A stretch of 64,000 nt of DNA from Ianthella basta (taxonomy: Eukaryota > Porifera > Demospongiae > Verongiida > Ianthellidae): positions 4,646,085 to 4,710,084 of the forward strand of contig OZ025880.1 in the NCBI GenBank assembly GCA_964019415.1. Direction: 5' to 3'. The notes below the pieces were generated by a model. That model worked only from the letters and a program-made list of their open reading frames with translations. It ran no database searches and was not told the origin of the DNA. The position numbers and the translations under genes were made by a program. The stretch's first letter is position 1, and every line of letters begins with the position of its first letter. Below are positions 1 through 64,000 of this stretch, one piece after another.

Positions 1-154
1 TTTTGTTTATAATTATGCATGACATATTACTAACCTGCTTGCAAATATGTTTTACTGTACTTTACTGTATATTTTTTTTCAAGGCAGTGCGCATGTGTGC
101 CTTATGCACTATTAATAATTGCAATTATATTTATAGTAACATGGAAACCATATA

Positions 155-173
155 GGGGCGCCTTCGGCGCCCC
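155..173. repeat. Perfect GC hairpin, GGGGCGCC/GGCGCCCC
   Basis: Two 8-base arms, GGGGCGCC and GGCGCCCC, are separated by TTC. The same arms recur at 9833-9851 and 11557-11574. The flanks of the 9833 copy match this copy in inverted orientation (TTTTGGGG on one side, CCCCTATAT on the other). It stands out because the surroundings are A+T-rich. Confidence 0.8.
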
Positions 174-1524
174 AAAATGGCAGTGGCATGATTGCTACAA
201 TAGACTGGAAGAGAACATTGATGTGCCCACTACTGAACTCTTGTGCAACACACTCGTGCACACAATCAATGTGCATCCACAGCATATTTGCATATGGACA
301 GTATATACCGGTACTGCATGTGACACAGACGTGCCTATCAGTATACTACATCAGTGTACATACACACACACAGGTACATGTGCCATGTGTAGCAGCCTAC
401 TACCTATGCAGTCACAATTAATTGCAATCCCATGAAAATGCGTGTAAACCATAGTCAGCAGCTAGGACCATTTTAATACATAGGTTAGACTGAGAACCGT
501 GGTCCACAGGATTTAGAAAACCACAGAAGCAATTATTACTATATACATGCTAGCAGGCTTAGCGAAAGGGTATCTTAATCAGTTCCAAATTAAGCTATTC
601 AAATCTTAGTGACACATTATGTGCACAATTAATTATCATCTCAAGACCTTCTAATTCCCCTGGTGCTGGATCAGACTAGTAAATCAATGAAAACTCATAA
701 TTATTTGTATAAATAGAAGAGGGTGCTCAAGACAGAGCTGTATTTTTTGATAACTAGCAAAAGCCTTTAAATATAGATACTATGTAACTGCTATGGTGAA
801 TTGTACACCAGTTATACTCACCAGCAAAGTGAACCCCTTGTTGGGCAGGAGCCGTTCACAGAATCCAGATATCTAGTTCTATCATTACAATAGGTTGTCA
901 GGGAAGTAAGGATTTATAATTTGAATATTGTAGTTCACACGCAAGCAGCATTAAAATGTTACTATAAGAAACACACATATGCAATGTCATTAACACTAGG
1001 GCAGATTTAAGTAATAATCACTCCTCACTTGAACTACCATGTCAGTATGATGAATCATGTGTATGTGTGTCATGATAGAAATGACCAATGTCTACATCTC
1101 AAGGGGACCACTACTGGTAGCTTAGCGGAGTCTTTCCTTATACTCGGGTGCCCCACACATACACTCAAGTTCCTATTGGCCACACTGCCTGGGACATTGT
1201 TATGTAGTCACTGTTGTAGTCACATGCCATTGTCCAGTGTATCTGAATATACAACAACCCCCATTAACCCCTTAATGGGCCATGATGATAATGTTCATTC
1301 TCTAGCTCCTCTTAACCATTCAACAAGAAAGCTGATTAATTTTTAATGCAGTGGTACGCACAGAAAGAAGTGGATGTGGACTGACTTGCCTACCTCCAAT
1401 ATGCATGCTTCATCATGTACCGTTGGGAATACAATTTCCATTATATCTTCTGATGATTCAACATTGACCTAATTGTAAATATTACTATGTGTCCTGCAGT
1501 TCTGTTTTGTTCAGGTGTCGATGT

Positions 1525-1525
<1 letters not shown>

Positions 1526-1561
<36 letters not shown>
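1526..1561. repeat. (GT)n microsatellite
   Basis: Perfect GT run. It sits at the same place in the duplicated intergenic unit as the arrays at 15270-15511, 44130-44232, 56525-56636 and 57445-57530. It is followed by the same downstream sequence (TAGCTTGTGTACTA...). Confidence 0.95.
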
Positions 1562-1563
<2 letters not shown>

Positions 1564-1670
1564 CTTGTGTACTAAGTCAATGTCTTGTGAAGGAGTTGCC
1601 TAAAGAGTATTATATAATGAATGATAGTCAACGCCCATTGACTTATTGTTGCGCCATGAATGTGACAGCA

Positions 1671-1768
1671 CAGTGCACTAGGGTTCACATTCAGTACAGA
1701 GACCTTTCTTTGTGCACACTAACAATGGGTGTTTGTGCATATGTCTTTCATATACATCATGTGTGAAT
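1671..1768. repeat. Dispersed ~100-bp module downstream of (GT)n arrays
   Basis: The module contains CACTAGGGTTCACATTCAGT, then CAGAGACCTTTCTTTGTGCA, then a stretch ending ATGTGTGAATAGAG. Further copies lie at about 2880-2990, 15626-15725, 16900-17010, 44340-44450, 56705-56815 and 57645-57740, with a partial copy at 17760-17820. Most follow a (GT)n array. It is part of the duplicated intergenic unit, and some copies (2880, 16900) look like extra internal duplications. No function is evident. Confidence 0.85.
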
Positions 1769-1780
1769 AGAGTATTGTAT

Positions 1781-1909
1781 CAAAGGACAGTTTGTAGCAG
1801 TTGGTCCACTGCTGAGGTTTGGTTGACAGATTAATCACTGGGAATATTACACCAACCAGCCTCCTACACCAATGGTGTCTCAGGAGGCTGGGGGGCTAGA
1901 GTATTGTAT
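1781..1909. mobile_element. Short insertion with 13-bp target-site duplication (SINE-like)
   Basis: The 13 bases TAGAGTATTGTAT occur at 1768-1780 and again at 1897-1909, flanking about 116 bp. The paralogous flank at 15715-15740 reads through without this insert, so it shows the empty site. The insert carries a small inverted repeat (CAGCCTCCT / AGGAGGCTG at about 1858-1890). A 13-bp duplication suits a retroposed SINE or a small DNA element. I do not recognise the family. Confidence 0.6.
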
Positions 1910-2298
1910 GTTTTACATTAGAGAGCTAGAGACATGCTCTTTGACTTTATTACTTTTCTTACGTTATGTTCACAGGTTTCATGGCTAGTTTAGAATTGCT
2001 ATGAACATTAGGTCGTAAGGACTCACTGCATGTGGAGCATGTCGAGGACTCGTATGTTAGGCGCTGCTACATACTTTGACCACAAAACATCATATTTCAT
2101 CCTCTGAAGAAGTGAATGGTGAGGCACAATGCATCAACCTAGCTAAATCTGCGGTGAAGCTGAATAATTAGATCCCACCCAATGTTCATCATAGATGAGA
2201 TTGGATGTGTGAGAATGTCCATCATTGGTGAGCCATGCAAGCCCATGAGTACCCACTCTGCCCAAGGGGCCATGTGATAGTGGAGATAACAATACAAT

Positions 2299-2394
2299 GG
2301 TGTGTATGTTTGTGTGTGTGTTTGTGCTTGAGTGGATGTGGGAGTACGTGTGTGTGTGTGTTTGCACGTGTCTTTGTGTGTTTGTATGAGTGTG
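2299..2394. repeat. Imperfect GT-rich microsatellite
   Basis: Interrupted TG/TTTG repeat, the counterpart of the longer array at 16121-16412 in the next duplication unit. Confidence 0.85.
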
Positions 2395-3309
2395 TACTAT
2401 ATATACAGTGTGCCAATGTCCTGCATTTATTGCCTAATATTAATGTCCGAAGCATTTACTGCCTAATGATCAAATTGACAGAACAATAGTACATGCATTG
2501 GCTTATTGTTGTACTTGACCAAACTTTACTAGACAAGACTTGAATGATAATTGCTAAATGTTTCAACAAACATGCAGTTATATCTTCAGCAGTTGGAGGT
2601 ACAAAAAGAATGTGACATGCTTGATATAAGTACATAAGCTACAATTATAATTAGTAAAAATAATAAACCAACACTAGATTTATAGGTTTGAGTGTTAGCA
2701 GGTGACATGACAGGTGATGAAAAAAATTAATACAATGGGTAGGAATCTGTAGAGGCATGCAGGGTCCAGTGGAGGTGTATAACAATACAATATTGAATGA
2801 TGTAATCCGGGCCGGGGCATTACACCATCATTGTATTTAACTTCTTGTTCTACTGTATATACGTGCCTGAATGAGATAGCACAATGCACTAGGGTTCACA
2901 TTCAGTACAGAGACCTTTCTTTGTGCACACTAACAATGGATGTTTGTGCGTCTGTCTTTCAGATCTATACATCAACTGTGAATAGAGTAATCAGGGCTAC
3001 ATACAGTTTAACTACTATAGAACAAGGGCACACTCAATTTGTATGTGTCTATTGATATGTTAATAATTCTGTTGCCACAAACATACAAAATACACCAATG
3101 ACAGGGACAAACTTAAATCTGCTGCAATGGACAGGAGCAGGATAGTGCTGTGTTCACTGCTGCTCTCTTGTGCAACACACATGCACATGCTTGCAGTAAG
3201 TGGGAATACACAACATGTGCATTTCAGAGGAATGGTGTATATTGCCATAAAATTAAAACAAGATCATTAAGTACTTGTGAACAGTAACAAAATCAGATAA
3301 ATTGGTAAA

Positions 3310-3860
3310 TGTGTGGACTTGCATATAGCACAGATAACCTCTCAGAACACCAGTGAACACACCTTATAAACAGGCAAATAGATCATGAGCAATGACAATA
3401 AAAAAATCATTCAACAACCGATTCCAGGATGTTTCAATGCATACAAATGTTTGTACACAGCTGATGAAGGCCTACATGGCCAAAACATCCTGCTGTCAGT
3501 TGTTGATTGATTTTTGCTAAGTCTTTGCTCACAATCTGTTCACCTGTATTGACCAACAAAGCAATGAGCCACAGTGTGGACTTGCATATAACGCAGATTA
3601 TATATCACACTTCTCAGAGCATCAGTGAACACACCTTCTATACAGGCAAATAGATCATGAGCAAAGACATAGCAAAAATCAATCAACAACTGTTTGCAGA
3701 ATGTTTTGAGCATACAAATATAATGTTTTGTACACAACCAACGAAGGCCTACGTGGCCAAAACATCCTGTAGGCTTTTGTTAATTTTGGATACATCTTGG
3801 CTCACGATCTGTTCGCCTGCATTGAACAATGAAGCAATGAGCCACAATGATATCAGCACA
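3310..3860 (+). repeat. Two tandem ~270-bp repeats with hammerhead-like motif
   Basis: Two diverged direct copies run from about 3310 to 3575 and from about 3575 to 3860. A third lies at about 17285-17570, and a shorter inverted relative at about 41440-41560. Each copy carries AATCAATCAACAACTG-type sequence, then TTGTACACAG, then a CTGATGA-like core. In the first copy this core is at 3461-3486: CTGATGA, a GGCC/GGCC stem, then AAAAC. It then carries CATCCTG and TTGTTGATTGATTTTTG, the complement of the left side. This resembles the hammerhead-bearing terminal repeats of Penelope-like retroelements, in degraded form. No coding part is seen. Confidence 0.5.
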
Positions 3861-4089
3861 CCTTCCGTTTCAGCTCCATTCAGGTATGTTATGGTTGTTA
3901 CTCAAATGTATCAATCAGTTGGTAAGGGATTCATCTCTTGTGCACATTCAATTATATTAAGGCACGAAGTTTCTAAAAACTGCATTCATTTTGCCTAAAT
4001 TCATAATTTGAAACATACAGTAATTCATTTAAATACAGCCTGAGTCAACAACAAAGCAGATTCCTAGTGATTTGCCTGAGGCAAGAGCA

Positions 4090-7000
4090 ATGATGATCGG
4101 TGTTTTGGCTGGTTGTCTGCTACTCAGCTTGACTCCACATGTGATCAGCCAAGGTGAGCACTCCCCTGCTGGCAGGTCTCAGCTCTACTGGGTGGCAGCA
4201 AACAGTACACAGTGTGGCAACTTGAGCAACAGCAGCAACTGTGGCACACTGGGTGAATACCAAAGGAAAGGTGCGAACTTCTCTCTTTCTGACACCACCT
4301 GGATATTCCTACATGGTGAGCACAATGCACTGACAGTTTGGAGACTAGAAATTATGCAAGCACGAAATGTGACACTCTGAGGAGAAGAGAAGTGTGCCAT
4401 GGGAATTGAGGAATGTGTTTTAGTGATAACATGGAATGACATTTTCATATTCAAGACCATAACACATGAAAGTTATGTTTTTGAGATCTCTGTAAGCAAA
4501 TCAAGTCACATTACACTAAAAAACTTGAAGATAGTTGCTGATCAGGCAAAGTTTGCTACGATGCTGGAATTCAGCATTCTTGTGAATGAATCAAGTCATG
4601 TCACTCTTGAGCATTTAGAGGCTGCTACAAATCTTGCTACAATCAAAGTGGAACAAACAATTTTTGTGTTTGTGCTGTTGACTGCCAAAATGCCAAACTA
4701 TACATCACAAAACCAACTGGAAATTACACAATAAGGGAAAGCATCCTTTCATCAGCAGTTGTAGAAGTAAATCCCACTGTGACAGCTTGTTCTCACACAA
4801 CAGCAGAGAATTGCACTTTCAGTTTAGACATCAAAGAATGCAACCTTCAGGCTAACGGTGGTGTTAACTTCACAAATAGTAAGGAAAAAACAATGCAGAG
4901 GGTCAGGGAAATCAATTATAACTCCATCAGGCTCTCCATTGCCAACAGTACTATTTCCACCAGCTGGCTGAGTATCCATGACTACCCTATACAGTTCTGC
5001 ATTGTACAATTTAGCAATGTTACGTTTAACAGAAGTGGAGTCAATTTTATGATGCCATTACATTTCAATACACAGAATGCAACTTATCCTACTGCTGGCG
5101 ACAGATCATTGGGAGCACATGTACTTATAGATGGCTGCAAATTCCTGAGGACTTTAGGAGGGATAACTATAACTCTCCACCATTTTGGAAAAGCAAGAGC
5201 ACCAGTTACTCCCAGGGCTTACACCCATAAAACTAGCTCGAAACAAGCAGCAACGAAGCATCCTGAAATTGTTATCACCCACACACATTTTATAGATTGC
5301 ATAATTTCATCTACCGACCAAACTAGTACAGTCGATGTAAAGATCATTGGCAATACGCATACCGTTCATCCAATTGAAAACAACCGTGGGATGCTATTGA
5401 CTATTCAAAACTGTACATTCAAAAGAGCTGTGGCTATTTGGCAGGAATCGGATTGGAGCCACCATGAATACACTACCTTTGCAGCCATTGCTCTAACAGA
5501 CTTACAAGGGTACAGAGCCGCCATGGCTGGGGGCAACTACATAGAGTCAAATGAAGGATATGGGCTCATGTTGTACAAGAGTCAGGTACAGTTCCACGGG
5601 TTCAATCAAATCCACAAGAATGGAAATCTTCATAGAGGAATTAGGTGTGGGGGAATCTACATGACTTCTGACTCACAGTTGCTACTGACACCTGGTACAG
5701 TCTTGAATGTGATTGAAAACGTTGGTAGTCCATATGGTGGAGGCATTTATATCTCTCCGTATCAATTGACTGCATTTGTTGATTGCTATGTGGAGCGGCA
5801 CAACTGTCCCGGATGGTGTTTCTTTCAGTTCATCAACAGTGATGGGCAGAGTGTGAATGCAAGTGAACTAGCAGAACACAATGCAACAGTTTTGATGTCT
5901 AACAACATAGCGTCTCATGGTGGTAGAAACATTTTCAATGGTCACTTTCAGAACTGCTCTCTACAAACTGCTGATGTGAATGATACTCTACCAGCAAGCA
6001 GACAACTAATTCTTGACGTCTTCCATCAATACCCACCCATGGATGAAGAACCAATACCCTCCTACCCCTATGTCATCTGCCTCTGCATTGATGGTGAGTT
6101 CAACTGCATCAGAAAGCACACATTAGTAGTAGACACTTACCCTGTACAAAATTTCATCATATCTGTCCAAGTCATGGGAGACTGGCAGCAAGTTTTGTCA
6201 GTGATGTTGAAGATTGATGGCAATTTTGCAATCAATACCTACCAATTAAATGAAAAGAACTGCACTGACACTTACAATTTGGAACATCCCACACCAGGTA
6301 GCTTTCATTACTTCCAACTCCAGACATATCTTGTTGCTGATGTAATTGTGGATACTTCCAAGTATCATGGTGTACTAAATAGAGATCTATTGATAAAGGT
6401 CTTCAATAGTTGCTCCCCAGGGTTGGTCTACAGGGAACATGAATGTACATGCAAAGCATTTCTGAAGGATCACATGTTCACTTGCACACAAAGAACCACC
6501 ACAGCTACATACGGAGCAGACCAGACACATAACTGGATTGGGAAGAAAGGGAACAATGTTTTTCTTAGCCCTAACTGTCCATCCTTTTACTGTAACTTTG
6601 CTGTTCTGCAAAGTGGACTGACATTGGATGAAAGCACACAGAATCAGCAATGTATACGAGGCAATAACCGTCAAGGCATGCTCTGCAGTGAATGTCCATC
6701 AGGATACAGTTCAGTGTTCGGATCTTACAAATGTAAAGAGTGCTCCAGTGTGTGGTTGCTCCAGTTACCTCTGCATGCGTTGGGAGGGATCATAATCGTG
6801 GCTGGTTTGTTTCTCCTCAACTTAACTCTCCTCCAAGGAACCATCATAGGTGTGGTGCTATACACCAACATCATGGGAATCATGGGAGATTCCCTCCAAG
6901 AACATGCCTGGGGTCCACTGCTCTGTCTCCTGTCAGTCCTCAACTTGCAATCTGATGCCAGAGTATGTCTTTATGATGGCATGGATGAGTTCTGGAAGGC

Positions 7001-8147
7001 TCTACTGCAGTTTGCCTTCCCCTTCTACCTCTTCACCTTGCTCATACTCATCATCATTGTCACTCACAAGTGTGGCTACAGGATGTTCAGAAAGGCTCGC
7101 TTCATAGCCAGGAGAGCTGTACCAGTACTGGCCACCATCATGGTACTCACATACACCTCTCTTGTCAATGCTGTCATTGCTCCACTGAGGTATACTACAC
7201 TTTACGATGTAGACACTGCACAAGGTGAAACAGTTTGGCTGTATCAACCATCCTTGTCCTTCTTTGGTGGCCAACACCTTGTCATTGGCATCCTGTCCAT
7301 TGCAGTGACTGTGCTCTACCTGATTCCCTTCACATTCACAATGCTCTTTGGAGATCTGATGAGAAGGTACTTCCACAAGTTGTGGTTCAGCCACTTCATG
7401 GATGTCCTCCACGGAGGGTTCATATGGCCTCTTGGCTTTTGGATTGGTTTGAGGCTGCTAGTACGAGTCGTCCTTGTGGTCACCCACATATTCACTAGTG
7501 CAAATGTTGCTGCATATTGCACTCTTGTTACAACCGAGACACTGCTGGTTGTGCAGATGCTGGTTAAGCCATTTAGAGATCCAGATCAGTTCAGGAATAC
7601 TATCGAAGTAAGGGAACCTCTGTCTTTTGGGAGCAAGTGCAAGATACAGGTACAGAAATTTCTAAATTCCTATCACGCTCCATTGCTTGACTCACTGTAC
7701 TTGTTCAACATCGTTGTTGCAATGGCAACAGCCATCTTTGGCTCCATTCCAAGAACCAATCATGAGCTTCAGCAGCAATTTTCCACGGCAGGAATCAATA
7801 TTCTAATTATACTAGCACTTGCACAGTTTGCAGTCATCCTTGTCTACCATGCCTACAACTTCTTCCCTGCACCAGAGAAAGCTTGTAGCTGTGCCCAGTC
7901 ATGTTGGTCAACCATATGTGCCATCCCCAGCATGCTAAAGGACACTCAGTGCTGCCGGAGGAGGCCCAGGCAGGAGGAGGAACCAAGAAGGAGCCCCATC
8001 CCAATACTGATCCTACGCCCACCAGAGGTTGATGAAATCTATGAAAGTGAATCAGAGAGCAGTTCAAATACTGCACAACCTCCTCCAGAACAGGTCGAGG
8101 TGAGAGAGAGCTCTTTGCAAGAACCACTGCTGACACATGGCAGTTAA
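4090..8147 (+). pseudogene. Receptor-like multi-pass membrane protein, copy 1, broken by a stop and a frameshift
   Basis: The start is the ATG at 4090 (MMIGVLAGCLLLSL...), which begins a signal peptide aligned with the other copies. The frame is interrupted by TGA at 4378-4380, where the paralogs have CGA, and by a net 4-base deletion near 4650-4662. After that the frame shifts and stays open from about 4665 to the TAA at 8145-8147. The rest is complete: a variable Asn-glycosylation-rich ectodomain, two GGGIY-type motifs of beta-helix style near 5650-5760, a Cys cluster (CTCKAFL...MFTC), the CSECPSGYSSVFGSYKCKEC-type module near 6682, 8-9 membrane segments (about 6755-7860), and a tail ending EPLLTHGS. 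Two breaks in about 4 kb with an otherwise clean frame mean a young pseudogene, or assembly errors. I cannot tell which. Confidence 0.8.
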
Positions 8148-9690
8148 TAAACGGGTGAACGATTCTCTTCATTTTGCGATTATTGCAGCATCCACATACT
8201 GTATACTTCCCTATCAGAATTTGAATACGCATATAACCTCAGTGCACATTACTGCAATTACTACATGATGTGATTAAAAATAGTCAAAATTTCTCCATGG
8301 TAGGCATAAAATATGATTTCATTATAGTAGTGAATTTGAAAACAGTACTTAAATTTTGTTCACACACTTGTATTTCTCAACACCTCAGTTATATCGCAAG
8401 CTCAGAGCTCACTTTATTGTGTTACATGAATCATTGGTCAATGCAAGCTGATGATGTTGTAGAGGCTCATAGTTGAGTTAATAATCTACTGGTAACAGAT
8501 TCTGAGCAGGATAAAATTTTTAATGATTAATCCAATGCAGGGCATTTTGACCCAGATGTCTTTGTTAACTGCATATAGTAAGTATTCTACTTACATTGTC
8601 AAGTGTCATTATAAGCTATCATCTCAAGACCTTGTAATCCCTGTCAGTGCATTCTGGATCAGACTAGTAAATCAATACAAACTAATTTTTGTATGAATAG
8701 AAGAGGGTGCACAAGACACAGCAGTAGAACTTTATTATTTAATAGCTATAGCAAGGCTGCATGTTTAAATAAAGACACTATGTAACTGCTATTGTGAGTT
8801 GTACACCAGCGATGCTCACAAGCAAAGTGAACCCTTCGTGTCAACTTACTTAAACTGTTCTGCATTCCCATCCCTCATTGGGAGGGAGCACTCTGGATAT
8901 CTAGTTCAATCATTGCGATAGGATTTAAAAGGAAAGTAAGGGAAATTTGAATATTCTACTTCACATGCACGCAAGCAGCATTAAATTGTTACTATAATAA
9001 CACACATATACAATGTCATATAGGGCAGATGTAAGAGATGAGTCATCCTCACTTGAACTACTGTGTCAGTGTGATTAATCATGTGTATATATGTGTATCA
9101 TGATAGAAAGGACCAATCTCTACATCTCAAGGGGACCACTACTGGTAGCTTAGCAGAATCTTCCCCTACATTTGGGCACCCCACACGTACACGCTTTCAA
9201 GTCCCTGTTGAGCTCACTGCCCAGAATGCTGCAGTCATATGCCAGTTCTGTCATTCTGTCATAGCCAAATAAGGGATTTTGGATCGCTGTTTTCAAGCTC
9301 ACATAGTACTAGTGCCATCCAATGTAATCTAATGTACAACTTTTATTATTAACCCTAATTGGACCATACTACTGTAGATGACAGTGTTCATTCTTACACT
9401 CTGCTGCATCATTAACAAGAAAGCTGATTAATTTAGTATGCAGCGGTATCCACAAAATATAGTGGAAGTGGACTGACTTGCCTTCCCTTGGAATGCATAC
9501 TTCACCATACTGTCGGAAGTATGATTTCCATTATATCTTCTGATGATTCAGTATTGACCTAATTGTAGATGATTGGCGAAGTTAATATTATGTGTCCTGC
9601 ATTCCTGTTTCATTCAGGTGCCTATGTGGTGTGTGTGTGTGTGCGTGTGTGTATATGTGTGTGCATATGTGTGTGTGTGAAAAATGGCTG
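8148..9690. other. Duplicated 3' flank of copy 1
   Basis: No gene seen. The first 450 bases match the 3' flank of copy 2 (23526-24080). Bases 8600-9620 match 600-1520 at the left of the window. The stretch ends in a GT-rich run (about 9629-9680), which passes directly into a foreign GC-rich sequence beginning at about 9690. Confidence 0.6.
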
Positions 9691-9832
9691 ACTGGTGAAG
9701 TGTGGAGTGGCCTCGCTCCTCTTTAAGGGGCTACCGCCCCCTTTAGCGTTCCATCCTTAGAGGAAGTTGGCAGTCAGGGACCAAAGAGAAGTATCACCAG
9801 AAGATTTGGTCAGGTTAGAGTGTCTCCTTTTT

Positions 9833-9851
9833 GGGGCGCCAAAGGCGCCCC
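9833..9851. repeat. GC hairpin, second copy
   Basis: GGGGCGCC-AAA-GGCGCCCC. Its flanks match the reverse complement of the flanks of the copy at 155-173. Confidence 0.8.
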
Positions 9852-10514
9852 TATATTGTTTTCAGATTTAGGTCTTCGTATGGCTTCATGTTCGTATATA
9901 TATATATAGTATGGTGATTGCGCAACTATAGAGATTTAAGCATTAGCAGGTGGTCCTATATATGTGATATAGACCTGAAAAGAGGTCTGATATCACAATA
10001 TCAGAGCTCTGATTGCGCAAGAGGTCTGATATCAAGAAGGAATATAATGAAACCAGAGCCAAATGTGTGTACTGTCAGGCGAAGCAGCCTTACCATTTCA
10101 CTGTGGCCGTGACAATCAGTGCTGCGGAGGATCTTGACGCTCCAAGAAAAACGCGACCGCTAAAAATCGTCGCAGAAAGGTAAGTCGGTTAGACAAGATA
10201 CCAATACATGCGTAAAGGGACGTATTCTAGGAACCGAGCACTGAGTCCGGCTCTGTTGCGCGAAACTGTGGCGTGGAACATGCGCAGACACGGTCCGTTG
10301 AGCGACTTCTTCAGATGACGAAAACAAAGTCCAGCTAGATATGGTCGAAAGCTCTCAAAAAGTGATTAAAATTGCCCTCTCTAGTTCCGAGACCGCAGCG
10401 AAGTCGGTGTTCTGCCAGAAAAGAAGCGTTTTCAAGACTCTCCGTGCAGCACCCAGTCACGGGCACAACAAAAACTGCTGACTGTGCATTATTTTGAATT
10501 CGGTTCCCTGTAAT

Positions 10515-10750
10515 CTCATTGGTCAGCGTGCTGCCAAAAGGCGCGCAGTATTCTCATTGGTCAGCCCTGAAGCCTGTTGTGACGTCACGAAGCGTCTATC
10601 GAATGCAACGGTGCCGTAGCCCGTTCCCGGAAGGAGCAATGACGTAATGCAGGCGCTTATCGAATACAAATGGCGTCGTCTCCGGAGAGGTCTGGCCTCG
10701 ATATTGCTGAGAAGGTTCTTCCTGTTGCGCACTCACCATACTATATAAGA
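10515..10750 (+). promoter_or_regulatory. Promoter-like cluster in LINE leader: two CCAAT boxes, CRE sites, TATA
   Basis: The sequence shows two inverted CCAAT boxes in the same context (CTCATTGGTCAGC) with ATTGG at 10518 and 10556, a palindromic CRE (TGACGTCA, 10580-10587), a CRE-like TGACGTAA (10640-10647) and TATATAA (10743-10749). These are textbook RNA polymerase II promoter motifs in plausible order and spacing. The nearest downstream plus-strand frame is the LINE at 11859. It could be the internal promoter of the element or a captured host promoter. Activity is inferred. Confidence 0.4.
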
Positions 10751-10814
10751 CATATAGTACGGTAGGTCGGTCTATAGCCTCTATATAGGACCTCCCTACC
10801 GTACTATATGTATT
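10747..10814. repeat. Hairpin with ATAGTACGGTAGG arms
   Basis: Inverted repeat whose arms read ACATATAGTACGGTAGGTC and its near-complement ending CCTACCGTACTATATGT, around a TATA-rich loop. It immediately follows the TATA motif. Confidence 0.75.
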
Positions 10815-10831
10815 ACATATATATTTCTGTC

Positions 10832-11190
10832 ATTTTGCAAATGGCGGCGCTCACGTCGTTCTTTACAAAGCTTTAAATCCTCTCTAATGACGTTTCGCCG
10901 TGTTGAATCGAACGAAATGTGGTCACAAACATGTGTTAATAGAGTGATACTAATAAAAAGCCTAAGGAACGTCTCTTCTGCGAGATACAGCTCCAATTAT
11001 CACTGACGGACATTGTAAAATGGCCGCGCGCTCGACGCTTTCTGTTTGCTAGGCTCAAAACCATTCTCTTTAGATTTCGCCGTGTATCCAAAGAACTCAA
11101 AGTGTTTCTAGAACATGTTTAAGTAATATTATTGTGGTAGGAAGCTTACGTAACTGTTTTTCTGCGAGGTACAGCCCTAAATACAACAGA
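10832..11190 (+). repeat. Tandem ~175-bp diverged repeat, two units
   Basis: Unit 1 (about 10832-11000) and unit 2 (about 11013-11188) share, in order: CATTTTGCAAATGGCGGCGC against CATTGTAAAATGGCCGCGCG; a TTTCGCCGTGT motif; an ACATGT.TTAA stretch; and TTCTGCGAGRTACAGC at the end. Each unit opens with an AATGGC(G/C)GC motif like a YY1 site. Tandem 5' units with such motifs are known from LINE promoters, so this may be the 5' region of the downstream element. That link is inferred. Confidence 0.55.
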
Positions 11191-11538
11191 AGTCTAGTGA
11201 CCCGTAGGCCAATAATGGAGGACCAGCGAGTCATGACACATAATTAAAGCCATGATTCGCTCATATAGTCATCATAGGGTAGCCTTTTAGCCAGCACACT
11301 CCTCCTCCAGGCACAAAGTAACAATTGCTCATTCAGAATGTCATATAGATCAAAAAGCAGTAGGCAAACATTTGACAGTTTGGTAGGGATGCTTTCACTG
11401 GATATGACTGGCTGCTCTGGAGACTTGAAACTCTTGCAAACCCAACGGTCTAGTGTGTCTTGATGTATCTTTCAGGCCAACAACAATACTGTACCCCCAA
11501 CTATCGGATTTACTGAACGTACATGGGAAAATTGCTAG

Positions 11539-11601
11539 CAAGTAGTTCGAGGTTCAGGGGCGCCCCGGCGCCCCACGAGTTTTTTTAACTCGAAATAATT
11601 G
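11539..11601. repeat. Compound hairpin: CAAGTAgTTCGAG arms around GC hairpin
   Basis: The outer arms are CAAGTAGTTCGAG and AACTCGAAATAATTG, and the inner arms are GGGGCGCC/GGCGCCCC (11557-11574). Then come ACGAG and a run of T. A second copy with the same outer arms and a degenerate core lies at 53863-53919, so this is a repeat family. Confidence 0.75.
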
Positions 11602-11858
11602 TTTCTTTCCTGCGGAGGATAAAGGCGATTACTATTTGTATTGTCAGTCCATATTTTGCGACATCTGCGTACCATCGGAACACACCACTGTTGCTGCGTA
11701 TCGTGTGGAGTAGTCCAGATTGCAGCGACAGTGCACCTGTTTTGGTCTTGCTAGCCAAGGTAGGTAACTTTCAAGCGCGAGAAGATGACTCAGGATTCGT
11801 TGCGGCGAGAAGCGACTAGTTGCAGTCGTTCGCGACTCGATAAGGGCAAGGGAGAGGC

Positions 11859-14800
11859 ATGAGAGACTTTTTTCAACATAGACAGCGATGTAGAAGACTT
11901 GCAGTAGCTTCATGGAACGTTCGAACACTGGTGGAAGACGTAGAGGACGCGCGCATTTGTAGGAAAGGCCGTCGGGAGTACGGAGATGAACGTATTGGCG
12001 CTCAGACGGTAGATCGAAAGCTAGACCTATTGGTACGGGAACTTAAGAGATATGGTGTGTCAGTGGCTGGTATTCAGGAAACAAAATGGTTTGGCAATGA
12101 TGTGTGGGTAGCAGATGGGTACACCCTTTTACACTCTGGGCGACCTTTGCCTAGTGAAAATGACAGAGCGGTTAGGAATGAAGGAGTGGGAATTGTATTG
12201 GATGCAAAAGCCACAGCAGCTTGGAAGGAAGCAGGGGAGAAGTGGGAAGCAGTGAGTTCTCGAATTGTTACAGCCAGACTAATGTTATCCAAAGCAGGGC
12301 AAAGGAAGCCTGGTGGTAGATCAAGAGAAGCTAAGAACAAGTACATGACAGTGGTATCTGTGTATGCACCCACAGCAAAGGCTCCCTCTAGTGTGAAGTG
12401 GAAATTCTTAGCAGACTTGCAAGATGTGCTCGACAAGATACCCCAGTCTGATATTCTTATCATGCTGGGTGATTTCAACGCTCGAGTTGGCAGGAGTGAT
12501 TCAGAGAATGACCTTTGGGCAGGAGTGCGTGGAAGACATGGTATGGCTGATGTTAATGAAGCTGGTGAGGAGTTCTTAGAATTTTGTGCCATTAACCAAC
12601 TCACAATAATGAACACCTGGTTTGCAAAGAAAGAAATACAGCTTGGCACTTGGATCCAGCATCAAAGCGCAATCATATGATTGATTACATTGTAATGCGG
12701 GCTAGTCAGCGCAAGCTTTGTACTGATGTGCAAGTCATGAGGGGAGCGAATTGTTGGACGGATCACCAAATGGTGAGGGCCAAAGTGTGTGTGTATATTG
12801 TCCACTCTGGAAGGAACAAGAAGAAGAGGCAGGTTCCTTTTGCAGTTCACACCCTGCGCAATGAAGATGTGGCTGACACTTACCGTGAGTGATTGTCCAA
12901 ACAACTTAAAGAAACACCACACAATCCAGGGATGCCTGGTGAATGGAATTGAACAAATTTGAAATCATGTATAGTTAAGACAGCTGAGAGCACAGTAGGC
13001 CGAGCTAGACAGAAACAGCCGGATTGGTTCGTTGAGAGCACTGACACCCTGTTGCCTCTAATTGAGATGAAGAATGAAGCTCAAAAGAGAATGCTACAGA
13101 ATAACAGCACAGCGAATAGAAAGGAGTTCCGCCGACAACAAAGAGTAGTCAAAGAGGCCATACAATCTGCTAAAGAGAAATGGAGTTTAAGGGTAGCGAG
13201 TGAAGGGGAAAAGGCTAGCAAGGATGGTAGGACGAGGTGGAAATGTATTAGGAAGCTACAACTGACCCATGCTGGGCGTAGACCAGCAAAGCCTTGTGCT
13301 GTGCTGAAGGAAGATGGTGTCCTAACGGCCAGCCCTGCTGAAGTTAGATTACGTTGGCACAGGCATTTCTCTAGGTTGCTGAATATCCCTAGTGTGTTTC
13401 AAGAAGAGGTTATCACAGAAATGCTATCACAGCCAGTTTGTTGGGAACTTGACATCCCCCCCCCCCCCACTGAAGAAGAATTAGGAGTGGCACTTGACAA
13501 ACTTAAATGTGGTAAGGCAGGTGGAAGGACAGGGATACTACCTGAGATGATCCTGGCAGGGGGCAAACAGCTCTGGAGCAGGTTACATCAACTGTTACTG
13601 GAGGTATATGGGAGGAACACCGGGTTGTTGCTGACTGGCAAGATGCACAGATTGTTCCCATTCCAAAGAAGGGCAATCTCCATCAGTGTGACAACTGGAG
13701 GGGTATCAGTCTCTTGGATGTTGTCGGTAAAGTCCTTGCTAGGATCATGCAGGAGCGGCTACAGACCATCGCAGAGAAAGTCCTTCCAGAATCCCAATGT
13801 GGGTTCAGGAGTGGCAGGGGGTGTATTGACATGATCTTTACTGCTAGGCAGATGATTGAAAAGGCTGGAGAGCACAATGCTACTTTGTTCATTCTGTTTG
13901 TTGATCTTCAGAAGGCTTACGACTCAGTCCCAAGAAAGGCCTTGTGGCAAGTGCTTCAGAAATGTGGGGTTCCACCAACCATGCTCAGTATAATAAGATC
14001 ATTTCATGAGGGTATGCATGCAGAAGTTAGAGTAGGTAGCACAGCTACAGACAGTTTTGAAGTGCAGAATGGTCTCAGGCAAGGGTGCACTATGGCTCCA
14101 ACACTGTTCAACATCTACCTTAGTGCGGTGGTGGCGGATTGGAGGAATTGTTGCCCAGAATTGGGGTTAATTTGAGGTTCTGTCAGGGCAGGAGACTAGT
14201 TGGTGATCGCACTGCAAAGTCAAGATTGAAGAACATGCGAGTAACGGAATCCCAGTTTGCAGACGATGCAGTGGTGTATGCGAGCACACGTACGGCCTTC
14301 GAACAGGCCACAGGGAAGTTTATCCAAACGGCAAGTAGGTGGGGACTGACAGTGAGTGTTGGGAAGACCAAGGGAATGGCTGTCGGTCAACTTGAGGCAG
14401 TGGAGGATGATGCAGTACAACTAGACAACGGTGCGATTGAGATGGTTACTGAATTCACATATTTAGGAAGCATTGTGTCAAGTGATGGGGATCTGAGCAA
14501 GGAGGTGCTATGTCGCATTGCAAAGGCTGCCAGAATCTTTGGATGTCTGAAGGAACCCATCTTCCGGAGTAAACACTTGTCACTAGAAACCAAGAGGGCG
14601 GTCTATCGGGCTGTAGTTCTGTCCACCTTGCTGTATGGGGCAGAGACATGGACCATCAAGGCAGCACATGTTAGACGAATGACAACATTTCACAATCGAT
14701 GCCTTTGAACTATCCTCGGAGTGTCCAAGTACCAACAGTGGACAGAACGCATATCATCAGGGCAGCTAGCAACATCCTTTGGCATGGAGGAGACATTAGA

Positions 14801-15221
14801 AAGCATTCTTATGTCACACCGTCTACGTTGGCTTGGTCATCTGGCCCGCATGGAAGATCATAGAATGCCAAAGCAGTTGCTCTTTGGAGAGATGCTACAG
14901 ACTAGACCAGGACACGGCCCGAAGAAGAGGTGGCGAGATGTAGCTAAGTCAGACTTGCACACCATTGGAGTTGCAGATGATTGGTATGAGGTTGCACAGA
15001 ATAGACAGAAGTGGCTGCAAGTGTGTACTGATGGTGCAAGATCAGCTGTGAAGCAGCACCAACAAGAAGAACACTCAACAAACACAACTAGTGCCTCTGA
15101 CAACTTCCCCTGCCCATGTGGTAGGTCCTTACGGAGAAGAGGAGACCTCACGCAACACAGTCGTTTTTGTACCATGTCAAATTCGGATTCAGTGAGTCGT
15201 CTGGTCCATGACAAGTCATAG
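11859..15221 (+). pseudogene. Decayed non-LTR retrotransposon (endonuclease + reverse transcriptase + C-terminal zinc finger)
   Basis: The ATG at 11859 opens an apurinic-type endonuclease: ASWNVRTL, GIQETKW, SVYAPT, LGDFNARVG, then TDHQMVR in a shifted frame. Reverse transcriptase motifs follow: GFRSGRGCIDMIF, LFVDLQKAYDSVPR, GLRQGCTMAPTLFNIYL, the catalytic FADDAVVY box and YLGSIVSSDGD. Then LLYGAETWT, LGHLARMEDHRMPKQLL and a C-terminal CPCGRSLRRRGDLTQHSRFC finger. The frame is broken near 12650, 13600-13640 and 14150-14175, with stops at 12890-12892, about 12949 and 14706-14708, plus a C homopolymer at 13457. The order EN-RT-finger and the motifs fit an RTE- or CR1-related LINE. I favour RTE-like but cannot fix the clade. 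It is inactive as read. Confidence 0.85.
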
Positions 15222-15268
15222 GACTACCGTTATCACTCACGGGTGGACGGATCAAGGTTCAAGGTTCA

Positions 15269-19226
<3,958 letters not shown>

Positions 19227-19266
19227 GCTGCAGTATAAGGTAAACAGTACACACTTTCTCTTTTAG
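19227..19266 (+). promoter_or_regulatory. Conserved upstream element with 3'-splice-site-like end
   Basis: GTATAAGGTAAACAGTACAC followed by ACTTTCTCTTTTAG. Equivalent sequence precedes the start of copy 3 (46494-46530), copy 4 (58582-58630) and the decayed copy (42048-42083), and a weaker version lies before copy 1 (about 3860-3885). The pyrimidine run ending in AG looks like a splice acceptor, suggesting a 5'-UTR intron before a single coding exon. The GTATAAGG part may instead be a TATA-like element. Both readings are inferred. Confidence 0.4.
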
Positions 19267-19340
19267 TTCTAGTCATATATATTATGCTAGATGCTATATA
19301 TTGGTCAGGCCTGATTCCAAGTTCATACTTACCTCATGCA

Positions 19341-22300
19341 ATGGGCAATAGCCAACAGCTAATGATGATCATTATTCTCGTTGGTTCTCTGCTACTCAGC
19401 TTGACTCCACATGTGATCAGCCAAGGCGAGCACTCCCCTGCTGGCAGGTCTCAGCTCTACTGGGTGGCAGCAAACAGTGCACAATGTGGCAACTTGAGCA
19501 ACGGCAGCAACTGTGGCACACTGGGTGAATACCAAAGGAAAGGTGCCAACTTCTCTCTCTCTGACACCACCTGGATATTCCTACATGGTGAGCATATTGC
19601 ACAGACAGTTTGGAGGCTAGAAATTATGCAAGCACGAAATGTGACACTCCGAGGAGAAGAGAAGTGTGCCATGGGAATTGAGGAATGTGTTTTGGTGGTA
19701 ACAAATGAAATTAAAAGATTGAAGACTTGGAAGGACATGTTTCGGAATATAGTGTATAACATCTTTGTAATTGAATCAAGTCATATTACACTAGAGAACT
19801 TGAAAGTAGTTGCTGGCTACAATAGTGCAATTGGTGAGCTTGAAATCAGCATTCTTGTGAAAGAAGCAAGTCATATAGTCTTTGAACTTTTGGAGACAAC
19901 TTCAATTGCTACTTCAATCAAAATAGAAGCAACAGACAATGTGTGTATTCGTTCCGTAGACTTTCAAAATGGTGAATTGGAAATCACAGATCCAACTGGA
20001 GACTACATGGTAATGGAAAGCGTTCTTTCATCAACTTCTGTTCTAACACATCCCTCTGCCTGCTCTCAAACAACAGCAGAGAATTGTAGCTTTGACTTAA
20101 CCATTAATGAATGTATCTTTCGAAACAAAAGAACAGTTGACTTCACAGTTGAAGATTCTAAACAAAGCTTGCAGATGGCCAAAGAAAACAATTACCACTA
20201 CATTAGGCTCTTCATTGCCAACAGTACCATGAAACATTTTCTTTCTCCTAGGTCTCGGTATGAATTGTTGGATCCTCTAGGGCTTAGTATACTAATTCGC
20301 AATTACCCCACACAGTTGTGCACTGTAGAGGTCAGAAATGTTACTTTTAGAACATATGGAGTCACACTTGATATGCCATTAAGTTTCAATACAGAGAATG
20401 CAACAAATCCTACTTCTGCTGACAGATCAGTGGGAGCACATGTACTTATAGATGGCTGCAAATTCTTAAGAGCAGTACAAGGAATAACTATAACCCTTGA
20501 CAATTCAATAGAAGTAGGAACAATAGCCATTTTCGATCCTTTTCTTGACTGGGACTCCACCACTGCCACTGAACAGACAACAATGAAACATCCTGAAATT
20601 ATCATTGCCAACACAAATTTTTACAACTGCTATTTAACACAAGTTACCCGCACAATTGGTGTACAGATTTCTGGCAATTATTGGCATGACTCAACTTTGT
20701 TTATAAACAACCACAGGAGGCTGCTGACAATCCAGAACAGTACATTCACGAAAGCAAAATTTTCAGAGAATTGTCATGGCTTCCTAGACTCTAGCTTTCT
20801 TGCTGCCATTGACCTAACAAACTTACAAGGGTACAGGGTTGTCATGGCTGGGGGCAACTATATAACATCTAATGAAGGTTACGGACTTGCACTGCACAAC
20901 AGTCAGGTAGAGCTCAATGGCTATAATGAAATTAGCAAGAATACACTTGGATCCAAAATATGGGGCGGTGGAATCTACATGTCTTCTGATTCACAGTTGC
21001 TACTGACACCTGGCACAATTTTGAATGTGACTGAAAACATTGGTAGTCCATATGGTGGAGGCATTTATATCTCTCACCGCAATCAAAGCTATGATGTACA
21101 GACAATGTCACTTTCTGCATTTGTTGATTGCTATGTGGAGTTCCACAACTGTCCAGGATGGTGTTTCTTTCAGTTCATCAGCAGTGATGGGCAGAGTGTG
21201 AATGCAAGTGAACTAGCAGAACACAATGCAACAGTTTTGCTGTCAAACAACACAGCATCTCATGGTGGGAATAATGTTTTCAATGGTCACTTTCAGAACT
21301 GTTCCCTACAAACTGCTGATGTGAATGGTACTCTACCAGCAAGCAGGCAGCTAATTCTTGATGTCTTCCACCAGTACCCACCCATGGATGAAGAACCAAT
21401 ACCCTCCTACCCCTATGCCATCTGTCTCTGCATTGATGGTGAGCTCAGCTGTATCAGGAACCACACATTGGTAGTAGAAACGTACCCTGTGCAAACTTTT
21501 CACATATCAGTACACGTCATGGGAGATTGGCAGCGTGTATTGCCAGTGAAGTTCAGGGTTGATGGTGATGGTGCAACCCATCATGACACATTGAGCAAAA
21601 AGAACTGTACCGAAGCATATACGTTGAGGAATCTCACACCTGGTACTTCTCATCACATCAGACTGCAAGCACATCTTGATCTTGATGCACCTGAGGACCT
21701 TCCAATGTCACCGTACAACGATAATAATAGTATACATTCATATTATATGGGTATAATCTATAACCATCTAGTAGTAAAGGTCTTCAATAGCTGCTCTCCA
21801 GGGTTGGTCTACAAAGAACACAAATGTACATGCAATACATTTCTCAGGCATAACATGTTCACCTGTACTGTTAGGATCACCACAACTACATACAGAGCAG
21901 ACCAGCCACATTACTGGATTGGGAAGAAAGGGAACAATGTATTTCTTAGTCCCAACTGTCCAACAATTTACTGCAACTCTGTTGTCCTACAAAGTGGACT
22001 GACATTGGATAAGAGCACACAGAATCAGCAATGCATCAATGACCGTCAAGGCCTGCTCTGCAGTGAATGTCCAACAGGTTATAGCTCTGTGTTTGGCTCT
22101 TACAAATGTAAAGAGTGCTCCAGTGTGTGGTTGCTCCAGTTACCACTGCATGCATTGGGAGGGATCTTCATTGTGGCTGGTTTGTTCCTTCTCAACTTAA
22201 CTCTCCTCCAAGGAACCATCATAGGTGTGGTGCTATACACCAACATCATGGGACTCATGGGAGACTTCCTTCAAGAACATGCCTGGGGTCCTCTGTTCTT

Positions 22301-23525
22301 TCTCTTATCAGTCATCAACCTGCAACCCGGAGTGGGAGTGTGTTTATATGATGGCATGGATGAGTTCTGGAAGGCTCTGTTGCAGTTTGTCTTCCCGTTT
22401 TACCTCTTCACATTGCTAGCAGTCATCATCATTGTCACTCACAAGTGTGGCTACAGGATGTTCAGAAGGGCTCGCTTCATAGCCAGGAGAGCTGTACCAG
22501 TACTGGCCACCATCATGGTACTCACATACACTTCTCTTGTCAATGCTGTCATTGCTCCACTGAGGTATACTACACTTTACAATGTAGACACTGCACAAGG
22601 TGAAACAGTTTGGCTGTATCAACCATCCCTGCCCTTCTTTGGTGGCCAACACCTTGTCATTGGCATCCTGTCCATTGCAGTGACTGTGCTCTACCTGATT
22701 CCCTTCACATTCACAATGCTCTTTGGAGACCTGATGAGAAGGTACTTCCACAAGTTGTGGTTCAGCCACTTCATGGATGTCCTCCACGGAGGGTTCATAT
22801 GGCCTCTTGGCTTTTGGATTGGTTTGAGACTGCTAGTACGAGTCATCCTTGTGGTCACCCACATACTCACTAGTGCAGATGTTGCTGCATATTGCACTCT
22901 TGTTACAACTGGGACACTGCTGGTTGTGCAGTTGCTGGTCAAGCCATTTAGAGATCCTGATCAGTTCAGGAATGCCATCAACTTACAGGTGCCTTTGACA
23001 TTTGGAAGTAAGTGTAAGAGACAGGTAAAGAAATGTCTAAATTCCTATCACACGCCACTGTTTGACTTGCTGTACTTCCTCAACATACTTGCTGCAATGG
23101 CAACCATTATCCTTGGCTCTATTCCAAGAACTGACCGCAAGCTTCAGCAGCAATTGTCCAGTACAGGAATCAACATTCTAATCATACTAGCACTTGCACA
23201 GTCTGCAGTCATCCTTGTCTACCATGCCTACAACTTCTTCCCTGTACCGGAGAAAGCTCGTAGCTGTGCCCAGTCATGTTGGTCAACCATGCGTGCCATC
23301 CCCAGCATGCTAAAGGACACTCAGTGCTGCCGGAGGAGGCCCAAGGAGGAGGAGGAACCAAGAAGGAGCCCCATCCCAATACTGATCCTACGTCCACCAG
23401 AGATTGATGAAGTCTACGAAAGTGAATCAGAGAGCAGTTCCTACACTGAACAACCTCCTGCAGAACAGGTGGAGGTGAGAGAGAGCTCTTTGCAAGAACC
23501 ACTGCTGACACATGGCAGTCAATGA
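19341..23525 (+). CDS. Receptor-like multi-pass membrane glycoprotein, copy 2 (intact)
   Basis: Single uninterrupted frame of 1394 codons from the ATG at 19341. An in-frame ATG at 19284 exists, but the 19341 start (GCAATGGGC) is the one conserved in all copies and sits just before the signal peptide (LMMIIILVGSLLLSL, cleavage near residue 28). Residues about 30-880 form an ectodomain with many N-X-S/T sites, paired Cys and beta-helix-like phrases (WGGGIYMSSDSQLLLTPGT, YGGGIYIS). A Cys cluster (CTCNTFL...MFTC) and the module CSECPTGYSSVFGSYKCKEC follow near 905. There are 8-9 hydrophobic segments from about 928 to 1303, then a tail with CCRRRPKEEEE, RRSPIPILILRPPE, an acidic Ser-rich stretch and EPLLTHGSQ. 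I do not know a function. Topology suggests a surface receptor or channel. Not bacterial Pmp, despite similar beta-helix phrases. Confidence 0.85.
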   Translation: MGNSQQLMMIIILVGSLLLSLTPHVISQGEHSPAGRSQLYWVAANSAQCGNLSNGSNCGTLGEYQRKGANFSLSDTTWIFLHGEHIAQTVWRLEIMQARNVTLRGEEKCAMGIEECVLVVTNEIKRLKTWKDMFRNIVYNIFVIESSHITLENLKVVAGYNSAIGELEISILVKEASHIVFELLETTSIATSIKIEATDNVCIRSVDFQNGELEITDPTGDYMVMESVLSSTSVLTHPSACSQTTAENCSFDLTINECIFRNKRTVDFTVEDSKQSLQMAKENNYHYIRLFIANSTMKHFLSPRSRYELLDPLGLSILIRNYPTQLCTVEVRNVTFRTYGVTLDMPLSFNTENATNPTSADRSVGAHVLIDGCKFLRAVQGITITLDNSIEVGTIAIFDPFLDWDSTTATEQTTMKHPEIIIANTNFYNCYLTQVTRTIGVQISGNYWHDSTLFINNHRRLLTIQNSTFTKAKFSENCHGFLDSSFLAAIDLTNLQGYRVVMAGGNYITSNEGYGLALHNSQVELNGYNEISKNTLGSKIWGGGIYMSSDSQLLLTPGTILNVTENIGSPYGGGIYISHRNQSYDVQTMSLSAFVDCYVEFHNCPGWCFFQFISSDGQSVNASELAEHNATVLLSNNTASHGGNNVFNGHFQNCSLQTADVNGTLPASRQLILDVFHQYPPMDEEPIPSYPYAICLCIDGELSCIRNHTLVVETYPVQTFHISVHVMGDWQRVLPVKFRVDGDGATHHDTLSKKNCTEAYTLRNLTPGTSHHIRLQAHLDLDAPEDLPMSPYNDNNSIHSYYMGIIYNHLVVKVFNSCSPGLVYKEHKCTCNTFLRHNMFTCTVRITTTTYRADQPHYWIGKKGNNVFLSPNCPTIYCNSVVLQSGLTLDKSTQNQQCINDRQGLLCSECPTGYSSVFGSYKCKECSSVWLLQLPLHALGGIFIVAGLFLLNLTLLQGTIIGVVLYTNIMGLMGDFLQEHAWGPLFFLLSVINLQPGVGVCLYDGMDEFWKALLQFVFPFYLFTLLAVIIIVTHKCGYRMFRRARFIARRAVPVLATIMVLTYTSLVNAVIAPLRYTTLYNVDTAQGETVWLYQPSLPFFGGQHLVIGILSIAVTVLYLIPFTFTMLFGDLMRRYFHKLWFSHFMDVLHGGFIWPLGFWIGLRLLVRVILVVTHILTSADVAAYCTLVTTGTLLVVQLLVKPFRDPDQFRNAINLQVPLTFGSKCKRQVKKCLNSYHTPLFDLLYFLNILAAMATIILGSIPRTDRKLQQQLSSTGINILIILALAQSAVILVYHAYNFFPVPEKARSCAQSCWSTMRAIPSMLKDTQCCRRRPKEEEEPRRSPIPILILRPPEIDEVYESESESSSYTEQPPAEQVEVRESSLQEPLLTHGSQ

Positions 23526-24145
23526 ACTGGTGAATATGTCTCTTCATTTTATGATTAATACAGTATCTACCTACTTGTATACTTCACCATCAGGATACAA
23601 TAATAACCTCAGTGCACATTATTGCAATCACTACATAATACAATTAATAATAATCACTATTCCTCCATGGTAGGCATAAAATTAATATGATTTCATTACA
23701 GTAGTGAATTTAACAATGGTACATAGATTTTTGTTCACACCTGCATTTCTCAACACTTCAGTTGTATTTCAAACTCAGAGCTCACTTTGTTGTGATACAT
23801 ATAATATTGGTCAATGCAAGTTGATGATATTGTAGAGGCTCATAGTTGAATTAGTAATCCACCTGGTAACAGATTCTGAGGACACAACTGTTAATGATAT
23901 ATCAAATGCAGGACATTCTGACCTGGATCACGGTCTTTGTCATCTGCTCACAGGCAGTATTCCACTCACATTGTCACGTGTCATTATGTGCAACATTAAT
24001 TATCATCTCAGGACCTTCTAATCCTGCTCCAGTGCTTGATGGATCAGATTATAAAGTCAATGCATACTCATAGTTGTATAATTACTGTGGCAATTAACCA
24101 TGGGTTGAGAAATCTCATATTGCCTAAGAGCCCAGGGCTAGTAGG
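23526..24145. other. Duplicated 3' flank of copy 2
   Basis: Matches the 3' flank of copy 1 (8150-8700) until about 24090, where the similarity stops next to the GC-rich hairpin block. No gene seen. Confidence 0.6.
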
Positions 24146-25070
24146 TTGACCTGTGCGATAGTATCAAGTTCGCACAGGTCAAATTCTCATATCGCACAGG
24201 TCAAGTGAGAGAGTTGCAGCTGTTTCAACAAGATCTAAGAGACATGCATAATACAGGTCATCAAGGAAAGCTGAAGCTGCCAACGAATGACATGCAATAC
24301 ATGTCAGCAGGCAGAATAGGCAAACAGGACAAGGGCATCTAGCAGATGCATTAAAACAAGGGCGAATGAGCATACACACGCTTGCAAAAATGTAGACTCA
24401 TTCGCAATCGCAGGACGTTTGCGTGAATTAGGGACCCGCACCAATGAACGCGGACAGCCTGAACGAGGATTATTAATATAGGTATACAAAAGTTGGAACA
24501 CTGGGACCCTATACCGTTCCTGTGTTTCGCCTAATGAAACTTCTGCTGTAGTCGTCTCTGAACCTTGGCATTCATGGGAAAGACGCCTAGTCGCGCACTT
24601 TCCAAATAGTCTCACCGACGAGCTTCCTGTCACCAGAGTGTTCGCGCCTTCCTCGAGCTAATGGAGTTGAAAACCTTCTCCTTTCAGCTGCAGACAATGG
24701 CCACCCGACGTCTGTCTTTGGACGCGTTCCAATAACTTGTCCGTAAGCTCCCGCGAGTCTTCCTTCAGTCGGCACGCGCAGCGTGGTGCTTTTCTCTTCT
24801 GTTAAAGCAGCTTGTCAGGGTATTTGAGCAGGAACGTTGAAACTGTTGCCGAGGTGACACAATACAAGTAAAGAACCTCGACGCAAAAGAGCTCCAGTGA
24901 GTATTCTTCTGTAGCAAAAAAGCCAAGTAGGCAAACTGATCTAGAGCGCTTGACTGACGCGAGGTCGGCGCGGGGTAGATAAAAGCTATAGACGCCTTAG
25001 TGTGCGATACGACGCATATACAACACTTGCCCTCGGGGCTCGAGCTGTAAATGCGTCGTATCACACACTA
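24146..25070. other. GC-rich block bounded by hairpins, possibly a non-autonomous element
   Basis: At the left, TTGACCTGTGCGATA (24146-24160) pairs with TATCGCACAGGTCAA (24190-24204), with a nested CGCACAGGTCAA. At the right, TAGTGTGCGATACGACGCAT (24998-25017) pairs with ATGCGTCGTATCACACACTA (25051-25070). The roughly 900 bp between them are CpG-rich, unlike the flanks. Minus-strand frames of 60-110 codons inside show no recognisable domain. The architecture resembles the block at 45725-46473. It may be a mobile element or a CpG-rich promoter region. Confidence 0.4.
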
Positions 25071-25099
25071 AGCAGTCTATCTGACGTCACATACATTAG

Positions 25100-25172
25100 C
25101 AACTGGAGCAACCACACACTGGAGCACTCTTTACATTTGCAAGAGCCGAACACATGCAGAACTGTAACCATT
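25100..25172 (-). pseudogene. Inverted short fragment of the receptor gene
   Basis: Reverse complement of the part encoding the SYKCKECSSVWLLQL region of the receptor copies, with few mismatches, followed by a weaker match to the preceding GYSSVFG region. It abuts the right hairpin of the GC-rich block and a CRE-like TGACGTCA (25082-25089). Confidence 0.75.
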
Positions 25173-27020
25173 ACTGTTACAGTAACTGTTACTGACGAAC
25201 AAACTCATCCATGCCATCAATCATAAAAACACATCCTGGCACCGAATTGTAGATTGTAGGACAATAACTTTTTTCCTGTGTGTACCGTAGTTAATCTAAT
25301 TCACTGCATGGCTGCAACAGTCATGTATATCCGATTGTTACACAGTGTACACACAGACATACATACATGCTTACAAATGTTCACTTGCATACACATACAC
25401 TTTGGACATTATCACTTTGAATATGTCAATGTGTTGCACACTTCACAAGCCACACCTCCCACTCCACATGATCCATTAGCCCGGGATCATTTGCACACAG
25501 CAAATGTTTCCAGGACAGCTGTACCTGGTCAGCTATATACAGTGCAGTAACAGCAACTGCAACTACCAGAAATGTCAGTTTTCACACATTTTGGTAGCTA
25601 CGTAGCTACCAGCTAGGTACCTTTATTAGTGAAGTGACTTTTGATGCCTGTTTCGTTGAATCCTGCTACTATTCTAGATCCTTTGCACATGTATACGCCA
25701 CCATCTATTATGCAAGTTGCGACATCAGCTGTATGTTCTTCAACAGCACACCCACTATAGCTACATTAACAACATCCATGACCCCTCAAACAGTGTTGCT
25801 GGAGTTGTGCAATAAATGGGTTGATATGAGCCAGAGGTAAACTACTATGGTAAACAGACCAGATTTTTCAGCTTATGATCTACCAAGATGAGATCCCTAC
25901 TGGCTGCATGTCTTCTGTCTAGTCTCAGCTCACCTGACGTATGTAGAGGCAGAACACAATTGCAAGTGCAGGTATTTCCCACCACAGCAAGTGAGCTAGC
26001 TAGCTAGCAGTGCTGTGTAGTGCTGCTGCAAACCAAAGCCACTCTAGGTGGTGGAGTGCCATTTCACATTCTACATACAAGTCCTGCTCCTGTTCCTCCT
26101 AGATTGGTTACAGTGCAACGACCAGTTCCTGAACAGGGAGGCAGGCCACTCAGCGACAACCCATTCAGATCGTACTCTGGTATATATTACAAAGACAATT
26201 TTAATAAGTGAGCCAGTCTAGTTGCCATAAAGAGGCAGTTTTGATCCTTGTGGTAGATGTATGAATGCTGTACTGTTTGCATCCACCCATAGACTAACCC
26301 TAGCTAGAGCTGAAGACCAATTGATATAATATATATATATATATATCCCTATATATGTGTACGTGTGTGCATGTGTATGTGTCTATATTATAGTTCATGC
26401 ATGCTTGACCCCTACTTTGGAGTAATATAGATATTCATACAACCCTTGCCAGCATTAAAATAACATGTTCAGTAATGAAAAATGCATGTGCTGCTAGATA
26501 CCTTAAGGCTAGGACACTAATTTTTGCAAATTAGAGAGTAGTAAAAGATCAGTAAAAATTGTACCCGCTAAAACGTTTTGTACAGGCAAAACATACACAC
26601 AAAAAACTTGAAAATTGCTAAATTTAGTATACCCACCAAATCCTGGACTTTCAAATCACTAGTGGTCCTGACCCACTGCAATTTGTGCTGGATATTCTGT
26701 GATGATGTACAGTATTCACCTTGTCTCTTTTACAACACTGTATATTATTGTATAATAATTTACAAATTTTAAAAGAGTATCGACACTTCTTTTAGTGTCC
26801 TATGACATACTTTAATGTGTTGTCTCTCCCTATACATCCAACTCATGCAGTCTGTTGTGAATTAATTTGTGGCTTTAATGGTATTCAGTGTCTCCAGCTA
26901 CATAATTGGTCTTTAAGAAAAGGATATATAGTACACTGAGCTTGGCCTATAATTATGCAGGAGAGTACCTACTATTTAAACATGGCACGTGTTCAAACAC
27001 AGTGCACTAGTCTTTGGTGA
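25173..27020. other. Intergenic, no gene seen
   Basis: No convincing gene. It holds a short (TA)n run (26326-26346) and one copy of a dispersed repeat (about 26526-26670, ending AATCCTGGACTTTC). The 3' end of the lipase gene lies just downstream at 27021. Confidence 0.5.
26526..26670. repeat. Dispersed repeat ending CAAATCCTGGACTTTC
   Basis: Shares GTACAGGC.AAA, ACACAAAAA, TTGCTAA.ATTAGTA and AATCCTGGACTTTC with copies at about 32630-32710 and, more diverged, 30220-30375. The last two lie in lipase introns. It is probably a MITE-type repeat. Confidence 0.55.
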
Positions 27021-37331
<10,311 letters not shown>

Positions 37332-39956
37332 CTGTAAAGGAATAAAAAGGAAAGTGATTCAGAATGCTGCAAGAGCTCGTGCACAGTGAAAGTAGACTAA
37401 TCCTATTTCAACATTATGCACACCAACATTATCTGAACTTCTTGTCAAACATGGACAGTGACAGCCCAGCTGCAGCTAACAGGACTACCTCAGCCTCAGG
37501 CTGTTAGCCCATAATATATTGGTGTATATAATAATAATGATAATATATTGGTGTATATAATCTAATGAATCCCGTTACCATGGTAAATGTGGGTTATCAC
37601 CATGGTACAAATGTTACGTATGTACCAAGTTTGGGACTTGAGCATCCCTTTCATTCTGGGTCCAGAACCTACGCTTTCTCTGTGCAGCTTCCTTGAAGTA
37701 GCCTAATGTATAATGAGTGTCAGGTCCAGCTCCACAATAGTTGGATGATGGGAGGAACATTTTGGGACCATACAGTCTGGCTAGATAGACTGTCTCTAAA
37801 TGCCCAGGACAGGGAGGCTGAAAAAGGATGGGATGGTCTACTGCACATAGCGGCTAGTTCACCTCTAGCCATGTGACTCCTGACCAATGTGTTGCTCAGA
37901 TTCGGACAAATCTGTACCTTGATACAATTTCCTCCAAGGATACCCTGAAATCTGAGTAAGAGATTCTCCTTTTTCAGTTAACTGTTATTTTATCTCTGCT
38001 CGAGTTCCTGTACACTGTGACCTCGACGCTCCCATCATCTCTCTGTCAGAATAGAGTGTGTCCAGGAAAGCCAGCGATGTATTTTGACAGCACTTGATTA
38101 GATGCATGCCTATAAGTAGCCAGACTCGTACTATTTGTTGTATAATTTTTGCCCTGAGTAGGCTAGAGCTTCTTGGCCAAAACGTTGGCAATCTTCATTC
38201 CTATTCTTAAACTGATAAACCAAGAAAGTTTGTCCGATGTCACACAGTCCATCTGCGAAGCTAGAGGGAATAGTGTGGTACGGACAGTGCCTATCCATGA
38301 GTCCAGAGAGTTTCAAAGTCAGTGTAGGCTCACCATACTCTACTGATTGCTAGGTGTGAGCTATTCACTATGTACACTAGCTCCCCCTTTGAGCCTCCAG
38401 GGACCTCTAGTTACCAGAGTACTTAGTACCCATCACACAGTATCAATGTAATCATGACAATCACTCCATCCATCTACCGACAATGTAAACACAAACAGCA
38501 TAGTTTTTAGACTCTGTGGCACAGGGAATTATATAAAAGGACAAGCTTATTTGGGAACTTTTTGTTCAGTGGGGGGGGAAGTGTTACCATCCTAAGGTTA
38601 GACTCCTTCCTAGGTGGTCCTGCACATTTGCTCCGATATTATGTCGCTTCATATGTATGCAAGAAGCACAAGGATTGGGGCATTTGCCAGAATCGCCTCT
38701 AGAGGTGGTAACAGACATTGAGAAACTGTACCAGGCCACCTTTTGAAATTGTGGAAGTGGTCAAATTGGGTGCAGATTGGTCTCATTTAATAGAATATAC
38801 GAATACGACTCACGTAGATGATCGAACAAAGCTGTTACATTGCTTATCGCAAGACATGGAGGAGCTTGCCAAGATGTTGGCAAGTGCCCTAAGGGCAGTA
38901 TTAAAATATCGAGCAAATGTGCTAGACCGCCATTAGGGGGGCTGGGAACAAGACTACCCTCAGGTATGAACCTTAAGTCATCATAGTTCCCATCAATTGG
39001 CAACCCAAAAAACATAAGTAATGTCCCACAGGCCAAGTTGATGTTATTTATCTCTCACGCTTGAGTGTGGTACAGGAGCTTCACAGTGTCTATTCCTGAT
39101 TGCACAATGCAGATTGTACCCCAGGCCCGTGTCATGTGATATCGATACATCAGCGGGAACTGAGGACTCCTCCATACTAAAGATGGGAGAAAGACGTGCG
39201 AAGGGATATGACGGAGCACGTGCGAGTCGCACATCGTGCACTGTGCAATCGGGCTGGGACGAGAAATCATGAACTCGATCGCAAGACACTTACATCACGC
39301 TTCTGAATATGACAGCAAAGAGTGCCCATGGGACAAAATCGTCACTTCCTACGACCCAATCCTTACAGCAGCAGTGGAGGGCGGGCATGGCGAACAGGCA
39401 GCCCCGAGGCCAGCTCTCCTAGGGCTCCGGCTGCGGTTGAGGGAGGTGCAAGCGCTAATATTTTATTAATGTCCCTACTTGGTAGCAATGCGCACGTGAC
39501 ACGCTTACGATTCACGTGCGCGCTGTTTAGGGTTTCATACATATGGCGTATATAGATATAGGGTTAACGTACGCAGCTGTGAACGAGCTGCAAGTGGCTA
39601 CAGCTTATCACAAGCACAGCGAGGTAGCTAGTGCTGTCTAAGTCAGGATTAGATGTATGGATAGTGCAGTACTAGTTGTCTCCAAAAAGTTCAGAGACAT
39701 GGAAGTTACAGTGGTTACTTGGTGTCACATATAATTATGGCATTGTAGCTATAGCTATGGGGATGAAACTTGGCGACATTACTTTTGTGGACAATGAGTT
39801 ATTTTAAGAATTAAAGCAACATAGAATGGTATATGGAATAAACTGTGGCAGGACACAACCAGATATGGCAAAAGGTCCCCATAATTATGGTTTATGGTAG
39901 AAAACGGAAGTGTGACATGAAACATGATTATCTACCATTATCTGGAACTTACGTGC
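37332..39956. other. Upstream of mapped DAGL exons; CpG-rich patch, no certain gene
   Basis: The missing first DAGL exon should lie here or beyond, but I found no convincing RRW..SDD-type start. A CpG-rich patch (about 39050-39620) could be its promoter. At 38150-38195 there is another degraded hammerhead-like phrase (CCTGAGTAGG ... TTGGCCAAAACG). An imperfect ACCATGGT pair lies at 37573-37605. Small frames here have no recognisable domain. Confidence 0.4.
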
Positions 39957-40016
39957 CATGCCTATTCTACCATTATCTGGGCCTTAGAAAGTCCTGATAA
40001 TGGTAGAATAGGCATG
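39957..40016. repeat. Hairpin, 24-bp arms
   Basis: CATGCCTATTCTACCATTAT and four more bases pair with 39993-40016 around a 12-base loop. Confidence 0.8.
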
Positions 40017-40246
40017 ACACAACTTACTGCCATAATTGGCAACGTTCACATGTACTCATACACAGAGATACATGCTTACAAATTCTCGCATACATAGCTA
40101 GCTACACATGATTACCCTTACTAAAATACTTTCATGTCTTTTACTTTTTGTGTCACCACTCTGAATGTGGTAATGCCGTACACTCCAGTTACTGCCTCCC
40201 TTTCACAATCTTGATATAGCTATACATGAAGATACCCAATACCTGC

Positions 40247-40383
40247 AGTGTACCTCAGTGGAGCAATGACAGCATTGACAAGAGAGGTGTATGTGAGTAC
40301 CATGATGGTGGCCAGTACTGGTACAGCTCTCCTGGTTATGAAGCGAGCCTTTCTGAACATCCTGTAGCCACACTTGTGAGTGT
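40247..40383 (-). pseudogene. Inverted fragment of receptor membrane domain
   Basis: 137 bp, almost identical in reverse complement to 7060-7195 of copy 1. It encodes the THKCGYRMFRKARFIARRA to VNAVIAPL part. The near-identity implies a recent copy event or conversion. There is no flanking gene sequence, and the open frame seen on the plus strand is the antisense shadow. Confidence 0.85.
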
Positions 40384-40839
40384 ACAGACTATGCCAGTCG
40401 TAGAATTACGGTACCACAATATTGCTATTATTCAAGAAGTATGACTATGTAAGTCCAAATGACGCTTAGTATTTGGTTTAACTACTTTGCACTCCACATG
40501 AAGTCTTCACTGTCATGCAATTCTGAGAATTTTATAGACTGCACTCATGCAGAGAAATGCGGCATTGCTGTACGCTTGCCTTTGTGTATGCCAAAACAAT
40601 GTCAAACATTGCCTATTGATCGCAAATCACATTGCATTTCTGACATTATTCTCAAACACCTTGGCTGCATAGGTATAAGGTTTCCTTCCTGGCTTGATTA
40701 TGGCATATTATAGACATAATTAATATATTACATATAATAATCATCGACTAATTATGCATCACATCTGCTCATTGTCAATTACCCCTTTCTTAGTACTGTA
40801 AGAACTGCCTTCACCCGCCATACCTGAAGTGCTTATTTA

Positions 40840-41084
40840 CCCTGTTCTCAGCCACCCATGGGCATCACACCAGATTAGCCTCAACGGACAGTGTCAATCT
40901 TCCCCAGCCCAAGACTAACTTTGGGAAGAGAGCCTTCAGCTGTCACAGTGCTGCCCTGTGGAACTCCCTACCATCTAATGCTCGTGAAGTATCCACTATT
41001 TCTGTTTTAGTTCTACCATCAAACCCTTTCTACTTACCAGTCAATGATCTATTTGCATACCCAATTTACTCCCTTCTTAGCTGA
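40840..41084 (+). pseudogene. C-terminal fragment of a second LINE reverse transcriptase
   Basis: The frame LPQPKTNFGKRAFSCHSAAL, then WNSLPSNAREV and on to a TGA at 41082, matches the usual ending of CR1/L2/Jockey-type polyproteins (P.T..G.RAFS..A...WN.LP). It is truncated at the 5' side and followed by a tandem-repeat tail. Confidence 0.65.
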
Positions 41085-41119
41085 TTACAACTTTCTGCTT
41101 TACTTCACAATTCATTAAG

Positions 41120-41195
41120 ACCTCTCATATAATTTATTTATTAAAGACATCTCATCTAATTTATTTATTAAAGACATCTCATCTAATTTATCAAT
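41120..41195. repeat. ~28-bp tandem repeat after LINE fragment
   Basis: About two and a half copies of a unit containing TAATTTATTTATTAAAGACA and TCTCATC. It probably belongs to the 3' tail of the LINE fragment. Confidence 0.7.
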
Positions 41196-42207
41196 GTTTA
41201 CTTTGTTTTCAATTGTGGGTGCCTAGAACAGTAGCCCCTTGGGCTAAAAGCTTTCCCAGTTAAAATAAGAATTCCTGAGCCTGACCCTGACTGTAACATC
41301 AGGCCAGGTCTACTGCACTGTTAGATTGCTAGGGGTGCAACCTCACTAAAATTAAATTGATCATGAGTAGATATGTAACAGAATCAAAATAGTAAAACTT
41401 AATGGATTCAGACTAATGTAGAAGAAGAGGCTCATTGCTACGTTGTTCAATGTAGACGAATACGTAGTTTGTGGGCAATACGTAGCAGATTATCCAACAA
41501 CTGAATGCAGGACATTTTGGCCCGAAGGCCTTCGTCAGCTGCGTACAAACTTTCAGACTAGACAGATTCAGACTAGTACTGTAGAGCACCTCAGCATCTC
41601 ATGGACCTTCACCTGCTCATAATCGTGCATTTGTCTGTTCAAGTCTAACTCCACAAGTTACAGTCCCAATTATTAATTGCTGCATATAATCCACTAAGAA
41701 TTTTATTGGGTATAAGTGCTGGCCAATTCTGGGAAGTTGCAACTTTTATCAATAACTGGTATTTCAATTAAGCTCCTATTGGTTATGTCATAATGAGCAT
41801 GCAATGTTCTGGAGTAAGTGTTAGAATCATGATACACTCATGACAGTTGAAAATGTTAAAGATGGCTTCTTATAATGGAGTGCAACCTCTTTGGTTCACA
41901 CACAGTCAAATGAGTGAAGAGTTTGAAAGAATATTGATGACGGATGTGAAACAATGTATCGGTTGAACCTAGGTGAACTAACAAAATAAACTATCACACG
42001 TGCAGTCATAAGACAGGACAAAAGGGGATCTTTGAGCAGGTACAGTATAAGATAAGCAGTGCACATTTTTGGCTATTTTTCAGGTGTATTAGTTGCCATT
42101 CAATTTGAAAAACTAAACTTGCAGTAGTTCCCAAACTTATAGCAGATCTTTAAAAGACATCCTGAGTCAGCTACACAGCAGACTCCAAGTGCATAGATAT
42201 CTCAAGC

Positions 42208-44095
42208 AATGGCACACAGTTAACAGCTAATGATGATCATTATTCTGGTTGGTTCTCTGCTACTCAGTTTGACTCCACATGTGATCAGCCAAGGTGAGCA
42301 CTCCCCTACTGGGAGGTCTCAGCTCTACTGGGTGGCAGCAAACAGTATACAATGTGACAACTTGAGCAATGGCAGCAACTGTGGCACACTGGGTGAATAC
42401 TGGAGGAAAGGTGCCAACTTCTCCCTCTCTGACACCACCTGGATATTCCTACATGGTGAACATATTGCACTGACAGTTTGGAGGCTGGAAATTGTGCAGG
42501 AAAGAAATGTGATGCTGCAAGAAGAGACGTGTACCCTGAGAGTTAAGAAATGTGTTTTAGTGGTAAGAAATATCGACTCCAGCCCATACCAAATAGATAC
42601 TGTATTATGTGTTTGAAATCTTTGTAAGTACATCAAGCCATTGACATACATTTTAAGGAGTGTTAAAGTAGTTGCTGGCTATAGTATAGGACAGTGGCAG
42701 ATGCTACTGCACTCAAATTCAGAATTCTTGCGATAGAAGCAAGTCATGTTACTCTTGAGCACTTGAAGACGGACATGAATCAAGCTATAATTAGAAATAA
42801 ACAACAAGTATTTTGCGTGTTTGCTTGGTTGACATCCAAAATGTCACACTATTCATCACAGACCTAATTGGATATTACATGATAAGGCAATTAAAGATTC
42901 AACTGCTGTAAAAACATATCTCATCACCCTTCTCTTACACAACAGCAGAGCATTGTATATAGCTTCGGTTTATGCATCAAGGAATGCAGGATTAGAACTG
43001 AGGACGATGTTATAATAATGGAGCAAAACATGCCATTGGCCAGGCAAAACCAATCTCCCTCCATCAGGTTCTCCATTATCATCAGTATCATTTCCACTTA
43101 TGACCTAGTATACTACTCCGTGAGTACCCTTTGCAGTTCTGTAATTGTTGAAGTTAGGATGTTACATTTAGCAGAAAAGGAGTAATTTTGAAATGCCATC
43201 AAGTTTCACTGTAGAATAAGTACTTTCAAAGTACTTGACCCATTGGAGCATAAGTACTTTCAAAGGCTGCAAATTCCTGAGAACAGTAGGAATAATAACT
43301 ATATACATCCCTCTAAAATTCCAGAATGGAAGGAGCAATAGTTACTCCCTCCAATAATAGAGTCAAATTTTGAGGATTGAATAATTCCACACTCGTATCC
43401 CACCCATATAGTCAATGTAATGATCACTAGTAATATGCATTATGTCCATTCATTTGTAAACAACCATGGGAAGTTGTTGACTATCCAAAACTGTATATGC
43501 AAGAAAGCTTTACGTAGTTGTTTGGAGATCACAAATTGGAAGCATTGCCATTATACAACCTTTGCAGCCATTGCTCTGACAGATTTGTAAGGGTATATAT
43601 GCATAACGTATACAGGGATGTCATGACTGGGGGCAACTACGTATATAGAGTATAACCAGGAAAATGGGCTTATATTGCCCTGTAGCCAAGTATGTATAGC
43701 TCCTGGGCATTTCTCAAATTGGCAAGAATGGAATTCAATCAGTGAGGATAATTGTCGGTGGAGGAAACTACATGCATCCCTGAGTCACAGTTGCTCCTGA
43801 CACCTGGTGCAGTATTGAATGTAATTGCAATCAGTGGCCATCCACATGGTGGAGGCATTTATTATATCTCCTGATCAAGTGGCACTGACTGCATTTGTTG
43901 TTTGCCAAGTGGAAAATCACACCAGTCCATGATGGTGTTTCTTTCAGTCCATCAGTAGTGATCAGCAGAGCTATCGTGAGTGTAAGTTCACGTGCACAAT
44001 ACAGTACAACAGTTTGTTGTCAAACAACATAACATCTTATGGTAGGAATATTGTTTTCAATAGTGACTTTCAGAACTGCTCTATACAAACTGCTT
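42208..44095 (+). pseudogene. Decayed receptor copy (N-terminal ~640 codons only)
   Basis: It begins like the intact copies (ATG at 42208, but CAA to TAA two codons before LMMIIILVGSLLLSL), with an open frame 42230-42616. Many frameshifts and stops follow. Still recognisable are the phrases equivalent to VTLEHL (about 42740), GGIYMTSDSQLLLTPGT (about 43760-43810) and the NIFNGHFQNCSLQTA region (about 44040-44095). There it breaks off and intergenic sequence with (GT)n begins. The Cys module, membrane domain and tail are absent. Confidence 0.85.
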
Positions 44096-44135
44096 GCAAC
44101 TCACAAAATGACTTGTGAGTTTCCAGCAGTGTGTG

Positions 44136-44234
<99 letters not shown>

Positions 44235-44867
44235 CTTGTGTACTATACCCATGTCTTGTAAAAGTATTATCTAGTGATCAAGGACAAAACAGTATATAGT
44301 CAAAGCCATTGACGCATTGTTGTGCCATGAATGAGATAGCACAATGCACTAGGGTTCACATTCAGTACAGAGACCTTTCTTTGTGCACACTAACAATAGA
44401 TGTTTGTGCATCTGTCTTTCATATACATCATGTGTGAATAGAGTATTCATGGACTATACATTTTCACTACTTGCATGTTGTCACACCGGTAGAATCAATT
44501 GTAAACAGGCCAAGACGTGCTTGCTACAATATACCATGAACAGAATAGTGTTTGTCTCCACATGCACACAGAAAACTTGTATGCACAACACTTTCAATTC
44601 TGCAGTCTTACATGTTGCACTGATGATGCACCAATCAGTTCACCAATGGCACAACTTAATCAACATACTTCCTTGGTGTACAGAACGATCTCATGCCTCG
44701 GTCACATTGGTTAATTCCTGGGCATGTTGTGTACAGGTACATACACACACAGACTTGTATCAGATGTCCTGTATATGAGCACTGCTGCAGCAAGTACAAA
44801 CCTATTATTATTTTATACTATAGTCAGTAGCTGTCAAATGTTGCTTGTAATGTTGGTAATTTGTGTG
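44096..44867. other. Intergenic unit inserted in the receptor relic
   Basis: The (GT)n array is followed by TAGCTTGTGTACTATACC, the ~100-bp module (about 44340-44450) and sequence matching 57750-57910. No gene. Confidence 0.65.
44130..44232. repeat. (GT)n microsatellite
   Basis: GT run of about 100 bp just after the break in the receptor relic. Confidence 0.95.
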
Positions 44868-44997
44868 TCTGTGCTGCTGACTCCCAAAACACTTCCACCA
44901 GACTAGACATAATCAACCCAACTGGAAATTACATTATAGTAGAAAGTACGCTTCCAACAAGTGCTATATAGAACAAATCCCACAGCTTGTTCTAAGT
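44868..44997 (+). pseudogene. Small receptor fragment downstream of the relic
   Basis: Matches 47284-47405 of copy 3 (SQNTCTILDIINPTGNYTIV region) with stops and small gaps. It derives from an earlier part of the gene than the end of the relic at 44095, so the order is rearranged. Confidence 0.75.
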
Positions 44998-45680
44998 CAG
45001 TAAGTTCATTACTGTACTAAATTCACTAATAATAAACTTTTCAATCCCCCTTATTTGATTTCAATATTCTGGTAAGGTTATTTATACTTCCCTTCATCTA
45101 CTGTCATCACACATCATCACTGATCACCACCATGCATTTAAAGTGTTTGAGCTAGTGCTTTCGTGTACCATTTACCACATGATGAAGAGTACTTGAAAGC
45201 TACCTAGTGTCTAAGATTGTTGAGTGCCCTGGCTGGTGCAAACAAATCCAAGCATCATTAAATTAGTACTGTTGGACTGTTCCTGAAGCATACACTACAC
45301 CTCAGACCAAGCAGGTACTACATATACCCAGGCCATTACGTAACTTTGCATTGGCTAGTATAAGTATGATGAGAACTGGTCCACAGTTAGGATGCACCAT
45401 TGTATACATGTACCACTGCAATTTCCACTGTCCATGCTATATGATATGGTCTGTACCACTTAGTCTAGCTTCAATACAACCCCTATTTCTCCACTTGCTA
45501 AGCATGATTGTGCAATATAATATTTCATATGTACCTTTGCACTATGTAGGCTGAGCACTAACACACTTATTGCAGTAAGAATATATAATGGGACAGGACA
45601 AGAAAAGACATTTAATTATATAGTATGATATAGTATAGTATAGTAAGACATTTAATTATATAGTATTATACATATACCCC

Positions 45681-45694
45681 GTTGCCATGGCAAC
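45681..45694. promoter_or_regulatory. Perfect RFX X-box palindrome
   Basis: GTTGCCATGGCAAC matches the full palindromic consensus bound by RFX factors, which drive ciliary genes in animals. It is about 970 bases upstream of copy 3 and next to CpG-rich sequence. Function is inferred only from the motif. Confidence 0.4.
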
Positions 45695-45724
45695 CGCGCG
45701 AAAATATATCGCGTAAACAAGCCA

Positions 45725-46473
45725 GCCGGGATATAACAGGAGCTAAGAAGCATATATATGCACAGGGGCGCTTAAATCCTGTTATATCCCAGCCCAAATA
45801 TGGAAGGTGTGAAAGATAACAAGGATTGTTATTGCTAACAACGAAGGTGTCAAATCACACCAAAGCACACACACAAATGCAGCAACTTGCAGTCAGCTTC
45901 AACTTCACGTTGCTTCGGGCGAGTCCGCAAAGCATTGAAAAGCCTCATACATCACTCCACCACGCTGCAATCAATGCACACAAGCTAACAGCGTAAAGCG
46001 CTTCATAACCGAGCTAGATAAACCATGTACGCGACCCGCACAGTGTACAAACGAGAAACAGCAAGCTCGTGCGCAAACTCGTACGCAAGGGCATTCAAAA
46101 TTACTGCAGCAGTGGGAACGCACTGTTTCACGGAGAATAGAAAGTCGAGCAGTGAGCGCAAAGAACCCTCAAAGGCCGAGAACGTCGCAGATGCCTCAAT
46201 CGCTTCACTGGCTTCTTAGAGTGTTGCTCCAGTGGCTTAACAAAAGGCAAAACTTCACAGCACTTGCGAATTCAACAAAACGTGACAGCCGCTCTTCAGA
46301 GCTGCCGTCCTGGAAGAAGCCCGCCTTTCGAATAAGAGCCTAGACGCGCTAGGCGGGGTATATATCACTTATACCACGGCGCTTCGTGTACTTTCCACTA
46401 TAGTGTAATTTCCAGTTGAGGCCGAGGGCATCGTGCGCCTAAAATCCATATATACCTCAGCGCCGTGGTATAA
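45725..46473. other. CpG-rich block bounded by hairpins upstream of copy 3
   Basis: Left pair: GCCGGGATATAACAGGA (45725-45741) with TCCTGTTATATCCCAGC (45778-45794). Right pair: TTATACCACGGCGC (46369-46382) with GCGCCGTGGTATAA (46460-46473). Its layout is like 24146-25070, but I see no clear internal similarity. No recognisable protein. Element or promoter region. Confidence 0.4.
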
Positions 46474-46493
46474 CTAATACATATTGCCATGTG

Positions 46494-46530
46494 CTGTATA
46501 GGATAAACAGTACACACATTCTGTTTCAGT
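46494..46530 (+). promoter_or_regulatory. Conserved upstream element before copy 3
   Basis: GTATAGGATAAACAGTACAC then ACATTCTGTTTCAG. This is the counterpart of the element at 19227-19266, likely a 5'-UTR splice acceptor, a promoter motif, or both. Confidence 0.4.
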
Positions 46531-46667
46531 TTTATTCAGATGTGCTGTAGCTAGTTGCTATTCAATTTACAAAATTTCTCAATTTGAATCTTGAAACAGT
46601 TACGGTTCCCTTAAAGACGACGTGAATCAGCTACAGTGCAGATTCCAAGTGCATGTGTATCTCAACA

Positions 46668-49600
46668 ATGGCTTATAGTCAACAGCTAATGATGATCATT
46701 ATTCTGGTTGGTTCTCTACTACTCAGTTTGACTCCACATGTGATCAGCCAAGGTGAGCACTCCCCTGCTGGCAGGTCTCAGCTCTACTGGGTGGCAGCAA
46801 ACAGTACACAATGTGGCAACTTGAGCAACGGCAGCAACTGTGGCACACTGGGTGAATACTGGAGGAAAGGTGCCAATTTCTCTCTCTCTGACACCACCTG
46901 GATATTCCTACATGGTGAGCATATTGCACTGACAGTTTGGAGGCTGGAAATTGTGCGAGCAAGAAATGTAACACTCCAAGGAGAAGAGAAGTGTGCCATG
47001 GGAGTTGAGGAGTGTGTCTTAGTGGTAAGGACTGATGGCACTGACACAATCAAGACCACATTCGTACCACAGAAATATCTCTTTCAAATCTTTGTAAGTA
47101 AATCAAGCCATGTTACTCTAAAGAACTTGAAATTTGATGATGGCTACAATGGTTCAGAGCTTACACCAATATTCCAATTCAGAATTCTTGTGATGGAAGC
47201 AAGTCATGTTACTCTTGAGCACTTGAATACTACTATAAAGTATACTACAATCAGAGTAGAAACAACAGATAATTTGTGTGTTCGTGCTGTTAACTCCCAA
47301 AACACGTGCACCATACTAGACATAATTAACCCAACTGGAAATTACACTATAGTGGAAAGTACACTTCCAACAATTGTTGTAGAAACAAATCCCACAGCTT
47401 GTTCTCATGCAACAGCAGAGAATTGTAGCTTTGGCTTGAACATTAAAGAATGTAACATTCAAGCTGAGAAAGGCATTAGCGTCACAATTGATACAGAGCA
47501 AAACATGCAGAAGGCCAGGCAAACCAATTATCACTCCATCAGGCTCTCCATTGCCAACAGTGCTATTTCCACTCATGGTTGGCCAAGCCCAGGGCTGGGC
47601 ATCCTTATCAATGAATACCCAATACAGTTCTGCAGTGTAGTAGTCACCAATGTCACTTTTAGCAGAAGAGGAGTCAGTTTTGCAATGCCATTAAGTTTCA
47701 GTACAGAGAATGCAACTTATTCTACTTCTGCTGACAGATCAGTGGGAGCATATGTACTTATAGATGGCTGTACATTCCTGAGAACAGAAGGAGGAATAAC
47801 TATATTCCTCAGCAATGACAGAGAAGCACAGGCAATAGTTACTCCTTTCAGAGCTACCACTGAACGAAATGCAATGAAGCATCCTGAAATTGTTATAACC
47901 AACACAAATTTTGAAGACTGTAGATTTATACGTACTGATGTTCCATACATAGTCGGTGTAACAATCATTCAATTTGACAATGTGTATACAATTCATTCAT
48001 TCGTAAACAACCATGAGAAGCTGTTGAGTATCCAAAACAGTACATTCAAGACAGCTGTGTCTCCTTGGGTGATGCATGAACGGGATGCTGACCAGCACCC
48101 ACATACTGTCTCTGCAATCATTGTTCTAACACAGTTACAAGGGTACAAAGTGGTTATGGCTGGAAACAACTATATAACATCTAATCAGGCATATGGACTC
48201 ATGCTGTACGGCAGTCAGGTAGAGTTCCATGGATATAATGAAATCAGCAAGAATGGATTTCAAAATATGGAAATTGGGTGCGCAGGAATCTACATGACTT
48301 CTGATTCACGTTTGCTACTGACACCTGGTACATTGTTGAATGTGACTGCAAACACAGGTTATCCATATGGTGGAGGCATTTATATCTCCCACTATCATTA
48401 CGATCCATCAGTGATATCTTTCTCACTGACTGAATTTGTTGATTGCTATGTGGAGTTCCATAATTGTCCAGGATGGTGTTTCTTCCAGTTCATCAACAGT
48501 GATGGGCAGAGTGTGAAAGCAAGTGAACTAGCAGAACACAATGCAACAGTTTTGTTGACAAACAACACAGCTGCTCATGGTGGAAATAACATTTTCAATG
48601 GTCACTTTCAGAACTGCTCTCTACAAACTGCTGATGTGAATGGTACTCTACCAGCAAGCAGACAGCTATTTCTTGATGTCTTCCACCAGTACCCACCCAT
48701 GGATGAAGAACCAATACCCTCCTACCCCTATGCCATCTGCCTCTGCACTGATGATGAGCTCAACTGTATCAGGAACCACACATTAGTAGTACACACCTAC
48801 CCAGTGCAAACATTCCCCATATCAGTCCAAGTTTTAGGAGACTGGCAGCAAGTATTGCCGATACAGTTCTCAGTTAAAGGCAATGGTGAAACCCATACAT
48901 ACCAATTGAACAAAAGGAACTGTACTGATAGTTACAGTTTGAGGCATCCAACACCTAATACTTCCAATCACCTCCTATTAGAGGCATACCTTTCAGCTGT
49001 GGACGCATTTATAGGCAATTCAGAGTATTATGATACTATACTAGCTAAAAACCTAACGGTAAAGGTCTTCAATAGCTGCTCTCCAGGGTTGGTCTACAAG
49101 GAACATGAATGTACATGCAATGCATTTCTGAAGCATCACATGTTCACTTGCACACAAAGAACCACCACAGCTACATACAGAGCAGACCAGACACATTACT
49201 GGATTGGGAAGAAGGGGAACAATGTCTTTCTTAGCCCTAACTGTCCATCCTTTTACTGCAACTCTACTGTTCTGCAAAGTGGACTGACATTGGATGAGAG
49301 TACACAGAATAAGCAGTGTAGCAATAACCGTCGAGGCCTGCTCTGCAGTGAATGCCCATCAGGTTACAGTTCAGTGTTTGGCTCTTATAAATGTAAAGAG
49401 TGTTCCAGTGTGTGGTTGCTCCAGTTGCCACTGTATGCATTGGGAGGGATATTACTTGCAGCTGGATCGTTGCTCCTCAACTTAACTCTCCTTCAAGGAA
49501 CCATCATGGGTGTGGCACTATACACCAACATCATAGGAATCATGGGAGACTTACTCAAAGAACATGCCTGGGGTCCACTGTTGTTTCTACTGTCAGTCCT

Positions 49601-50807
49601 CAACCTACAACCCGATGTGGGAGTGTGTTTTTACGATGGCATGGATGAGTTCTGGAAGGCTCTGCTGCAGTTTGCCTTCCCATTCTACCTCTTCACTTTG
49701 CTCATACTCATCATCATTGTCACTCACAAGTGTGGCTACAGAATGTTCAGAAAGGCTCGCTTCATAGCCAGGAGAGCTGTACCAGTACTGGCCACCATCA
49801 TGGTACTCACATACACATCTCTTGTGAATGCTGTCATTGCTCCACTGAGGTACACTACACTTTACAATGTAGACACTGCACAAGGTGAAACAGTGTGGCT
49901 GTATCAACCCTCCCTGCCCTTCTTTGGTGGCCAACACCTTGTCATTGGCATCCTGTCCATTGCAGTGACTGTGCTCTACCTGATTCCCTTCACATTCACA
50001 ATGCTCTTTGGAGACCTGATGAGAAGGTACTTCCACAAGTTGTGGTTCAGCCACTTCATGGATGTCCTCCACGGAGGGTTCATATGGCCTCTTGGCTTTT
50101 GGATTGGTTTGAGGCTGCTAGTACGAGTCATCCTTGTGGTCACCAACATGTACACTAGTGCAAATGTTGCTGCATATTGCACTCTTGTTACAACTGGGAC
50201 ACTGCTGGTTGTGCAGTTGTTGGTCAAGCCATTCAGGGATCCTGATCAGTTCAGGGATACCATCGAAGTAAGGGAACCTCTGTCTCTTGGGAACAAGTGT
50301 AAGAAACTATTAAAGAAATTTCTAAATTCATATCACGCTCCACTTTTTGACTTGCTGTACATTTTCAACATTGTTGTAGCAATGGCAACAGTTATCTTTG
50401 GTAGTTCCACTCTAAGATCTGAACTGCAGCAGCAATTGTCTACAGCTGGGATCAACATTCTAATCATACTAGCACTTACACAGTTTGCAGCCATCCTTGT
50501 CTACCATGCCTACAACTTCTTCCCTGTACCAGAGAAAGCTCGTAGCTGTGCCCAGTCATGTTGGTCAACCATGCGTGCCATCCCCAGCATGCTAAAGGAC
50601 ACTCAGTGCTGCCGGAGGAGGCCCAAGGAGGAGGAGGAACCAAGAAGGAGCCCCATCCCAATACTGATCCTACGCCCACCAGAGATTGATGAGAGCTATG
50701 ACAGTGAATCAGACAGCAGTTCCTATACTGAACAGCCACCTCCAGAACTGGTGGAGGTGAGAGAGAGCTCTTTACAAGAACCACTCCTGACACATGGCAG
50801 TCCATGA
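46668..50807 (+). CDS. Receptor-like multi-pass membrane glycoprotein, copy 3 (intact)
   Basis: 1379 codons from the conserved ATG at 46668 (a further in-frame ATG lies at 46653). Signal peptide MAYSQQLMMIIILVGSLLLS. The ectodomain runs to about residue 880, with N-X-S/T sites throughout. The N-terminal block QLYWVAANSTQCGNLSNGSN and the phrase YGGGIYISHYHYD are conserved among copies, while residues about 120-480 differ most. The CSECPSGYSSVFGSYKCKEC module is near 891. There are 8-9 hydrophobic segments from 915 to 1285, including FAFPFYLFTLLILIIIVTHK, VPVLATIMVLTYTSLVNAVI and LVIGILSIAVTVLYLIPFTF. The tail has CCRRRPKEEEEPRRSP, an acidic Ser-rich stretch and EPLLTHGSP. Single exon, same strand as the other copies. 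Function unknown: surface receptor or channel by topology. Confidence 0.87.
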   Translation: MAYSQQLMMIIILVGSLLLSLTPHVISQGEHSPAGRSQLYWVAANSTQCGNLSNGSNCGTLGEYWRKGANFSLSDTTWIFLHGEHIALTVWRLEIVRARNVTLQGEEKCAMGVEECVLVVRTDGTDTIKTTFVPQKYLFQIFVSKSSHVTLKNLKFDDGYNGSELTPIFQFRILVMEASHVTLEHLNTTIKYTTIRVETTDNLCVRAVNSQNTCTILDIINPTGNYTIVESTLPTIVVETNPTACSHATAENCSFGLNIKECNIQAEKGISVTIDTEQNMQKARQTNYHSIRLSIANSAISTHGWPSPGLGILINEYPIQFCSVVVTNVTFSRRGVSFAMPLSFSTENATYSTSADRSVGAYVLIDGCTFLRTEGGITIFLSNDREAQAIVTPFRATTERNAMKHPEIVITNTNFEDCRFIRTDVPYIVGVTIIQFDNVYTIHSFVNNHEKLLSIQNSTFKTAVSPWVMHERDADQHPHTVSAIIVLTQLQGYKVVMAGNNYITSNQAYGLMLYGSQVEFHGYNEISKNGFQNMEIGCAGIYMTSDSRLLLTPGTLLNVTANTGYPYGGGIYISHYHYDPSVISFSLTEFVDCYVEFHNCPGWCFFQFINSDGQSVKASELAEHNATVLLTNNTAAHGGNNIFNGHFQNCSLQTADVNGTLPASRQLFLDVFHQYPPMDEEPIPSYPYAICLCTDDELNCIRNHTLVVHTYPVQTFPISVQVLGDWQQVLPIQFSVKGNGETHTYQLNKRNCTDSYSLRHPTPNTSNHLLLEAYLSAVDAFIGNSEYYDTILAKNLTVKVFNSCSPGLVYKEHECTCNAFLKHHMFTCTQRTTTATYRADQTHYWIGKKGNNVFLSPNCPSFYCNSTVLQSGLTLDESTQNKQCSNNRRGLLCSECPSGYSSVFGSYKCKECSSVWLLQLPLYALGGILLAAGSLLLNLTLLQGTIMGVALYTNIIGIMGDLLKEHAWGPLLFLLSVLNLQPDVGVCFYDGMDEFWKALLQFAFPFYLFTLLILIIIVTHKCGYRMFRKARFIARRAVPVLATIMVLTYTSLVNAVIAPLRYTTLYNVDTAQGETVWLYQPSLPFFGGQHLVIGILSIAVTVLYLIPFTFTMLFGDLMRRYFHKLWFSHFMDVLHGGFIWPLGFWIGLRLLVRVILVVTNMYTSANVAAYCTLVTTGTLLVVQLLVKPFRDPDQFRDTIEVREPLSLGNKCKKLLKKFLNSYHAPLFDLLYIFNIVVAMATVIFGSSTLRSELQQQLSTAGINILIILALTQFAAILVYHAYNFFPVPEKARSCAQSCWSTMRAIPSMLKDTQCCRRRPKEEEEPRRSPIPILILRPPEIDESYDSESDSSSYTEQPPPELVEVRESSLQEPLLTHGSP

Positions 50808-51230
50808 TGGATGAATAGTGCTTCTTATTGTGATTAATACTGTTTCTACTTACTTGTATACTTCATCATCAATAATAATTTTTACAAAATACTAATGCAC
50901 ATTTAACCTGTGCATGTTACTAGGATCAACACTTCATAATCACACTTGCTCCGTGGCTTAAGCATGAAACACACTGTCACTAATATTGTCCTTTTGTACT
51001 CACACTCACTTTACTCATCACCTCAGTATAGTAATTCTTCTGCTTGTAACGATCATGCAGACTTAGAGCTCCATCATGACCATTTTGTCTTGTTTGGAAA
51101 ATATTTGGGCATGTTGAGTTGATAATAGAATGCCTTTTCATTGGATGATGCAAGCACATCAACGAAGTATTTTTAAGGGCTACCTTCCTATTGTCTTCAA
51201 ATTGACATTTTCGTATGGCTTCATGTTACG
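50808..51230. other. 3' flank of copy 3, interrupted by insertion
   Basis: Matches the 3' flanks of copies 1 and 2 at first, then that of copy 4 (62810-63000). It ends near a phrase TTCGTATGGCTTCATGTT followed by (TA)n, which is also found at 9872-9908 before the LINE leader. Confidence 0.6.
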
Positions 51231-51249
51231 GATATATATATATCTATAT

Positions 51250-53060
51250 ATATAACTAGCGGACAGACCCGCCCTTCGCGCAGGTCTCTCCGCGTGCTCG
51301 GCGTATGCCAGCTGGTCGGACACAGGCTGGTAATGCCATTGCTACTCAGGCCCCAGCTAGTAATGCACTGGCTGGTCATGCATGCTCTGGCAAAGGATAG
51401 TCCAGGCTGGCCTGGTGATGTCAGTGTGACTGACCTACCATCTCCATGCAGACTTTCTGCAATATAAAGCTATATAATGTACAAAGGAATGCAGCAATAT
51501 GTTGGCATATGTAGGATGGTGAAAACGTATTCAAAGTCAGCGCATGTTAATGACCTGGGTTTTGCATGGACCGGCCCTCCTCCTTGTTACTACGGTTTTT
51601 CCGCCAGGTGGTTTTGCCATACCTTGCAGGTATGCACTGCACCATCCCTACATCTGCCCTTGTTTTTGGAGGAAACATTTTTACACACCCTTTAGCTATA
51701 GTACTTCTCTATAAACAACATTCCTGGTCTTACCACCAAATACATAAGGGCGGGTCTCTCCGTGTGCTCGGCATATGCCAGATGGTCGGACACAGGCTGG
51801 TAGTGCCATTGCTACTCAGGCCCCAGCTAGTAATGCACTGACTGGTCATGCATGCTCTGGCAAAGGATAGTCCAGGCTGGCCTGGTGATGTCAGTGTGAC
51901 TGACCTACAATGTGTGCATGCAATTGACATGGAAGATCACCGTAGACAAACAACGGATAGTTGTAAGAAGCTTATGTATACGGCTCCTGTGTGTGAGACG
52001 ACTCCCCCTTTCTTTCTTCTCCGCTTCGGCATCGCGCTAGCTTGGATGTAATCCTCGCACCTGCGCGAACGCCAAGGATACGGCATACTTTCTTCCACCA
52101 AGATGGCCGGCGGTCGGTTCATTCTGGGCTTTCGCCGCGCGCTCCTTGGCAGCAGCTTGTTTCAGCACCTCTACCACTTTATATTGAGATGGGGTACAGC
52201 GTGCGACAGCTGGAAACGTCTGGGCACGTTTCGTCGACGTTCGCGGGAGGAGTTCGCGAACAACGGTTGGGGCTCCTCTTTTGTATTGGCAGCATAGGAA
52301 CGTGCCCGGAAAACCGTATATGTTCTCCGTAAATCCACGATGGCGGACGGTCGTTCAGAGGTTTTTCGCCGCGCGCTCCTCGACAGGAGCTTCTTTGCGC
52401 ACGTCGCCCCCCTTAGATCGAGACCGGGTGTGGCGTCCATAATCTGGGAATGTTTGGTCTCAATTGGTGGCCGCTCGCGGGAGCACTTCGCGGACAACCG
52501 TTCTGCTCATCTATATATATAAAGAGGTAATGAGCAGAACGGTTGTCCGCGAAGTGCTCCCGCGAGCAACGGCGCATGGACACCAAACTTTCCCAGATTA
52601 CGGACGCCATACCCGGTTACGATCTAAGGGGGCGACGTGCGCGAAGAAGCCCCTGCCGAGGAGCGCGCGGCGAAAAACCTCTGAACGAGCGTCCGCCATA
52701 TTGGATATACGGTTTTCCGCGCACGCTCCTATGCTGCCAATACAAAAGAAGAACCCCAACCGTTGTTCGCGAACTTCTCCCGCGAACGTAGACGAAAAGC
52801 GCCCAAACGTTCCCAGCCGTCGTGCGCTGTACCTCACATCAATATAAGGTGGTAGATGTGCTAAAATAAGCTGCTGCCGAGGAGCGCGTGGTGAAAACCC
52901 AGGATGAACCGACCGTCGGCCATCTTGGATCTGCGAAAAACGTACAGACATACCCCTCTACAGGACGCACTAGGACCCCCTACAGGAAGCACTCGACCAC
53001 TTTACAGTTTACCCTCCTACAGGGCCTGCGAAAGGCGGGGGCCTTGCAGCTAGTATATAT
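51250..53060. mobile_element. ~1.8-kb fold-back element with terminal inverted repeats
   Basis: The left end reads (TA)n, ACTAGCGGACAGACC, CGCCCTTCGCGCAGG. The right end, reversed, reads (TA)n, ACTAGCTGCAAGGCC, CCCGCCTTTCGCAGG. These ends are similar inverted termini within TA runs. Inside lie a direct ~160-bp duplication (51285-51437 and 51750-51908, including GGTCTCTCCG.GTGCTCGGC) and the large palindrome 52092-52940. No transposase frame is recognisable, so it would be non-autonomous. Confidence 0.6.
52092..52940. repeat. ~850-bp palindrome, arms ~420 bp, each a two-unit repeat
   Basis: The left arm (52092-52513) and right arm (52525-52940) are complementary along their whole length with scattered mismatches, around a TA-rich centre. 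Each arm holds two diverged direct units. One begins CAAGATGGCCGGCGGTCG and the other CACGATGGCGGACGGTCG. Both then carry CGCCGCGCGCTCCT and end near TCGCGGGAG.A.TTCGCG. The open frames across it are by-products of CpG-rich sequence. Confidence 0.85.
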
Positions 53061-53619
53061 ATATATATATAATACGCGAACCTACGGTTGTATTGTCGGC
53101 CATTTTATTCGGCCGGAAGTAGACCGTGTGCGAGGCCAAGGGACTTTGAAAACCGGCTTCGAAACGACGTCTTAGCGAACTTTGGACGTTCTCTTCCGCC
53201 TCTGATCCTGGAACAGACTCCTACAGCACTTCTGGTCGACGGGCAAAGAGGTCATCGACTTCGCCCGCGCCTTCTTCGATAATGGCCGCGCCCGCCTAGG
53301 AGGACTTCACTCCGCCGCCTGGAACACATGACAGGAGTAACGTAGAAACTGGTGAGCGCCGTGATATGTTGATGCTAACATTCTTCAACCATTTCTAGCG
53401 TTGAAAAGCTTAGCTCGCACGGTTGCCTTTCTAAATGCTCTTCAGAACCTGCGTACTGCGCTGTAGCAAACGTACGTAGCTTTTGCAATCACAGACCACT
53501 AGCTACTCTGGCGACTGTGGGTTCCTTGGTACATTATATTTCTGTGAATATTCACGGTAAATGCATGTGCTGTAAGCAGTCATGTGTCTGTCTTCGCTGG
53601 AGATTTCTCTGTGCATGTG
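53061..53619. other. CpG-rich stretch, no gene assigned
   Basis: Holds GTCGGCCATTTTATTCGGCC near its start, a purine/pyrimidine-balanced CpG-rich part to about 53350 and a donor-like CTG/GTGAGC (about 53352). It could be a first exon or promoter, or transposon sequence. I cannot decide. Confidence 0.3.
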
Positions 53620-53755
<136 letters not shown>

Positions 53756-53862
53756 ATGTAGCTATGTCTGGTGACTAGTGGTGTATGTGTACTGTCACTG
53801 AGGTGTATGACACAATGTCATGTGTTACCAATCATGAGTGACAGAGCAGCGACTGAAGGGAG

Positions 53863-53919
53863 CAAGTATTTCGAGTTGGGGCGGCAGCCCCACGATTTTT
53901 TTTTAACTCGAAATACTTG
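53863..53919. repeat. Compound hairpin, second copy of CAAGTATTTCGAG family
   Basis: Outer arms CAAGTATTTCGAGTT and AACTCGAAATACTTG are perfect complements. The core GGGGCGGCAGCCCC, then ACGA and a T run match the copy at 11539-11601. Confidence 0.8.
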
Positions 53920-54419
53920 TTATAAATAACTATACCTGTATGCCTTACATATGGAGCCCATGACAAAATGTTGTATAGAATTGAATGTTAATCAAGAAGA
54001 TGTGACTTAGCTGATGTGCTTAATTGTTCAAAGAAAGTATTTGGACTCACATTGTCATTAGCAAGCAGTAACAGTTATCATCATTTGATCTTTGAATTGC
54101 TCGCCTATGTTCACTGGGTGAGACTAGTGCAAAAGTCATACTTAAATACATTTTTCATTAAGTTATACAATATGCATGAACTCTTCATAAAATCATGTGT
54201 AGTCAGTTGCATATAATAATTTGAGAATTATAATGAGTCTGCTGAACAGTATTTATCTGAGCTATTCCTACAGGTACGTGTTTAGAGTATAATTGGCTTG
54301 AAATTCTTATATCGATATCATTATGCTACTGTGTGTACATAAACATATACTTTGTCAATGATAATTATGTTCTGGGCATGCACTGTGTGTATTAATGAGA
54401 TTCGTTTCATATTATATAT

Positions 54420-54546
54420 TGAAAGACAGCGTTCAGAACTACACATGGTAAGGAAAAGGGGGTCAAAGTGTGCTGGTCTGGTTCACCGCCATTTTTCCCT
54501 TTCCCCCTCTTTCCTTACCATGTGTAGTTCTGAATGTTGTCTTTCA
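54420..54546. repeat. Hairpin with ~43-bp arms
   Basis: TGAAAGACA.CGTTCAGAAC and TACACATGGTAAGGAAA pair with TTTCCTTACCATGTGTA and GTTCTGAA...TGTCTTTCA, around a 40-base loop. A probable MITE. Confidence 0.8.
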
Positions 54547-56524
54547 TTCGTATCACCATGGTACAGGAAGAAGTGAAGTTGTGAAGAACTTCTTTGTGGG
54601 TAGGTTCTTGCATGCTGGATTGAATTTTAATTAGCATTTCCAATAATGTCACTGATTAGTCAGTGCCCGGTGCATGTGGGAGTTGCAAAACTAGGAGGCT
54701 CTGGGTAGAGCCTGCCCACATTGGTAAATTAGGACGGAATGGATCAGTGGCTGTTGGCGGTGACCTGTGACCCGGCCGGTAAAGGGCCGCACCACATGGC
54801 CGTGGCAGTGACCCAAAATGTGATAATACTGTATCCGCTAGCCTGTATGTAGTCTTCATCATCAGTCACTACAAAACACTATTGCACATAATTTTATAAC
54901 CTAAGTGCATGTTGCAATATAGGATCAGTATTATAAAATCACAAATGCTCATGGCTTTAGTGCGAAACACAATGTCATTAAAATAATTGGATAATAATTT
55001 TGTACAGTACTTTTAAGCATGCTCACTTTAAACCTCAGTATAATAATTATTAAGCTGAAACTGTCTTGAAAATGATTGCACATGCTGAGTAGATAGAATA
55101 TCACTTTCATAGGCAATCAAGCACATCTGCAAAGTCACTTTGTCTGTAATTGCAGTATGTCTTAGGAGGCTACGATGGGTGTAATATTGTGAAGAACTAC
55201 TTTGTGGCTAGGTTCTTGCATGCCGGATTGATTAGACTCGAGAAACCACACTAGCCGGTAATTTGAGAAAGATTTCAGACATTTTGGACCAATCCAGGAC
55301 CTTTATCAGCGCAATTAACACTTACAAAACCAAGACTTCATAGACCTAAATGGCGGGAGAATAGGGCGGGAATGAATGTGCTGCTAAGGGGTGACACTTG
55401 CGTATGCATAAAATAAGCTCTGTGCATAAGAATGAAATAAAAATAAAATGGAGCAATGGGTTACTGTTGTGTAACAAAGTTAGTGGGGGAGATGTAGGCG
55501 TGACAGGTGAATTAGTGAGTTGTACACTGATGGGAGAGGACCCTCATTATGGTTCATTGTGTGCTGCTCTGTCCGGATGTGCCAGGCTTCCAGGGTGCAT
55601 CTCTGGTGGACCTGTGTACTGTGGTCTGTGGGTGTAATATTGCAATGAATTGAAATTTATAATCAAGACGTTGCCTGCTGGTGTGTTCCACTATTTATAT
55701 AGTTATAGAGAGTATCAATCCTATATTAGCGGAGGCACTAAATGGGTCATGTACAAACACACTCTTCATTCTGCATGGTTGAAACATTCAGATGCAAGAA
55801 AGGGCTAGCTTCAGCACTGCATGGAATGATGGAAATATTGGCACACCCTATCACCATCCCTACATCTGGCTATATACGGTTTCCATATGCATGATGTGAT
55901 TACAATACAACCTTATAGCCATGCAGTTGTGGATACCAGATTGAGATAATTGTAGGATGGACATTTCAACCAAGAATTCGAAACCACTATTATATACTTG
56001 TCAGTCCTCTGAAGATGAAGCAGAACAGTATACTTTTGTACGTACATAGACTGTGCAATGAAATAATGTATTATAGAATTCTATAAACCTGCACTAAGGC
56101 TGCAAATCCTCATGTCGAAATTATGAATGCTACTCCATCCTGGTTATTATTATTGTGTGGTACTCAGCCTCATCTGGTCATAGTTACACCAATGCCTGAC
56201 AACCCTACCAATTTGGGCTGTCATTAGGTCAAACTGAATGAGGAGTAGATGAGTCATTTCAGATTGCGTCCTGTTCACAGTCAAATGTCAAGCTAGCCCA
56301 TATTGCTCTCTAACCAGGTAGAGTGTGTAAGACTGTGGATTATCCCACTATTTCTCGTTCAAAACTCCAAGCAGAATGTGTAGGAATACAGCTATAATAT
56401 TTATAAGAAGATGAATGCACCAAACATCAAAGTCACTTTCAACAACCTAGCCTGAAACTGTACTGTCCAAAGCAAATCAATTGATCCAACTAATGTCCGT
56501 CTTGGACAAGGATTAAGTTCGAAG

Positions 56525-56540
56525 CGTGTGTGTGTGTGTG

Positions 56541-56636
<96 letters not shown>
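56525..56636. repeat. (GT)n microsatellite
   Basis: About 110 bp of GT following the phrase CTTGGACAAGGATTAAGTTC, which also precedes the arrays at 57445 and 63747 in diverged form. Confidence 0.95.
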
Positions 56637-56638
<2 letters not shown>

Positions 56639-57444
56639 CAGTTTGTGTATCAAAAGGACAGAACAAAAGTATACATTGTGATTGACTTATTGTGTACCCT
56701 GAATGAGATAGCACAATGCTCTAGGGTTCACATTCAATACAGAGACCTTTCTTTAAGCACACTAACAATGGATGTTTGTGCATGTGTCTTTCATATACAT
56801 CATGTGTGAATAGAGTATTCACGAACTATACATTTTCACTATAATTATACATGATGCCACACTGGTAGCAATCAATTGAAAACAATGACTTATAGTATAA
56901 TTTTACTAATTGCAATGACATGCTTGCTACAATAGCCCAGAACAGAATAATCCTTGCTATTCCTCTTAATTCAGTATCCATTTATATCTCATCAGGGCCC
57001 GGAATTCCTGTTGCGGGGATAGCCATGCATGCAGTTGTGTATACCAGGTCAAGATAATTGTAGTCTAAGAGTGGATTATGCATTTCTACCAAAACAAAGC
57101 ACTACTACGCTTGTCAGTCACTCTCATCAGATCCAGCAAGACTGTATAAATACATGCATATATAGACTGTGCACAAATGTCATGTAAGGTCACATATCCT
57201 CATGCTGAAATTATGTAAATTATGTACTCCATCATTTTATAGATTTCGCTGCCATGATGACGGGGTTCTATTCACTGTTCTTGGATCTCGTAGACTGGTG
57301 ATGGTGACTTCACCGGGCTCTATGTGTACGATGTTCACCAAACATCAAAGGTGCTTTCAACAACCTAGTCTAAATCTGTGGTGTCCAAAGCAGAGCAATT
57401 GAACCTATATGCAATGTCCGTTTTGGACAATGCTTAAGTTCCAA

Positions 57445-57488
57445 GTGTGTGTGTTGTGTGCGTGTGTGTGTGTGTTGTATGTTGTGTG

Positions 57489-57521
<33 letters not shown>

Positions 57522-57530
57522 ATGTGTGCA
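57445..57530. repeat. GT-rich microsatellite
   Basis: Interrupted GT/TTG run. Upstream 57330-57445 and downstream 57538-57745 repeat the flanks of the array at 56525, so the unit is duplicated twice in a row here. Confidence 0.9.
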
Positions 57531-58581
57531 CGCACACAGCTTGTGTACTATACCCATGTCTTGTAAATGTATATTGCCTAATGATCAAAAGGACAGAACA
57601 AAACTTCACTCTTATTGATTTTCTGCTGAATGAGATAGCACAATGCACTAGGGTTCACATTCAGTACAGAGACCTTTCTTTGTGCACACTAACAATGGAT
57701 GTTTGCTCATGTGTCTTTCATATACATCATGTGTGAATAGAGTATTCATGGTCTATACGGTTTCACTGACATCACACTGGTAGAAATCAACTGCATGAAC
57801 ACTAACTTGTTGTACCATTGGCAATGAAATACGTACTACAATAGACAAGCACAGAATAGTGCTCTGTCTCCGAAGCACACAGTAAACTTGTATTCACAAC
57901 ACTTGCAATCGTGCACTTACATGATTACCTATCAGTACACCAAAAACGGCACAAATATAAGCTAATTTTCATCCCTAATTTATTGATGATTCTGGTGATA
58001 TTATTCATACTTCACCTCATCTACTGTCATCACATTATCACTTGACACTGGTACCACCCTGCATTTAAACTGTTTGAGTGCTTTCTTGTACCATTTCATG
58101 AAGAATGTACAGTAGTTGAAAGCTACTGAAATGTCTAAGATTGTTGAGAATCCTGGCTAGTGTGAACAAATCGAAGCATTAGCACAGTTGGACTGTTCCT
58201 GAAGCATTCATTATACCTCAGACCAAGCAGTTACTACCGAGGCCATTACATGTCCTTGCATTGGCTAGCATAAATACGATGAGAACTGGTTCACAGTTAG
58301 GATGCACCATTGTATACAGGTACCACTGTTTGTAATGTCTACTGTCCATGCTATATGATATGGTCTCTTTGCACCACTTAGTATAGCTTCAATACAGCAC
58401 CTATTTCTCCACTTGATGGCACAATATATACAATATTACTGTACATGCAGGCTGGCATGGCAGGTGAGACTATGTACATTTGCTCTACATAGTTGTAGGC
58501 TGAGCATTAACACACTTGCCACAATCAGAATAAAATTATATAACAGGACAGGACAAGAAGTGGACATTCGGCTGTAGCCAT

Positions 58582-58640
58582 GTATAGGTTAAACAGTACA
58601 CACTTTCTGTTTCCGTTCTCTGCAGATGTGCTATACCTAG
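58582..58640 (+). promoter_or_regulatory. Conserved upstream element before copy 4
   Basis: GTATAGGTTAAACAGTACAC, then ACTTTCTGTTTCCGTTCTCT and GCAG. Counterpart of the elements before copies 2 and 3. The original TTTCAG is changed to TTTCCG, but a new CTCTGCAG lies 10 bases further on, so an acceptor could be kept. Confidence 0.4.
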
Positions 58641-58753
58641 TTGCTATTCAATTTTATAAATTTCTCATTTCAATTCTTGACACTGTAACAGTTCTTTTAA
58701 TGACAGCCTGCATCAGCTACAGACAGATTCCAAGTACAAACTCACCTCAAGCA

Positions 58754-61700
58754 ATGGCCAGAAGTCAACAGCTAATGATGATCATTATTCTGGTTGGTTC
58801 TCTGCTACTTAGTTTGACTCCACATGTGATCAGCCAAGGTGAGCACTCCCCTGCTGGCAGGTCTCAGCTCTACTGGGTGGCAGCAAACAGTACACAATGT
58901 GGCAACTTGAGCAACGGCAGCAACTGTGGCACACTGGGTGAATACTGGAGGAAAGGTGCCAATTTCTCTCTCTCTGACACCACCTGGATATTCCTACATG
59001 GTGAGCATGATACTGCACCGACAGTTTGGAGGCTGAAAATTATGCAAGCAAGAAATGTAACACTCCAAGGAGAGGAGAAGTGTGCCATGGGAGTTGAGGA
59101 ATGTGTCTTAGCGGTAAAGAATGAAGTCATTGACGCATTCAAGACCAAAACACAGGACTCTCACTTTCAAATCTTTGTAAGTAAATCAAGCCACATTACA
59201 TTAAAGAACTTGAAATTCAAAGCTGCCTATGATAGTTCAATGCTTACGGCAATATTCAATTTTGAAATTCTTGTGATGGAAGCAAGTCATGTTACTCTTG
59301 AGCACTTAAATACTACCATAAAGAATACTAAAATCAAAATAGAAAAAACAAACAATTTGTGTGTTCGTGCTGTTGACTCCCAAAACACTAAACTAGAGAT
59401 AGTCAACCCAACCGGAAATTACACAATTGTGGAAAGTACACTTCCAACAATTGCTATAAGAACAAATCCCAAAGCCTGTTCTTACACAACAGCAGAGAAT
59501 TGTAGCCTTGGCTTAAACATTAAAGAATGCAACATTCTTGGACCAGCTAAGGAAGGCATTAGCGTCACAATTAATACAGAGCAAAACATGCAGAAGGCCA
59601 GGCAAATCAATTATCACTCGATCATGCTCTCCATTGCCAACAGCACTATTTCCAGATCAGAACTGGTTATCTTAATCAATGGTTATCCAATACAGTTCTG
59701 CATTGTAGAAGTCACCAATGTCACTTTTAGCGGAAAAAGAGTCAGTTTTACAATGCCATTAAGTTTCAATACAGAGAATGCAACTAATTCTACCGTAACG
59801 GACAAAGCAGTGGGAGCACATGTACTTCTAGATGGCTGCAAATTCGTGAGAACAGAAGGAGGAATAACTATAACCCTCAACAATGACAGAGAAGCACAGG
59901 CAATAGTTACTCCCTCCAGAACTACTACTGAACGAGATGCAATGAAGCATCCTGAAATTGTTATCGCCAACACACATTTTGAAGATTGCACATTTGAACA
60001 AACTGATGGCGCATACATAGTCTTAGTAAGAATCATTGGCAATGCCCATACAGTTCATTCCTTTGTAAACAACCATGAGAAGCTGTTGAGTATCCAAAAC
60101 AGTACATTCAAGACAGCTGTTTCTCCTTGGGTGAAATTCATTGATTGGGATGCTGACCAGCGCCCACATACTGTCTCTGCAATCATTGTTCTAGAAAACT
60201 TACAAGGGTACAGGGTCGTCATGGCTGGGAGCAACTATATAACATCAAACCAAGGATATGGACTCATGCTGTTCGGCAGTCAGGTAGAGTTCCATGGCTA
60301 TAATGAAATCAGCAAGAATGGATTTCAAAATATGGAAATTGCGTGCGCAGGACTCTACATGACTTCTGATTCACGTTTGTTGCTAACACCTGGTACAGTC
60401 TTGAATGTGACTGCAAACTATGGTTATCCATATGGTGGAGGCATTTTCATCTCTCACTATCATTTCGATCCATCAGTGAAATCAATGTCACTGACTGGAT
60501 TTGTTGATTGCTATGTGGAGTTACACAAATGTTCAGGATGGTGTTTCTTCCAGTTCATCAACAGTGATGGGCAGAGTGTGAATGCAAGTGAACTAGCAGA
60601 ACACAATGCAACAGTTTTGTTGGTAAACAACACAGCGCCTCATGGTGGGAACAATGTTTTCAATGGTCACTTTCAGAATTGCTCTCTACAAACTGCTGAT
60701 GTGAATGGTACTCTACCAGCAAGCAGACAGCTAATTCTTGATGTCTTCCATCAGTACCCACCCATGGATGAAGAACCAATACCCTCCTACCCCTATGTCA
60801 TCTGCCTCTGCATTGATGGTGAGCTCAACTGCATCAGGAACCACACATTAGTAGTACACACCTACCCAGTGCAAAATTTCCTCATTTCCGTCCAAGTTTT
60901 AGGAGACTGGCAGCAAGTATTGCCAATAGAGTTGACAGTTTATGTCAATGGTGACACCCACACCTACCAACTAAAGAAAATGAACTGTACTGAAGTTTAC
61001 AACTTTAAGTTGGGCCATACCAAACCTGGTACATCTAATTACCTCCCACTACAGGCCTATTATGCAGCTATGAATGTGTTTTTGGACAATACAGAGTTTT
61101 ATGATGCTATACTATCTAAAACGTTAGTGGTAAACATCTTCAATAGCTGCTCTCCAGGGTTGGTCTACAAAGACCATGAATGTACATGCAAAGCATTTCT
61201 GAAGCATCACATGTTCACATGCACACAAAGAACCACCACAGCTACATACAGAGCAGACCAGCCACATTACTGGATTGGCGAGAAAGGAAACTATGTCTTT
61301 CTTAGCCCCAACTGCCCATCTGTTTACTGCAACTCTGCTGTTCTGCAAAGTGGACTAACATTGGATGAGAGTACACAGAATAAGCAATGTATCAATGACC
61401 GTAAAGGGTTGCTCTGCAGTGAATGCCCGTCAGGTTACAGTTCAGTGTTTGGCTCTTACAATTGTAAACAGTGCTCCAGTGCATGGTTGCTGCAGTTACC
61501 ACTGTACGCATTAGGAGGGATTGTAACTGTGGCTGGACTGTTCCTCCTCAACTTAACTCTCCTCCAAGGAACCATCATGGGTGTGGTGCTATACACCAAC
61601 ATCATGGGAATCATGGGAGACTTCCTCCAAGAACATGCCCGGGGACCCTTTTTCTTTCTCCTATCAGTCTTCAACCTACAATCTGGTTCTGGGATGTGTT

Positions 61701-62791
61701 TTTATGATGGCATGGATGAGTTCTGGAAGGCTCTACTGCAGTTTGCCTTCCCCTTCTACCTCTTCACTTTGCTCATAGTCATCATCATTGTCACTCACAA
61801 GTGTGGCTACAGGATATTCAGAAAGGCTCGCTTCATAGCCAGGAGAGCTGTACCAGTACTGGCCACCATCATGGTACTCACATACACCTCTCTTGTCAAT
61901 GCTGTCATTTCTCCACTGAGGTATACTACACTTTACAATGTAGACACTGCACAAGGTGAAACAGTTTGGCTGTATCAACCATCCCTGCCCTTCTTTGGTG
62001 GCCAACACCTTGTCATTGGCATCCTGTCCATTGCAGTGACTGTGCTCTACCTGATTCCCTTCACATTCACAATGCTCTTTGGAGATCTGATGAGAAGGTA
62101 CTTCCACAAGTTGTGGTTCAGCCACTTCATGGATGTCCTCCACGGAGGGTTCAGATGGCCTCTTGGCTTTTGGATTGGTTTGAGGCTGCTAGTACGAGTC
62201 ATCCTTGTGGTCACCCACATATTCACTAGTGCAGATGTTGCTGCATATTGCACTCTTGTTACAACTGGGACACTGCTGGTTGTGCAGTTGCTGGTCAAGC
62301 CATTTAGGGATCCTGATCAGTTCAGGAATACCACTGACTTAAGAGAACCTCTGTCTTTTGGGAGCAATTGCAAGAAACCGTTAAAGAAATTTCTAAATTC
62401 ATATCACGCTCCACTTTTTGACTTGCTGTACATTTTCAACATCGTTATCGCAATGGCAACAGTCATCTTTGGTGATTCCACTCCACGATCTGAACTGCAG
62501 CAGCAACTCTCCACAGCAGGTATCAACATTCTAATCATACTTGCACTTGCACAGTTTGCAGTCATCCTGGTCTACCATGCCTACAACTTCTTCCCTGTAC
62601 CAGAGAAAGCTCGTAGCTGTGCCCAGTCTTGTTGGTCAACCATGCATGCCATTCCCAGCATGCTAAAGGACACTCAGTGCTGCCGGAGGAGGCCCAAGGA
62701 GGAGGAGGAACCAAGAAGGAGCCCCATCCCAATACTGATCTTACGCCCACCAGAGATTAATGAGAGCCACGACAATGAACCAGAACGCTGA
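58754..62791 (+). CDS. Receptor-like multi-pass membrane glycoprotein, copy 4 (C-terminal tail lost)
   Basis: 1345 codons from the conserved ATG at 58754 (GCAATGGCC). The frame also extends upstream to an ATG at 58580, but that part is the homologue of untranslated sequence in the other copies. Signal peptide MARSQQLMMIIILVGSLLLS. The ectodomain is closest to copy 3. The Cys module CSECPSGYSSVFGSYNCKQC lies near 886. The membrane segments (about 911-1282) are nearly identical to the others, with FIWPLGFW changed to FRWPLGFW. The tail keeps CCRRRPKEEEEPRRSPI and RPPEINESHDNE, then stops at PER. The acidic Ser-rich end and EPLLTHGS are missing, owing to a deletion that joins the coding region to sequence matching about 50905 of the copy 3 flank. 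Confidence 0.85.
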   Translation: MARSQQLMMIIILVGSLLLSLTPHVISQGEHSPAGRSQLYWVAANSTQCGNLSNGSNCGTLGEYWRKGANFSLSDTTWIFLHGEHDTAPTVWRLKIMQARNVTLQGEEKCAMGVEECVLAVKNEVIDAFKTKTQDSHFQIFVSKSSHITLKNLKFKAAYDSSMLTAIFNFEILVMEASHVTLEHLNTTIKNTKIKIEKTNNLCVRAVDSQNTKLEIVNPTGNYTIVESTLPTIAIRTNPKACSYTTAENCSLGLNIKECNILGPAKEGISVTINTEQNMQKARQINYHSIMLSIANSTISRSELVILINGYPIQFCIVEVTNVTFSGKRVSFTMPLSFNTENATNSTVTDKAVGAHVLLDGCKFVRTEGGITITLNNDREAQAIVTPSRTTTERDAMKHPEIVIANTHFEDCTFEQTDGAYIVLVRIIGNAHTVHSFVNNHEKLLSIQNSTFKTAVSPWVKFIDWDADQRPHTVSAIIVLENLQGYRVVMAGSNYITSNQGYGLMLFGSQVEFHGYNEISKNGFQNMEIACAGLYMTSDSRLLLTPGTVLNVTANYGYPYGGGIFISHYHFDPSVKSMSLTGFVDCYVELHKCSGWCFFQFINSDGQSVNASELAEHNATVLLVNNTAPHGGNNVFNGHFQNCSLQTADVNGTLPASRQLILDVFHQYPPMDEEPIPSYPYVICLCIDGELNCIRNHTLVVHTYPVQNFLISVQVLGDWQQVLPIELTVYVNGDTHTYQLKKMNCTEVYNFKLGHTKPGTSNYLPLQAYYAAMNVFLDNTEFYDAILSKTLVVNIFNSCSPGLVYKDHECTCKAFLKHHMFTCTQRTTTATYRADQPHYWIGEKGNYVFLSPNCPSVYCNSAVLQSGLTLDESTQNKQCINDRKGLLCSECPSGYSSVFGSYNCKQCSSAWLLQLPLYALGGIVTVAGLFLLNLTLLQGTIMGVVLYTNIMGIMGDFLQEHARGPFFFLLSVFNLQSGSGMCFYDGMDEFWKALLQFAFPFYLFTLLIVIIIVTHKCGYRIFRKARFIARRAVPVLATIMVLTYTSLVNAVISPLRYTTLYNVDTAQGETVWLYQPSLPFFGGQHLVIGILSIAVTVLYLIPFTFTMLFGDLMRRYFHKLWFSHFMDVLHGGFRWPLGFWIGLRLLVRVILVVTHIFTSADVAAYCTLVTTGTLLVVQLLVKPFRDPDQFRNTTDLREPLSFGSNCKKPLKKFLNSYHAPLFDLLYIFNIVIAMATVIFGDSTPRSELQQQLSTAGINILIILALAQFAVILVYHAYNFFPVPEKARSCAQSCWSTMHAIPSMLKDTQCCRRRPKEEEEPRRSPIPILILRPPEINESHDNEPER

Positions 62792-63744
62792 TGCCCATGT
62801 AACGTGAGTACATGTTACTGGGATCTATACATCAAAGTTGCATTTGCTCCATGGCTTAAGTGCGAAACACAATATCATTATTATAATAATTTGGATAGTA
62901 ATTTTGAACATTACTTTTTACACATGCTCACCTTCCTCAAACCTCAGTATAATAATTACTCTGTTTATACGTTACAAACATGTACACAGAGCTCAAATTG
63001 TCATGACAATGATTGTGATTGTGAGGTGAAAGAATGATACCTTAGACAATCAAGAGCACCAGTAAAGTCACTTTGTCATTAATTGGAGGCCAACGTTGGG
63101 TGTAATATATTGCATTGGATTGAAATTTTTACTCAAGATGTTGCAATTGCCTGCTGGTGTGCTTCATCATCTATAAAAAATATTGATCAATCCTATATTA
63201 GCAGAGTCTCTAAAAAGCACAAGCACACTATTCATACTGCATGGCTGAAACATTCAGAAGCAAGACAGGGTATCAGTAATTTTAGCACTGCATGGAATGA
63301 TGGCATTATTTGAATACCTTATCACCATCCCTACATCTTGCTATAGTTTGCATGATGTGATTACTATACAACAGTCCCCTATCCTTGCTGTTACAGGCAT
63401 ATATAGCCATGCATGCAGTTGCGGATACCAGGTCGCGATAATTGCATGATGGACTATGCATTTCTACCAAACAAACCACTACTACACTTGTCAGTCACTC
63501 TGAAGATTGAGTGAGACTGTACACAGCCATACATACATAGACTGTGCACTAAAATCATGCATGCAGTATTCTATAAATTAACCTCTCATAGCTACGTACA
63601 TCACAATGTCATAGAGAAGAATGTATAGGAATTCAGCCATAATACGTGTTATACACATGAAGATGAAGTATATACCAAATCTGTGGTGACCAAGGTGGAG
63701 AAATTGATCCTACCAATGTCTGTCTTGGACGAGGCTTAGGTTCA

Positions 63745-63792
<48 letters not shown>

Positions 63793-64000
63793 AGTGTTTA
63801 GAAAAGCTGTGTATGCAAAAAGGATGACCGATCTGCAGCGAACGGTCCTGGCTTTTGGAAGGTTGCCAACTTGGTTTTGCTCGGTTTCAAGTCTAGTTAT
63901 CCTTGTGAACTGCAAACCAATCAAGGCCAATCAGACAAACAGCTGTCTGTGGCTCTCCATCTTTGTAGGATGTTAAGGGGAAGGGAATCACTGGTAGCCA
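62792..64000. other. 3' flank of copy 4
   Basis: Matches 50900-51150 and 54860-56540 (flank of copy 3). It ends in (GT)n at 63747-63791, after which the sequence to 64000 matches none of the other units that I can see. A short frame (63793-63976) is unrecognised. Confidence 0.6.
63747..63791. repeat. (GT)n microsatellite
   Basis: GT run of about 45 bp in the same relative place as the other arrays, after TTGGACGAGGCTTAGGTTC. Confidence 0.95.

Follow-up and report, generated by a model that had tools for sequence, protein, structure and literature searches.

What do the large receptor-like genes encode that follow one another along one strand of the Ianthella basta genome, and how could so varied a set have arisen? 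The stretch analysed, referred to here as the window, comprises 64,000 nucleotides (contig OZ025880.1, positions 4,646,085 to 4,710,084). Three genes on its plus strand are intact and read in a single frame (1384-1413 aa); the same strand also has a large copy broken near its start and a relic, and the list of its open reading frames contains four large frames (4893-8147, 19284-23525, 46653-50807 and 58580-62791). The initial annotation had described four large copies and a relic on one strand; the shared strand was borne out, but copy A is broken, which leaves three of the four intact. Copy A (4079..8147, plus strand, start approximate) has two lesions within the first ~600 bases, a TGA in frame and the loss of 4 bases, and because of them its long frame begins at 4893 and lacks the signal peptide. 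Copy B (19341..23525, plus strand) is intact, with a frame open from an ATG at 19284 and the conserved start at 19341. Relic copy C (42153..44993, plus strand) consists of pieces in 42153-44094 and 44857-44993, which lie in several frames. Copy D (46653..50807, plus strand), an intact gene for 1384 residues, serves as the reference, and copy E (58754..62791, plus strand) is intact within a frame open from an ATG at 58580; its C-terminal tail is shortened and lacks ~29 final residues present in D. In addition, a minus-strand fragment of the membrane domain (40244..40387, D residues about 1022-1068) includes a 139-base stretch (40244-40382) that is 96-98% identical to part of that domain. The four large copies share 70-83% pairwise protein identity over most of their length (tblastn), and in-register 300-base direct repeats align them with an identity of 66-94%, depending on the segment. 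Judged by their unbroken frames, which run from the signal peptide through the tail, the window genes look intronless. Inside the array there is also a LINE, as well as a gene on the minus strand that has a class 3 lipase exon; no tRNA genes or Rfam families were found in the window.

The encoded proteins have a secretion signal, a sequon-rich, mostly beta ectodomain, an 11-cysteine stalk, nine probable helices and a cytosolic tail, as read from the sequence of these tandemly clustered genes. In copy D, the hydrophobic core of the signal peptide recognized by hydropathy (46686..46742, plus strand, residues 12-30) is followed by the ectodomain (46752..49067, plus strand, residues 34-805). Copies D, E and B contain 23, 25 and 21 N-glycosylation sequons, only 1, 3 and 1 of which lie beyond residue 930. 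Of the beta-helix-like ectodomain proposed earlier there are weak signs, namely the mostly beta model and weak matches to right-handed beta-helix profiles: with E limited to 0.1, Beta_helix matched 8 of 20 members (best E 1.4e-5), with a best displayed score of 25.2 bits against a cut-off of 25.9 and scores below the cut-off wherever bits were given, and Chlam_PMP exceeded its cut-off in L061, a protein of the C14 branch. Structure prediction had been suggested as a check. The ectodomain model reaches a pLDDT of at least 70 in 220 of 888 residues; its best Foldseek match has an E of 2.6e-3, none reaching 0.001, and the matches mix beta-helix proteins such as Depo32, PfbA and FdlA with unrelated folds. 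The membrane-domain model, predicted from four close paralogs, had a mean pLDDT of 33 and was dropped from the fold search as unusable. The family resembles right-handed beta-helix proteins (PF13229, PF02415) in its GGG phrases and mostly beta model, but differs from them in its displayed Beta_helix scores, which lie below the cut-off, and its non-significant fold matches.

The cysteine-rich stalk (49068..49406, plus strand, residues 806-918 of D) contains 11 cysteines (C809-C917), each of which is conserved in at least 27 of 29 proteins; alignments A6 and A7 comprise 20 and 18 of these 29. The stalk includes a module that matches DUF7630 (PF24633), which adjoins the first helix and spans only 45 positions. 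In whole-protein hmmscan searches the four window copies scored 18.4-25.1 bits, below the cut-off of 27, and a genome search, in which 150 of 173 candidates were scored, yielded at least 26 places above the cut-off, among them B, D and E; all listed places of this kind sit in the C13 and C23 arrays of the family. The order of parts was identical in all whole proteins inspected, including the distant C14 protein, which has matches to Beta_helix, Chlam_PMP and PF06011; for the C4, C15 (6.4 Mb) and C7 branches, membrane domains alone were considered. Cnidarians, sponges and placozoans have uncharacterised multi-pass proteins with a beta-helix, in which the motifs of the cysteine module and the membrane domain are presumably similar.

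The membrane domain of copy D (49407..50522, plus strand, residues 919-1290) is followed by a cytosolic tail (50523..50804, plus strand), which according to its sequence is first basic, then acidic, and carries PLL near its end. Outside the signal peptide, hydropathy reveals eight stronger peaks (1.43-2.89) and a weaker one (976-994, 1.34), and helix counts above a single threshold range from 4 to 10 per protein, with signal peptides and cut-off proteins included. The charges of the loops in 18 membrane domains fit nine helices better than eight, the ninth lying somewhere in 947-994. Where 8-9 membrane segments were reported initially, the domain probably has nine helices, with a predicted N-terminus outside and C-terminus inside. 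The architecture, which could not be assigned at first, can be resolved in part: Pfam assigns no family to the membrane domain of the window branch, for which sister branches exist, while Pfam contains the cysteine module and the beta-helix is weakly detected. NCBIfam gave no match in four proteins, and no description of the family was found in titles or abstract starts among the literature matches listed. Taken together, the genes may encode cell-surface recognition receptor-channels, a tentative functional reading which we nevertheless prefer.

The family extends far beyond the window. Matches were found at at least 243 places in the host genome, fragments counted, 226 of which fall in 21 clusters, so that the clustered multi-copy family seen in the window is confirmed at a much larger scale; the window genes are part of a 19-place array. 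No relatives were detected in the viral contigs and genome contigs scanned. In a phylogenetic tree, which left out the window copies L001, L002, L004 and L006, the partial or broken L021, L029 and L030, and L033 and L056 with their short membrane matches, the genes of one array group as clades. The variable segments of the ectodomain show dN/dS values of 0.52-0.78 versus 0.26-0.35 in the membrane domain, in agreement with the fast evolution that had been proposed. In segment 321-480, dN exceeded dS in 4 of 28 (C13), 2 of 120 (C18) and 5 of 52 (C23) pairs. A claim of positive selection was rejected, the mean dN/dS being above 1 in no ectodomain segment; the single mean above 1 belongs to the signal peptide in C18 (1.63, from 6 pairs). 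In the 16 genes of C18, dS of the membrane domain (0.44) is little under that of the variable ectodomain (0.51). Runs of identical codons are present between copies, and the gene ends, where synonymous divergence is low, may have undergone gene conversion.

Clustered genes with diverging ectodomains and homogenised ends, present in many copies of which some are broken, would also be expected of an allorecognition or self-marking system, in which individuals differ in their ectodomain variants and the membrane part serves mainly as an anchor and contact signal. This is unlikely, as the probable nine-helix membrane domain exceeds the needs of an anchor and mean ectodomain dN/dS stays below 1.

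The receptor-channel reading draws on a distant relationship of the membrane domain. Using hhalign, the window-branch membrane domain was matched to four distant sister-branch membrane domains with a probability of 98.2-98.5%, the value for L061 being 98.5%; controls gave at most 1.3% for reversed sequences, 0.05% for an unrelated window frame and 2.7-88% for 40 block shuffles. L061, in turn, matches PF06011, the family of fungal TRP/Flc/Pkd2 proteins, with 30.2 bits as a whole protein (cut-off 28.5) and with 24.9 bits, below the cut-off, as membrane domain alone. Of 13 PF06011 matches genome-wide, 2 exceed the cut-off, both on C14. When six further membrane domains, that of window D among them, were compared with PF06011, none matched. 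A pairwise search with L061 returned no window-array place among the matches listed (96 of 327 candidates scored), and profile searches against solved structures gave no convincing match. Through the C14 branch, the membrane part may be distantly akin to fungal Pkd2/Flc channels, and this link lends indirect support to the large-ectodomain channel family that had been offered as an option. Fission-yeast Pkd2 is described as combining an extracellular domain with nine membrane helices and a cytosolic tail, with stretch-gated calcium passage (PMC11277609); the proteins of the family probably share this layout, and one C14 member exceeds the Pfam cut-off. By contrast, Flc proteins are described as having an ML-like ectodomain in most fungal homologues and at least two genes per fungal species, with four in S. 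cerevisiae (PMC9600462), whereas here a putative beta-helix is combined with a cysteine stalk, matches number in the hundreds and copy D of the window gave no PF06011 match. Six families were detected in 20 members with E limited to 0.1, and the ML-like domain (PF14558) was none of them.

The same link would fit mechanosensitive calcium channels, whose ectodomain is tethered to the matrix or meets the water flow and whose Pkd2-like domain is opened by tension, since Pkd2 is reported to be stretch-activated (PMC11277609). Such a role is not likely: hundreds of diverging copies seem excessive for a tension sensor, and the window branch is tied to PF06011 only indirectly. It is quite improbable that the family consists of Flc-related carriers whose ectodomain captures cargo; PF06011 includes the Flc proteins, which are termed putative flavin carriers, but the same source reports calcium roles for them (PMC9600462). 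Moreover, a large expansion with faster divergence of the ectodomain would be unusual for housekeeping transport. Class C and chemosensory receptors resemble the family in their large, cysteine-stalked ectodomains and their clustering, but it is very improbable that the genes encode G-protein-coupled receptors with an atypical helix number, as no 7tm family was found in seven proteins (including the four window copies) at E up to 1 or, with E values up to 10 admitted, in six membrane domains, more than seven helices are predicted and the loop charges favour nine.

If the genes encode receptor-channels, the ectodomain would bind a ligand on a surface, and a glycan or the surface of a particle is the likeliest guess because beta-helices often bind polysaccharides. 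The disulphide-rich stalk would relay binding or tension to the Pkd2/Flc-like nine-helix domain, which may then admit calcium or signal otherwise. Tandem duplication together with homogenisation resembling gene conversion would preserve uniformity in the membrane part and at the ends of the genes and let the ectodomain diverge, thereby giving rise to a varied repertoire.

Unexpectedly, a noncoding element of ~110-150 bases lies upstream of the genes and mostly has their orientation. On one chromosome it occurs in the arrays of two branches that diverged deeply and whose membrane domains are only ~20% identical; 49 of 57 copies of its core are located on this chromosome. In the window, all copies lie on the plus strand: two on the A side (1650..1798 and 2861..3009), two on the B side (15604..15752, which contains a 1-base gap and was missed by the genome core search, and 16881..17029) together with a partial one (17760..17853), one on the D side (44321..44469), which served as the search query, and two on the E side (56693..56841 and 57620..57768). 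In the ~1.5 kb that precede each of 16 genes of C18, no core (up to 12 mismatches) was found, many C13 copies being located further upstream than that, and no C18 copy is among the genome matches listed; an element present in every array was rejected on these grounds. A stable RNA was rejected in view of the inconsistent fold z-scores of three of the eight window copies (-3.24, -0.36 and -0.86), and a 5' exon because in seven of eight copies the 260 bases from the core start contain no GT[AG]AG donor-like site. A copy on C7, distant from any listed array, is conserved as well as the array copies; the element may therefore be a mobile element. The same observation lowers the odds that it is a control module which the receptor arrays of one chromosome share. 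In that case the element, whose core did not turn up in related arrays of the other chromosomes, would be a cis-element for choosing among hundreds of beta-helix receptor-channels in a co-ordinated or exclusive manner; there is only an outside chance that it acts in this way.

With matches at no fewer than 243 places, the family compares in order of magnitude with the SRCR expansion of the sponge Amphimedon, for which 296 genes are reported, 158 of them in tandem arrays (PMC10855680). Both are large, partly tandem expansions of surface receptors; the Amphimedon genes, as described there, have exons and introns and encode SRCR domains rather than a beta-helix joined to a nine-helix membrane domain. 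If the membrane domain is indeed a Pkd2/Flc-like channel, a type of channel described in fungi would here be combined with a very large repertoire of ectodomains in another eukaryote. The shared upstream element makes the control of clustered receptor genes directly testable. The channel reading, if true, would further provide a testable route to how the host senses surfaces, microbes or kin.

All five members of the tandem set, the large gene copies A, B, D and E and the relic C, lie on the plus strand of the window (C13:4646085-4710084 in the 209,087,449-base, 96-contig assembly that was searched); the initial annotation had likewise placed them all on one strand. The four large copies it counted are indeed present, but A is broken and only B, D and E are intact. 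The four repeated frames span 1084-1413 amino acids and share 70-83% protein identity, which is far beyond chance. Other features lie between the copies: a LINE-like element with endonuclease/exonuclease and reverse transcriptase domains between A and B (11844-15221, plus strand), a class 3 lipase exon (29285-29677, minus strand; PF01764, 5.9e-9), whose gene, judged by eye, is perhaps a diacylglycerol lipase, and an inverted repeat (52098-52928) with 224-base arms that are 88% complementary, in which further inverted repeats are nested. A short minus-strand stretch at 25067-25153 resembles the cysteine module (69-81% identity across about 21-29 amino acids) and may be a fragment or chance.

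An alignment of 29 proteins, numbered by copy D, revealed from N- to C-terminus a signal peptide, an N-terminal cap, a variable ectodomain, a GGG-bearing core and a stalk. Entropy peaks in the ectodomain at residues 161-480 and 721-800, and the GGG-bearing core (521-640) is better conserved than the variable ectodomain. Eleven stalk cysteines (809, 820, 822, 833, 864, 869, 889, 898, 901, 914 and 917) are each present in at least 27 of the 29 proteins. The previously proposed beta-helix-like fold of the ectodomain was borne out only in part: the model of 888 residues consists mostly of strands, and a Pfam scan of family proteins gave Beta_helix and the cysteine module DUF7630, both weakly, but none of the 888 Foldseek matches reached an E-value of 0.001 or better. 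The top ranks (phage depolymerase, PfbA and the fucoidan lyase FdlA) were mixed with unrelated folds, and block means of pLDDT were mostly 60-90 over residues 110-535, with dips to 29, and below 50 further on.

Mean hydropathy across the alignment is maximal near residues 924, 1004, 1045, 1096, 1150, 1173, 1231 and 1265, with a weaker maximum at 976-994 (1.34), in agreement with the eight to nine membrane segments described earlier. When one helix is put between 947 and 994, loop charges computed for 18 membrane domains place the basic loops inside (+5.0, +2.2, +2.4 and +1.3; 0.0 for the short first inner loop); the outside loops carry -1.6, -0.2, -0.5 and -0.4, and the stretch ahead of the first helix +0.3. 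The eight-helix alternative would put the strongly basic loop (+5.0) on the outside. A [PA]LL motif occurs within the last 45 residues of 17 of 23 tails.

A profile of the 18 membrane domains scored 105-115 (98.2-98.5%) against four domains of distant family branches, whereas the controls stayed lower: reversed sequences scored 15-23, an unrelated frame from the window 11 and 40 block shuffles 25-51 (2.7-88%). L061, a distant-branch protein encoded on C14, passes the cut-off of the fungal TRP/Flc/Pkd2 family PF06011 as a whole protein, but not as an isolated membrane domain. Searching the genome with PF06011 yielded 13 matches with E-values of 1 or less, two of them above the cut-off, and five of the best six are located on C14. 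The window array was absent from the matches listed in a pairwise genome search with L061 (96 of 327 candidates scored). The putative connection of the window branch with fungal TRP proteins thus runs through a chain of matches and is not a direct match. Fission-yeast Pkd2 is described in PMC11277609 as having an extracellular domain, a nine-helix membrane domain and a cytosolic tail, and as passing calcium upon membrane stretch. Weak PF06011 matches below the cut-off, in short frames, were also seen at C18 0.49-0.56 Mb and are perhaps a multi-exon relative.

The membrane domain of copy D matched 95 pieces of the genome (92 of 139 candidates scored), or 84 places once merged; 63 of the 95 belong to frames of 1280 amino acids or longer, with the match free of stops. 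Further queries from three more branches, L061, L062 (C4) and L063 (C15), brought the union to at least 254 places, or at least 243 when C86 is excluded, a contig whose gene scores are identical to those of C4-array genes and which may be a second haplotype. Twenty-one clusters of three or more hold 226 of these 243 places, a number that is neither the full total nor that of intact genes, as candidates were partly scored per search and fragments are included. A tree built from 55 membrane domains groups the rows of C13, C18 and C22 into one clade each (100/100), and those of C23 require two changes. At C4 10.88-10.95 Mb, equal-scoring genes recur about 52.9 kb apart, and again on C86; these may be a recent segmental duplication or haplotype copies. 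Open frames of 2947-3364 amino acids, about twice the usual length, surround the matches at C19:4040494, C4:11081733, C4:10790898 and C15:5339564 and may be fused or double copies.

A noncoding element precedes the array genes, with eight plus-strand copies, one partial, at window positions 1650-57768. A 149-base query derived from direct repeats outside genes scored 40 places among 91 candidates. Of these places, 35 are on C13, divided between the window array and the arrays of L062-type genes at 1.94-2.60 Mb, and 34 of the 35 share their strand with the closest listed gene. The element-bearing arrays on C13 (1.93-2.60 and 4.61-4.78 Mb) belong to two deeply diverged gene branches. Allowing three mismatches, a 35-base core was found at 57 sites genome-wide, 49 on C13 and eight elsewhere, and the reversed pattern at none. 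The 49 cores are confined to four stretches comprising 6.8% of C13, the ends of which were set after seeing the sites. None of the 49 falls inside a gene body as estimated, where random positions would put a mean of 18.7 and at least 8. The 4 kb preceding a gene, on that gene's strand, hold 39 of the cores; random positions yield 14.1 on average and at most 25, and random strands 21.0 on average and at most 32. These statistics use estimated gene ends, and the sites are non-independent because tandem duplication takes elements along. A core accompanies 31 of 40 listed array genes, and two of the 49 cores have no same-strand gene in the 12 kb downstream.

The copy-D element is 87-100% identical to those of copy A and C13 2.06 Mb over about 120 bases of core, and 80-97% identical to a copy on C7 over the core; identity drops to 17-50% just downstream and is 43-83% upstream in the copies whose upstream flank was compared. 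The C7 copy and the other seven off-C13 cores are more than 1 Mb from any listed family place, so conservation of the element is not confined to the arrays. The L062-type arrays on C4 and C15 contain no core at up to three mismatches. Conversion or transposition that spreads the element locally is thus a strong rival explanation to shared regulation.

For B, D and E, NG86 gives a dN/dS of 0.52-0.69 across variable ectodomain segments, and the core (0.49), cap (0.37) and membrane domain (0.32) are lower; 16 genes on C18 gave 0.52 for variable segments and 0.26 for the membrane domain. dS varies between segments, both in B, D and E (cap 0.10, membrane domain 0.20, tail 0.13, residues 121-320 0.61) and in the C-terminal parts of 13 C23 loci (stalk 1.18 versus membrane domain 0.28), with a weaker contrast on C18 (membrane domain 0.44, tail 0.26, variable segments 0.51-0.52). 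Identical-codon runs in all six pairs of window copies are longer than in shuffles (at most one of 2000 as long); with codons for equal amino acids only, the observed run was reached by 69, 6, 0, 1, 0 and 19 of 2000 shuffles. Uneven dS and identical-codon runs fit partial gene conversion, and synonymous-site constraint may also produce both. Taken together, the anatomy, the distant domain link and the evolution of the family suggest that its proteins would act as receptor-channels.
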